Of a DNA stretch of 64,000 bases, positions 1 through 64,000 are shown one piece after another. The stretch is taken from the NCBI GenBank assembly GCA_030247885.1, contig JAPDRO010000001.1, forward strand, positions 1,240,001-1,304,000. The letters are read 5' to 3'. Within the stretch, counting starts at the first letter, position 1, and the number at the start of each line of letters is the position of its first letter. The position numbers and the translations under genes are program-made. The notes beneath the pieces are model-generated. The model had not been told where the DNA came from. It made no database searches and was given only the letters and a program-made list of their open reading frames with translations. This DNA is from Taxawa tesnikishii (nom. ined.) (lineage: Eukaryota; Ascomycota; Dothideomycetes; Dothideales).

Positions 1-1060
1 GAGACGGAGTTTCTTGTCACGGACAAGTGCGTTCAGACGACCAGGCGTTGCGACGATGATATGTGGGTGAGTCTCCTTGTTCTGGAGAAGCTCAATATCC
101 TTCTGAATCGGTGTGCCTCCGTAGAAAACTGCGGTTTTCACATCCGGCAGGTATTTGCTGAATCTGGCGTATTCATTCTTGATCTGGTACGCCAACTCAC
201 GAGTGTGACACATGACAAGAACCGAGGTTTCGCCCTCAACGGGCTCGATTTGTTGCAGGGTAGCCAAGACGAAGACTGCTGTCTTACCCAGACCGGACTT
301 GGCCTGGCACAGAACGTCGGTACCGAGGATCGCTTGAGGAATGGTGTTTTGCTGGACTGTTTGTTTCGCGCAGAATGTCAGAACTGGTTTCGAAGTATTG
401 CATAAAGAAGCAAGCGGTTTTCGTCAAGCGTCCGTCCATCTCGTGTATGACCAGCCCAGGAAAGATCTTGTACTGCCGACACTGCCCTCCTCCGGCCCCT
501 GCTAAGCCAGCCGACACAGCTGAGCGAAACGCTTTATGTCCGGTATAGGCACTTTGCCCTCGGGGAAAGCGCAGCCAAGACTTTGCGCACTTAGGCGGCT
601 GTCTGATAGCTTGATATCGCGATGCTGATGATCCAGTGCACGTAGTGTGCGCGACCGTCGGCGAGCATACACCACAGTCGTAATGTGGTGCGGCACGGAC
701 TGGGAGGCCCAATCCGGGGACCAAATCCGCCTCTTGCTTACTTGACCGTTTGTTTGATGGAAATGGACGGACGCTCTTCGAGGAGGGAACGATGGACTTA
801 TGCAAAGGATGTCATGACTAACCATCCGAGGGATGCTCGAAACCGCAGTCGGTGATGGCGCGAAGAAGCTCCGGTTTCAACAGGAAGTCGCGGAAACCGG
901 TCGAGTGAATGCCGACATAGCTGCCCTTGCCGGTGTTGCCATCTGGCTGCTTGACGTCTCCCTTCTGTTGCTCTCCATTGGCGTCAGCGCCAGCCGCAAC
1001 TGCCTCGGTGGGCTGGACCTCCTCGTCAGAATAATCAATCAAATCCTCCTCGGCGGACAT
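1..1060 (-). CDS. sub2: SUB2/UAP56 DEAD-box RNA helicase (5' part; gene runs off the left edge)
   Basis: ATP-dependent RNA helicase of the TREX complex, acting in the nucleus in spliceosome assembly and mRNA export. Exons run 1060-823 and 356-1, giving 198 residues in frame to the window edge; the second RecA domain is outside. The N-terminus [14 protein letters not shown] and the block [20 protein letters not shown] are diagnostic of the family. Walker A AKSGLGKT lies near residues 98-105, followed by CHTRELA and ATPGR (motifs Ia/Ib). The intron 357-822 has donor GTTAGT and acceptor ACAG and joins a split Val codon. At 466 bp it is far longer than most introns here. The start is the first ATG, shared by all homologues known to me. 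It is divergent from the RPR2-like gene. Confidence 0.95.
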
Positions 1061-1490
1061 TTTGTCGTGGTTGTGAGGGTGGTTAATGGAAGAATTGGTG
1101 TTGTTGCTTGTCTGTCGGGGTCAGCGCGCGTGAGGCTGAACGCGCTGTGAGTGATGAGTGTAGATGCTAGGACGTCGTAATGAGGGTCGATATCCTAGAG
1201 GAGCGCGAAAAGAACTCGTGGGATTGCGAACACAAAGAAGATGATGAGGGCGCCGAAGGAGAGATGGTGCCGTACGATGCGGAGGAAGTTTGAGACAGAG
1301 AAGAGGAGGTTAAAGAAGAAGCGTGACGCCTGACGTTCTAACGTTCTGACTGAACTAGGCCGCAAGCGGCATGGCGTAAAGCGAGCGGTATCACGTGACT
1401 TTTGTGACCCACGGACGCATCGCGTTCACGTCCTCTGAGTGGGCACCCTACCCTACCTTGTTACCTTGCCTAACTACGCGTACGAGCAGC
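1061..1490. promoter_or_regulatory. Divergent promoter between sub2 and the Rpr2-type gene
   Basis: A 430-bp head-to-head spacer. It contains a perfect 8-bp palindrome TCACGTGA at 1391-1398, an E-box/Cbf1-type core, about 95 bp upstream of the Rpr2 start. A doubled TAACGTTCT-like motif lies near 1337-1350. No other coding signal is seen. Regulator identity is inference. Confidence 0.45.
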
Positions 1491-2213
1491 ATGGCCAAGG
1501 GAGGAAACAAGGATTCCAAGAGGGTGTCGAACAAGCACCTACACGCTAGAGTGGCGTACCTACACCGAGCAGCAGAATACCTCACTCGCCAGAGCAGCAG
1601 TCAAGAACGTGGAAGTGAAGGAAACACAAGTGAACCTGGCAATGTTGAGAATGTAGTCTCCCAGACCGTCAACGATCATGCAATTACGAAGCCACGCACC
1701 GGCGGAGTACCTCTCCGTCTGACGTCCCATCTCCGCGCCGTTTCCCTCAAGAGTCAGGTGCGCCTTTCTCAAGACATGAAGCGGTCGTTCTGTAAAGTAT
1801 GCAACTCCCACTTGCTCCCCGGATCAACTTCGGAGACTAGGACAGAGAATCTGAGCAAGAACGGCAAAAAACCATGGGCAGATGTCCTTGTCATTAAATG
1901 CACTTTTTGCCGCGCTGAGAGGAGGTTCCCTTTAGAGCGCAGAAGCAGAGAAGCAAATCAGAACGGCTTTCTGATGACAAATTACCCACTCGACCAAAGG
2001 GTGGACCGAGCCGGCCTAAAGATGTTGACATGCCGGATGCGGGATCGGCCGTGCAACAGCTATGAGAAATCCTTCAATCCGCTGGACACAATTACGGACG
2101 TTTTGCAAGCTGAAGAAGGCCTCCATCATCCCCATCAACTGAAAATGTCCTTTCCGGCAACTCCACATGGTCTCCAATCCGACATGAGTCAAGAACCCTG
2201 GCACAACAGTTAA
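1491..2213 (+). CDS. RNase P Rpr2/Rpp21/Snm1-type subunit
   Basis: Likely protein subunit of nuclear RNase P (or MRP), which trims the 5' leader of pre-tRNA. The single-exon ORF starts at the first in-frame ATG (MAKGGNKDSK) and gives 240 residues. The family pattern is an N-terminal helix (LHARVAYLHRAAEYL), then SHLRAVSLKSQVRLSQDMKR and a zinc ribbon made of FCKVC and IKCTFCRAERRF, with a Ser/Gly-rich insertion between the two Cys pairs. The C-terminal 65 residues after the ribbon look poorly conserved and have unusual composition, so the true stop could differ. Snm1 of RNase MRP shares the fold, so RNase P versus MRP is not settled. Confidence 0.8.
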   Translation: MAKGGNKDSKRVSNKHLHARVAYLHRAAEYLTRQSSSQERGSEGNTSEPGNVENVVSQTVNDHAITKPRTGGVPLRLTSHLRAVSLKSQVRLSQDMKRSFCKVCNSHLLPGSTSETRTENLSKNGKKPWADVLVIKCTFCRAERRFPLERRSREANQNGFLMTNYPLDQRVDRAGLKMLTCRMRDRPCNSYEKSFNPLDTITDVLQAEEGLHHPHQLKMSFPATPHGLQSDMSQEPWHNS

Positions 2214-4386
2214 CGCACCACTCATCTCAAAGAAGGCAGTACTAGCGAAGACAGTCGCCGTTTCCTACCAAGGGGTTAAGCTACACCACTGACCCTCTTC
2301 TGGGTTGTTGACCAGACCATCGCAGCGCTATTGGATCGCTTGGGTGGATACATTCGCATGGTCAATCCAAGCGCAAGCGGTTCGAAGTTCAGGTCCTCCT
2401 TAAACGTTTTCTGGATTGGACGCTGTTCTATACCGGGTTGGAGAGGGAAAACGTTTGTGAGGATGTCGTCTACGGCTCCCGACGAGTACCCAGCAAGCCA
2501 TGGAACTGCGTGATTCCATTTCTGCAAGCAGCGGCGCTGCCCTCGAGTCTTTCCGGTCTAGGTTCGTCGCCGGTCCGCTGCTCCATATCGGCTAGAGTGC
2601 GCTTGCTGTTATGCGCAATGCATTCTGGTATCCCATGTCTCATCTTACTGACCGGGCGGTTGATCTTCTTGAACATGATGAACCAATGTTGTGTGTCATT
2701 GCGATGGTCATTTCTAAGGTTGCCAGCTAAATGCACATGCATGCTCCAGCAATGTAGTACTCAGCAGGGGGACAAATCGGAGGAATCCGGCTCTTGCGCG
2801 ATTGGTCGGCTACGATATCTACGACATTTGCGGATACAGCTGGCACCGGAGGTTTCAAGTTGAACAAAATACCAGCTTAGGCAACGATTACACACTATCC
2901 TCCAGATTTTCTTCTCCTAAGACCCGTACACAACAAACCTGCTTCCGCCCCGGTAGGTGCATTGTCTAGTTGTCAACAAAGAACACCCATACAGTATCGG
3001 GAGCAAATACCTTCATTCATGCTTTTCAGACTCTGTACCCGTCTAGTCTGAGCTGCGAATTGCTGATAGAGCCTGCCTCAAACGGAGTGCCGGCGAAGAC
3101 AGGGACTTGCTACGTGCAAGGATCCAGCCCGACATCCGCAGCAGGAAAGAGTAACTGAGCTGCGAACCGTGGGTCTCTTCAAAGACCAACGTGAGCCGAC
3201 CGTAGCCAATGGAACGACACTACCCGGTTTCGGTGGAGCACTCCGGGCCAGTCTTGTGCCCAGCTGCCTCCAATACCTCTTCCTGAGGCGACACCTCAAC
3301 CATCCCCAGAGAAGAGCGAAGAAAGGTCGTTGATGCTGCCTGCGTATGCCACTATGGAAACTTACTGGTCGGGGTACTTAGCCAAGATTGTATGCCACCA
3401 ACGGCGACGTTTTGCTCTTATCCCGCGCTGTTCGTTGTTTCTGCGACGAACACCTATTGCAGGATATTTTACTAAGTCGCTCGATGTCCGGAGCAGTCAG
3501 CACCTGCCTTCGAGTCGTGCCTTGACCTCTACCACAATCTGGTCGTCTCTGCTCGTGCTTGCATGGACGAAGGCCGCTAGTACAATCGTATGTAATCCAC
3601 GGTGCGAAGACAGTCGTGTTTGTCTGTTCAAGCCATGCTAATCTGGGCGGTCGGGGTTGTGGCGCGCTTGGTTGTTCAGACCATGACTTCGCATTTGCCA
3701 CATGCAGAACACTTACAAAGGTGTTGTTGCCAAGTGTAGCAAGAACCCAAGATCGGACACTATGTGGTTGATGTTTTCGAGCAGCGTTCAAGGACTGACG
3801 CTGCTGAAGTGTCATGCATGAACCTGTATCTACGCACGGGCTTGCAATGAGTGCAGAGGTGCGGATGGACAAACGACGATTGGGATACAACGGGAGCGGT
3901 ATGGTCAGCTCTCCAATGCAACAAATGACTTTCGCCCGTATCTGTACACCGATGTCTACCATGTTCCTCCAGTGTCGGCATGAAACTGCATATATCCAGT
4001 CGCCTTTCTGCCTTTCTAGTAGCAAAGGGGAGCCGATAATTCCATATTCGGGAACCATTGACAATCCAAGAGACAGACATACCCTACTTTCTTAACATAT
4101 GCATTGTAGCAGTGCCAGCATTGTGATCTTCTCTTTCGCATCATCTGGTAGTTCCAACGTTCTGAGATGGTCCATCAAATGTTCCGGATCCGTACACTTA
4201 CCGGAGGCTTCCCGGAGAGTTTCCTGCGGAGACTACATCTGTATACCGCCGGTCTGCAATCCGAAATGGACCGAATAGAGTCTGAATATAAATAGTTTGC
4301 AACACTCAACCCTCATCACTGCTTTGCTAGAATTTATATCCCACGATTACCTGCAAACAACTTCAGTCAACGCCTAGCCTTGTAAC
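2214..4386. other. No gene identified (about 2.2 kb)
   Basis: Only short open frames occur, none with a recognisable motif or a coherent splice pattern. A plus-strand frame from about 3325 to 4090 reads as fairly protein-like but holds six stops and no recognised domain. The last about 130 bp (4260-4386) has TATA-like AATATAAATA near 4284-4293 and probably is the promoter of the methyltransferase gene. Confidence 0.4.
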
Positions 4387-5313
4387 ATGGCGGATCTCTC
4401 TGAAGCCAACAGGCAAGAATGGAAGTAGGTACCCAGACACGTTGTAAAACCTGCGCAAAAGGTCCCTGACAGCAAGCTCAGTCGCAAAGCAAAGGACTAT
4501 GAGAGTCAAGAATGGCAACGGACGATGATGGCCCAGCTCACCAAAGGCTTACAGGCTCGCCTGGAGTGGTTAGGCGTGCAGTGGAGTTCTGCGAACAATC
4601 AAGGTGAAGTTCGACTGCTCGATTACGCTTGCGGAACTGGACTGGTGACCAGGGTATGTCTTCATTGGTTTTGTGCAAGTTGCGTCGAGTTTCTTACAAA
4701 GATGGTCGCTTCCTGCGGAAAGAGCTGAAACCACAACCAGGCGCTCATCGATCACATCACAACCGCTCGCGGCATTGACATTTCTGAGTCCATGGTGGAC
4801 GTTTACAACACACGTATGCGTGAGCTAAGCCTGACTCCTCAAAGGGCTTCCGCTGTGGTTGGAAACCTCTTGGACCCGGAAAATCCTTCCCCACCAACAA
4901 CCAGTTCTGAGGACTCCGGATTTGATATTGCGGCTGTAGGAATGGGATTTCATCACTTTGAGGATACAGCTTTGTGCCTGCGGCGCTTGGCGGAACGTCT
5001 GAGACCGGGAGGCGTGGTGTTGATCATCGATCTTGTACACGATCATAGTCGTGGGCGTGGACATGGGCATGATCACGGTCACGATCATCCTCACGGCGAA
5101 GGAAGAAAGGATGGGGAAGAAGACGCCTTCGCAGCTATGCGCCACACGATCAAGCATGACGGTTTCGACGAGGCTGGGATGCGCCAACTGTTCGAAGATG
5201 CCGGACTCACTGACTTTGGCATGCAGGCGCTGGAGCAGCCATGTATTATGGTGATGGGTGGCAAGGAGATGCAACGGACAGCATTCTATGCGAAGGGCAG
5301 GAAGGCCGCATAA
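4387..5313 (+). CDS. Class I SAM-dependent methyltransferase with His-rich loop
   Basis: Probable S-adenosylmethionine-dependent methyltransferase; the substrate is unknown. Exons 4387-4424, 4482-4653 and 4741-5313 (260 residues) join cleanly with GTAGGT/CAG and GTATGT/CAG splice sites. The SAM-binding motif is LLDYACGTGLVTR near residue 60, followed by the acidic-loop region GIDISESMVDVY and the post-motif FDIAAVGMGFHHFED, then LRPGGVVLIIDLV. After this beta strand lies an unusual insertion rich in His, Asp and Gly (about 20 residues, repeated H-x-H), encoded near 5040-5100, which could bind metal. The tail (DAGLTDFGM...) fits the family. The start is set by the conserved short first exon. 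Promoter elements lie just upstream. Confidence 0.85.
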
Positions 5314-5508
5314 ATGTGCAGGAACAATCCCCACAAAAAGAACAATAGCCAGATATGAGATCAGAGTGATTGACGAGGCATGGAAGCAATGCAGAGAATC
5401 CTATCCAATGCAAGTGCCAATCCGTTATTTGCCTGCCCAAACACCCGTGCTAGCACAAGCCCACACAGCCTCCTCTCCTTCCCTTCACGAGTCCAGCACG
5501 CCTGTCAC

Positions 5509-5811
5509 CTATTTATCTCCAATAATTTTCGCCTCAGGCTCCTCCCTCGTGGCCCATCTGATCCTTTGCCGCTCCCGCTCAGCCTCCCGTGCCGCCTGTT
5601 CGAACATGCTTCTCCTTGTTGCCAACACTTCCTGTCTTCTTCTCTCCATCTCGGCGCATCGTTTGCAGCGCGCGAACCTGTCGGTTCGGTATATAATCGA
5701 GCGTGAACATTGCCGGTTTCCGGACGGAGCCTGAGTGGCGAAGGAACAATGTTGTGTGCTAGCTTCGGCGGGGTGACCGCAGCCGTATTCTACCACGACA
5801 TATGTGCACAT
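5509..5811 (-). CDS. Small Cys-rich hypothetical protein
   Basis: A 100-residue ORF starting at ATG 5811 (MCTYVVVEYGCGH). The N-terminal half has Cys at about residues 2, 11, 22 and 35 and a CKRC pair near residue 52, spaced like a zinc-binding or disulphide module. The C-terminal half is a charged Arg/Glu-rich helix (MERRRQEVLATRRSM...). There is no signal peptide, so a secreted effector is unlikely. I recall similar small MCTY-type proteins in other ascomycetes, but no function is known to me. It is convergent with the methyltransferase gene, 195 bp away. Confidence 0.55.
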   Translation of the reverse strand: MCTYVVVEYGCGHPAEASTQHCSFATQAPSGNRQCSRSIIYRTDRFARCKRCAEMERRRQEVLATRRSMFEQAAREAERERQRIRWATREEPEAKIIGDK

Positions 5812-6700
5812 TGGAGCACGGTTCAAGACGTCCTTCAGAGAGGCACAGTAGCCGATAAATACCTAGGGCTGTAGATATGTGATGTTGTTCGTACCAACAA
5901 GGTACTATGAGGATAGGTGGGATTTGCAGGCTTTTGAGATGCAGTATCGGAGTTGAAGGAAATTGGTGGATGCAAATCAGATGTACGTTTTATCATGTGT
6001 ACAAGGATAAATCAACGGGCGTGCAGAGCTGGATCCACTGTATTTATGGTCGAGCATCCTTTGTCAGTGGGATCATGCCTCGGTCGTGGTCACGACTGTG
6101 AAACTTTGGGCGGCTGCACCATGAACGATGGACATAATGGCGCCGCGACTGTGCAAGCCCCAGCATGATACCGCTACAAGCTTCTGCGTTTGAACACAAC
6201 GAACATGGCGTTGTCGAACCCGAGATTGACGTCCACACCGAGGCTGCAAATCTGGTGGCATAGGTGGCTGAACACACCCATCCCCAGACGTAGTCCCCAG
6301 CGAACCGTGAAAAGGGTATTCTATGCCCTTGTATGGAGTCGTCCCGCCTATATGGATCGCATGACTTCTGCTTGTGTTGCGACGCCGATGAAGTCTTGTA
6401 ATCTTGGGGCTGATGTTGTCTTAGCACTACGAGGTTGTACTGCAGCTCACGTGCATTACCAGGATACAGGACCCCACCTAATGCAGGTCTTATGGTCATG
6501 GGACGTCAAGGACAAGGCGAGCTTCGCATATGGCTGCAACCCAGGCATGATGTAGGGGTGACACAGCAAGTCTAGAAATGAGTGAAGGTCTGGCAATCGG
6601 CATGGTCCCGTTCCACGGATAGATGACCCCGCTGTGCTCCGTCTGGTCGTGTGGCCCCAAATGGTTGTTTCGACAAGCGTAGGAAGTCCAACAGCAAGGC
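5812..6700. other. No gene identified (about 0.9 kb)
   Basis: Short overlapping open frames on both strands show no motif, no plausible splice chain and no composition bias. It is probably the 5' region of the Cys-rich gene plus the 3' region of TYW3. Confidence 0.4.
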
Positions 6701-7770
6701 TCACGAGCTAGATCCACCAAGGAAGTCAATTCCCTCGTGTTCCCAGGCGTGCGCACTGGCATCTGCTGCGCTGTCCTGTTCAGAAGCCATATTGCTCAGT
6801 TTTTCGGCTCTCCTTCTGAGGCCTTCTTCTCGCTTTCTTGCCCTTCTGGCCTCTGCAGGTTCCCAGTCCCCGCTACGGCCCGACGGTTTTCGTGTATCCC
6901 GGTAAAGCAGAGCGCTTCTGAATCGTTCGGTCCTTTCCTTGTTGGTCCGGAATCTTTGATTGGCTATTTGGACCAACGTTCGGAGATAAGTTTCGGGCAC
7001 CATGGGTATGATGTCCCCGTCAGCAGATTCGAAACCGATGATGGAGTCGAAAGCAAGGCCATTCGTCCGTACAGCGACCATGACTGTATCGGGATTGTCT
7101 GACGAACCTGTCACACTCGAGATGCCACTTTCGCGGAACCCGGAGGTAAGGGCCGCCGCCAATATTTGCCGGCCAAGGTCCATTGACGAAGCCAGAATAT
7201 GTAGGATCTACGATCTCGTCAACACCACTGCATCCAACTCGATTCAAAGCGCCATAAATCTTGGAAACAGTATCCGAACAACGGTCAGAAAGAATCGAAT
7301 GAGAGAAAGAACCCTTGGGTCATCCTTACCATAGGCTCAAATTTGCAGTGAACAAGACTTGAATCCTGCAAAGCGCTGAGAGCGTGTGGCTCACACGAAG
7401 CAAACCGAAAGCCCAGCGATGGCACAAGATCTTCGTTGTCATCTTCATTTAGGGGTAGATGGTCGTGAGAGACAAACAACCAATGCCCGCCACCCTTGCC
7501 GCCAACTTCTGAGCTCGCCGTTCTTTCACTCACATCAGCGTGCGAGTCATCACCGCGAGATGCAGCTCCTTTCCTGCCTTCGACATAGACCGCTACACGG
7601 CCAGCACAGCTGCTCGTCGTCACCATGCCTTCCTCCTGGTTGATCTCATCCACAAGCTCCCGGATGCCCGCATCGATGGAACCCTTGGGCGAGGCATCGA
7701 TGTACTCGCCGTCCGGCACGGCGAGCTGGGCCAAAATGACACGCTTTTTGACCGCGAAAGTTGACGGCAT
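6701..7770 (-). CDS. tyw3: tRNA wybutosine-synthesizing protein TYW3
   Basis: N-methyltransferase of wybutosine synthesis at G37 of tRNA-Phe, cytosolic. Exons 7770-7330 and 7207-6701 give 315 residues; the intron 7208-7329 has GTAAGG and TAG. Exon 1 carries the family signature SSCAGR (residues about 54-59), the following VAVYVEG, and the GGHWLFVSHD block. Exon 2 starts ILHILASSMDLGRQIL and continues with SGFRESGIS and the VAVRTNGLAFDSIIGF block, all typical. The last about 70 residues are charged and coiled-coil-like. The ATG at 7770 gives the normal short N-terminus. It is divergent from the DUF2461 gene. Confidence 0.93.
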
Positions 7771-8257
7771 GCGGTCTGCTGCGCCGTTCAGATGCAGATG
7801 CAGCTAGCAAAGACTGGATGGTATGCGGCGCAAGAAGCGATTCAGCAACGCTCACACGTAGGCGGACAAAGGCTGATACAGGTATACCAAAAGCTAGTTA
7901 CATTTTTTTATGTTCTTTCAAGGTCTTGTGCGTTTAACGTTTGGTCTCAATAGCCGACAGGAGCGGGATGACGTAATCTCCGAAGGTCGAACAGCTGGCT
8001 TGCTGGATTGGGCCAGGGTGGTGTCGCTTGCACAATGGTCTCTCGATCGTGTGTGTGCAAGCCGGCCAGGGTAAGTTTGATAGATTAAGTTGCGTGCATC
8101 AAAGAGGTCGTCTACGCGATTGACTAGTGTCTGTCACATTATTCGGAATCGCACCGCTGCCATTTCTTTACTACCACTACCAACCTACTGCTTCCGTCGA
8201 CAAGGATTTATCGAACTACCATTTCCGGCATCTTAGAACGGGCAACAGTTGAATTCA
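7771..8257. promoter_or_regulatory. Divergent promoter between tyw3 and the DUF2461 gene
   Basis: A 487-bp head-to-head spacer. The side next to the DUF2461 gene is pyrimidine- and CA-rich (8150-8240), as in fungal 5' leaders. No clear TATA box or other specific site is seen. Confidence 0.4.
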
Positions 8258-11200
8258 ATGGCGAGAAAGTCACTGAGTTGGAGAGATGCTCTGCCAGAGC
8301 GGGCATCTACCCCACCGCCGCGTCAGAGCACAAGGAAGAGGGCGCAGTCTTCAGTTGAGAAAGCAGCGCCTGATGCAAAGCCTCCCAAGCAACAAAAGAC
8401 TAGAGCCGCGGCAAAAAGAGCGATCCGCAGCAAATACTTCGAAAGATCGACATCAACACAACCGCCGGAGGAAGAATCAAGCGATGAACTGTCCTCTGCA
8501 CCGGGTAGCGGAAGTGACGGTGAAGCCTCCAATTTCGACGCTGGAACGGACCAGGAATCCGCTTCCGAAGTTTCAGACCTGGAGGACGATGGTTTTTCAG
8601 ACGATCAGACAGCCGGGCGAAGACGCAAGTCTGTACCAAAGAAAGGTGCACCGGCAGCCTCTTTGAAAAGTCTCAAGGGCAAGGAGCTCTGGCGACCAGG
8701 TGTCAAAACGGGACTTGGACCAGGAACCCGAATTGTGATCAAGAAACCCAAAGCACGACCTGCAGGAGACACGCCTTACGCCGACGATACCATCCATCCG
8801 AACACCTTGCTGTTCCTTGGAGATCTCAAAGCCAACAACGACAGGGAATGGTTGAAGAGTAAGCAAGCCTATTCCCGTTTATCTGCAGGAAACTTTGGCC
8901 TTCTTTTGAGTTGTTGAACTGGATGGGCTACCTGATCGGCTGCATAGGTGCAGTAGTCTGCACAAGCAAGCGCAAAAGTGTGATCGCCGTCAAGACGGGA
9001 TAACGCGTCTTCACATGCGGAAACCCCGCCGCGTGGCTCCACCGCATGGCCCGAGCCTAGAGGTTATGGCTCACTTGCCATGCCGAAACTTAACCAGGGC
9101 CAAATCGACCTGCGCAGACGCATACAAACTTTGATGTCATCTTCTCGAAGAGGTGAGAATGTACATTTTGCTGACCAAGCTGTTGCTATAGTGCATGATC
9201 CTGACTTCCGTGCTTCCGAAAAGGACTTCAAGTCTTTCATCGAGGTGTTGAGTGAGAAGTTGACAGAAATTGACGACACCATCCCTGAACTACCAATCAA
9301 AGACATCGTGAGTTTTTAGCGCAGTTAATGCACGCCACTGTCACTGATCATAGCGATACGGCGCAGGTCTTCCGCATCTATCGTGATATCAGGTTCTCGC
9401 CAGGTAAGTGCGGGACCTAGAAGCCACCCCTTTCGTTGGTTGCCGAAGTGGCACTTTTCTGACTTGCACCAGACCCCACACCGTACAAGGTAAGTCGGGC
9501 ATATCCCTTGTACGAGGTGGCGCTACTGATGCACATGGGTCACAGCCATATTTCTCCGCCGCTTGGTAGGGTCCACCAAATTGTAATAATCTCGCATGAG
9601 ATGGGCTTGGGAGCTAACGGAATGTAGGTCACGCACGGGCCGTAAGGGACCTTACGCTGCCTACTACTTGCAGATTAGCCCTGGCGATAGTTTCATCGGT
9701 AAGTTACTCTCGTAATCTATCCGCGTTCGATACAGTGAATGTACGTACCAAAGGGTGTCAAGGGTCCTTGGGTGCGAACAGAGTGACTATGTGCGGCCAC
9801 AGACCGTGGGCGAGTGAACAGAACTGTCAGAGCAACGATAACAACATCGGGATATGTTCATCTGGCCGACAGCGGTATCTGGATCTACGGTCTTCGATAT
9901 ACAGCAAAACGGCACCAAAGCAATGCTCAATCTCGTCGCGGCAAGCTCGTGTGCGTGTGTGAGGTCCTACGCTTAGGTAGATCTCTTAGGCCTTGCTGCC
10001 CGACGACTACGCAACGTCCAGAATACGCCAAAGACATGCCCTTCTCCACAAATCTAGTGTGATCCACCTCTTACACCTACCTGGCTTGGTCACTGGTACC
10101 GTCACTGGTACTGTCACTGTTGAAATGTGGTGCAGTGTCCAAAACCCCTAGCACCGGGGCCTTGCGACAGACGACTGCGGAGTCGCGAAGGAGGAGGAGG
10201 ATAGGAGAGCGCAGGAACAATAGTTACTCGACACCGAGGGTGCTCTGAAACAGTCAGCAGTTGCGTACGGGTTACGCTACCTTTCTGGTCCTCAACGCCG
10301 AGACTAAGAGATGGATATTTCATTCGATTGCAGAACGCTTCTGCTTGCCGGACCTGTCTGCTCAGCCAGCATCACTAGACGGCCTAGTGTGTGCAAAAAG
10401 CGTGACAGCTATGACAGCATGCTCCTGAAGAAGTTGCAACGGTGTACGAGACTCGCAAGCCAAGAGTAGGAGCTCGACACAAACACTGCCGCACTACTGG
10501 GTCTTGTCTCCGCATGCAGTATCTAGACACTGCCCATGATCGCTCTGTGGGTTATGAGGGAGAGCGAGCTCCGATCGATACTCTGGATACTGAGATCCCC
10601 ACCCTGCCGATTTGTTGGTTGTGGTTGCACCCGCCAGCCAAGTACATAGCTGCGGTCTCGGTGTCTTTACTTGCGTCCTGAAGGTTCCCTTAAGCTGTAC
10701 ACGTATCATCGATGTGTTTACAGGTATCGAAGAGTTGGAAAGGCTGCTGACGCTTCGGTTTCTAGGAGGTGGTCTTTGGCATCCAGAGGCACGGCCTATC
10801 GGTGCTCTGCGACGAGACATCGACCGACATCCGGAAAGAATCAAAGGCGTGTTGATGGATGATGGTTTGCGAAAGGAGTACCTCGGCAGTGTGGAGAAAG
10901 CCCCAGCGAAGGTCGTGAAGGCATTCGTCATGTCCCCAACCAATTCGGAGTCTGCTCTGAAGACCAAGCCGAAGGTAAGGAGCAAATCGTGCATCGTGAT
11001 GACCTGTGCTGCGTTATGCAAGTGGTTCCGCTTTTGATGTCTCTGCTTAGTTGCCGGCAGCTCAGTCCAGCACAGCAAGGCTTACGGTGGCTTCTGCACG
11101 TCTGCGGCACAGTGGTGATGGCGTACTGGTGAGGTGCAGAATCACACTCGTGTGCAAAATCATGTCTAACGCGTCTGGTTCGCAACTGCAACCGTTTTCT

Positions 11201-12273
11201 ATGGTTGCAGGGCGCGTATTAGATGGTGCAGAGATGAGGATCATCGAGATTGTGGGTAAAGGGCCGGAGGGGAAAGAGTGAGAAGCAGCAACGTTCCCGG
11301 CCCTTGCCTCCCGCGGCGGAAAGTTCGCTTGGAACCTTCAACCTGTCCAACATTGGGCTTGCCATGACCCGCGCCAGAGTCATCCACTGGAGAAGAAATG
11401 TCTCGCTCGAGTACGATCATCGACCTGCTAGGCGGCAAGAACTTCTGCAACACCTAGCACCGGAATCGAACGGCGTCCACAGAAAGGATGTTTCACCACA
11501 GGATCTACCCACAACGATTCCGCATCTCGTGACAGGTAGCCCTCGATGTTCCGCATCCAGGCTGACGAACTTTACCGAGGCCAGCATGGACGTCTGGTAG
11601 CCTAGAGTTGGTTTCCATGACTAGCTGAAGTTACGGGAACGGCGTCGTACAGCAGTGACAACACGGAGGAGGAGGTCTCTGGACGAAGAGTCACCTGGCC
11701 TTGTGCCTTGCCGAAGTGGAACGACTTCAGGGCGTTTTTCTCGCGTGTTGAAGAGACGATGCTAACGTTGTTCTGCTCGTAGGGTTATGACGCCAGCCAC
11801 AAAGACATCGAGCTCCTTCGACTGAAGAGTTTTACCCTTGGAAGGAAATTGAGCGATAACGAAGTGATTGGCCCAGAAGCCATCGGCCGCATTGCGCAGC
11901 TTCTCAGTTGCATTTACCCATTCGTAAGTGATCCCTCCACATCTCGACCTACCCATCGTTCGGCAGCACGCATACCATGGTACGGTAACGCACCGGCTCT
12001 GCAAGCCAAACTTAACCCACCCACCGTTCGTTCGCGCACTCCGAAAAGCACAACACCTGCAGTGGCGCGCTTGAGTTTGGACTATCCGACGGACGGTTTC
12101 CCTACATAACGGCTCGGGCTGGTGCCGTACCGTTGTCGATATACTATAGCGATACCGACAGGACAGGGCTGACCGCTGGTATCTAGATTACCTATCTGAA
12201 CAGCGTTGTCATGCCAGACGAGCCAGCAGAAGAGTCTGGTGAAACTGACAGCGCAGAGCAGGAAGACGAGTGA
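8258..12273 (+). CDS. DUF2461 (TIGR02453-type) protein, nine exons with oversized introns
   Basis: Conserved protein of unknown biochemical function. Exons: 8258-8858, 9192-9307, 9367-9403, 9473-9489, 9546-9565, 9628-9698, 10766-10974, 11783-11923, 12187-12273; the sum is 1299 nt (432 residues) with no frameshift. The N-terminal about 180 residues are low-complexity (Ser/Glu/Lys). The domain starts at FLGDLKANNDREWLK and runs through DFRASEKDFKSFI, VFRIYRDIRFSP, DPTPYK, PYFSAAW, GGGLWHPEA, RRDIDRHPERIK and GYDASHKDIELLRLKSF. Every junction restores family sequence with GT-AG ends. Exon 4 is only 17 nt and exon 5 only 20 nt. Introns of 333, 1067, 808 and 263 bp contrast with 59-69 bp for the others. 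The ATG at 8258 is the first in frame. Confidence 0.88.
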
Positions 12274-15200
12274 CCGGAGAGGCATGGGTAGAATGCGCTA
12301 CGAGTTCGTAAGCTAGTTAGAGTCGAGAAACGCAGCAAGGCTGGCAAGCTAGAAGTCCTAGCCCCAACGTCGAAATGTCTCAGAGATGTTCTTTGCGACA
12401 AGTCGTCGCTGGCAGCGATCTGAACAGCGCAGCACGACGTGTAACACAACACGGCATGTGAGCAGTGAGGATAATGCAGCGTCACCACACCACAACAGCA
12501 CCGATGGGCCCTCGCTGACTGGGCGTTGCTCGATTGGCCACTGTGTGCTGTCAATTTACAGGGGTTATCTCCCCGGCCACGCTAGCCGGCTCGTTGCATG
12601 GAAACTCAGTCACCTGACGCTTGGCGCTCGCCTAAAGCGAGACGAAGCGCGGGCGACGACCACAAGAAGGACGAACATCGCCATCACCGCAGGCTTGCCT
12701 GTTTTGTATGGAGCAAGTATCGAGTACGTACCGCGTTTCCATCGCCCCGCTCCGTCTTGGACGTGTAGCGTGCTGCGATACGCAGTGACTTTCTTAGCAG
12801 CGGTGTCCCCTGCTGCAATGCCCACTACGCTGCGACAGAGGAGAGACAACACGCATGCAGTTTCGTAAGATGACGCCGCTGTGCCGCATTCCATGTCGCA
12901 TTACTCGCTTCGATCAGCTAGCATATTGCACTTTGTCCGTGCTCTGTGATCTCGCGTGTCTCTCGCGACACCGGCCCACAGTAACCTTTAGATCCGCCCG
13001 TTGAAACTTACCAAGCGATCGATACGACTAGCGTGCCCGGTTGAGAAAAACGCCGGCCTGTATTCCGCACATGGGCGATCCCAGCGACGTCGCAAGCCCA
13101 CGGCTCGACGGTGCGGGCCGTAGGGATGACGACTGATTGTATCTGCAGATAGACACGTTGGAGCGTACCTCGAACGAGAGATGGACCGGCACGCTGTGGC
13201 TCAAGCCTCTAGCCGCATCCCTTGTCGGTGCCCTTGCCATGCCCAACATCGAGACGCAGTGTGGGCTGGCTGACCGCGCGTGTATGCAAGGCAGGGGCAA
13301 CCACCAACGCCGTGAGTCGCGGAACATGCAGCTCAACAGCTGGTACGAACACAAGCGGTAAACCCTGTTTCCGTAGGACAGGCGGAGGAGAAGAGCGGTC
13401 AGGAGACAATCAGCAGCGTGGTTACTGGCGGTCGGTCCCTCGGAGCAACAGCGAATGATGCCATGTCAGATTGAGAGTGTGCTGTACTGTGCTGCTGTGC
13501 TGTTGTGGCCTCGTATCCGCACGTCTCGGCATGTAACGCATCTGCAAGTCGCATGGCGTCCAAGCGCAGCGTTGGACTATCGGCGCGCTTGATCTGCAAG
13601 GAGAAGCGAAAGGACACAAGGATGCTCCAGCAGCTTTAGGCAAATGGAAGTATCAGTTTGCGAGCCGTCCCTCCCGCATCGACCCATGCCCATGAGCCCA
13701 TGATCCCGGTCGCCTGGTACCAGTCGAATAGAGCAGTTACATATGACAGTGATAGAGCAGAACCAACGTGTTGTGCGCAGCGATGACGCTATAAAGGTGT
13801 GCCTGTGAAGCCTGCCCATCGTGGACCCCAGTATCCCTTCCCTCATAGAGTTTTTGTGGACCGAAGCATCTGCTCTACGTTGTCAAGCTAGAAAATCGGT
13901 CTCGTGGGTCTCTTCCCAAGATTCCAGTGACACCTGTCAAGCGCAACGCGAGCCCGTTGACCTCGCGGCAAACTTTGCTCGTCGTACGACTTCAGTTCCT
14001 CTCTGCAAGACAGGTCCAGCGGTCCCGTCCGATCCTTCCTTCCTTTTCTGCCTCGGGCAGGTCACATGAGCGATAACGACGCGCAACTGTCGCCCGTCTC
14101 TCGCACCGTCGCGCAGCGGACCCTTTACCGCGTTTCACCACAGACGTAAAGACTCCATTCTTCGATAAAGCCCGTCTGCGTTTTTCCACCGACCGCGTCC
14201 GCTAACAGCTTGACGTCAACAGTGAATCCTCGCGCCGTGACAAATCCAACGCTCTTCGACATTTTCAGCCGCGGGCTCTCCCTTAGCAAAACATAACGCT
14301 CCGCACGTGGTCGTGTCTTACCACGCTCGAGCAATATCCAATTTCTCCGCTGCAACCGTCCCACCAAGACTGACACGAGCAAGTAAGTTACGCCCGCTTT
14401 GCACTGAGCCCGTCATCTACGCTGTTTCTTCGCTCCTTCTGTTGTATCACTCCCACGTGGACTCTGCTTCACTTGCGTGGCCGTTCGTGCACAAAGGCCG
14501 CTGCCAAGGATACCATGACCCGAACTCGAAGTTAGACGTGGTCTCACTACTGCGATAGACCCTACCACCCGTGTCTCACATGCAGAGTGCTACGGCAATA
14601 ACGCGGGAGGAGAAGTCGAGTTGCTGACCGTCACGCCAGGTGCGCTTTGCCGACTACAAACCTTGCAGACGCAATATCACAACAACCGAGCGCACGAGAT
14701 CTCCGTACAGGCCGAGCACATCTTCCAGAAGGATTGAAGAAAACGGCAAACCCCGTAATTGCAGTTGACCGGTATCGATACCACACGCCGGACCGACGCA
14801 CCGAGCTCCTTCGGGCTCGCAGATCAGTGTGCGATTCGCATTTGGCCCGTGAGTCGACGGAGGCGTCTCTGTCGCGTGGCAAGCCTGAACAAGCGGCAGC
14901 GGCCCTCTCGCTTCCCGAGCGGCGATCTCGCATTTTTGGCTGCTGACTGGCTCGCCTAACGGTCGCATCTGCAGCAAAAGGCGGTGGTCAGCTCTGCGGC
15001 ACGCGCTAGCCGATCCGAAACAGCGCGTCGCACCTAAGCACAACCACCCACGCAGCAAGGCCAAGGACAGGGCCACAGCCAGGGCCCGCAGCATCTCATC
15101 TCGGACGCCCTGTCTTGTTTGCCTCTGGCCCGCCTGCACCCCACAGCGAATCATCGCCGTTACCTTCACAGACGCTTGTCAGAACCGCGGAACCCGACAG

Positions 15201-16371
15201 GGCTCAAGTGGGGGCGCTGTGACAGCGTACCGGCGTTGACACTGCTGCTCGTTACTTTGCTCACGCGTCGGCAGCAGCAGCGAAGCTCGGCCTCGGTATC
15301 GTCTCCTCTAGCATAGCTGCATTGCGGTGGGTGCGCCTGTGAGACACCGCACTGTCTGCTAACGGCGCACCTTGTTGTCAATTTCCGGCGCCTGCACGCA
15401 CGCATCGCATCGCATAGCCTGGTAAGTTTGGGCCTTGCCCTCTCCCCTCCACCCCCAGCGCGGCTGTTCCGAAGGCAGGCCGCATAGGGCGAGCAGTCGC
15501 ACCCCAGCTAGCGCGGTGGCAGCTCCCGCCTTCCGGCGCCGATCATCACACAGCCGTGTGTTACGTTGTCAGGCTAACACTAGCGTGCCAGACTTGCCGT
15601 GCTCGGGCCACTGCTCTCGCCGCAGAAAGTGTCAGCGAACCAGGGCCACCCAACTCCCTGCACGCACGCCGCACGCACGCCCTCCGCCCACAGACGGCCG
15701 ACCGGACACGCCAGCACTAGCCTCGAAATAAGGACGACTCGCGGAGCCGTGCCTCGCGCTTGCACTAAAAACCGTGTGCGCTGCCTTGTCTTCGTCACAA
15801 AAGGTACGTGCGAGAGCGGCCCATTCTGTGCCCTTTCCCTTTTGTGCTGCGTTGCGCCTGCGGTTTTCTAGCTCTGCTCCAGCTCGCCCGACCAACCAAG
15901 GAGCCAAAACGTCCCTTTCCATCATCCGCACGGCAGCTTTTATAAAGCTCCCAGAATAGCCGACCCCACTACCTCCCTCCCGGTCTCGCATCCTCCCCGT
16001 CGGTATCCATCCGCCGTTTCCCTCTTTCTTCCAGGTCGCTTCTTCTTCCGACCTAGACGCCTGTCCGAGCTCATCCTACATACATACTGAACGTACACCC
16101 CAATCAGCTGCTGACCTAGTCCTCACCCCAGCTGTGCTACATCGCATTGAGAAGCACACACGACGCTTCTTACACCGCCACTGCCGCGCACCTTCCATCC
16201 CACCCTGTCATCCCACTCAGCTTGTATTGCCTTGACGACGCGACTTACCAGACTACTTCTGCACGTCGCCTGTCGGCCCGCGCCTTGCACGACCTTCAAC
16301 AGCCAACAGCTACAACTACTTCCTGCGTCACTCCACGCGCATATCCGCAAGGGTATCACAACTAAATAACC
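12274..16371. other. 4.1-kb gene-free stretch upstream of a Zn2Cys6 gene
   Basis: No open frame here has a motif or workable splice structure. The right part (about 15.4-16.37 kb) is strongly pyrimidine-rich, as in long fungal 5' leaders, and ends with an adenine-rich context AACC before the ATG at 16372. GC content is high and there are no AT-rich repeat relics. The simplest reading is a long promoter/5' leader of the regulator gene, possibly with untranslated introns or a non-coding transcript. Confidence 0.4.
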
Positions 16372-17907
16372 ATGTATCCAACACCGGCTGCAACTGGTCA
16401 GTGGACGCCAAACGGAGCTCCGCCTACGACACAACCGCAACAACACAGCCCATATCCTCCTCCGGCGCAGCAACCGCAACCACAAAACCCATATCCTCCA
16501 CCACAGGCCCAACACTGGAGTCCGCAACCGCAACATCAACAGCAGCCGAATGGCAACTACACTCAGAGGGCACACAACCCAAACCAGGTGCGTTCGTTTG
16601 TTGGGCTTGCACATGCCAATGGTCCTCTTCGAACGGCTCCCGTCTGACTCTTCGTTTGTAGATTCCTCCAATCTCCCAGGCAATCCCCCAAGGCCCACCA
16701 GCTATGACTACCCTCCAACCTTCGCATCCTGACCAATACCGTTCCCTCCCAGCGCCTCCACAGATGTACGCCGGACCTTACGTTCAACAGCCTCCGATGC
16801 CATATCCTCCACAGCCTGCGCCGCGCCAGCGCACTGCGATTGCATGCCGTTACTGCCGGAGACGCAAGGTACGCGATATAGTACCTCCATACTAAGAAGA
16901 AGAAAAGACAACTGAATATTACAAACAGATTCGATGCTCCGGTTTCGATCAGTCCGAAGACGGTCGCTGCACAAACTGCCAGAGGTTTTCACAAGAATGT
17001 GTGTTCACCCCAGTTTCCGCTCAGACCCAAGCCTTTGTACCAGCTGCGGCCCTGAACCGCTATCAGGGAGTTCAGGGAGGCCCGCCTCCACAGCTGTACG
17101 GTGCATACGGACAGCCTCTGCCTCAGGCGCATCAGCTTCGCGAACCGTACCCTCCTCCGCCAGGGCAGCAACCGCAGCAGCACCCATACCCGAACGGAGC
17201 ATACCAGAACCAGCAACCCGTCTACCAGCAACAACCTCCTGCCGGCCAGGCTCCGCAGATGCAGCCACAACAGCAACCGCAGCAACAGCAGACGCCACAG
17301 CCTCCTCAGCAGCAGCAGTCTGATCAGACCCAGCAAAACTCCACTCCACAATCCACTGCGGGACAGAAACGGCCAACAGATGAACCGCATACCCCTACTC
17401 TCCCTCCTCCGAACCCAGCGAACTCAGCCCAGCTCCCTCACCGTGGCTCATCTGACAATGCAAATGCGGTGCAATACACATACCCAGATCCTACAGGCCT
17501 GACTCCAGCTGCCGCCTCGCCTGCTTCTTCGACCACCAGCTACATCTCTGCCCAGCCAACAGCCCAGCCATACTACGCGCAAGCCGCTCCCCTCGTCGCA
17601 CATCTCCGCAATCCAGTTACTCGTACGATCAGTCCCGTACCTCTGCTTCACCGCACAACCTTGGCAACTCTACGCCAATCTACCAGCCACAGCCCAATAC
17701 CTCTGATCCATCTCTACGCCCTCCACAGCCACCAGTGCGCGCAGGTACTACTCCGCCGCCTAATAGCGCTCAGAGACAGGGGTCAAGATCAATGAGCTGG
17801 TTGGACCTAGCGGACAGCAGAACGATCAGCAGCAGCAAAACGAGAACGAAAGAGCTCGTAGCGCGGCTGATAGCAGTATGCTGAACCAGCTCGACAGGCG
17901 AATGTAG
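16372..17907 (+). CDS. Zn(II)2Cys6 transcription factor, reading frame broken twice
   Basis: Fungal binuclear zinc cluster regulator, nuclear. Exons 16372-16587, 16662-16868 and 16929-17907. The cluster CRYC-x6-C ... C-x2-C-x6-C lies around residues 127-160 and is split by the second intron after the RRRK stretch. Flanks are Pro/Gln-rich, with several poly-Gln runs. The long middle-homology domain is absent, so this is a short-type Zn2Cys6 protein. From about 17590 the coding signal moves to another frame (TSPQSSYSYDQSR) and at about 17780 to the third (ELVGPSGQQN to the stop at 17905-17907). Each shift is corrected by one extra base, at a CCCC run (17589-17592) and a GGGG run (17779-17782). 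With both, the protein is about 467 residues. No intron of plausible length explains the shifts. Confidence 0.85.
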
Positions 17908-18849
17908 GACACCCGTACAGTTCAGATTCCCACGAAGCCCTTTGTCAAACAGGACACCCCGAGGAACCGGCCTTTCGGAATGTTCTTGGGCAATCTAAAT
18001 CGGCGCAGCAGAGCAGGGCTGGCTGCTGCTCTGTCAGTCGACGCAGAGTACATAGTCGGGAAACGATGGTGGTGCTGGATCAACGCCACTCGTGTATCAT
18101 GCCCTTGAGGGCGAGATCTTGGCTTGCTCCTACTGGTGGTTTTTCTTTGAGGTTGCTGCTGCCTCATCGAAACTTTCTTCCTCTATACGATGATTGCTAC
18201 GTTTTTGGGCGGCTCTCTGTCTTTAGCCTTGCACTACTTTATCCCCCTATCGGTCCTGCGTTTGTTTTTGCTTTGCATCTGTCTCTCTCCAATCAATGCC
18301 TTAGTGCTTAGTGGAAAATCGTGTTTCTTTGTCTTTTCGAATGGCGTTGTTCAAGCAGCGTTGTTGGGCAACCGGGAGAATGCTCTACAATGGGTCGGCT
18401 GTCTCATTGTTTCACTGTTGCATTTTCATCGTGATTTTCCCTTTGCGAAAAATGGAGGGGCGGCTACTTTACTTTTTCTGGATAGATTCCAAACGTGAGG
18501 CAGCGGTGGGCGGTGTGCTGATAGCGATTGCACCGCTGCCATCACCATCACTGGTGTGGCTGTAAAACAGAGTTGTACATGTTTCTGTTCTCACTGTTGT
18601 CCCTTCGTCTACCCTATGCTGTGAATCCGCCTCAGATGTTCAGCATCGTCGCTCCTCAAGCGGCTGCAGTCTTCTTCTGTTGCGCTCCCTTGCCAGACTA
18701 GGTTCATCACCAAACATGATTCGCTCGGCTGTCCGCGGCTCTTCCAACATGCGAGAAGGCCGGTGGAAGTACAATGTAGCAGATATAGTAGTATAGCAAG
18801 TTTGTGAGGGCATACAAAGAAGCCTATTCTGACTACTCTTCCTAGTGAA
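17908..18849. other. 3' flank of the Zn2Cys6 gene; nothing identified
   Basis: T-rich plus-strand sequence, especially 18170-18560, with open frames made of Leu/Phe-rich shadows. It is probably 3' UTR and spacer. No motif or splice structure supports a gene. Confidence 0.35.
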
Positions 18850-19320
18850 CTCAATTACAATAAGAAGATGATACTTGACTACATATTTTTTGACGTATAG
18901 CTAGCGTTGATAGGTAAGTTAAACATGGCTAAAATAAATATTAACTACAAGTTCTCGGATTGTTAAGATGCTTAGATGCTAAGATACCGAGACCTTGATA
19001 TAACCAACTATTCCCCGCATTTCGGTAAGATTTCCGATTAGGCTCTCGACATTACGTGACAAACCTCAAGCTTTAACCTCTTATAAAATCTCGCAAAATG
19101 ACCATATAAACCTATAATAGTTAGGTTAGTTGCGTATTTAGTTGTGTTATAAGAGCGTTATAAAGAGGTATGCTTTACGAATCTTTTGGTACGAACAATA
19201 AAGCAAAACAACTGCTGTACTGCTATACTGCTACACCGAATTTTTGGCCTTATAGGTATTGCTACACTAAGGATAATGTAAATGTAGCATTTGCACTGCT
19301 ACACATGTAGCGGTGTGATG
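18850..19320. repeat. AT-rich, RIP-like island (probable decayed repeat)
   Basis: An abrupt compositional change: TpA and ApA/TpT steps dominate (e.g. AAAATAAATATTAAC) while the flanks are near 50% GC. There is no ORF. In ascomycetes such islands are usually transposon relics mutated by repeat-induced point mutation. No terminal repeats or transposase remains can be read by eye. At the right edge a short run of TGCTAC/GCTGTACTGC repeats is followed by a CTG run at about 19330-19345. Confidence 0.55.
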
Positions 19321-19816
19321 CCCACCCTGCTGCTGCTGCTGCTATTGTTACCACCGGTGCAGCCATTCATCGGCCATTGGCCAGAGTAAGGCCAACGCTC
19401 ATCCATGCTGCAGGCTGGCCGGGAAGAAGGGAAGCGAAGAAAGTAGATGTCGTAGGCATGCTCTTCAGGCTACAGTTACAACGATAGTGAGGATAGATAG
19501 TGCGGCCGCCGAGCTTTCACAAGAAACACCTCAGCGAGCCAAACCCCATCACATTCGCCTGCGTGATCTTGGCGCGTGTGTATACACGCCGTTCTCGTCT
19601 CTCATCCTGCAGACCTTGCTCTCACTCATCCTGCAAATCCTCTTGCATTGACAAAGCCCGCGTGCTGCGCGATCATCTGGATCCTGTCCTAGTCCTCGTA
19701 TCCAGTGCCGAAGTCGGAGAAAAGAAAGAACCCTTATCCGTTCTCAGCCAAATGGAACAGCTGGTTGATCCAGTAACGGTAGAGTACAACTGCTCCGCCG
19801 CCATGTGGGTAAACCC
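19321..19816. other. Spacer; nothing identified
   Basis: After a short CTG repeat the sequence returns to average composition. No supported gene is seen before the stop of the nuclease gene at 19817. Confidence 0.3.
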
Positions 19817-20738
19817 TCACCTGTAAACCGGTTTCAGTATTCCTCTCTTCAGCCACCGGGAAAGGCCAAGAGACGCCACTAGTCCCGGTATCGCGGTTCG
19901 TGCATCGATTTTCTGCCCGCGTAGTTTCGTCATTGGTCGTGTTGTAGCGTGCCACTTATCCCACGTGCTCTGTGGAACCAGCGCCAGCATCAGTAGCAGC
20001 TGCAGCGTATAGTAGGCGTCATTGCCCGCACAATGCCATCCGGGCAGTTTATACCTCATGTGAGAACCTCGGCGGGCGAAGTATTCCTTTCTCGTGTGCA
20101 GGTGCAGATACAGCGCCGACAGACTCTTCTGCAAGCTGGTGCCCGAGACCAGCATATTGGTATCGATCTGACCGACGACGTGCGGAAGTGCATAAGGATC
20201 AAAGTGTAATGAAGAAATCAGCACGTCGATATCTTGGTCAACACTGTGCCCGACCAGGACGTAGGTGCGGTCAGGTCCGTATTCCTCAAAGAGGCGCGCA
20301 AGCTGCACTTTTAGCGTCGCGCGGTCCACCGTTTGACTTCTGCCGAACAGAAAACTGATCCCCTCGGGCGGCACGCAAGCCGGGCGCGCATTCGTCGGGA
20401 TCTTGTAGTTCAGTGCGCGAATGTGGGGAAGCCAGTTGCATGCGTTTTCGCCAGGATCAATACCACGTACTGCGCGGGTGTCGAGGATGGCGACCCCGGC
20501 TTCTGTAAGACGTTTGGCGTCCGTGACCCATTCTTCGTCAATGGAGACGAATATCACGTCATGTTTGGGCCTGATGCTGGACGGGACCCAGGTGATGATA
20601 TCTGAGGGCTTGAGAGGGGAAGGCCCAAACAAGCACGAGCAAAATCGATGGGGAAATACTTCCTGGACTGAGGAGCGGGTGGTTGGCAACCTATCGGGAC
20701 GCGTATCGATTCTGCCGGTCTCGAAATGATGGAGTCAT
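19817..20738 (-). CDS. Gfd2/YDR514C-like RNase H-fold (DEDDh) nuclease domain protein
   Basis: Predicted 3'-5' exonuclease-like protein. A continuous frame of 291 codons (20689-19817) carries VIFVSIDEEW (first acidic motif), LDTRAV, WLPHIRALNY, VGHSVDQDIDVL (second acidic motif) and HCAGNDAYYTLQLLL (His-x4-Asp, third motif). These are the DEDDh catalytic residues in order. The frame has no ATG at its start. The best upstream ATG is at 20738, but it connects only if one base of the short A-run 20724-20726 (T-run on the coding strand) is extra; otherwise a first exon is missing from this model. The closest family known to me is Gfd2/YDR514C of yeast. The substrate is unknown. Confidence 0.75.
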
Positions 20739-21678
20739 TGGCCGGTCTAGAAACTGGAGGGTTGTTGTTTGATTGGAATCTGCCGCAGTCAGCATACCAT
20801 CCGGGTGCGGGTTACTATCTTATTTTAAGGATCCGGAAGAATGAGAAACCCCATGAAATAGCTGACGCACTTACGGCTGGGTTTGAGGGGATGCACTCTG
20901 TAGTACTTCCCTTAACCTTTTCAACCCCAGAGTCCGACGTTCTGCCTTCGAAGGTTTGCCTGATGATACATTGACGGCGGTGCTCAATCTCGATTCGAAG
21001 ACGGGGTGCTCCTGTCGCCACGGCGCAATGATACAAGCACGAACTCGCGGTCTAGTAAAGAACGCGCATTGTTGCGGGGCTCTCATCTACCAGAGACGAG
21101 GCAACAAAATCCCGCCTGCGTGCGACGATGCGTAGAGGAGATCAGGATGGCAGACAGAGCCAAAGTCGTAATACCAATTGAAGTGTAAGAGACGCTAGTC
21201 GTTCGATGAAGTCTAACCCGTTCGAGTTAAAGGCTAAAGACGAAATCTTTTACGGCTAAACCCCATGTGGCACGTCTATCATGTACATATAAAAGCCCGC
21301 GCTACGTCTTCCTTGATCTGCTTATGAACCGTAGAAGAAAAACAGTTGAGCGTGCAAAAGATGCGGGTTGAGAGCATCGGTAGGTACGGTAGGTGGGCTA
21401 TGTACCATTGCTCGACTCATATGACAGGTCAAGACGGTACGGCCTTACTTCGTGCTGCCTCCCGACATGGGGGAAGCACACTTTGACAATCGCGCCTCAT
21501 GGATCCCGCAACCTCCACGCCTCCAGTATTTTGCTCACGCTGGGCTACTATGGATCTTGCTGGTCTGTTGAAGAAAGCCACACATTACCAGAAGCATGAT
21601 AGGCTGGTGAAATACTCGCTTTGGATGCATGCAGGACATGTTGGGGAGGTAAATATTGTTCGAAGTACTTGATCTACT
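20739..21678. other. Spacer, nothing firm
   Basis: It holds the 5' region of the nuclease gene and the 3' flank of DER1. An open frame on each strand around 20730-21040 looks like a shadow. A TATA-like ATACATATAA... element falls near 21280-21295 on the plus strand, but no gene follows it. Confidence 0.3.
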
Positions 21679-22879
21679 TTAATCACCCCCAAGCCTCCTC
21701 CCAGGCCCTCTTCCTCCCCAAGTGCCACTACTGAACCCGCTCGTCCATCCACCAGTACCACCAGTGGCGGCTGTCTGGTTGCGCGTTTCTGCAGGTCTGC
21801 TCTGGAACGCCGTACCAAACGCCCTCTGAGTGCCAGCACCTGATGGCTTGACGAACCACCTCCGAATGGCCTGCGGTGTACGTATTGGGTTGTTTCCACC
21901 ACCGAACGTCGGCCAGATGCGGGTCAGGAAGTCGTACAAGTGCGCAGCAACCAGGCCAGTAGCTTGGTGCAGTGCTTCGATTGGCGAACCCATGACGAAG
22001 GTCATGAGTAGCATGGCGTACGGCAGGTACTTGACCTGGAAGGTCACAATATAGAACGTCATTCGGCGGTTTGGGTTATCTTGGGCATAAGTGTACGCCA
22101 AAGCCAGGATGAGAGGCTGCAAGAAGAAGACCGATTGCAGAAGGAATCCTCCGGTAAACTTCCTACATGTCAGCGAGTTGTTCACACAACAAGCAGGCAA
22201 TGCCAGTGTATGAAGATATGTAGGGAGCCAAAACCACCGCAGAACAACAGTTGTTGAGCAGTTCTCTCAAATGACGTTCCCACCATGCCCACACTCCACA
22301 CGAACCCTGTAAGGATTTGCGAATGATGGATCCGGTACAGTGCAGGGGTGATCTTCCTCGCTTCCAGGAACCGCTTCAGCTAGAATTGGGCTGTGCGGGC
22401 AGATATTCGAGGTTTTGGGTACAATGCGAAACAGGTTTATGATGTGCGAAGGAACTCATGTGAAAGGGTGCAATGTAAGGAAAGGAGGATATGTCCTTAC
22501 CAGGATGACGCCGGCGACGAAGAGGAGGTATACCAGGAAATCTCCAGGCTGGCTGAACCGGCTCGACTCAGTCTCCAACGCGCTCGCGTATGTCCAGATG
22601 AAGTATGGGTCTAACAGAATGCCCAGTTTGGGGCCCGTTACGAAGAAGGGAGTGACAAGGCGCCATAGCTGTGGTGTCCAAAGTTTAAGGACGGCAGGCC
22701 GGATGAACACGACATAGTAAGGACTAAGGATGCCGCTCCATACGACGACGGAGAAGGCGACGGCGCCGGCTGTGAGGGTTCTGCCATCAGCATCAGAGGT
22801 GTGGCCTGGTAAAGAGGGAAGGAAGCTTCGCGTACCTGGTGACCGGCGGGGCGGCCCAGAAGAGGTCCATAGCAGACAT
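21679..22879 (-). CDS. der1: Derlin (DER1-like) ERAD membrane protein
   Basis: ER membrane rhomboid pseudoprotease acting in retrotranslocation of misfolded proteins (ERAD). Exons 22879-22836, 22780-22501 and about 22158-21679 (about 267 residues). Exon 1 encodes MSAMDLFWAAPPVTR. Exon 2 gives the first membrane spans and the derlin hallmark LWRLVTPFF and DPYFIWTYASALE. Exon 3 has FLLQPLILALAYTYAQDNP-type sequence, KYLPYAMLLMTF and the lumen-loop/final spans, then a Gly/Arg/Trp-rich tail. Introns 1 and 3' sites are GTACGC/CAG; for intron 2 (GTAAGG donor at 22500, about 342 bp) the acceptor after AGGAAG at 22159 keeps the frame but is not certain, and a small exon inside this long intron is possible. 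Divergent from LYS9. Confidence 0.85.
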
Positions 22880-23597
22880 GACGATGTGGCTTGTGGTGAA
22901 AGAGATGGTGCGCGGTACAGCACTGTATCTACACAGCACAGTACAGGATGGAAGAGTTCAGGTCATGGTGCGCTGTAGTGGTGAAAGAAGTATATGCAAT
23001 GACAGGTTGCACGGGGGCTTTTGTCGAGTCAAGCACTGCCAAAAAGCCAGCTCACCCAGATGCGATGTTTGCTCGGTTTGATCCGCGGCACGTGACTGAG
23101 ACGTGTTTATAATGATGACAACTCGGCATCGTATCATAGTCAAAGGGCTGGCTCGCTTCGTTGTAGTTAGCTTCGTAGGACATGACACCAAAGGCGTCCA
23201 TTAGATAGATGGCAGTAGAACGAGACCTGTTCCAAAGCTGCAACGAAGATTGCGGGCATGTAATGTTCTCGTTGGCTTGCAACAGACGCCTATCTACCTG
23301 AGAGCGCGGGCTACCGTCATCATATTAAACAGCAAATGATCCACAGCGATGTCGGCCAGATGCGGCTGGGCGTGTCGATTACCTACGTCCGAGTGAGGTA
23401 AGTGGGGGTTGCGTGCGGGACGGGAAGAAATGTTGGTTGTGCAGTCAACCGCTGCAAGTGCCTTGAATCGTTGTACGACTCACATCCTGATTCTGCCCTG
23501 TACACTCCACTCCTACCTATTCTTTTCCTTACGATTGATCAACTTCAATTGACACGAACACATACGCATACACAATTTCTCTCCAAAAGCCGCCAAG
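22880..23597. promoter_or_regulatory. Divergent promoter between der1 and LYS9
   Basis: A 718-bp head-to-head spacer. A CACGTG E-box occurs at 23089-23094, and a CGACTCAC sequence near 23476-23483 is one mismatch from the Gcn4/CpcA site TGACTCA, which would fit cross-pathway control of a lysine gene. The last 60 bp before LYS9 is CA/CT-rich. The assignments are inference. Confidence 0.35.
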
Positions 23598-25248
23598 ATG
23601 GATGCTATGCTCACCGTGCTTGGTTCCTCCAAGTGAGTTAGTCGCCTGGTACTTCCAAGCGAGGCTGCTTTGACCAGTCATGCGCTCAGTGTATGGTATA
23701 TCAACCAGCAGCTCTAACTGATCAACAGGAAGGTTCTCCTTCTTGGAGCCGGCTTCGTCACTCGCCCGACTGCCCAGATCCTCAGCGATGCTGGCGTGCA
23801 AGTGACCGTGGGTAAATCCACTCCGTCCCGTTGACTACCTGCTCGCATCCGCTCACAGCATTGACAGCATGCCGTACGCTTGAGTCGGCCAAGAAGCTCT
23901 CCGAGGGCCTGAAGAACTGCTACCCAATCTCCCTCGACGTCAACGACACCGACGCCCTGGAGCACGAGGTTGGCAAGAACGCCGTTGTCATCAGCTTGAT
24001 CCCCTACACCTACCACGCCACCGTTCTCAAGGCCGCCATCTCCCAGAAGAAGCACATGGTTACAACCTCATACGTCTCTCCAGCCATGATGGAGCTGGAT
24101 GCTCAGGCGAAGGAGGCTGGCATCACCGTCATGAACGAGATCGGTCTTGACCCGGGTATCGACCATCTCTATGCTGTCAAAACCATTGATGAGGTCCACA
24201 AGGCGGGCGGCAAGATCACAAGCTTCCTCAGCTACTGCGGAGGTCTCCCAGCGCCTGAGCACAGCGACAACCCACTCGGCTACAAGTTCTCGTGGAGCAG
24301 TCGCGGCGTTCTCCTCGCTCTTCGCAACGCAGCCAAGTTCTACAAGGACGGGCACATCGTCGATGTGCCTGGCCCAGAGCTTATGGGAACCGCCAAGCCC
24401 TATTACATCTACCCCGGCTACGCCTTCGTCGCCTACCCCAACCGTGACTCTACTCCATACAAGGCACGCTACAACCTCTTCGATGCTGACACCATTATCC
24501 GTGGTACTCTGCGCTACCAGGGCTTCCCCGAGTTCGTTCGCACATTGGTGGACTTGGGTTTCCTCAGCGATGAAGAGAAGGACTTCCTGAAGCCGGGCAG
24601 AGACCACAGGCTCAGCTGGAGGGAAGCCACATCGAAGATCCTTGAGGCTACAAGCAGAGCGGAGGAGTAGGACGATCCCGTCTTCGTGGATGGACGGTTT
24701 CGCTAACCTTGTTTAGGGACCTTGTCTCGGCCATTAGCTCCAAGACCAAGTTCCAGGATACCGACGAGAAGGATCGCGTCCTCGACGGACTGAAGTGGCT
24801 CGGACTGTTCTCCGACGACGACATTATCCCTCGTGGCAACCCGCTTGACACCCTCTGCGCTACCTTGGAGCAGAAGATGCAGTACGAGGTTCGTCACTAG
24901 ATCCCCTCCCCTTCACCCACGGACACACACTGACCACCGCCGCAGGAGGGTGAGCGCGACTTTGTCATGCTGCAGCACAAGTTCGAGATCCAGCACGCCG
25001 ACGGCAGCCACGAGACCCGCACGTCAACTCTGTGCGAGTACGGTGTGCCAACAGGCTCCGAGGGCTACAGCGCCATGGCCAAGCTGGTCGGTGTACCTTG
25101 CGCCGTTGCCGTTCTCCAGATCCTGGATGGCAAGCTCACCGAGAAGGGTGTTATTGCACCTATGAGCCCTGCCATCGTCGAGCCCTTGAGGTTGGAGCTC
25201 AAGGAGAAGTACGGCATTGAGATGAAGGAGAAGAGCTTCCATCATTAG
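23598..25248 (+). CDS. LYS9: Saccharopine dehydrogenase (NADP+, L-glutamate-forming), lysine biosynthesis
   Basis: Penultimate step of the fungal alpha-aminoadipate pathway: joins glutamate and aminoadipate semialdehyde to give saccharopine, cytosolic. Exons 23598-23632, 23729-23811, 23868-24666, 24717-24888 and 24946-25248 give 463 residues, the usual length (about 450). The Rossmann motif VLLLGAGFVTRP lies near residue 14. Family blocks follow: VISLIPYTYHA, HMVTTSYVSPAM, NEIGLDPGIDHLYA, SYCGGLPAPE, KFSWSSRGVL and, at the end, EYGVPTGSEGYSAMAKLVGVP. All four introns are 50-96 bp with GT-AG ends. The reading frame is intact, unlike several neighbours. Confidence 0.97.
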
Positions 25249-25651
25249 ATGTGGTAGATAGCTTTTCCTTGACCTTGACTGAACGCTGGATCATGAATCA
25301 AACAGACTATTTCACGCTAGCACAAGGCGGCACGCATCTGAGAATTTCGTGCACAACAAGCCCTGGTGAGGCCTGCGGTCGTGAACAATGTTTTTAAGAG
25401 ATGCCAATTATGGCTACCGTACATGTAAAACAAAGCAGGGTATCTTCACCCACGCCGTTGCCGTTGCCGCTGCTCCTGCTTCCTTCGAATCGCAACGTAC
25501 AAAATCTGTCGCTTGTCATGTGAGAGCCGAGCAAAGGAGATAGGGAAGCAAGCCCAAAGACAGTAGAAGTAAAGCAAGATGGAAGCATGATCACATGAAG
25601 ACGCCCACGCCAAACACGCAGAACCAGTTAAACTAAGAGCAATCAGATCGA
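25249..25651. other. Convergent 3' spacer between LYS9 and the C2H2 gene
   Basis: 403 bp of 3' flanks. No ORF or repeat is supported. Confidence 0.3.
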
Positions 25652-28000
25652 TCAACAGCACCCCGTGCCTTGAACGCAGTTCGTTCTACTCTGTTTCCTG
25701 GGAGCACCACCAGAGGAGCCACCGTCATCATCTCCCGGTAGATCGTTGCGACTCCGCTTCCTAGGTTGTGACGGTTCGTCATGACTATTCCTCCTACTTT
25801 GTGTGTTTTCTTTCAGCCGGTCCGGGACCTTCTTCCAAATCTCGCGCATGGGCTTGTTCATCTCCAGGCAGATCCAATCCTCGATTATGTTGGCGCTGTT
25901 TTCGGGATCGTCGAAGTGCTTACCGATGTGATCGAATCTCTGGGTATGGACGTCGATGTCGAGTTGGAATGGCGATGGTTTGATTTCCTTGCAGAAGCCG
26001 CACCAGAAGGAGCCTTGGAAGTCGTGAGCAACGTGCACTGCGTCAACTTTCTCATCGTCCAGTGCATGTGACTCGTTCTCATGTTCTTTCTTGATGTGTT
26101 TGACGAATAACTCCCGATCGTAGAAGAGTTGGGCAGGCGTCGCAGAACTGCAGTCGTCGTAGCTGCAGCGCCACATCTCCTGCTGAAAGTGCTGTGAAAT
26201 CTCGTGCCGTTTCCAGTCATTTTTGCTTCCGAATCGCTTCCTGCACCTTGGATCTGTGCAACCGTAAGGCTTGGTGTGCCGTTTCATGTGCTTACTGTTC
26301 GTGAAGATCAGCTACTCGCTTAGGCGGCATATCCCTCAACATACGTTAGATCGCAAAGCCTGGGCTTGGTCTTCGGGCAACCGGGCTCCGGACATTTGAA
26401 GCTCCCTTCTGTAGATTGGGTAGACGTTTCGGACCTTGTCCGATCCACCTTGGCCTTCTCTAGTAGTTGATGACAATCATTCCGGGGGTCCAGTGAGATA
26501 TCACTGAAATCATCCAGGAAAATAGGTAGATAAGTCTGACAGTTGATGTCAGCAATAGCAGGCCCACCGAATGAGTCTCCGACTGGTTGAACAGGTTCCC
26601 CACCATTGCTAAGGTTGACCAAGGTCGTAGCTGCATAGCCTTGAGAGAAGGATGTGTTCTCATCTAAAGCGCCTTCACGACCCCCGAGCATAGAGCTTAG
26701 CAGGCTGTTGTTCCTCGCCGGGAAACTCGGGAACCTATCGCCAGTCATCGGAATATCGTCAGGAAAATCTGATTCACCTTGCTGAACGCTGTACCCGAAC
26801 AGGTATTGAGCAGAAGCTGGATCAGAGTTGGGACCTTGGACAAGGTCATGGACAGTATCAGCGCCAGCCACGGAGCTTCCGCCATGCTCGGAACGTGTTC
26901 CTTCACCCTTTCCTTGGCGATGCTTTTGCTTTGACCGGCCAAGTTCCTGAAGCTCAAAAGAGTTGGAGTGTGCTCCGACCTAACACGTACGCGTCAGCAA
27001 TACTCATGCCAAGGTACGTTAACTCTACCCACCTAGATACACAAGCGTCTACGTCCTGCTTGGGTACGTCTTTGTGTGTCCTTTCCACATGTGCCTTGAA
27101 ATTATCTTTTCGATCCCATATCTTGTCGGCTTTGGAGCAATGCGGAACGATACATCGGTAGTATTTGCCAGCTCCATGCTGCGGCAGCATAACATGTTTG
27201 GCCTTCTGGTGCCTCTCCAGATCGTTTTGAGTAGCGAAGCCGCTGCTTGTGCAGCCTTCGACGTCGCACTTGAAGGGTTTTGTGTGTGTCTGCTCGTGCT
27301 TCTTTTGCTCGGACTTGTTCCTAGGTATTCTCTCTTCTTCTTTCTCTTTCCAACAGTATGGGCACCGTGGTAGAGGTTGACCTGTCCTGGAGGATGCCTT
27401 AGAGTAGCCGGTAGATACTGACGATGCGCGTGGTCTCGTCCGAGATGCCCGCCGTTGTCTGCTTGCCCGGGAGTTCCCGGCGGTCGGACTCAGAAACTGA
27501 GGATGTACATCCTTATTTGGACTTGTTGTTGAAGCTAGTGGTCTGCCACTTGAGTAATAAGCAGAGTCCTGGTTCGAGCATCCGGAGGAACTACGAACGT
27601 CAAATCCCGAGGATGATCTTTGCTGCAGGGAAGGCGTGCCCGGGCGACGTGGTGTTGAATCTCCTTGTAAAGGGTGCCAAGGGTCAGCGTCCACGTGTGA
27701 GAACTGGCTAGCAAAACGGGTAAGATCCTGAGGATTGAAGTACACATCGTTGGGAGAGAGATTCGATGTTTGGGGGCCAAATTGCCATGCCGAAGTGCCC
27801 ACGTGTAATGTACTGTGTTCCATCATACTCGGGTCCTGACTGAAGGAGAAACCAAAGTCTTGCTCGACATCGTCCAGAGGCACCGATCCTTGCAGGTCCC
27901 ATGTGCCAGTGCCTGTCGCCTCCTGGTACGAGGGTGCCTGCATGTCGCGTACGGGAACCCGTGGATAATGTCCCTGTTGCTGCCCGTGCCTGTAACTCAT
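25652..28000 (-). CDS. C2H2 zinc-finger protein with two separate finger clusters
   Basis: Probable nuclear DNA-binding regulator of about 745 residues. Exons 28000-27041, 26979-26345 and 26294-25652. The N-terminal about 210 residues are Ser/Gln/Pro-rich. Cluster 1 (about 215-310) has CPYC...H-x4-H, the KPFKCDVEGCTSSGFATQNDL finger with H-x4-H, and a third CIVPHCSKADKIWDR finger ending HVERTH. Cluster 2 (about 505-590) has FKCPEPGC...H-x3-H and YGCTDPRC...H-x4-H, with more Cys/His pairs further on (CSYDDC, CGFC). Intron 2 lies inside a cluster-2 finger (CDLT/KHMKRH), which confirms the junction. Intron 1 uses the weaker donor GTATCT to keep frame. The tail is basic. The target is unknown. 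Confidence 0.8.
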
Positions 28001-28986
28001 CTTACTTTTTCAAGGCTACGAACGGCAACGTCAGTATGCTGTACTACATTGCACCGAAGCCGGACTTGTCAAGCTTAAGACACTTGTACGAAAATACGAC
28101 TACGCAGTGTTCTTGATACGACATGACGCGGGAAAAGCGGGAAAAGACCATCACACTGTTCGCAGACATGTCGTTTAGACGGAAAGTGTACCAACCTCGA
28201 GAAGAGTGGATCAAAGCCCGAGGCCGAGGCAGCAGCAATGCCACTAGATGTATTGTTGTCCACAGCGAACAAACGGCGAGTGTGAATGATGGATTCGATG
28301 AGGCAGACAATGAGAGGCGCAGAAGACGAAGATCAAACAGTTGAAAGAAAAGATAAGTGGAAGTGGAACATATCTGAGACGGGTGGAAAGGGCGGTCGGG
28401 AGATCGCGCAGCGGGGCGTAACGGGGTCAGCACCGGTATCACGATGGTGTAAACCGGAGAGGAGTAAATGTGAGGCTTACGCACTCACCATGCAAAATAG
28501 CGCACGCCGCGACAAGGTCAGATGGTTGCAGGATGTGTAGTTGCCTGGTTGCCTTGTTCTCTTGGCTATGTTTGATTGGATGCGGAGTCGAACCGGAGAG
28601 GCCGCCTTGCTTTGTGGGCCGCGACACGAGAACACAGTGCAAGGACGGCCGGGAGGCTGGTATGAACACGAGATACTATCGATCGAACCTTTCACAGGGA
28701 TGTATTTGATCACTGCACTTTCACTTCCGCCCTGATGAGGACGAAATGTCGCAACACAGTACGCCCTCCCGAAGGTCAAAACAAGAGTAGCAGTGCATTC
28801 ATACGTCTCTCCATATCGGTTCAAACGATCGGCTTATTGTGAGGCAAAAAGATTATCACTTTGGTACACTACCTGAAATACTGCAGTAACTGTGACATGA
28901 GTCTTATCGTAGCCGGTTTGATAGTGACTGAACATTGAGTCATCATGGCCCTTGCTCTGCAAAAGTTGTTCTTCACTCAAGCTCCT
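28001..28986. other. 5' region of the C2H2 gene and 3' flank of tspO
   Basis: About 1 kb without supported genes. Overlapping short open frames on both strands lack motifs and conserved splice sites. Confidence 0.3.
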
Positions 28987-29701
28987 TCACTCGTCCTTCT
29001 CGTCGACAAACTTGGTCTCGTGAGACTTGGCCGATTTAGGCTTCTCCTTGTCGCCAAAGTCCCAGTCGTTCAAGTAACCAGTTCCCGCACTCAGGTAAGT
29101 AGCGAAGCTGAGCCAGCCAATGTATGGAGCAAGCGCCCATCCTGCGACCTCGTCAACTTGGCCCCAGATGTATGTCATATAACTGGTGAGGCCTGTCAAC
29201 GCTACAATATCTACGGTGGCTTCGATAGGACGCTTAAAGCGGAAGAACAGAGGCATCCAGATGAGATTCAAGCCGAGTTGGATGGTGTAGAGAGTGGCAC
29301 CTTGCTTTGACGAACCGGTCAGCGAGTGCAAAACGTACGCAAAACTAGGGCAAACACACCTTGGTGAGCTCCACCTTCCTTGGGTCGAACGAAGAGTTCA
29401 TGCCGGTGTTCCACGCCCTGTATGATGCATAGCCCATTGAAGCATAGAGCAGTGTCCACATTGGTCCGAATACCCATGGTGGAGGTCGGAGAGGAGGCTG
29501 TTTCAAGGAGAGATAAGTCTTTTGCGTTTCACTTGCTAGAAGCCGGGTACATAAGCGCTTGCGACGAGGCGTTGGTCCTGCTCACGTACGTCTTGTCGAA
29601 AAGCCAACCGCTGTTCCGAGGGCAACTGGGAGGAGAATCGAAGCAGCTGGTTGCTCGAAGATGTAACCCGGAAGGGTCATTGAGGGTATATAGGCCGTCA
29701 T
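28987..29701 (-). CDS. TspO/MBR (translocator protein) family membrane protein
   Basis: Five-helix membrane protein, probably binding tetrapyrroles or lipids; in fungi reported in mitochondria or ER. Exons 29701-29590, 29535-29360 and 29304-28987 give 201 residues. The junction of exons 1 and 2 yields GFSTRPSETQKTYLSLKQPP, then the signature PPLRPPPWVFGPMWTLLY and MGYASYRAW. Exon 3 starts QGATLYTIQLGLNLIWMPLFF and continues through a helix with TYIWGQVD and WLSFATYLSAGTGYLND. The C-terminus is Lys/Glu-rich. Introns of 54-55 bp carry GTACGT/TAG and GTGTGT/AAG. Divergent from ARS2. Confidence 0.92.
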
Positions 29702-30602
29702 GTTTTGTGACCGTTCTTCCTTTTCCCAAATACCGGCTGCTGCTAATCTGTCAGGTGGAGGAGTCGCTGCGGTTTTGGACTCGCGGGGTAGAGCTTGCGT
29801 TGGTGTTGGCACGGTTGTCTTTGAGTAAGCAGGAGGCAACAAGTGAAACGTAGGCTGGCGGGTGATCGAAGACTCCTCTTCAGAGGTTTCTGTGTTCAGC
29901 TGTACAAGGCAGGGCGGGGGTTGAGTTGTATCACGTCCTATCCAGTTCCTGGCGCAATGACGCTCGATCACCCGAGTTGGAGAGCTGCGCCCTGCTTCTG
30001 CTTTGAAGCTTCCCCACACGTTTCGGTAAACGCCGATCCCGGATGTCTGTGCGTCAAGCGCAGCACGCGCTGGACCTCTGTGCTCCGCTACCGTACCGAG
30101 AGACTCACTCTCACTCTCACTTCCTCTCCACCAACACCCACCAAATCTGAGGGCTCGTTGCTGTATAACACACCGCACATTGATTCAGCAATTGTTCGTA
30201 TTATCCTTTCTCTCTGTTATCGACGCCCCTCCTTTGCTTGATCGATCCGTATCTCTGCCTGCCTAGCCGCCTACTGCCCAGTCAATGGTCTATCAAGAGA
30301 CCCACCCACATTATATATAGTCTCTCTTCGACTTGCGCATCTCTTATCACTTTTTCACGTTCTTGATACAGCAACCTTTCTATCCGTCTCTTATTCGCGT
30401 TCTCTTTCGAGCTACATTTCTAACGCGACATGGCTATCAGCAGCGCGCTTCAAACCCTCCTTATCCTCCGACTACCTCCTCCAATCACCTAACCCCACCA
30501 AAGCCGCATCGACACACTCACGACAAGACTTTGTCTACTCTCATTGATCAGTGGACAGTGGAAGCCTCATCTTTAGCACCCATCCCATTGACGCGTACCG
30601 CA
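29702..30602. promoter_or_regulatory. Divergent promoter between tspO and ARS2
   Basis: 901 bp head to head. A TATA-like ATTATATATAGT lies at about 30310-30321, followed by a long pyrimidine-rich (CT/CA) leader to the ARS2 ATG, a common fungal layout. Confidence 0.45.
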
Positions 30603-33326
30603 ATGGAGGGTTACAACGTCTACGGCAGAACCTCACCACGTGTCGAGAGTCGTGACCGAGACGGCTACTCGCGCGATTCACGCGATGTCTACAGGGATAG
30701 GCGCAGGTCACCTGGTTAGTCACCAGCAGCTCAATTGAACGTGAACATCGTGTGTTGACAATTTTCAGGTCCAGATCGGCGACGTGGAGGCCGCGGCCGG
30801 TCGCGCTCACCTGTACAGATTGACAGATACCAGCCATCGGACCGTCTGTCGCGCGACGATTACTCCAACAATCGCCGGGATGACTACGCCCGTACTCGAC
30901 GCCGTTCATCACCAAAAGCCCCTCCAGACATCGACAGATACGTGCCCGGCGACGAGCCGATGGTCCAGCGTCCAATTCCTACCAACCAGCTCAGAGATCC
31001 TTTGCTCGAAAACACACAAGTAGGCTTCAGTTACTTCGCTGAATGGTGGAAGTCAGAACAAGAGATCAAAGCGGCTCGTGAAAGGCAGAAGAATGGAGGT
31101 CGTCGGGTGGAACCTGCCATTCCAGACTCGCGCGAAGAGCAGAGGGCGAAAATTCAGGCTGCGTACGATCAATACAAGCTCAACTGGAACGCTCGAATGG
31201 CGAAGCAGTTTGTACACGCGCACAAGTACGATACATGGTTTCGTGAGCGCTATGTACCCGATTTGCGCGAGCCGCTTCGTGCGCGCATGATGGGGTACAG
31301 ACGTGGGCTATACGAGCTCTGGGATGCGGATCTGCAAGCTGGGACGTTCGACGCTTTTACGCTGGAAGGAATATACAAGAGTGAAAGCAATGGTGTTGGC
31401 GGAATCGTGGAGAAGGAAGAGGGCGAGGCAACAGCTGCTGCCGAGGTTCTTGCTGTATCCGATCTTCTGCCAACCAAGGGCGGCGATCTTCGCGACCCGG
31501 TTGCGTTTCAGCCGACACTGCTCGTCAAGACCATCGCGCCCGTGGTCTCACGCGATAAGATGGAGGCTTTCTGCAAAGAGCATCTTGGTGAAGGAGAGGG
31601 CGGCTTCAAGTGGCTCAGCCTAAGCGATCCGAATCCTTCGAAGAAGTTTCACCGGATGGGCTGGATCATGCTCAACCCTGGTCCAGATCAACTAGCAGAG
31701 GACGCACCACAGGAACGTCGCGAAAGCCGGGATGAAGATGGTGAAGAAGTCATAAAGGGTGAGGGCGAAGAAGAGAAGCCAACTGCCCTGTTGACTGTCT
31801 CTGATGTTGCGCTCAGCAAGATCAACAACCAGACAATTCAGGATCCAGACAAGGGTGACTTTACGGTTCATTGCGGCATACACCGTGCTCCTGAGCTTCC
31901 AAGGAAGAAAGCACTGTGGGACTTGTTCTCTGCTCCAGAACGCGTTACGAGAGACCTGGAGCTTGCAATCCGATTAGTGAATAAGCTGGATTCAGAGATG
32001 GGCGCTGAGTACAGTGGAGTCGTCAAGGTGGAGCAGCGAGTCGAGGAGCTTGCTGGCAAAGGAGAGCTCCAACCGCCCATTGTGGGCCCCGGCACGAAGC
32101 CACCCAAGGACGAAGATGCAGACATGGAGGAAGGTGAAGAGGAGGAAGTCACCTACGACGATGAGACTGACGATGAGGAGCTTCTGATCACGAAGAAGAA
32201 GCTGGATCTTCTGATCGAGTATCTTCGCCGGGTTTTCAACTTCTGTTTTTACTGCGTCTTCGAATCAGACTCCGTGCACGAACTGCAGCGCAAGTGTGCT
32301 GGTGGTCATCTCCGCCGTCCACGAGCCAGCCTGACAACGGCGGCTAAGGAGGCCGCCAGAGCAAGCACGACCGGCGAAGCGTTTTCGCTCAAGCGGCAAG
32401 AATCCAACGTGGATGATGATGCCGAGGGTTCTCCAGTGCAAGAACGCAAGCCGACGAAGAACTTTGGCGGCAAAGTTCAACTGCAGAAGGCATTCAACTG
32501 GGTCAAGACGTTCGAGGAAAAGCTTTTCCAGATTCTCGAACCAGAGAACGTTGATTTGAAGAAGTTAGGAGGCAAGCCGATTGAAGAAGGACTAGAAGAG
32601 GAATTGAGTAAATTTGTCAAGCAAGAAGACGAAGCGAAGTTCCGGTGTAAGGTGCCGGAGTGCACAAAGCTGTTCAAGGCCGAGCACTTCTGGCGCAAGC
32701 ATGTGGAGAAGAGGCACTCCGAGTGGTTTGACACACTCAAGGCAGACGTAAGTTCACAGGCATTTGCAGTGGATGTCTGGTGTGTCAAAGCAGGGAAGCT
32801 GACCGTCTTGTTATAGATCGAACTCATCAACCGCTATGTCCTAGACCCAGCACGTCTCGCACAGGGCCGCAACGACGCCAGCAGCAACGGTCACTTCCCT
32901 ATAAAGGACATGCAATCGGGCACGCCCCGCGGCTTTGCTCTCAACAACATGACTTTCTACAACAATGGCATGACCGCCTCCGCCGCGGGAGCTTTTGGAA
33001 ACCCCTTCGTTGGCGGTGGCTTCTCCGTACCCATGGCTCAAAGCTGGGGCATGGATCATGGTGTGGGCCCTATGCGGAACGGCATGCGGATGAACAACAT
33101 GCGTGCCTCTGGTCCATACGACCGCAACCGTGACGGCAGGAGAAGCTTCGGCGGTAGACTCACCCCACCTAGGACGCTTGGCGGAAGAGGCCGAGGACCA
33201 AGTTTCACGGAAGGTGGAGTAGGCACGTTTGGCCCTAACAGCAGTGTCGAGGGCAGGACGATGAAGAGCTATAATGACCTTGATGCGGCTGGCGCGTCGC
33301 AAGGAGGTGGAGAATTGAACTATTAG
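30603..33326 (+). CDS. ARS2/SERRATE-like RNA effector zinc-finger protein
   Basis: Nuclear scaffold that links capped RNA to processing, export or decay (ARS2 in animals, SERRATE in plants, Pir2 in fission yeast). Exons 30603-30714, 30769-32747 and 32817-33326; 866 residues in an intact frame. The order fits the family: an Arg/Ser/Asp-rich N-terminus, a helical domain starting at GFSYFAEWWKSEQ, the RRM-like middle with acidic inserts, the LLEYL-type block FCFYCVFESDSVHELQRKC, then the single zinc finger CKVPEC...H-x4-H near residue 680, and a Gly/Met/Asn-rich tail ending in Arg-Gly repeats. The introns are 54 and 69 bp. The small ORFs inside are shadows. Confidence 0.92.
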
Positions 33327-33557
33327 ATTGGTACTTGATGAGGGAAGGAGGAACTCGAGGATGCAATATCACAAGCCAAGTTTGGGATGGGCAACATATT
33401 CTTGTGCCATGGTCGCTTCCAGCAGATTGGTTGGTACGTGTGCGAGTATTTGGGTTCTGTGTGCGCTTTATACAAAAGACTTTCAATGTGAGAAGGCTCG
33501 CGACCGTTACTTTTGTCGGAATGATACTACCAAAGCAGTAGCAACAAATTGATCAAT

Positions 33558-33795
33558 TTACTCGCTTGACCATAGACTGTGAGACGTTCGACCGCGTGCT
33601 CTTGAAAGGACGGTCAACCAGCACTTACAACAGGCTAAAAATCCCGGCGTGTCGCTTGTAGCGCACAAATGTGCTGTCTGAATCTCCAATCGTCTGCTGC
33701 TCGTACGACGGCGTCTTGACCTTCGTGCCATCTATTTCCACTTGCGGAAGAGACGGACGGTGACGGCCTATTAGGAAACACCGGCATCCGAACAT
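33558..33795 (-). CDS. Tiny two-exon gene, 61-residue hypothetical protein
   Basis: Exons 33795-33629 and 33576-33558 give 61 residues starting MFGCRCFLIGRHRP and ending LFLWSSE. The 52-bp intron has a perfect donor GTAAGT and an acceptor CACAG, with frame kept across a split Phe codon. The middle (VEIDGTKVKTPSYEQQTIGDSDSTF) has natural composition and no Cys; the two Cys are at the start. No family is recognised. It sits tail to tail with ARS2 (231 bp). The coding claim rests on ORF plus intron only. Confidence 0.5.
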
Positions 33796-33940
33796 GTTTC
33801 ATCAAGCACTACGAACTTTTCCTTGCTGTATATAGTTACCGACGTGATAGGTCCTTGTTAGGCCGCTCCGACCTCATCATATGGGCCCTTGCTCTCCTCA
33901 GAAGCAGCGTCGAACACATCTACCTGCTGCGGTGTGCAAT

Positions 33941-34033
33941 CAAGCAAGCAGTTCGTTTTGCAAGCAAACAAGCATATCCCACCAGATTAGGCAAGCAAGC
34001 AAGCAAGGGGCCAGATGCTTGTTTGTTTGCTTG
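33941..34033. repeat. CAAG-rich simple repeat with inverted arms
   Basis: CAAG units at 33941-33948 and 33992-34007. Arms CAAGCAAACAAGCAT (33961-33975) and ATGCTTGTTTGTTTGCTTG (34015-34033) are inverted copies with a four-base extension in the right arm, able to form an imperfect hairpin with a 39-nt loop. It lies exactly where the NCS1 pseudogene sequence stops. Confidence 0.75.
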
Positions 34034-34037
34034 TAGA

Positions 34038-34870
34038 CTACACCGAATTGAGCAACGATCCAGTTGAGTAGACGATCTCTCACAGGAGCGTGATCCAGCC
34101 TGCTGTTACCGTGATGGCTGTGACTCCTTGCCGAATGTTGATGTATTTGGGAAAGAGATTGGTGAATTCGTTCGATGCGCTCATGACGTTGGCAGACAGG
34201 TTGGTACCGAGTTGTGCAACGCAAAGCCTACGAAGAATGCACCGCATCTTCCCCCGGACCCTGCCATTGAGCAGCAAGGCCAAGAAAATCTCAGATGTAT
34301 CCGCCATACACAATCTTCGCCGAAGAGGTACTGTTGGCTCCAAAGAGACACAGTACAATGGAGATTAATGGAAGGACAGGCCTTGCCAATAAGCGTCCTG
34401 TAGTTCTGCAGATAACGTGTGAAACCTGACAGGTTTGTAGCAATGGTCGCCTATCCGCTCGTCGCGCTCATCATACTTATAGAATCAACCAGGATCTCTT
34501 GAACCATGGGCTTTATACTCTTGGTTCCAGATATCGTCGGTGCCGCCGGCCTTCGAGATCATTGCAACAATGGTGGTAACAGCGACAACAGTGACAACGA
34601 CGGACTTCAACCAGAAGAACCACTTCAACTTGTGAGGCGGAGCCAAGAACGGGATATGAAAACTCCACAAAAGGAAATAAGCATCCAATCTCTGAGTTAT
34701 CGAACCCGATGGCCAATGGCCAAACAACGATGCCCCAGCAGCCAGGTCAACAACCAATGATGGTGGTCTGAACGAAATGTCGATACCTCTCAAGCGCTGT
34801 TCTTCATCAATGCTCTGCATTGTTCTGGCAATCATCATGTAACTCCCGCCAGACATGGACTCCACCTCGC
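34038..34870 (-). pseudogene. NCS1-family (uracil/allantoin/uridine) permease pseudogene, both ends missing
   Basis: Remains of a plasma-membrane nucleobase/allantoin transporter (Fur/Dal type). Successive fragments in all three minus frames match the family in order: FHIPFLAPPHKLKWFFWLK, ISKAGGTDDIWNQEYKAHGS, SWLIL, ATIATNLSGFTRYLQN, TSSAKIVYGGYI, GLAAQWQGPGE, then QLGTNLSANVMSASNEFTNL with FPKYINIRQG, and EIVYSTGSLLN. Several stops fall at conserved Trp codons (TGG to TAG or TGA), as expected from G-to-A changes, plus multiple frameshifts. The N-terminal about 180 and the C-terminal residues are absent. It can not make a functional carrier. Confidence 0.85.
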
Positions 34871-34938
34871 TCTCTGGTAGTGAGTGTTGCCTTCGTTTAG
34901 CCAATTGTCAAACTTGACTAAAATGACCATGGTATCCA

Positions 34939-35520
34939 GTGAAGAGCGCACTCGCCGGCGGCCCGCGGTCAGACCCCAAGGCAGGCGTTGCGTACTACAG
35001 TGGAGCCCTGGCCCTGGCACGACGCCTGGTCCGGATCTTTTCCAAAGTCCTTGAGCTGCCAACGAACTATTTCGACGATTTTGTGACTTATCCTGGTGCA
35101 ATATCCCGGCTGCTGAAGTAGCCTGCACAAGACCCGACCCGGTCTGACGCTCTTCGAGTTGAGGCAAATATGTGCGGTATTAGAGGACTCTGCTGTGGTG
35201 CAGGCTGACTTTGCTGTGAAGGGATATAGAGTGTTTTGCAATCCTTTGTCAGGAATGCAATCTGCATTGCAAATACCCAACGTCGATGGTAAGCCTTAGG
35301 AGATGAACGTCTGCTCGTATCAAAAAGATTTACAGATGCTGATAAGAGCTGGGTTAATGGATAGAGGCGTTGCCGTTGCCTGGAACATTTGTTGTGAACA
35401 TCGGCGACATGCTAACGAGGCGGAGTAACGAAAGAGATCTCATCGTCTCTTTTCATGTCGTAAGACGTGACGGAAGAAGCGGGAGAACACTGAACACGGA
35501 TTGCTCGCTTGGCAACAAAA
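34939..35520 (+). pseudogene. 2-oxoglutarate/Fe(II) oxygenase (isopenicillin N synthase-like) pseudogene
   Basis: Fragments of a 2OG-Fe(II) dioxygenase in order: VAYYSGALALARRLVRIFSK, TNYFDDFVTYPGAISRLLK (then a stop where the family has a Tyr or similar before PPQ), a damaged metal-site region, GMQSALQIPNVDG, LPLPGTFVVNIGDMLTRRS with NER, and FHVVRRDGRSG. The N-terminal half is missing and the HxD metal motif is not readable. It is divergent from the NCS1 pseudogene, whose remaining part begins only about 70 bp away. The substrate of the ancestral enzyme cannot be told. Confidence 0.75.
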
Positions 35521-37641
35521 ACAGGAGAGCCGCTGAAACGGATTGCGGAATGAGTGCAGCAGGATTACTGGTTCAAAGGAAATCAGGTGGACAGTACCAC
35601 GAATCTCTCTGGCAGATAAGGCCAAGCATTGCTCCTTTTCGCATACCAGATGCGTCTGGCTTGCTACGGTTGGGACCGAGTGGGCTTGCGGGTGATTTTC
35701 AGCTCGCATGAGGCTCAAGCTGTGATAGAGAGAGATCTGGAGCGCTATAGATTCTGTGCAGGGAGCCTCTCATGTTCACGTCGCTTGAGCTGCGGTTCGA
35801 TCGCAACAGCCGCAGAATCCAACAGCCTAAATCCTTCTGCAGCTCGCGACCAGACTCAGGTAGGGGTTGATCAATTGGTTATTTGCTGCCTCGAATGGCC
35901 AAGTGCCGCCGAGGCTTTGGCGCTGAAGTCTGAGGTCAGAGCCGCAGCAGCAGCCATTCAAAGCTTGGTGTTCCCTTGGCTCTATCTTCTTCAATGGGAG
36001 GTTTTGCGTGCCTATCCCGTGTCTGCGATCAGGGACATGATGCTTAAGACTGTCGTTGTGCAACAAATTTCAGCGTATGCCTTGCTTGTCTCTCGATAAT
36101 ATCGTTTTGGCAAGGAACACCTAAACTGAGAAGTCCGAGTCATGGCTTTGGGGTACACGAAGCTTGGTCAGTGAGGGCTAATGGAATCAAACACGAGAAA
36201 CAGCATCCAATACTCTTGGAAGGGCAACATCGTCTCCTCCTTTTCTTCTGGAATGCGGAAACACGATCCGTGGTCAAATTCCGACCAAGTGATCACCATA
36301 CGAATATTGAAGGAGAATCCCATCACTGCCGTTGGTGCGATTTCTGATGCCTTGCCGGATCCCAGGATTGGATCAAGCAAAGAAAGGGACGGAGAGTGGC
36401 CCGGCGGCTCATTGCCGAAGTGGCCTACAATCTACACCCTCCCAGGTCCATCGATGGCTATGTCTACGTGCACCTTCCCTCCAGTCTTTTCTGGTCTTGA
36501 CGGGTTCCTCGGGTACGCTCTCGAGCCGATCTTCGTCGCACGATCAAGGCACCTTCGGGTTTATCGACTGGTGGGTCTGCCAAAGTCGGGGTGTGCGACC
36601 TGTGATTATGTGCTTGCTCGAAATCTGATCGGCTGGAGCGATCAGCCTCCTCTCCACCGCTTCTAGTTGATAGTACTGTTAGGGTCTCGGACGGCTGTTC
36701 CTGAAACCAGGTGAGCACAGATCGCCGCGAGGGAGCATGCGGTCCTGCCAGCCGTGGGCTCTGGAGTGGCTGTTACGCCTGTGGCATCGCTAAACCCTCG
36801 TTGCTCATTGGCTACTCATTTCCTGACGGCGCTGAGTGTGTTAAACAACCCAGACAGGTTGAGCATGCATTTGCGCCGCAGCGTGACATGTCCTGTCTAT
36901 GCTTCCCAGAATTGTTGGCTGCACGAGCTGTTCCTAGGTCTCGTGTGAGGCGTGAATCCTTCGCGAACGCGGACCGACCGAGGTTGCGTGCGGCACAACT
37001 GCCCAGCTCCCCAAGGCCAAGAGACAAGGCTTGCAACAGCATTCTCACTGCAGGCTGAACGGGAATCTCATCCGCTCTGGTAGTTAGCGCCAGCATTAGC
37101 ACATGGCCAAGACCATAGACGCAGCCACAAGCAGCAGTGCCTTGTCAGATGCATCGAAAACGCCTCAGCACTGCGACAAGCGAAACGATGAACTGCGAAG
37201 TGCAAGAATCGAAGTCCACCATGATCGATTCGGCAGCGGCCACGAGGACGTGCGAGGTCGCATCAACCGAGGGCCTAGAGCCACTAGCCGGACCCACTTA
37301 TGCCCATGGGGTAGCGTTGCGGGCCACCAACCCGACTCCAAGGAAAGCCAAACCCTAAATTTAACTTAAATAGGACATGCCTGCGACCAATACATCTCGC
37401 TTCATGCTGGGCATTTCTGGGCGTTCTGGGCGCGCTCAATGACCGTTCGCTCCATGATCTGATGACTCCGGTTGAATGAATTTGAGTTTCTGATATAGCC
37501 GTCTGGATAAAATGCATGCAAAGGAGCCGGACGACGAATGGCAGCAAATTTCTCGCACCCTTTACAGCCCCCACAATCTGTCAACCACGCATCAGCGCAC
37601 CGCTTGTCCGGTATTGGTCCTTTCGCAAAGCTGATGTGTCT

Positions 37642-37656
37642 AGATCCCCGGGATCT
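37642..37656. promoter_or_regulatory. Palindrome with CreA-type site upstream of the sugar transporter
   Basis: AGATCCCCGGGATCT is an interrupted palindrome that contains CCGGGG on one strand, matching the CreA/Mig1 carbon repressor consensus SYGGRG. It lies about 310 bp upstream of the transporter ATG. Binding is inference. Confidence 0.35.
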
Positions 37657-37820
37657 TATTCCGCTAGGCTAATTGATCGTCTGTCCTTCACTCTACCATG
37701 GCTGAGAACAGACCATCTACACGCGATTGTCACCCGTCAACCCCAGACAGACGAACCGTTCCACATACCCCGCCCGGTTGATCGTGACCCTAGATCTCTA
37801 ATCTCATTCATCCAAGAAGA

Positions 37821-37830
37821 CTATATATAC
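37821..37830 (+). promoter_or_regulatory. TATA-like element of the sugar transporter
   Basis: CTATATATAC about 135 bp upstream of the ATG at 37963, followed by a CT-rich leader; position and sequence suit a regulated fungal promoter. Confidence 0.45.
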
Positions 37831-37962
37831 CTCCTGCAGAACTCTCGCATATTGTCTTTTGAACAGCACTGAGCAACTCCTCTCTCGGCTCATCCGTCGC
37901 TGCAGAATCCCTCGTTTCCAGACTTTTGTCACTCACTATACTGAAGCCAGATCTTCGACATC

Positions 37963-39669
37963 ATGGTCGGAATCGCTACCGTCAGCGGGCGCGCCCCAAG
38001 GGGCAACCTCGAGCTTGCTCAAGCCGAGGCTCCAGAGTTTGAATATGTCAACTGGAGAAAGCAACCCAATATGATGAAGTTGTACTTTTGGTGCATCATC
38101 CTCTGTGTTGCATCTGCTACCACCGGCTACGATGGGTGAGTCGGGTTAACTCAGCGATATCATACCGACTTATCTGGCTAACACACGAACCAGCATGATG
38201 ATGAACAACTCCCAGAACATGACATACTGGAACAGTCACTTCAACACGCCGGATGGTTCCCGCTTGGGTCTCATGAGCAATGCTTACAACCTTGGTTCCA
38301 TTGGCTCCTTCTTCATCGTTCCATACATTGCCGATTGGTTCGGTCGCAGGATTCCAATCGCCGTCGGATGTATCATCATGATTGTTGGTGGTATCATCTC
38401 AACCTTCGGCAAGGACTGGCAAACGTACCTCGCTGGTCGACTCATCCTTGGTTTCGGTAACTCTATGGCACAAATGTGCTCCCTATCTTGCTCACAGAGA
38501 TCGCCCATCCTCAGCACCGTGCTAGATTCACGTCTGTTTACAACTGTCTATGGAACTTGGGAGCCCTGAGTAAGAAAACCTGGTCGGCTCCGCTATCATT
38601 GTTTTGCTTACCATGTCTCAGTCTCGTCTTTAATCGCGTTTGGATGTCAATATATTCCCAACAACTGGTCCTGGAAGACCGTTACCCTCCTCCAAATCTT
38701 CCCATCCGTCATTCAGCTCGCTTTCATCTGGTGGATCCCAGAATCTCCAAGATGGCTCATCAACAAGGACCGTGCTGAGGAGGCTCTCCAGATGCTTGCT
38801 TACTACCATGCCGCTGGTGATGAGAACAACGCAACTGTCCAATTCGAATTCCGTGAGATTAAGGAGACCATGCGCCTGGAGAAGGCGGCCGACAAAGGCT
38901 CCAGCTACATCGAATTCTTGAAGACCAAGGGCAACCGCTGGCGATTGGCTATCCTTATCTCCCTCGGTATCATCTCCCAATACTCTGGTAACGCCCTGTT
39001 TTCGAACTACTCCAAACTGATCTACGAGGGCGCCGGAATCACTGGAGCCGGTCAGGGCTTGGGTCTCAACATCGGCCAGACTAGCCTCTCCCTCATTGTC
39101 TCCATCTACGCCGCCACTCTCGTTGACAAAGTCGGCCGTCGCCGCCTCTTCCTGATCGGTACTACCGGAATGGTCGTCATGTTCACGCTTTGGACCATCA
39201 CCTCGGCAGTTTACGAGAACTCCGGCAACACGAACACATCTGCTGGGATTGTCCAGATTCCCATCATCTGGATCTTCGGTATCTTCTACGCTATCTCATG
39301 GTCCGGCCTCCTCGTCGCCTATGCTCTTGAGATTCTCCCTTCCGTCTCCGAGCCAAGGGTCTTATGATCATGAACATCACTGTCCAGGCCATCTTGGCTA
39401 TTGGTAACCAGACAAATCCTATGGCCTGGAAGAACCTTCCTAAGCACTGGAACTTCACATTGTTCTACACCATTTGGATCACCCTGGAACTTATCTTTGT
39501 CTACTTCGTCTACGTCGAGACTAAGGGACCCACTCTCGAGGAAATCGCCAAGATCTTCGATGGCGAAGACGCCGTTGCCCACATTGACATTAACGAGGTC
39601 GAGAAGGAGGCCTACGTTGCGCACCACGAAGAGAAGATGCTTCCCACTGAGACCGTCACTCGTGTATAA
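37963..39669 (+). CDS. MFS sugar transporter (hexose/lactose permease-like), frame broken twice
   Basis: Plasma-membrane sugar/H+ symporter, 12 predicted spans. Exons 37963-38135, 38194-38569 and 38622-39669; 532 residues if two missing bases are restored. Motifs in order: TTGYDG at the end of span 1, DWFGRR loop, GRLILGFGNSMAQM, PILLTEIAHPQHR, PESPRWLINK, ISQYSGNALFSNY, DKVGRRRLF and VETKGPTLEEIAKIFDG. The frame slips at a CCC run (38481-38483) between AQMC and PILLTE, and at a CCC run (39337-39339) between EILP and FRLRAKGLM; one added C at each place restores family sequence. No stop or substitution elsewhere suggests decay. Confidence 0.9.
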
Positions 39670-41678
39670 AGGACGGAAGAGGGGTGCATTGTGCCTGTTC
39701 GATCCTATCGTTTCACGCACACAAGTCATGTAATTGGTGTTTCGTTTCGCAGTCAAACTTGAATATGTAGCTACATGCATGTCAGTTGAATTGAACTTAG
39801 TATCCATCCTTGCAATTCAATCCAACAAATATCGTAGTGCAGCACTAGATCTTGAAGAACTCTCTGTCTTCGTGCTACAACAGACAGGCAGGAGACTGCT
39901 GGTGAGGCTACTGCGCCACGATTCGTCAATAACCTCCTGAAGTCTTCATTCCATTCAAGACGAAGGAGCCCACCACCAAGCCCCCGTGATCGGAAAAGCT
40001 CACACCCCGGTGCCCTGCCTACAGGGCCGTCAAGAGCCGCCCAGCGCGCGCCCTTCAAGCTCCCAAAGGTCCTGATGCTGGCGACAGTCCTACGTGGGCT
40101 TATCTCAAAGGCGCAGCGCTACGAAAGGTGGACCAGATCAGCACCTGGAAGAGTAATGCTCCTGAGAAATGGTCTGCGGAGGAGATTCTTCTTCACGTGG
40201 GCATACAGCGCCTCGAGGAAGCCGTCAATGAGCTTGTCAAGGCCAAGTATGTCCATAAAATCCATATCCGTCAGTTGAGAGGCGTTTAGCCGATATGATC
40301 AACAGGGAAAAAACCTGCCGTCGAGGCTAGAAACGAGGCCTACCACAAGAGACTCGGCGAAGGGGTCTCCCGTTCTTCACTGCCGTTTCACCTGAGACGA
40401 GGCTCGAGCTGTAAAAGCAGTACAAGCATACGGTGAACAAGCCAGAGTACGTCTCCTGCTACAACCTTATGGTCTCGAAACCGACGGAGGGCCAATAAAG
40501 TCTTCGATACCGATGCGACAGAAGCTGACAACGAGCCACCCACTTGAATGCTTGCCAACAGACGGCTATGCCAGGAGGCTATGTAAGTATTCTTCGAGGA
40601 GCATTAGCTCTTTGTCGATCTGTTTAACCACTGTGCTGGCATATACGACCGCATGCAGCGCTACTTCCAGCGCATTGGTTACCGGAACTCGAACTGTAAC
40701 AAGCGGGTCAGATTCATCGTTGGCCGTACAACACTTTCAGGTGACCACGCTATGTTCCTGACTTGCCCATACTCACCTATCTATCAGACCAGTCCATACC
40801 GACAGCAAGCGACTTAGGTCACGGCGTCGCCATCGACACGTCGCGTAAGTTCCCACGCGGCACTCCTCTCGTCGGTCTTCCTGTACTCGACCACACGACT
40901 CACATATGTCTGAACGACGACCAGACTCAGGAAGCCCTTGCTGAATGCCTTGAGGGTTTGACAACGTTCAGAAGGGAGTCTGGGCCGAAGCGAATCGCAC
41001 TGAGCGAATCATACTCCACTTCATCAGCCGTGCTCCACGCATCTTCTTTCCCAAACCACCGCCGTGATTGTAGACGCGGAGCATCCTTGAAGACAGCCAC
41101 CAAGCTTGAAAAGTCGAGCTGGAGTTCGTGATCGCTATGATTGAGAGTTGGCAATTAGATATCGTGCAGTGATGGGAGAACGTCGGGGTCATGGCAATCA
41201 ATCCGGAAGAAGCAGGACGCAACAGAGGCAACGGGAGATCGACGCGTCGAAGATTGTGGTTGAGAAGTACTGTTAAGATCGGTTCACCGGAGATAAGTAT
41301 GACCAAGAGAGCCCAAGCATCGTCATCGATGACAAGTTTGAGGGGAGGTAGTCAATTCAGATGCAAGCGCTGTACTGTTGTCCTAAACCACATGCATCAC
41401 ATAGCGAGTCGGCAAGTTGCTTGGTCTGAATGTGAGATTCGTAACGTTGAAGAGCGTGTACAGAATGATGCAACGTCTCAGGCGAGTATGCCCCTATTTT
41501 GAAAGGGTTCTCAACGTGGCTTCGCCCGGTAGCCAAAACAGCATTTAAAACCAGTCGTGAAGGCCGATCAGAGTTGAGGAATATTACCGAGCAACCTCCA
41601 CTGCAATCCAAACGATACTTCGCCGCTTGAACGCCATGCTAATCAAAGAATCCAAGTCGGATCGTTACATCTGCTTCG
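39670..41678. other. No gene identified (2.0 kb), some coding-like relics
   Basis: Plus-strand pieces at about 40070-40250 (SPTWAYLKGAALRKVDQIST...), 40610-40750 (NHCAGIYDRMQRYFQRIGYR...) and 40950-41060 (KGVWAEANRTERIILHFISR...) have natural protein composition but are separated by stops and frame changes, and I recognise no family. They may be exons of a gene I cannot assemble or a pseudogene. Confidence 0.35.
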
Positions 41679-42386
41679 TTAAGCGTACATGTCGTCGTAC
41701 TCTCCGTCATCCTCATCCGGCGGTGGTGGCGGCGGCTTCTTCTTGAGTAGCTCCTTGCGATCCAGCGGACACGTTGGGTTGAGCTTGAGCCAGGGCTGTA
41801 TGCATTCGAGATCAAAGAGGTGGTCCTTGTGACACGGCAGGCGGACGACCAGTGGGTGTGAGTCTGATAGTATAACTTAGTGTTGCACTCTTGCCAAACC
41901 GAATACAGCACTCGACCTACCTTCAAGGAACGGATTCGAACAGATAGGACAACTATCACTGCTCTTGAGGTTCTTCTTCGGTACCCGCTCCAACTCGTCC
42001 AAAAAGCTATCTGGTACACCCTGCACTTCTCGTGGTGGGTCCTCGGCGCTGGCCATCAGACTCTCAACTAACTGCCCCAGCAGCTCGTTTGTTCCTTCTG
42101 CCTGTACTCCTCCGTTCCCTCCCTGCATCATGAGAAAGGCATTGGCGAGGGTTCTGAAGGCAGCCGAGACGTCACCGGGAAGAGGCAGGGAGTGCGAGTT
42201 GTTCGGGTGTCGGTCACCGCTGGTGTCGACCAGGTCAAGTGTGCTGAAGAAGGTTGAGAGATCTGGCCGCCGTGGCCGCTCTGTTGTGGCGGGCGCGCGC
42301 TTAATATTGTGTTCCTCTGCTTTTGGTTAGATTGTAAGGTGCAGGAAACTCGGAAACAGGAAATACACGCCTTCGTAACCAGACAT
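41679..42386 (-). CDS. RING-type E3 ubiquitin ligase-like protein
   Basis: Small RING protein of 193 residues. Exons 42386-42369, 42299-41921 and 41863-41679; the 18-nt first exon (MSGYEG) is inferred from frame and GT-AG sites, the other junction is firm. The RING lies at about 130-180: CPIC, a Pro-Cys-His-Lys-Asp-His core, ECIQPWLKLNPTCPLDR. In the fifth to sixth ligand positions the usual His is Asp (C-x3-H-x2-D-x2-C), an Asp-ligand RING variant. The tail is Lys- then Pro-rich and acidic, ending MYA. Substrate unknown. Divergent from TAPT1 across about 210 bp. Confidence 0.85.
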
Positions 42387-42597
42387 TTCTTGTCGCAGTT
42401 GAAGATGGCCAGAGTGAACAAACGGATGTTATATAGTGGACTGATCGGTGTAGGCAGCTTACAGTACGTACGTCGTCGATCTGATCTGATCTATTCAAGG
42501 AGATTAGATTAGATCAGATATTGATATCGCTTGTACGCTTCTCTGACCGTCTCATTGTTATAGTCTGCTGCTTCGACTCCGTTGTCCACTTCTAGCC
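42387..42597. promoter_or_regulatory. Compact divergent promoter with a palindrome
   Basis: Only 211 bp separates the RING and TAPT1 starts. Arms ATCTGATCTGATCTA (42479-42493) and TAGATTAGATCAGAT (42505-42519) are inverted with 14 of 15 bases pairing and an 11-nt loop. A TATATAG lies at about 42430-42436. Confidence 0.55.
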
Positions 42598-42667
42598 ATG
42601 AACCATACTAGGGACAGTGTTCCAAGCTATCCGAATCGCCGAGGTTCCTTGGAGAGCTACGCGCATT

Positions 42668-45512
42668 ATGAAAAATGTACGGGAAGACGGTGCTAAAGAA
42701 GGCCAAGAGCGCTCCCGAAGAGTCACAATAACTGGAGGTCTCGCAACACCTGCGCTATCACCCATCACCGAACATGGTGATCCCGGCATAGACAGTGTAC
42801 TACACAACGGCGTTGAGGGACAATACGGGCGTGGAGTGAACACTATTACGGACAAGGCGGATGAAGGGACAGGGCAAGATGCTGAAGGAGTGGGAAAGCA
42901 AGACCGTAGCAAGCCCACGTCTCCGGTCTCGAGCAGTACAGAAGCCAGCAAGATCTTGAGGCTTTCGCTCGCGAAGATACATGAACTCACTCATTCACCG
43001 TCATCTCTCCCTCTTCGAGCCGTTTCTGCGATTCCTGAGGAGATCTCTCCATTGAGTGATGCGGCTACTTCGCCTCCGGACCAAGCCCTCGAATTTGATG
43101 GCACACATGGTCATCGAGCAGTGACAGTACCGTCACTCGAAAGCGTTCCGCCGCCCACAAGACAGAATGGCTCTACTGTTGTTCCACAGCTGGCAAGTGT
43201 CAAAACCACACCTGGTGCACTCAACTCTGAGCGCCCAAAAGCTTCTCCGAGAGCCGCATCCTCCCCAAATGTGATCCAGCGTAAGCAGTCTCGTTCGAAG
43301 CTTGTGGAAAACTCGGATCAGCCAAGGTCCAGGAGGCCAACGCTGGCAGCTCTCAAGATTGGGGACCAGCAACCGCAGCAAGCAAATGGCGGATTGAAAC
43401 AGCCGACACCTGAGCCCGTAGCTTCTCCTATGCCAAACGTTATACCTCTACCGCCGTTGTCGCTTTCTACTTACCTCCAGTTGGAGCTCTCTCCAGAACG
43501 GCCCTCGGCACTATACATCCACCGTCCTGCAAGCAGTGACTTTCCTTATGAATCATCAAGAATCAAATTTGAGCGTCTACTCAACTTCCTCAAGCTTCCG
43601 CCACAGCTCGAGTTGATCTTATGGTTTGGCGCTTTGGCATGTCTAGACGCTTGGCTTTACACATTCACGATTCTGCCTCTGCGCTTTCTAAAGGCTGTGG
43701 CCATGCTAGTTCAGTGGTGGGCTCAGAATGCTGTCCAGGAAGCAAAGGAACTTGGAGGGTTTGTTTACAATGGGCTCGGAAGGTTATGGCAGAGACAGAA
43801 ACGTGGAACTGCATCTGTACCCGCATCTAGACATGCGTCGGTGAGCGAGGCCGAGCCACCGCGATTGCATTCGCCGGAACCACCAATGTCCCCTCCAAGC
43901 GATTCCAAAGAAGGTGGAGACACCTCTTCTGGCAACAATCAGGCGGGCCGCAGGTCGCGAAAGAGTTCAGCAGTCCACCGTCATAGGCGGACCAGATCAA
44001 CACCATCGGGCTTGTTGCCCAACCACAAGGCTGACCTTCTCCATGGCCTTCTAATCATCTGTAGCTGCGTCATTCTGCTTCGGTTTGACGCAAGCAGAAT
44101 GTATCATGGAATTCGAGGCCAAGCTGCGATCAAACTTTACGTCATTTACAATGTCCTGGAGGTTTGTCTCGCCCGCGATTGTATATGCGGTTATGCAAAC
44201 TGACCACGAACAGGTTTGCGACCGACTTTTCTCGGCCCTTGGCCAAGACATTCTGGAATGCCTGTTCTCGAAAGAGACACTCGAACGTAAGCCAAACGGA
44301 CGAAGTAAGATCATCCGGCCCCTATGGATGTTCGTCCTGGCGCTGGTGTATAATGTCATCCACGCTGCTGCACTCTTTTACCAAGTCATAACTTTGAACG
44401 TGGCCGTCAACTCCTACTCAAACGCTTTGCTAACTCTGCTCATGTCCAACCAATTCGTTGAGATCAAAGGCACGGTCTTCAAGAAATTCGAGAAGGAGAA
44501 CCTCTTCCAACTGACTTGCGCCGATGTCGTGGAGAGGTTCCAGCTCTGGCTCATGCTCCTCATCATTGCTTTGCGCAACATTGTCGAGGTTGGCGGTCTC
44601 AGCATTACCCTCGCGATGCCCTCGAGTTCAGCAACCGACAACTTCAACCCCAACGCTACGGGAGCACCAGCTTTCAGTACGGGTATCCTTCCCAGGTCCT
44701 TCACGATCCTTCCGAAATGGACCGGACAGGTCCTCGGACCGTTTTTGATCGTGCTGGGCAGTGAGATGCTGGTCGATTGGCTCAAGCATGCATACATCAA
44801 CAAGTTCAATAGCGTCAAACCGGACATCTACGGACGTTTCCTCGACGTTCTGGCCAAGGACTACTATTCCCACGCCTTCGCCGACCAAAACCTCACAAAG
44901 CGACTTGGCCTTCCCGTCCTGCCGTTGGCTTGCCTTTTCATCCGCGCGTCAGTGCAAACGTACCATATGTTTATTGCAACGCACATGCCTTTACCCGTAC
45001 CGTCCACAGCTACGTCCTTGTCTGTAGAGCCGGCCTCAACGGCAACCTCACCGGCCACAACCGCCGCCTTAGCACACATCGATCACATCTTCCGCCGCGC
45101 GCTCGGACGATCTTCCTTCGGCGCCGGCGGTGCACCTACCGGCCCCTTCTCTTGGTCTATAGACGACATGATCGCGCTTGCGACGATGCTCGTGTTCTTC
45201 CTCGTGCTCTACCTTGTCCTCTTGGCTTTGAAGCTCGCCCTCGGTATGTGTCTGCTCAGCTTTGCGCGCAACAGGTACAAGGGTATGAAGGAACGCGAGA
45301 AGCAGCTTTACGACACGGGAGGCCGGAGAGTGGGCGGCTGGGGTACGGTTGAGGTGGATGAGGATAAGCGAAGGTGGATCTACGAAGGCGATGAAGATGG
45401 GTTGAGAGCGCTGCGCGAGAGGGAGGCGAAGAAGAAGGAAAAGGCTGCCAAGGGCGAGATCAAGCTGGACGGCGTGGGGAGGTACGTGATGGCGGCCAAG
45501 CGGATCTGGTAG
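42668..45512 (+). CDS. TAPT1/EMP65 family ER membrane protein
   Basis: Multi-span ER membrane protein; yeast Emp65 with Slp1 protects folding proteins in the ER, and animal TAPT1 affects cilia. Exons 42668-44161 and 44214-45512 give 930 residues. The first 280 are low-complexity and Ser/Pro-rich. The domain begins at ELSPERPSALYIHRPASSDF, then ERLLNFLKLPPQLE, LHGLLIICSC, IRGQAAIKLYVIYNVLEVCDRLFSA, KPNGRSKIIRPLWMF, MSNQFVEIKGTVFKKF and WLKHAYINKFNSVKPDIY. The start used is the first in-frame ATG; an ATG at 42598 begins a protein-like run (MNHTRDSVPSYPNRRGS) that would join if one A of the run 42671-42675 were extra, adding about 23 residues. Confidence 0.9.
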
Positions 45513-45908
45513 GGTAGGAGACATTCGCCCGTCCGTATCAATACACAACATGTTCAACGGATACCATATTCGCAAGCAGCCACAACTTCTGCGGTCGAGT
45601 ATCACATTCGGTCCTTTCGCGAGAAGCTTTTCGTTCTCAAAGATGAATCGACAAGTAGTTGGTTTGACCGGTATCCGTATCTTTCTCGATTGAATAGATA
45701 GATACGTATAGGGTAAGCTCTTGTTCGCTCAGCGAAGCCTGACCTCGATCGCTCCTTCCGCAGAACCTGATTTGCATCTGTGCAAAGTTGCTTGAATGAA
45801 TAGAAAGAAACGAAGAGATCATAAAGACATTACCCTCACATAGAGTGTCCCTCCTCCTGTTAACCAACAACACTTCGCCTTTGGCTCTCCAAACACCAGG
45901 CTAACCAA
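45513..45908. other. Convergent 3' spacer
   Basis: 396 bp between the TAPT1 and TBC stops; no supported feature. Confidence 0.3.
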
Positions 45909-48774
45909 CTACCCCTTCAATGCCGCGGTACTGGTGCTTGCAGTTCTCCGGCCGCCCCAGAACCATCCTCCGCTCTTGGGCGCCACGAGCTCAGGCGTGC
46001 CAACAGGGCTCTGTCGGGGGCTCCGGTTTCCAATTTCAACCCCTCCCGTTGTAGCCCTCGAAGAGGATAGCGACGCGATTCCTCCTGGCGTGGGGTTGTT
46101 TCTGGCGGCACGCAGTTCAGCCGCATGAGCCTCCATCTGCGCCGCCATCATCTTCTCTACACTGTCCAGCTTGGCCTGGGCCTCGGCGGCTTGAGCGTCG
46201 AGCAAGCGTCGCATGCGATCGAGCTGCTGCTTCATCTCGTCACGCTCGAGAATGGCAGTTGCTTCGCGCGTCTTGGCTGCAACCAGCTCGACGAGCAGCG
46301 CTTCCTCGGCCGGGGGCTGATGGGCGGGTGTCGAAAGGACGGCTTGCGCTGCCAGGGATGAGGTACGCTTTGAGAAGGTGCCCGCGCGAGGACGGTTATC
46401 ACGGGAGATGGGCTCCGAAAGCGCTGGCCGGAGGTTTGTGTCAAATCCACTCCGGTAGCGATGGTGGGGAGACCGATGAGGTCAAGTGAAGACCGCCTTG
46501 ACGGATTTGCAGACTGGCTGTCTTGTTGAGTGTTGGCTGCCTGTTGTTGTTGTTGTTGTTGCCAGTTGCGGTAGCCCGACAGTCGGCGAGGGACGACCGG
46601 AAAACGCAGCCCTCCGGATGACTTTGCCCGACCGGCTTTCTGCTCCAGACGGAAGGCCTGCAACTTCGTATGCATGGACTGCATGCTCTGATTGTGCAGC
46701 TGTGACCGCGTGCGCACGTGTTTTCTTTGCGCTCTAGTCAGTTCTGCCTCCAAAGCATGCGCGCGGGCCTCCGCCGCTGCCACACGGTCATCTGCGGCCT
46801 TGTCTTCATCCGAGAGCCTCTTGGATATCTCTTCTTCTGCATCCAGAACGATGCTCAGTTGCGTGAGAGAGTCTTGAAGCGGCCCATCAGAAGTGTCTTT
46901 GACGCTCTCGACAATTCTTTGGAGATCCCCACGCTTGTCATCGACAACATCTTTGACGCTGCTGGCTCTCTTGTGAAGGATACGTCCAGGCAATGTCCGT
47001 CTACGCTGTCGGGTCACGGCGTCCACGGCATCCTTCTTGCGTAGGAGCTTGACCAGATCGGCGAGGCGGCTCTCCAATTCTTCTTTGGCTTTCTGTTCAT
47101 TCTGCAGCTCGGCGATGGTGTCCGCGTGCTGACGCTGAACCTCGCTCATGGCTAGCAGAAGGTCTTCCACTTGCTCGTGCATCCTCTTGTCTTCCCGGTG
47201 AATAGTCCTGTTTGATTTTCTACGCTCCAGACCACCTTCAATCTCAGTGGGCGCCGTACTTGTGTAACTGTCGGTGCTTGCCAGAGTGTCGGTACCACTT
47301 GCTCCGGAAATTGAGTTGAGGGTGGCTAGCGACTGCTTAGAAGCTGACCTCCGCAGAAATCCAGGTGACCCTTCGAACTGCGGTGCTTCGGGTGACAGGC
47401 TTGCTGATTTGGTCGACGGTGCCCACAACCCATCCAAGAATTTCGAGGCTTTCAATTGGAAGCTTTGGCCAAATCCTAGGGAGCGTACAGTCTTGCCAGC
47501 TCCTTCCACTTCCGTCTCTGCGATGAAGCGCTCGTGAAGCTTCTCAAGAACTTCACGCGTAGCAACACGTTGAACTGTCGTCACTTCTTCGATCAACCGA
47601 TCAGCCTGCCCCTCATATTCTTCCCAGAGGTCGTTGCTGAGTAACAGCTTGACAACATCTTCAAGTTCCGTCATCTCGAGAAGCTTTGCTTCGTTGCGCA
47701 GGATAACAGCGAGCGCCACGCACATGATGACTTCGTTGGCGCTTTCCGCAAGCATGACGTCGTAAATACGGAAAAGAATTTCCAGAGGGCAGGTTGTAGC
47801 GAATATTGTAAGGAACCACTGTGAAAGATAGGCGAGTTCCACGCCCAGGTTCTGGAAGTGGTCGACAAGAGTTGGAGACAGTGTTGACAACAGCCGCTTA
47901 AATTGGTAGATGCGGGAGTGGAGGCCGGAGAGAGATGGCAGATATAGCGTGCGAAGACCTTGATCTCTCATTAACCTGCGCGCACCGTGTTAGCTAAGCA
48001 GTCAATCGTACACAGATCGGCAGGAAAATCTTACCTGACCAGGATACAAAAAGCGTCTCGTTCCGGCATGTTCATGAGGAGCGCTCCAACTACGAAACCC
48101 ATTCCCTGGCAGTATCCGATCTCGGGATCGTAAAGGCTGTAGCATCGAAGTACCCTCCCGAGCGATTTCTGGCCATGGCCCTCTGGGTCTTTGAACATCT
48201 CGATATTTGGGTATGTGCGAGCCAGGTCCTTGCTGATGGTGCTTTCGCAAGGCGAGTATTGATCAACGTATCGGTCATAATCTGCGGAAAGAGCGGCATC
48301 CCGTGCTCCGGCCAACGCGACCCAGACGGCCGACCTGAGAATGTATGGAACACCTGCGCGAATCAGGTGAGGCGTGATCGTCGGCAATTGTCGCAACGCT
48401 TCCGGGTAATCCTTTGTAACAAGGAGCCAGAAGTCCATCAGCTTCATGGGCGGCGGCTCGTTTGGATCGCCAGGTGACACGAATGCCGGGGACGGGGATT
48501 GCAGTCTGGCCTTGGGATCGATAGCCAAGGCATTGTTTTCCTGCTCCAGGCGGGCTAGAAGTTGTGTCATGTACTGTAGAGCATTTTAGTCCGCAGTGCT
48601 AGTCTTCTGCACTCCGTTCCTCACCTCGTCCGTCTCTTCGGCCTCTCCATCGTCTTGTTTACCGGAGTTCTCCTCATAGATGGAATCATCCCAGTCCACT
48701 GTATTGCCATCAGTCTCAGTGAGTGGCACGCTGACCAGCGAGTCAGTCGGCCTGTGGCCTGTTGGAGTATCCAT
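45909..48774 (-). CDS. TBC-domain Rab GTPase-activating protein (Gyp5-like)
   Basis: Stimulates GTP hydrolysis by Rab proteins in vesicle traffic. Exons 48774-48625, 48573-48035 and 47975-45909; 918 residues after one base is restored. The acidic N-terminus precedes the TBC domain (about 90-330), with IRSAVW-type start (ILRSAVWVAL), the catalytic arginine motif ISKDLARTYP and the glutamine motif IGYCQGMGF both intact. A coiled-coil C-terminal half follows, with a poly-Gln run (about 46536-46556), as in Gyp5. Near the AAA run 46418-46420 (TTT on the coding strand) the frame slips; beyond it SSLAAQAVLSTPAHQPPAEE and MKQQLDRMRRLLDAQAAEAQ continue to the stop. A 35-bp GT-AG segment could also mend the frame but is too short for a normal intron. 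Confidence 0.88.
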
Positions 48775-49334
48775 TGTGTTGTGTAGTTGAATAGTTTCAG
48801 TACGAAGTGAAAGGGTATTAGAGTCTTCCGAATGGTGTGGGTGGAGCTGTGCGAGGCTGGCCAGCAGACCTCGCCGTTGGAGCTGCTTTTCGTCTAACGG
48901 TGACGCTCGAAGGGCTGGATTATATCGTGTATGCGTTCAAGGAGCGTAGGTTTCGAAGCCGTGAGACTGCGTGTGTTCGGTAGGCGGGTGCATGTAAAGG
49001 AATGACAGCAAGGCAGGACAGTCGAAAGAGTGAGACTGTCTTGTTGCAAAAGCAATAGGTCAAGCAGATTGCGACAGAGCTATCGAGGCTACTGAAGCAG
49101 CGCCAACGGGCGAGAGGAGCAGTTGGTCGAGAGGATCGAGAGAGGCCAAGCTCAGGGAGACGAGACGCTAGCGACAAGGAGGGACTGAAGGGACTGAGAG
49201 ACGCGAAGGCACGTGCGGCCTGTCCACCGTTTCAAGACGGCGATCCTGGAGCAGCTTTTGATCCCGTAAATCAGGAGGTTGACTGGATCAGACAGCGCTT
49301 TTCCATTGCATTGTTCATGAATGTCGCATCTTCT

Positions 49335-49379
49335 GGAAGAGGCAGAGGCAGAGGCAGGGGCAGGGGCAGGGCCAGAGGC
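49335..49379. repeat. Hexanucleotide repeat (GGCAGR)
   Basis: About seven tandem copies of GGCAGA/GGCAGG with single-base variants; low-complexity minisatellite-like run. Confidence 0.8.
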
Positions 49380-49807
49380 TTTCTTTGAGATGCAATGCCG
49401 AGTTCAAGCCAACGTTGCTCCTGCTGGAAGCCCCTTGCCTACCACCGCGACGTGTATAGGGGCTTTGGCACGCCAGTGACAAGAAGCATGGCCTGGCTGC
49501 CATCCGTCCCGTCCCTGACCCAGCCCAAGTCGTTTGCTGCGACGCGTTCCGACCGTTACCTACCCGTACAGTATCCTCGCGTTGAGATGAACAGCGCGCC
49601 ACGGCATGACGGAGCCCAAGGGTTTCCTTTTTCCCATGCTGGCGGATTTGTGTTCGCCATGCTGTCCGAACATGATGCTGAGAAGACAGAGAATGCACAG
49701 GAGTCATCCAGCAGAGAGATGGTTCTATTGAGGAGACGACACAACAAAGTGAGGATTCGCGAACGACGAGCAAGACGGACGAAGAAGGACCGCCAGCCCA
49801 GCCCACC

Positions 49808-49830
49808 CAGCTCAGCTCAGCTCAGCTCAG
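49808..49830. repeat. Pentanucleotide repeat (CAGCT)n
   Basis: Four full CAGCT units plus a partial unit in tandem. Confidence 0.8.
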
Positions 49831-51756
49831 AGACGCAAAACGCGACGGATACAGCAGCCGCGAGCGACCGTTGCTCCTGCCTTCAACGTGCATGACGTCC
49901 AGTGCAACGATGCTCTTGTCGATCAATATTGAATACCCATCAGCAACAATGACGCCGTGGAGAACAGCATCACCCACAAACACTCAAGCCCCATAGGGCA
50001 ACACGGTGCCGGTGCCTGTGTCCCTACAAGCAGCCCAACGGGGGCGTGCCGAACGTTGCAAGTCCGAATTCGTGGCTCGTCGTGCGACCTTGCACGGCCT
50101 CGTGAGGACTGACCATATGTATATAGGATACGCCTTCGCTCGGACGGCCGGTCTGCAAGGTGCAAGGTGAGAGCGGCAGCCGTCTACCGAAACATGCCGC
50201 CATTCAGTTGTCCATGTACTTACGACGCCCCGGCGTTGGCCCACGACACACACAATCAACCGCTTTTCCTGCTTTACTTTCATCATCATCATGAAACATC
50301 CGTAGCTACAGCAAGCTCCAAGGACATTATGGGTGCCGGAAGTTGAATGCTCATGGCTTCATGCATTCCTTTCGAGCCGGGTCTTCTGCCGTCACCGGCT
50401 TCGTTGGATAATCTTTACCTGGGGTGGATCGGATTGCATACCGCTGACTCTTCCAATTTTGGCATGCATACTGGGTACCTGTATGCGTGCCTCATGCTTC
50501 CAACATCAATCGCAGGTCGGGATTTGTAGCCAGGACCTTTCCTTTGCTGCATCTGCATCCAGCATTAGAGAAAACCAGGAATAAACCTTTTCTAACCAAT
50601 CTTTCGGATCTTTGAGGCCGCACCAAAGTCGCTGGATGAACCTCCCCATCAAGGATATCGGCAAGTCCATTGTGGTTCCAAGACCTGCCTGACTCACGGA
50701 GCATAAAGAGGCCGAAGCCGATTCTCTACACTACGCAAACACCGACAGACAGAAACCTTTCGTAAAGACGCCCGCTGTAACATGCGTCAGGCTCTTTCTT
50801 TGTGTTTTTCTTATTCGACAGCCTCCCACCTCGCCCCACGCAAAATTTCCCATGGCCATTCAGAACCACCGTCGATTGTTGCCAAGACGCCGTCGTTACC
50901 TCTTCAAGGGGTTGTTCCAAACTCTTGAGACTCGCTTACCACACCCGGTTCGCCGAGGGCATGAAGGTGATGGCTTCGGAGCTTGTCGGTAAGGAGTGTT
51001 TATCTGTCTCCTTGTTGTTCTGCTATCGAAAAATGGATTGAACTGAAAGCTCGGTGCTGCCGTTCTCTGAGTGCTTGACGCGTCGACCTTGCCGAAGTAG
51101 CGGATGCGTAGCTAGAAACGGCACCGGAAACGTTTCGAAGAGTGCCAGTGAGCCATTGTAATTGGTCAAAGACCCGAGCAATCCTTTTAGCCCCGAAAGT
51201 TTCATTATAGGTGTTGTAACAAGGCATGGTTGGTGTGAAGACAGTTGTGGACGGGAGAAACACTCTGAACGTATGGGCACCATACCGAGTACAGTCACAC
51301 ACGGACAGCAATCTCTACCACTTGCTTAGCTCTCTGAATGGACAAGCAGGGTCGCTGTCAGGCTATTATAACAAAGCGTACAGCACGTACTTCCTCCCCC
51401 TGGTATACCATCTCCTCTGGCCAGACCGGATTGGTGCTGGCCCCTCCCCGGCTCGAGCAGTACCTAGTGCAGCAACCTTTCACTGACTATGCCTTCTATT
51501 GACCTTGTGAAAACACTCGAGCCTTGTGATAGCTATTGTCTAATCCGTCTCACTGGCTCTTGTGAGCAACACGAGTCACGTCCTTCTGCCGACAATCTTC
51601 TTTGTTTCCATTCACCACACCGGCCTATTACTCTCTCTCTCGCCAGCACATCGCTTCCTTTCTACACTCATACCACCATTCCTCTGGATTTCTTTACCAA
51701 CGGCCTTCCAACACTCCTCTATCTAACCCAGCAACCGCCTTCACTGCCCAGCCACC

Positions 51757-52447
51757 ATGAGCGAAAACAACCGCGCCAACCGGAGCGACAACCTCCCTGT
51801 GACTCCTAGTCAGATGGCGGCGGCGAATCTTCTGGTGCGTATCCGCAACGATCCTCGAAGGTAAGAAAGAGTTTGCAAACATCCAAGTGCTTCCATAACG
51901 CGAGCATGCCTTTGATGGCAGCAAGCGGTTACTGCTTACGTAGTAGCAATCACTGTGGGCTATATATACGGCCAGCAACTTTAGGAAGCCTAGCTAACTC
52001 TCTGTGCTTATATATAGCCCCATGGAACAAGAGGCCCAATATCGGGCCCACGTTCAGGCTACGGCCTCCTCTACCGCCGCGAATCCAAGCGCGCCCACCA
52101 GTGCGCCCGCCAACGCGCCTCCCAACACGCCTGTTGCCGCCAGGAGCGCGCCTATCAACACGCCTGCGCCCAGCCCTGGCGGCAGGGGAGCGCTCTGGAC
52201 GGACCATGAGAACAACGCCCTCGTTGCCGTAATGACCGCGGTTGTCAACGCAGGCCTCGGAGGCGTGGATGCGCGCTTCAATGAATGCTCGACCCGTCTG
52301 CTGCAGCAGTACGGCATCCAGCGCAGCGCGGCGGCCGTGAAGAATCAGTGGAACCGCCGTCTTCGTGAGCAGTCTGGCGTGGAGGACCGCAGCCGCCCCT
52401 ATAGCGGGAACGCCTCGACCTCGCTGTTGGGCAAGAAGAAGCAGTGA
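51757..52447 (+). CDS. Myb/SANT-like DNA-binding domain protein
   Basis: 177-residue protein, exons 51757-51860 and 52018-52447 (157-bp intron, GTAAGA/TAG, split Ser codon). The N-terminal part is polar. A linker of about 45 residues rich in Ala/Pro/Ser repeats follows. The domain GALWTDHENNALVAVM...RLLQQYGIQRSAAAVKNQWNRRLR (about 95-155) is a SANT/Myb-like helix-turn-helix, with the Trp at its start and the recognition helix KNQWNRR. The C-terminus is basic (GKKKQ). Likely a nuclear DNA-binding protein; targets unknown. Confidence 0.75.
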
Positions 52448-53064
52448 GCCATCACAATGCGGATGTGCTTTCATGACCGCACGAGGTATGTTTTGCGATG
52501 ATCCTACCAAGCTTTCCTACCGGCTATACTAAAGAACAGCCAGTGATTAGACATGCGTTAATGCTTCCTCTCAAGCAGACTATGGATGACTCTACGAACT
52601 ATATTAGAATGCGAGGCGTTTGGGCGACAGGTGTTATGCTTGCTTTGGGAAGAGTTGATTTGGGAGATTGAAGGGTGTGCAAGCACTGTGGACACCTTGT
52701 CGGCTTTGTCACAAGACCTCTCACGATATAACGAAGCTCGAGTTGTCTCTTTGTCTCAAGTCCAGCAACATAAAGGTACAATGCTTCGTTGTCCTCTTTA
52801 TTCCCGTCCTTGCTAAGAAAGAGGTTCGCGATTTTGATGGAGCCGGTAAACTAATGTCCTCGAGGGCAACCCGACCGCTGATTCTTCGTCCAGATACAAT
52901 AGCAGAACAATACAAGTGATCGACAAGCAACACATCATCCAACACGTTCCCAACACATTCCGGCAACATACGTTCACCTCGTGGGTACATCTGCCGCAAA
53001 ATCATCTCTGCTTCTTTGCTTTCAACAGCTACAATCCTACACACGACAACCCAGCACGAACCGC
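52448..53064. other. Spacer; nothing identified
   Basis: 617 bp. Contains 3' flank of the Myb-like gene and the CA-rich leader of the next gene. Minus and plus open frames look like shadows. Confidence 0.3.
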
Positions 53065-54236
53065 ATGATGTCCAGCAGATCCAACATGTCTGATGAACAC
53101 ACATCCACGGCTCTTGAAAAGAGAGGCCAACTTGAAGGCACGCCAACTACTGTGCCCAAACACAGGCAGGAAGAAAGAGGAGGAAACGAGACTGTCACTC
53201 GCCTGTACTCTGACCTGATGGATGTGGACATCGAAGGAGGTAAGGCCGTCCTCATCCAGAACTGCCATGGTGACTATCAGGTGCACGATCTGGTCATGAC
53301 ACTTCAAAATCGCAGAAGGGAGCTCCAAGGACAACCGTACCCAATCAAGCCAATTGGAGGTTCTGGAGCAACTTACCTATTCGAAGGGAGTGTCCTGCAA
53401 GGAAAGGGGTCGACAGATCTCAAAGGAGTGGTGATACGCTCGACCGTCAGCATAAGCGGAACGGAGCTTCAGTACACGATACCAGGACTGAAGGACGTCG
53501 ACGTGCAAAAGGGTCTGGAAGCAGATCCCCTGTACGAGCTGACCGAGGTGCGCAACAACACGCTCAAAGATCCGAGAGGGAAATGGGAAGGGAAAGAATA
53601 TCCCGACAACGTGTTTGTCACTTACGGAGAGCTCGCAGTGCCCGAGTTGAGGAAGCTCATCGGACAGCGCGGCATTGCTCGCCGCCCTCTAACCAGAAAA
53701 CAGGAGATGATCGAGGCCCTTGAAGCGCACGACCGTGAGAAATACCGCGCACAGAACGATCATCTCGAACCAACGCTGGCCTTGGCCGGAACCCAGCCAC
53801 AGAGCGAGGCCACTCCCGTCTTGACCGCGCAAGAGATGCACGACGACATTGCGGCAATGCTCGGCGCCCCCGCAGATCTCGCCGACAGCGCGTCAGGAGC
53901 CCCCACAGCGCCCCCATCCTCATCCCCATCCCTTTTCCAGAACGCGACAGCGGACTCGGCCCACACGGACGCAGTCTCCGCGGCCGAAATCCCACGGAGT
54001 CGCTGGCCGAGACCTACCTGGAAGGCGCCCGCGACATCATCATCCCATTCAAGACCCCCCGTTCGCCCTCGGCTCCCGAAATCGAGCCGTTGAGCCCACG
54101 CAGCGGGGCACCTGCGTCCTCGTCCGAGCCTAAGCAGGGCCGCAAGCGAGGCGGGGCCGTGATGGCGGAAGGTGAGTTTGTCGAGACGACCGGTACGCAT
54201 GCGATGCGGACGAGGTCGAAGAAGGCTCGCAACTAA
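53065..54236 (+). CDS. SAP-like domain hypothetical protein with one frame slip
   Basis: A 390-residue protein if one base is restored. Start at ATG 53065 (MMSSRSNMSDEH). The middle holds VFVTYGELAVPELRKLIGQR with RPLTRKQEMIEALEAHD (about 190-235), which fits a SAP helix-extension-helix motif that binds DNA. The C-terminal third is Ala/Ser/Pro-rich; after the AAA run 53987-53989 the coding signal continues in the next frame (ESLAETYLEGARDIIIPFK to the basic end TRSKKARN). No short intron explains the change. Probable nuclear protein; function unknown. Confidence 0.65.
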
Positions 54237-54982
54237 GGAGTCGTCGAGGCCTGCGGGGTGGGAGGAGAGAAGCGGGTGAGTCATAGACGGCCGCCGAGAT
54301 GCTACAGGTAAGAAGCCTTCTCTACTTTGATAGGTGAAGAAGAAACAAAGGAGGAGGAGGGGAAAGATGGGGGAGGGACCGAAGCGGGAACATTGAACAG
54401 AGATGATGGATTGGCGGAAGATTTGTGAATGGCCGAGTGCGACAATACGGATGACTTTCCTTTTGATGACGGAGACTAGTTTCCAGGTATAGATAGGATA
54501 CAGGCTCGACTGTCCAATGGTAGTTTTAGAACGGATGCACGTACAGTCCCGTACTCGAATACTTTGACCTTTTGATCGTGAAAGACCATCAGTCGAGGAT
54601 ACACCCATGGCTTTCTCAGTGACACTCGCAAAGTCGCGCAAGGAAAAATCTCTGTCCTCACTTTCGTGACGGATGGACCTCCAGCACCGACGAGATGAAC
54701 GACTGTTCTTCACGGTGTAGACACACCTCGTATCCGTCTCGAACGTTCCGCATCGCATCGAGAGGGGAGATGTTGGAGTAGAGCATGATATGACGTAAAC
54801 CAAAGCGAAGCCCCCATCCATTGCGGCGGCTCTGCGCCTCAAAACCTGATTTTGAGGCGTTGGAATATAAGTACAAGCCACGGAGGTGTGGCTGCAAGAA
54901 TGTTTATCTACATTCATCTCACCTTACGAAAAAGTACATACCGTTCCGGTTTGCTAAAGTTACTCATCAGCTACTATAAGCC
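54237..54982. other. Spacer; nothing identified
   Basis: 746 bp between two plus-strand genes. Long minus-strand open frames here are antisense shadows of the SAP-like gene extended into the spacer. Confidence 0.3.
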
Positions 54983-55619
54983 ATGTCTTCATCAGCAGTC
55001 ACGCAGAAGCCACAGGGGCAGGTCGCTCCACAACGTCAGGCACAGATGGAGGAGAAGGAGGCCAGCGCGAGTGCGAATGCTAGCGTGAGTCCGTCCTTGC
55101 CTGGTCGCTATTCTGTGGATTGCTGTTTTTTTGGGGGTAGAATGAAGAGACATGGGAAGGGGATAGAGTACGATCTACTGGTCTGCTCGATGCGGAAGCT
55201 GCAACCCGCTCTTCTTCTTATAAAACGGGTCGAGAGCAATCTTCTTTAGAACATCGGTTCTCGTGCTTGACTTGTGGAAATCATTGCTGCTTGCCACTTC
55301 TCACCAATCTCCCAAGTCTTGTATTTCCCCGTCTTCTCATGTTCTTCCCCAAGAGGACATGAGGAGATCTCGAGCGCTGCCAGACGACTGACAATGATCC
55401 AAGGCCGGGTTGAACCTCAACATATTCGGTGCGCTTTCGGGCGCGTTCTCGGGAAAATCGAAGAAACAGACGCAACCAGACGGCTCCTCGACTGAGCATC
55501 GCGACGAGACCGCGCATGTACGAGGCGTCGGCATGGGCGGCGCGCAGGCGCAAGGAGCGGCGAGCGCGGAGGAGAAGGGTCGTCAGATGCGGCAGCAGAT
55601 CTTGGAAGGTGGGAAGTGA
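54983..55619 (+). CDS. Small conserved fungal hypothetical protein
   Basis: 105 residues from exons 54983-55084 and 55404-55619; the intron of 319 bp has donor GTGAGT and acceptor CCAAG, phase 0. Exon 1 is Gln/Ala/Ser-rich. Exon 2 opens with AGLNLNIFGALSGAFSGKS, a hydrophobic Gly/Ala segment I recall in several ascomycete small proteins, then a polar tail ending RQMRQQILEGGK. No catalytic motif. It may be membrane-associating. Convergent with MED7 (170 bp). Confidence 0.65.
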
Positions 55620-55789
55620 TGCTGATGGTTATCGACTGAAACCCATGTGCCGGCACTGGTGTTGGTATAGCAAATTGGCGTGATTGGGCGTTTCTCCATG
55701 GCCGGATTTAGCGTTTAGCGAATGGCCTAATTGGCGTAGGATAGCCATGACTTATGTCGTGATGAAGCGATGGGTTTGCCGACACGGTT

Positions 55790-56616
55790 TCAGCCCATCT
55801 CCTCGTGTAGTGCTGCCCATGCACTCCTTTGCTGCTCCTTCCTTCTTCTCGCCGACTCGTCCTCGGCTTTCTGCTGCCCCTGCTCGACTCCAACCTGACC
55901 TTCCCCATTCTGCTCCCCCAGCTGTTGCATCCCTTTCAACATTCCCCTAATCCTCTCCTTCGCATCACCGACTCGCTGCACTTCACTCCTGACCCTATCC
56001 AGCTGCTCCTCCATCATCAGGATCAAACTCTCGCGCGCCTGATGCGGTCTGTACCTGTTGATCAGATCGTGCACGTTGTAAAACAGATGCGACAAGTGCT
56101 CCAGCTTCTCCGTATACTGCTCCGGGTTAACGCTAAGAATGCCGACTAGCTCGAGGAAGTTTGCTAGGATGGAGCGCGTCAGGCTGAGCAAGTGCGGTGA
56201 CGGGTCCGGATGCGAGGGTGCGATGGCACGGTCGGGATAGAGCTGGGGTTTCCCGGCAGCTTCGAGGGTTTGGCTGGGTTGGGCGAGCTGATGAGCATAT
56301 CAGTGAGCGTTCGAAGCAGTACAGAGGCGACACGTTGACGCACATCGTGTCTAACTCCGAAACTCTTCCATTTCCCTTCTGCTGGTGGTTCGGGTGGGAC
56401 GAGATAGCGGAGTTCGAGAGGAAGCGAGGGGATGTCTATATGAGGTTCGCCTCGATCGTCACCGTCGACTTGCTTCTGTGAGGCGTTTTCCTTGCGCAAC
56501 TGGCGCAGCGCAGACTGGTTCTGCTTGGTGAAGTGCTTGTAGAAGGGCGGTGGTCTTGGGAATGTAGCTTTGGGCACGCGCTTGTTCTGCTGCGCTTGCT
56601 GTTCTTGCTCGGCCAT
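55790..56616 (-). CDS. MED7: Mediator complex subunit 7
   Basis: Middle-module subunit of Mediator, bridging activators and RNA polymerase II. Exons 56616-56344 and 56287-55790 give 256 residues. Exon 1 has the typical start with FPRPPPFYKHFT and LPLELRYLVPPEPP, ending SFGVRHD. Exon 2 continues LAQPSQTLEAAGKPQLYPD and SLTRSILANFLELVGILS, then YTEKLEHLSHLFYNVHDLIN and RYRPHQARESLILMMEEQL. The 56-bp intron (GTGCGT/CAG) restores the frame exactly; without it there seem to be two frames. The tail is a charged helix. Confidence 0.93.
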
Positions 56617-56851
56617 TGTTGCGGACGCGGTTGATCAACTTCCTTCAAAGTCCGACATACAGCTGATTAGGAGACTGTACAAGATGTGCTTAGGATTGTG
56701 AAGTATCGAATGTTGGACTGGAATTGGGAACGGCCGAGGCGCGAAAGTGAATCTGGGGAAGCCGGGGATAGAACGGATGTACAATTCCAAGTCCCTATTT
56801 CTACGCGATGTATTCACTTCCGTTGACACAAACCATATTCCCATCAGAGGA

Positions 56852-58057
56852 ATGCCCGGATCTGAATCACACTTTGGCTCTCGAAAACCCAGGGATCTGT
56901 CCCAGGATGGCGGCTTCCTGGGTGCGGTCTCCAGGTTCTGGCAGGTAAGGCTTGCGCCTACCCCGAAAGTACCATGAACCATATACCAAATCACTGATGC
57001 TCGTACCAGCAATCCTATGCTCCAGACTACCTCGGCCTCGTCATCCTCTTGGCCGCCTATATGCTGATGCAATTCCTCATGGAGCCTTTCCACCGCATGT
57101 TCTCGCTAGACGATCGAAGGATACAGTTCCCGCATGCTGAAGTCGAGCGTGTGCCTGTATGTATGTCACGGACACCTTGATGTCAGGGAGAGAGCAGAAC
57201 TTGGCTAAGAGCTATCGTCGGCAGCCTGGTTGTTCGTGTATGCAGGAGCGATACCGTTAGGCATTTTGGCAGCATGGGCAGCCCTTCTCAGACCCGAGTT
57301 GCACAAAGCACACGTTACAATGCTGGGGCTTTTGATCAGGTGCGCGCATACAAGACTTTCCGGGTTTTCTGTTCTCGGTCTGACTGGTGCCAGTCTCGTA
57401 CTCACGTCTTTTGTGACGGACGTGATCAAGAATGCGGTCGGCCGCCCGCGACCCGACTTGATCGCACGCTGCAAGCCCGTAAGGAATAACATCTCTTCCC
57501 CCTGATCGCCATCCACAAGCTCACATGCAAACCAACAGGAGCTCGACACACCACGAAACGAGCTCGTCACTTTCAAGGTCTGCACAGAGAAGGACCATCA
57601 CGTTCTTCATGATGGGTGGCGTTCGTTCCCCTCGGGTCACAGTTCCTTCGCCTTCAGTGGACTAGGCTATCTGGGTTTCTTCTTCAGTGCGTCCCCCCCC
57701 CTCCTCCACGTTCTCTTACCGCTTCCTGCTGACCCTCCTCTCCTAGTCAGCCAAATGCACGTCCTCCGCCCACGTGCTGATCTCGCCCGCGTCATGATAG
57801 CATCCGCACCCTTTCTGGGCGCCATGTTGATTGCCATCTCGCGGCTCGAGGACTACCGCCACGACGTGTTCGACGTCGTGATCGGTTCCTCTCTGGGCTT
57901 CGCGCTCGCGTACTTCAACTGGAGACGCTACTACCCTGCCCTATCATCCAGGCAATGCGCGACTCCGCATCCCAGTCGAGCAGATCCCAGCCCAAATGGT
58001 GCAGGATTCAGTCGGGTCAGGGACGAAGAGGAAGCGCTAAATAGCGCGCGAGTATGA
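56852..58057 (+). CDS. PAP2-family lipid phosphate phosphatase (Dpp1/Lpp1-like)
   Basis: Integral membrane Mg-independent phosphatase acting on phosphatidate, lysophosphatidate or diacylglycerol pyrophosphate. Exons 56852-56944, 57010-57160, 57225-57339, 57394-57478, 57539-57686 and 57747-58057 give 300 residues with intact frame. All three signature motifs are present: KNAVGRPRP (K-x6-RP), PSGHSS, and SRLEDYRHDVFD (SR-x5-H-x3-D). Six hydrophobic spans can be seen. A further in-frame ATG at 56777 would add 25 residues; the shorter start fits the family better. The lysophospholipase gene follows tail to tail. Confidence 0.93.
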
Positions 58058-58156
58058 GTTGGATGAGAGCGAAGAGAGGTATTCGATGTCGGCAGGGGAA
58101 GCCGCGCATAGATGTCGATATTATTCGATTCTTGAAAGCATAACATCGTTAGCCGA

Positions 58157-58175
58157 GACGCCTCGGCGAGGCGTC
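58157..58175. terminator. Perfect inverted repeat between convergent genes
   Basis: GACGCCTCG and CGAGGCGTC, 9-bp arms with a single central base, in the 240-bp gap between the PAP2 and lysophospholipase stops. It could fold as a hairpin in either transcript. A role in transcript ends is inference; fungal terminators do not need hairpins. Confidence 0.35.
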
Positions 58176-58297
58176 ATTTTCTATCTACATTTTGCGTCAT
58201 GGAGAAACGCCGTCTCCGACTCCCCATATACATTATATCCAACGCTATGCACAAGCGAAAAAAAGCAGTTATAATAGTACAATCCACACTTTTGTAT

Positions 58298-60307
58298 TTA
58301 CAGCAACAGCATCATCGCCGCTGCGAAGGCAGCCGACAATGCAAACGTAGATCCCGTTACATGTCCCGCGCCGCTCGTGACCTTGAGCTCCTTGAGCTTC
58401 ATTGGTGGCGTGTAGTTGGCGATTCTCGAATCAACAGTACCGTTCCAGCAATATCTGTCGAAACAAGTGTTGCAGACGTCCGGCACTGGCGTGTTCGTCC
58501 TGTTCAAGCTGCGGCTCAGGATGGCACAAGCGACGCAAGTGGGCCACTGGCCGTCGACGGTCCCGTTGCCCATGGTCACGACATCGTAGCCGTTCTCAAT
58601 AGCTGCGTTGCGCTCGGTGTTGTTGTAGCTCGGGTCGAAGGTTGAGAAGTTGGATGGGTAGACGTATGGCGCATTGGGAAGGTAAACGACAAGTGGGGTG
58701 GTGTGCGTCGTGTTGCTCGGATCGCAGCCGAAGAAGGTGGGCCGGGTGTTCAGGCCGAGGTTGACAAAGGTCTGCTGGTCGGGCACGGCGGGGAAGGAAG
58801 TGCCGTTGGCGATTGGCAGCATGCTGCGCTCGTAGGTGGCGACGAGACTGGTACCGTTCGGCCAGTTGGCATAGCCGTTCTCAGCCGTCGTGTCGGCGGA
58901 AGAGTCCACTGCGAAGATCACGTCGACGTGGCGGTCTGGTTGAATCAGGGGTGAAGTGGGATGTTCTGCAGGTCCTCACCGCCGTCAACCAAGGTCAGCA
59001 TGTTAGAATCGGCGATGTGGCTGGTCTCGTTGTTGAAGTGCCAAAAGGGGTTCGGGTAGTCCGCGATATCGTCATCAGCTCTTCCGACATCCGTCAAGAC
59101 GTTCTCCAAGGCGTCCTGCAGCAGTTGGGGGACGCCACTAACGCCGTTGATCTGCAGCAGGAACTGGTTGAAGAGGGTGGAAGATGTTCCCATCACGAAA
59201 CCTGCGTTATCGAAACCTGCGATGCACTGCTGGTTGTCCACGACGGAGCCCGCGCTGAAGTTGGTACCAAGGTAGCGAAGCGGCGCGAAAGCGTGAGTGG
59301 TAGGGTCCCAGGAACCCAGCTCCCACGGGTTGAACTCATAAACAGTCGCATTGCCATCGATTACCACCTCCCCAGGAGCGCGTGCGTCGCTGACCAGAAT
59401 CGGCATGGGCGTGTTGCCCTGGGAGAAGTCGGTGTCTTCTTGGATCGAGGAGAAAGTGAAAGCCGGGCCACCGTTCGTCGCATTGACAAGCTGGTAAGAA
59501 AGGGCACGTCCCCAGTAATCCGTGATAGTGACGTTGAAGTGGTCACCTTTATTTCCGACTTCGTCCTGGATGGTGGCGTAGTATCCTATCGAGTCCAGCA
59601 GTTGAATCTTGCCTGTTGCAGGTCCCTCGAAGATGGAGTTGCTGAACTGCCAAACCGAGCCGGAGTCTCCTTCATTGAGGATGTTCTGCACGGATGTGAA
59701 GTTGTTTGTAAAGAGAGATCCCACAAGCCATCCACCGCCACTCAGGCCGGCAAGATAGGTGGCAGATTGCAGTAGACCTCCCAGGTGGCCGGCCCCGGTC
59801 GAGTTGTTTGTGCGACTGTCGAATGCGGCAATGGCGCCGGCGCCGTTCATCAAGGCTCTGTAACCACCTCCGGACACAGCGATACCGATGTTTGGCAGAG
59901 CGCTGGCATTGTTGCGGTTGTTGTCGATGTATGAATTTGTGTCCAGTCCCGTCACATTCAGACGACCCAACAAATCTCTCATAGCAGCCACGGTGTTGTT
60001 CCTCCGAAGCTCGAGCCATGCCGTCTCGTTGGCGGAGAGTGCGGCAGCATTGCGAATAGTAGGTCGGTCAGACGGGCAGTCTACTGCGGCGGGTGTATAT
60101 CCGTCTGGGGCTTGGGGGTGGCGCGCTTTGCGGCAATGAGAGGTGCTGCGAGGACTTCAGCGGCAGCCTCTTCTGGAGTCGGGTTGCGAATTACGACGGC
60201 GCCTGCGAAGATGGTTAGCGTGCGAGAGGAACGGGAGATGGAGGACTAGGCATACCATATGCTGCCGGAAGCAGAGCGGAGGCAGAGAGCAGGCCTGCAA
60301 ACTTCAT
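58298..60307 (-). CDS. Secreted lysophospholipase (phospholipase B), frame broken twice
   Basis: Fungal PLB-type acyl hydrolase that removes fatty acids from phospholipids, cell-wall or secreted. Exons 60307-60256 and 60202-58298; 652 residues after two bases are restored. A signal peptide ([18 protein letters not shown]) leads. Motifs: [11 protein letters not shown] (oxyanion arginine, about 124-134), the nucleophile GLSGGGW (about 170-176), and the catalytic Asp in [14 protein letters not shown]-glycosylation sites are frequent. The C-terminus has a hydrophobic tail typical of GPI attachment. The frame slips at a five-base G run (60114-60118) and a four-base G run (58948-58951, immediately after NIPL); one extra C on the coding strand at each restores family sequence such as [15 protein letters not shown]. 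Confidence 0.92.
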
Positions 60308-61086
60308 CCTGTCTAAGAAAACTGAACTGAGACGGCAAAGAGGCGGGAGGGTGCAGCATCGTCTTCTGGGGATTAAAGCGATTGATATATCAATCGAAGG
60401 CGCGGCTGAGACGGAAGCAAACGGCAGGCTGTGACGCTTGCCCAAGATTGTGCTGTTCCCACCCTTATTTGGCATGACGTACATGGAGACATTTCGAAAC
60501 CGCAATACACTCCATCCCTGCCCCGAGGCGCAATGGGTTGGCTTATAGTCGAACACCGGCCGTGCTTGCCATGCACCGTACTGTACGTCTCCTTAGTAGC
60601 GAACACTCGACAAGATACGTCCTCTTCATCTCAACTTCTACGCATTATCATTCTTGTTCTCGTTCTCATGCACAGTTCACGCACGCGACAGCAAAGTGTG
60701 CCCCTTGCAATCCTGCATCTCCATAGCGATCCCGCAGCCTAGTGCTAGAATAGTTAAGCTTAGCGGCAGATCTTTCATCTTGCATCTGCCAAATTAAGCC
60801 AAGCCCACAGCCACTCCGTGCACCCGTCTCAGCCTCAACTGCTCTCCCAGGCCGCCCGCATTCTAATCCGAGAAAAGTGGCCCCCCCCCGGAAGTATCTG
60901 TTGCCGGACACAGCACAGCAGCTTAGAAATGCGTTCAGAATTTGCGCTCGAGCATTCAACATTATCCACTGTCTTCTATCGACGATACGATAGAATAGGA
61001 CCTCGGCATCGCAAGTCTCATGCCAGTAAGAACTTGGTGATATTGTCCCCTTGTTCCTACTACCCACGACCTTTCATGCCCTCCTT
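60308..61086. other. Promoter region of the lysophospholipase gene
   Basis: 779 bp between two minus-strand genes. Contains a run of nine C at 60883-60891, likely hard to sequence. No supported gene. Confidence 0.35.
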
Positions 61087-62449
61087 CTAAGCTCTTCCAA
61101 TCCTAACTGGCACGTTTCTCCTTCCCTTGCTGCTCCTCTTCATACCCTGGCTCATGCCGACATCTCTCTTGAGCACCGGATTGTCATTGAAAATGCTGCC
61201 CGGGCCGAAGTCGGGAGTGCCGCCGAGCGTTCCAAAGATGTCTCCTACGTAGTTGCTGGCATTGACGCCCTTGGCGAAAGTGCTGTTCCATCCGTCCAGA
61301 ATTCCTTGCACGACCTCTCTTCCGGCCAGGTAGATGTTCTGGATTGCAGGCTCGAAGGCGCCTTGCTCGGCGTAGAACAAGTTGAAAGTCGCGGATTCGC
61401 CGGCATATGGACGATCGAAGTCGGAGGCGGTGCGCATGATAATGATGCGGCTGAAGTCGACAAGTTTCTCGACAGCGGCGCGGAGCATGGCCTCAAGGGT
61501 GGCGTTGTCCTCTTGCGCGGTCGTGCAGTACACGCCAGAGCCGTTGGTGACCAAGTGTGTGTAGTTGCCAAAGGCGCTGCTCAGGATGCTGCCAGAGTAG
61601 TAGACGTCCGAGGTTGCAACATCGCACTCGTAGACTTGAGGCCTTTGAGCTCCCGCGGCGTACATCTCAGATGAAGCGTAGTTGGCCCTGTAGGCAACGG
61701 CATCGGCGGAGTCGTTCAGGGCGGCTTTGCGCGCGAAGTTGGCTGCAATGCTGCGAAGGTTTTGGTTTACTTCGAAAACCTCAGTTCCGTAGATGGACTG
61801 CGCTCGTTAGTCACCGATCCCGATCAGCATGTAACCAGCCCTACCTGGGGATACTCGTCTGGAACTACTGAGCCTTGCGGCACGTAGCCAGTAGAGAAGT
61901 TGCCAGGAATTTCACGAGGATCGAACTCGTATTGAAGGGCCACTTGAACGGCGTAACGAGCGAACGTGACCGAGCAGATCGTAGCTACTTCTGGGTTGAC
62001 ACCTGCAATGCCTGCGATCATGAAATATGTGGTTGTCAAGTCAAAGCGAGGACTCCGAACAAGAGAGGCGATCGTGACCGCAGCATTGATCTCTGCGAGC
62101 AAGCATCAGCGTTCTGTTCGTGAGTGTATAGCTCCTCCCAAGACGTACCACTCTCGCCTGTAGTGAGCTGGCAGATGTCTCCGTTGGCAGTGCAGTGAGC
62201 ATCCGGAAACAGAGGCGAGAAGCCAGGCACGGTGACGTTGAGGGCGTTCAAGTCGAATTCCGGAATGCCGTACCAGACATCGGCCTCGGGCGCAAACATG
62301 GAGATGATGAAGACCTTTGGCTTGACCACATACTCCAAGGCTCTCTCTTCCACTCTGGCAACGGCAGCTGGCTTCTTGGGCACAAGGCCAGCCGAAACAA
62401 CAGCACTGAGGCCCACGAGAGTAGTGGCAGCAGAGAGGGAGAACCTCAT
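61087..62449 (-). CDS. Purine nucleoside permease (NUP family)
   Basis: Uptake of purine nucleosides, or a periplasm-like secreted binding protein of the same family. Exons 62449-62149, 62092-61845 and 61797-61087 give 419 residues, intact frame. A signal peptide (MRFSLSAATTLVGLSAVVSAG) leads. Family blocks: KVFIISMFAPEADVWYG, FDLTTTYFMIAGIAGVNPE and TFARYAVQVALQYEFD with PREIP, then PQSIYGTEVFEVN, and RTASDFDRPYAGE near the end. Introns of 56 and 47 bp have GTACGT/CAG and GTAGGG/CAG. It stands upstream of the lysophospholipase gene on the same strand. Confidence 0.9.
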
Positions 62450-63363
62450 CCCGACGGGAAGAATTGAGAAGCAGAGGGAAGCTTTCTTGGGAGCACAGCA
62501 ACAAGAGAAGAATGGGAGACGGCCTACTCTTCGCAAGCTACCCTGGCGAGAGCTGCAACTTAAATGTGTTTCCTGCACCTAAACTCCAGGTCTATCGTGC
62601 CGGGGCTCACCAATGGTGTGGTATTCAGCGCGAGTCCGTGCCAGTGACATTTGCTAGCACGCACGCGATGTCGCTGCGAACCTTTTTTCGTGGTGCAGAG
62701 CGTCATCGTAGCTATCGCGAGCTTTCGAGCTGCCGACAAAGCACTAGTGCCCATAGATAAAGCTGCAGGCACAGATAACGACATGGGCTTCCGGGCTATT
62801 CGGCTACCTTGCGTGGTGGATGCACGGCCTTGCCTGTTTATCGCGCAGGTTGGCTCGACATGTAGGATTCGCCTTCCGCGTTTTTGCTTTGCCAGGAGCA
62901 CACCAGCAGGCGGAGGTGCTCTCGTATGCTCTCGTGTTTGTACATGTTGTGTGCGCTCTGCAAGCCTACGAGAGATCTGCAGTTGCCGTTGATCCCGCAG
63001 TGGAGCCGGACACTAACCCGAAATGCTTGACCGGGAAACTGCCAGCCTTCTTGTCTCCCCCAGCCGCTCTCTCTCTCTCTCTGAGAGTGCAGGTCGTCGG
63101 CCATCCATTTTCATCAACCCGACTACGTACCGCTACATGGACTACAGACACGCCCATCATCAAGAAACATGGCACATTTGTATACATTACTGCGTCCGAG
63201 GTCCACAGACTGACTGGCATTGAGTTGCAGACGAAGACCAAAGAGAGAGTGTGTGCTTCCATAGCTTCGCTGTGCCGCGTACGTATATCCAAGGTCTCGA
63301 GGCCTTCTGTTAGTCATCTCGTTCGAACCCGATGTGCTATTTCCTCTACTGTCGATCGAACAT
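62450..63363. other. Divergent spacer between the NUP and HET genes
   Basis: 914 bp head to head. A short CT-repeat (TCTC, about 63067-63081) is visible. No supported gene. Confidence 0.3.
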
Positions 63364-64000
63364 ATGGAAGGTGCGGAAACCAGTCTGTGCCGATGTTGTC
63401 GGGCACTGTCCCTGAGTGTGAAGGACTTTATCACTCCGTGTATCGCGACGGCGGGGTACTTGCGACCGTCGAGACCACTACTCGAGGATACTCCTGGCAA
63501 CTTAATGCAGAGACAATCATGCCCATTATGCCGTCTCATTCTGTTCAATCTAAGCCAACACGAACGGGGAGCATTGCCCGTCAGAGAGACCGTATGGGAC
63601 CTGAGATGGTTTGTTCAGAATCCAGAGTACGACTGGCAAAACGGCCAAGGATCTGCTCTATACGCGAGTTTTCGGGGCTCGCCCCCAGGAAGCATATGTT
63701 GTACAGGATGGAGCTGTTCGAGCTGTTCGAGCATCGGGACACTGTTCGGCTTCTTCGACCACGAGCCGTCAATGAAACCGGTATCGACATCGACCAAGTG
63801 AAAGCTTGGATCCACCGTTGCCAAAGCCTGCACAGCAAAGCTTGCGAGGAAAACATCTTCTTCAAAGGGTATACTGACAAGCAACGCTATTCGTTCTGGA
63901 TCGTTGATGTACGGAACCAGTGTTTGACTAGGATCGGACGAAGGCAAACCTACCTTACGCTGAGCTATGTCTGGGGCACGACAAATAACGTTGCAACAGG
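63364..64000 (+). CDS. HET-domain protein, N-terminal part (cut by the right edge)
   Basis: Heterokaryon-incompatibility type protein; many trigger cell death on contact with a different strain. The ATG at 63364 (MEGAETSLCRCCRALSL) opens an N-terminal region with CPLCRLIL and a polar stretch, as common in these proteins. From about 63690 the frame moves to one with MELFELFEHRDTVRLLR, IDIDQVKAWIHRCQ and finally the HET-domain start TYLTLSYVWG. One extra base at the five-C run 63682-63686 would join them. The rest of the HET domain is outside the window. An N-terminal intron is an alternative. Confidence 0.75.

What the first reader, a model, noticed from the sequence alone, without database searches (positions are those of the whole stretch)
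16372..63800. Recurrent single-base gaps at homopolymers break conserved genes
Nine one-base shifts were read directly: two in the Zn2Cys6 gene, two in the sugar transporter, one in the TBC gene, one in the SAP-like gene, two in the lysophospholipase gene, and one in the HET gene. Every case needs one inserted base at or next to a run of 3-5 identical bases (most often C/G), and the protein families continue immediately beyond. Genes between them (LYS9, ARS2, NUP, PAP2) are intact. This fits homopolymer under-calling in the assembly better than independent pseudogenisation, and would make automatic annotation split or truncate these genes.
Basis: partly seen in the sequence, partly recalled or inferred. 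Interest (0 to 1): 0.7.

Follow-up and report, generated by a model that had tools for sequence, protein, structure and literature searches.

The report
Assembly gaps at short homopolymers
Several fungal genes in this window look broken because the assembly most likely dropped one letter from short runs of the same base, so the breaks are probably sequencing errors rather than biology.

Summary
Of nine claimed one-base shifts, three are shown by Pfam profile joints with an excess of exactly -1 base and no room for an intron, three more are supported only by codon statistics, and three rest on reading. Eight other window joints are intron-sized.

The fault is not confined to the window. Five joints elsewhere are also one base short (four exactly -1, one -1 modulo 3), among them one of nine Cpn60/TCP1 loci and one of three Rpb2_6 loci. 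All eight profile-spanned shifts go the same way, and their runs are longer than in random coding DNA (P=0.0016). C/G runs of 6-8 are depleted outside called coding sequence.

Homopolymer under-calling in the assembly explains this better than pseudogenes, introns or recoding. Against it: A/T runs of 7-8 are not depleted, three of eight joints hold only a run of 3, and no reads were available, so platform and cause are inferred. A nanopore-only fungal assembly with similar faults is published (PMC7500977, passages).

The parts
38470..38482 (+). Sugar transporter, frame joint 1: one base short
   Evidence: Pfam Sugar_tr positions 24-123 then 120-152 in another frame, excess -1; longest run in joint +-8 is 3; not called by the HMM
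39337..39343 (+). Sugar transporter, frame joint 2: one base short
   Evidence: Sugar_tr 153-381 then 380-452, excess -1; HMM short at 39354
38570..38621 (+). Sugar transporter, ordinary intron (control joint)
   Evidence: excess 52 nt, GTAAGA donor and CTCAG acceptor
58948..58960 (-). Lysophospholipase, frame joint in the catalytic domain: one base short
   Evidence: PLA2_B 1-314 then 311-491, excess -1; same in the genome search; HMM short at 58960
60080..60130 (-). Lysophospholipase, N-terminal frame joint
   Evidence: HMM short at 60094; frames read; no profile spans it
46400..46480 (-). TBC-domain gene, frame joint in the C-terminal part
   Evidence: HMM short at 46445; no profile spans it; the joint inside the TBC domain is an intron, excess 59
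53900..54020 (+). SAP-like gene (label from reading), frame joint
   Evidence: HMM short at 53992; no Pfam match to either piece
17570..17610 (+). Zn2Cys6 gene, first frame joint
   Evidence: reading of three frames; not called by the HMM
17750..17800 (+). Zn2Cys6 gene, second frame joint
   Evidence: reading of three frames; not called by the HMM
16588..16661 (+). Zn2Cys6 gene, probable ordinary intron (not a shift)
   Evidence: GTGCGT...TGTAG, frames read on both sides
63640..63700 (+). HET-like gene (label from reading), frame joint
   Evidence: reading only; no Pfam match to either piece at E<=1
61090..62578 (-). NUP gene, intact with two introns (control)
   Evidence: excess 56 and 47 nt; the HMM shift call at 62102 is therefore false

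Best explanation
The assembly is one base short at a scatter of short homopolymer runs, because base calling or consensus under-called run length and the contigs were not fully corrected with accurate reads. Each missing base in an exon breaks the frame, so conserved genes look split. Shown: one-base-short joints in conserved domains inside and outside the window, uniform direction, association with longer runs, depletion of C/G runs of 6-8 outside called coding sequence. Inferred: the sequencing platform, and that reads would show the longer runs.
For: Window: three joints with excess -1 against eight intron-size joints of 47-345 nt. Genome: of 46 joints in ten families, 36 have excess 44-410 nt, 5 are exactly -1 (one of them the window's PLA2_B), 1 is 11 with overlapping frames (-1 modulo 3), 3 are unclassified (14, 26, 38), 1 is a nested alignment, none is +1. 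Broken loci include one of nine Cpn60/TCP1 and one of three Rpb2_6. Codon HMM: 24 short against 2 extra in 98 kb called coding (with the earlier settings 32 against 6). Planted deletions and duplications are found equally well, 151 of 251 and 158 of 257. E. coli K-12, 50 kb: three short calls, each within 20 nt of an annotated gene overlap. Run context: P=0.0016 for the eight joints; HMM short calls with a run >=4 within 12 nt, 10 of 24 against 17.5% at random (P=0.005; the 24 include at least one false call). C/G runs outside called coding: 93 of length 5, 4 of length 6, none of 7-8, 7 of 9-16. Similar fault in nanopore-only Drechmeria assemblies (PMC7500977, passages).
Against: No reads, second assembly or transcripts. 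Three of eight joints hold only a run of 3 within 8 bases. A/T runs of 7-8 outside called coding are not depleted (11 seen, 9.6 extrapolated), and over all 254 kb runs >=7 are not rarer than a fourth-order extrapolation. In the AT-rich stretch L021 A/T runs >=7 are 0 against 15.8 under independence but only about 4.5 under a second-order model. In 50 kb of E. coli C/G runs of 6 are rare too (14 of length 5, 1 of 6, 2 of 7), though numbers are small. The Drechmeria passages report more over-prediction than under-prediction after polishing. Shift density differs: 3 in about 10.6 kb profile-matched in the window, 5 in about 107.6 kb elsewhere, but the window was picked for its shifts.
Confidence: 0.93

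Rival explanations
1. Independent pseudogenisation: the genes are really inactivated by one-base deletions in this strain.
For: One-base deletions at short runs are also a common natural mutation (general knowledge). Sugar transporters are a large family here (323 candidates, 9 scored) and PLA2_B has another locus in one open frame, so these genes could be lost.
Against: The same lesion sits in one of nine Cpn60/TCP1 loci and one of three Rpb2_6 loci, numbers that leave no spare copy. Conserved domains continue on both sides. Direction is 8 of 8, whereas decay should also give insertions and larger lesions (inference).
Confidence: 0.03
2. Missed introns: the frame changes are spliced out.
For: Many frame changes in the window are introns, one in the Zn2Cys6 gene and one in the sugar transporter among them. 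The HMM mistook introns for shifts in NUP and, with earlier settings, in Med7. For the six claimed places without a spanning profile an intron is not formally excluded.
Against: At the eight profile-spanned joints the two frames overlap on the DNA (gap -4 to -28), leaving no space for an intron. Of the other 45 classified or unclassified joints, 44 have an excess of 14 nt or more: 36 and 8 are intron-size.
Confidence: 0.03
3. Recoding: ribosomes or RNA polymerase slip at short runs and restore the frame from a truly shorter genome sequence.
For: Uniform direction and location at runs would be expected.
Against: C, G and A runs are involved. C/G runs of 6-8 are depleted outside called coding sequence too, which recoding does not explain. 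Signals around the joints were not tested.
Confidence: 0.01

Closest known systems
Homopolymer length errors in nanopore-only fungal assemblies (Drechmeria coniospora, PMC7500977; passages read)
   Same: Reading frames of conserved genes altered by short indels, mostly in homopolymers, with error rates that differ between genes and genomes without a clear pattern
   Different: There, errors after polishing were more often over-prediction; here all eight profile-spanned errors are one base short. Platform here not known
Systematic nanopore errors addressed by Homopolish (PMC8011154; search listing and start of abstract only)
   Same: Systematic errors that remain after consensus
   Different: A correction method for microbial genomes; not compared here

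Membership tests
Homopolymer under-calling in an assembly | Errors are one-base deficits, not gains | tested here: met
   8 of 8 profile-spanned joints, seven exactly -1 and one -1 modulo 3; 24 short against 2 extra by HMM
Homopolymer under-calling in an assembly | Errors lie at longer-than-usual homopolymer runs | tested here: met
   P=0.0016 for summed run length, 5 of 8 with run >=4, 3 of 8 with only a run of 3
Homopolymer under-calling in an assembly | Affects needed single-copy genes alike | tested here: met
   Cpn60/TCP1 and Rpb2_6 loci; that they are needed is general knowledge
Homopolymer under-calling in an assembly | Long runs depleted also in non-coding DNA | tested here: inconclusive
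   C/G runs of 6: 4 against 17.5 and of 7-8: 0 against 3.9; A/T runs of 6: 20 against 34.3, but A/T 7-8: 11 against 9.6; no accurate fungal genome for comparison
Homopolymer under-calling in an assembly | Accurate reads show the longer run | not testable with these tools
   no reads held
Pseudogene | Dispensable or duplicated gene | tested here: not met
   Cpn60/TCP1 and Rpb2_6 loci carry the same lesion; for the window genes themselves dispensability was not tested
Spliceosomal intron | Intron-size DNA between conserved pieces | tested here: not met
   frames overlap, gap -4 to -28, at the eight profile-spanned joints; the other six claimed places could not be tested this way

The most novel reading that the evidence does not exclude
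The genome really has the shorter runs, and this fungus restores reading frames across many genes by frequent slippage at short homopolymers.
Probability: 0.01. Interest if true: 0.9.

Novelty: not a real feature. Interest (0 to 1): 0.12.

Why it matters
Automatic annotation of this assembly will split or truncate genes and may report false pseudogenes or losses. The check used here needs no reads: profile joints with an excess of -1 base, read together with the run-length spectrum outside genes.

Tried and rejected
The codon HMM alone is not proof. Its settings were changed between (38 calls, 32 short and 6 extra, became 26, 24 short and 2 extra). Its call in NUP and one in Med7 (56270) are introns by the profile joints. 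It missed four of the nine claimed places, one of them profile-confirmed (38470-38482). It calls only about 98 of 254 kb coding, finds about 60% of planted changes, and called 11 introns in intron-free E. coli DNA. Two paper searches for an assembly of this size found nothing; the organism was not identified. E. coli is a weak control for fungal run lengths. Six-frame reading of 16001-21000 gave one Pfam family, none at the Zn2Cys6 gene. L021 (AT-rich) was left out of the HMM and of the pooled run count and treated apart. Three joints (14, 26, 38 nt) and one nested alignment were left unclassified. Two family searches scored only part of their candidates (Sugar_tr 9 of 323; AMP-binding 14 of 75). 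A Pfam search on an L022 stretch failed and was not pursued.

Full report
What was claimed. Nine one-base shifts at short homopolymers in six genes of a fungal window, read as assembly under-calling. The window is C1:1240001-1304000 of an unnamed 29.37 Mb genome in 34 contigs. The organism was not identified; that it is a fungus follows from the gene families seen.

Checking the places. I used pairs of neighbouring pieces in different frames that match consecutive positions of one Pfam profile. The excess is the DNA distance minus the distance expected from the profile: an intron gives tens of bases, a missing base gives -1. Eleven window joints could be scored. Eight are intron-sized (47, 52, 52, 56, 56, 57, 59 and 345 nt). 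Three are exactly -1: Sugar_tr at 38470-38482 and 39337-39343, and PLA2_B at 58948-58960; all three are among the nine claimed. Three more claimed places have no spanning profile but were called one base short by a codon-statistics HMM: TBC about 46445, SAP-like about 53992, lysophospholipase N-terminal part about 60094. The last three (two in the Zn2Cys6 gene, one in the HET gene) rest on reading the three frames. One frame change in the Zn2Cys6 gene, at 16588-16661, reads as an ordinary intron.

Is it genome-wide? Ten families were searched in the whole genome and used for joints: 109,134 matched bases (some counted twice where alignments overlap) and 46 joints. Thirty-six joints have an excess of 44-410 nt. 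Five are exactly -1: one Cpn60/TCP1 locus, one HSP70-family locus, one Rpb2_6 locus, one SNF2 locus, and the window's PLA2_B. One more SNF2 joint has excess 11 with overlapping frames, which is -1 modulo 3 and would fit four extra residues plus a missing base. Three joints (14, 26, 38) are unclassified and one is a nested alignment. None is +1. The Sugar_tr search scored 9 of 323 candidates and gave no joints, and AMP-binding scored 14 of 75, so the count is a lower bound. Myosin, tRNA-synt_1, kinesin and AMP-binding joints showed no shift. Nine Cpn60/TCP1 loci (besides one partial match in a long frame) and three Rpb2_6 loci were found, the number expected from general knowledge of eight CCT subunits plus HSP60 and of three nuclear polymerases, so the broken ones are probably sole copies.

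Direction and context. The eight profile-spanned shifts (three in the window, five outside) are all in the short sense (two-sided sign test 0.008). The longest runs within 8 bases of the joints are 3, 3, 4, 4, 4, 4, 5 and 3, in sum 30 against 22.7 for random coding intervals (P=0.0016); five of eight have a run of at least 4 against 1.3 expected (P=0.004). Two of the five outside joints have a run of A as the longest.

Statistical check. The HMM was trained on the window and 19 stretches of 10 kb (L021 left out). It called 98 kb coding and 24 short against 2 extra shifts; earlier settings gave 32 against 6. Eighteen of the 24 short calls lie in 10 of the 19 stretches, six in the window. At least one of the six (NUP, about 62102) is false: the joint there is an intron of 56 nt. 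Planted deletions and duplications were found at equal rates (151 of 251, 158 of 257), and introns misread as coding should give both senses about equally (my inference), so the asymmetry is not a detection effect. In 50 kb of E. coli K-12 the method made three short calls, each within 20 nt of an annotated gene overlap, and called 11 introns that cannot be real.

Run-length spectrum. In 254 kb (window plus 19 stretches) C or G runs number 133 of length 5, 5 of length 6, none of 7-8 and 7 of 9-16. Outside called coding, C/G runs of 6 number 4 against 17.5 extrapolated (P about 0.0001) and runs of 7-8 number 0 against 3.9; A/T runs of 6 number 20 against 34.3 (P 0.006), but A/T runs of 7-8 number 11 against 9.6. 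Over all 254 kb, runs of 7 or more are not rarer than a fourth-order extrapolation. In the 23% GC stretch L021, A or T runs of 7 or more number 0 against 15.8 under independence, but only about 4.5 under a second-order model. E. coli has 14, 1 and 2 C/G runs of length 5, 6 and 7 in 50 kb, too few to judge by. I take the C/G gap at 6-8 with survival of 9-16 as the strongest part of this evidence; no accurate fungal genome was at hand for comparison.

Verdict. Homopolymer under-calling in the assembly fits best. Pseudogenisation fails on the needed, probably sole-copy genes; introns fail on geometry at the eight joints; recoding does not explain the spectrum outside genes. A like problem is described in nanopore-only assemblies of Drechmeria coniospora (PMC7500977, passages read), although there over-prediction was commoner after polishing. 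The platform used here is not known. Shift density looks higher in the window (3 in about 10.6 kb profile-matched) than elsewhere (5 in about 107.6 kb, less the window's PLA2_B pieces), but the window was picked for it. Base-level corrections are left out on purpose.

Noticed in passing
L021 (C1:100001-110000): AT-rich stretch, 23% GC, against 50-56% in the other 19 stretches; no homopolymer longer than 6.
   Followed up: partly
window 22152-22498 (-): DER1-like gene: 345 nt between consecutive profile positions, far longer than the other seven intron-size window joints (47-59 nt).
   Followed up: no
window 57693 and 60881; also L022, L025, L028, L033, L034, L036, L039: Runs of 9-16 identical bases survive although C/G runs of 7-8 are absent and of 6 rare in the 254 kb; the one at 57693 lies in what I read as an in-frame intron of the PAP2 gene.
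   Followed up: partly
L037 (C29:300001-310000): 500 N bases, which suggests a fixed-size scaffolding gap.
   Followed up: no
window 16001-18000: Strong GC skew (-0.30) over the proline- and glutamine-rich Zn2Cys6 gene.
   Followed up: no
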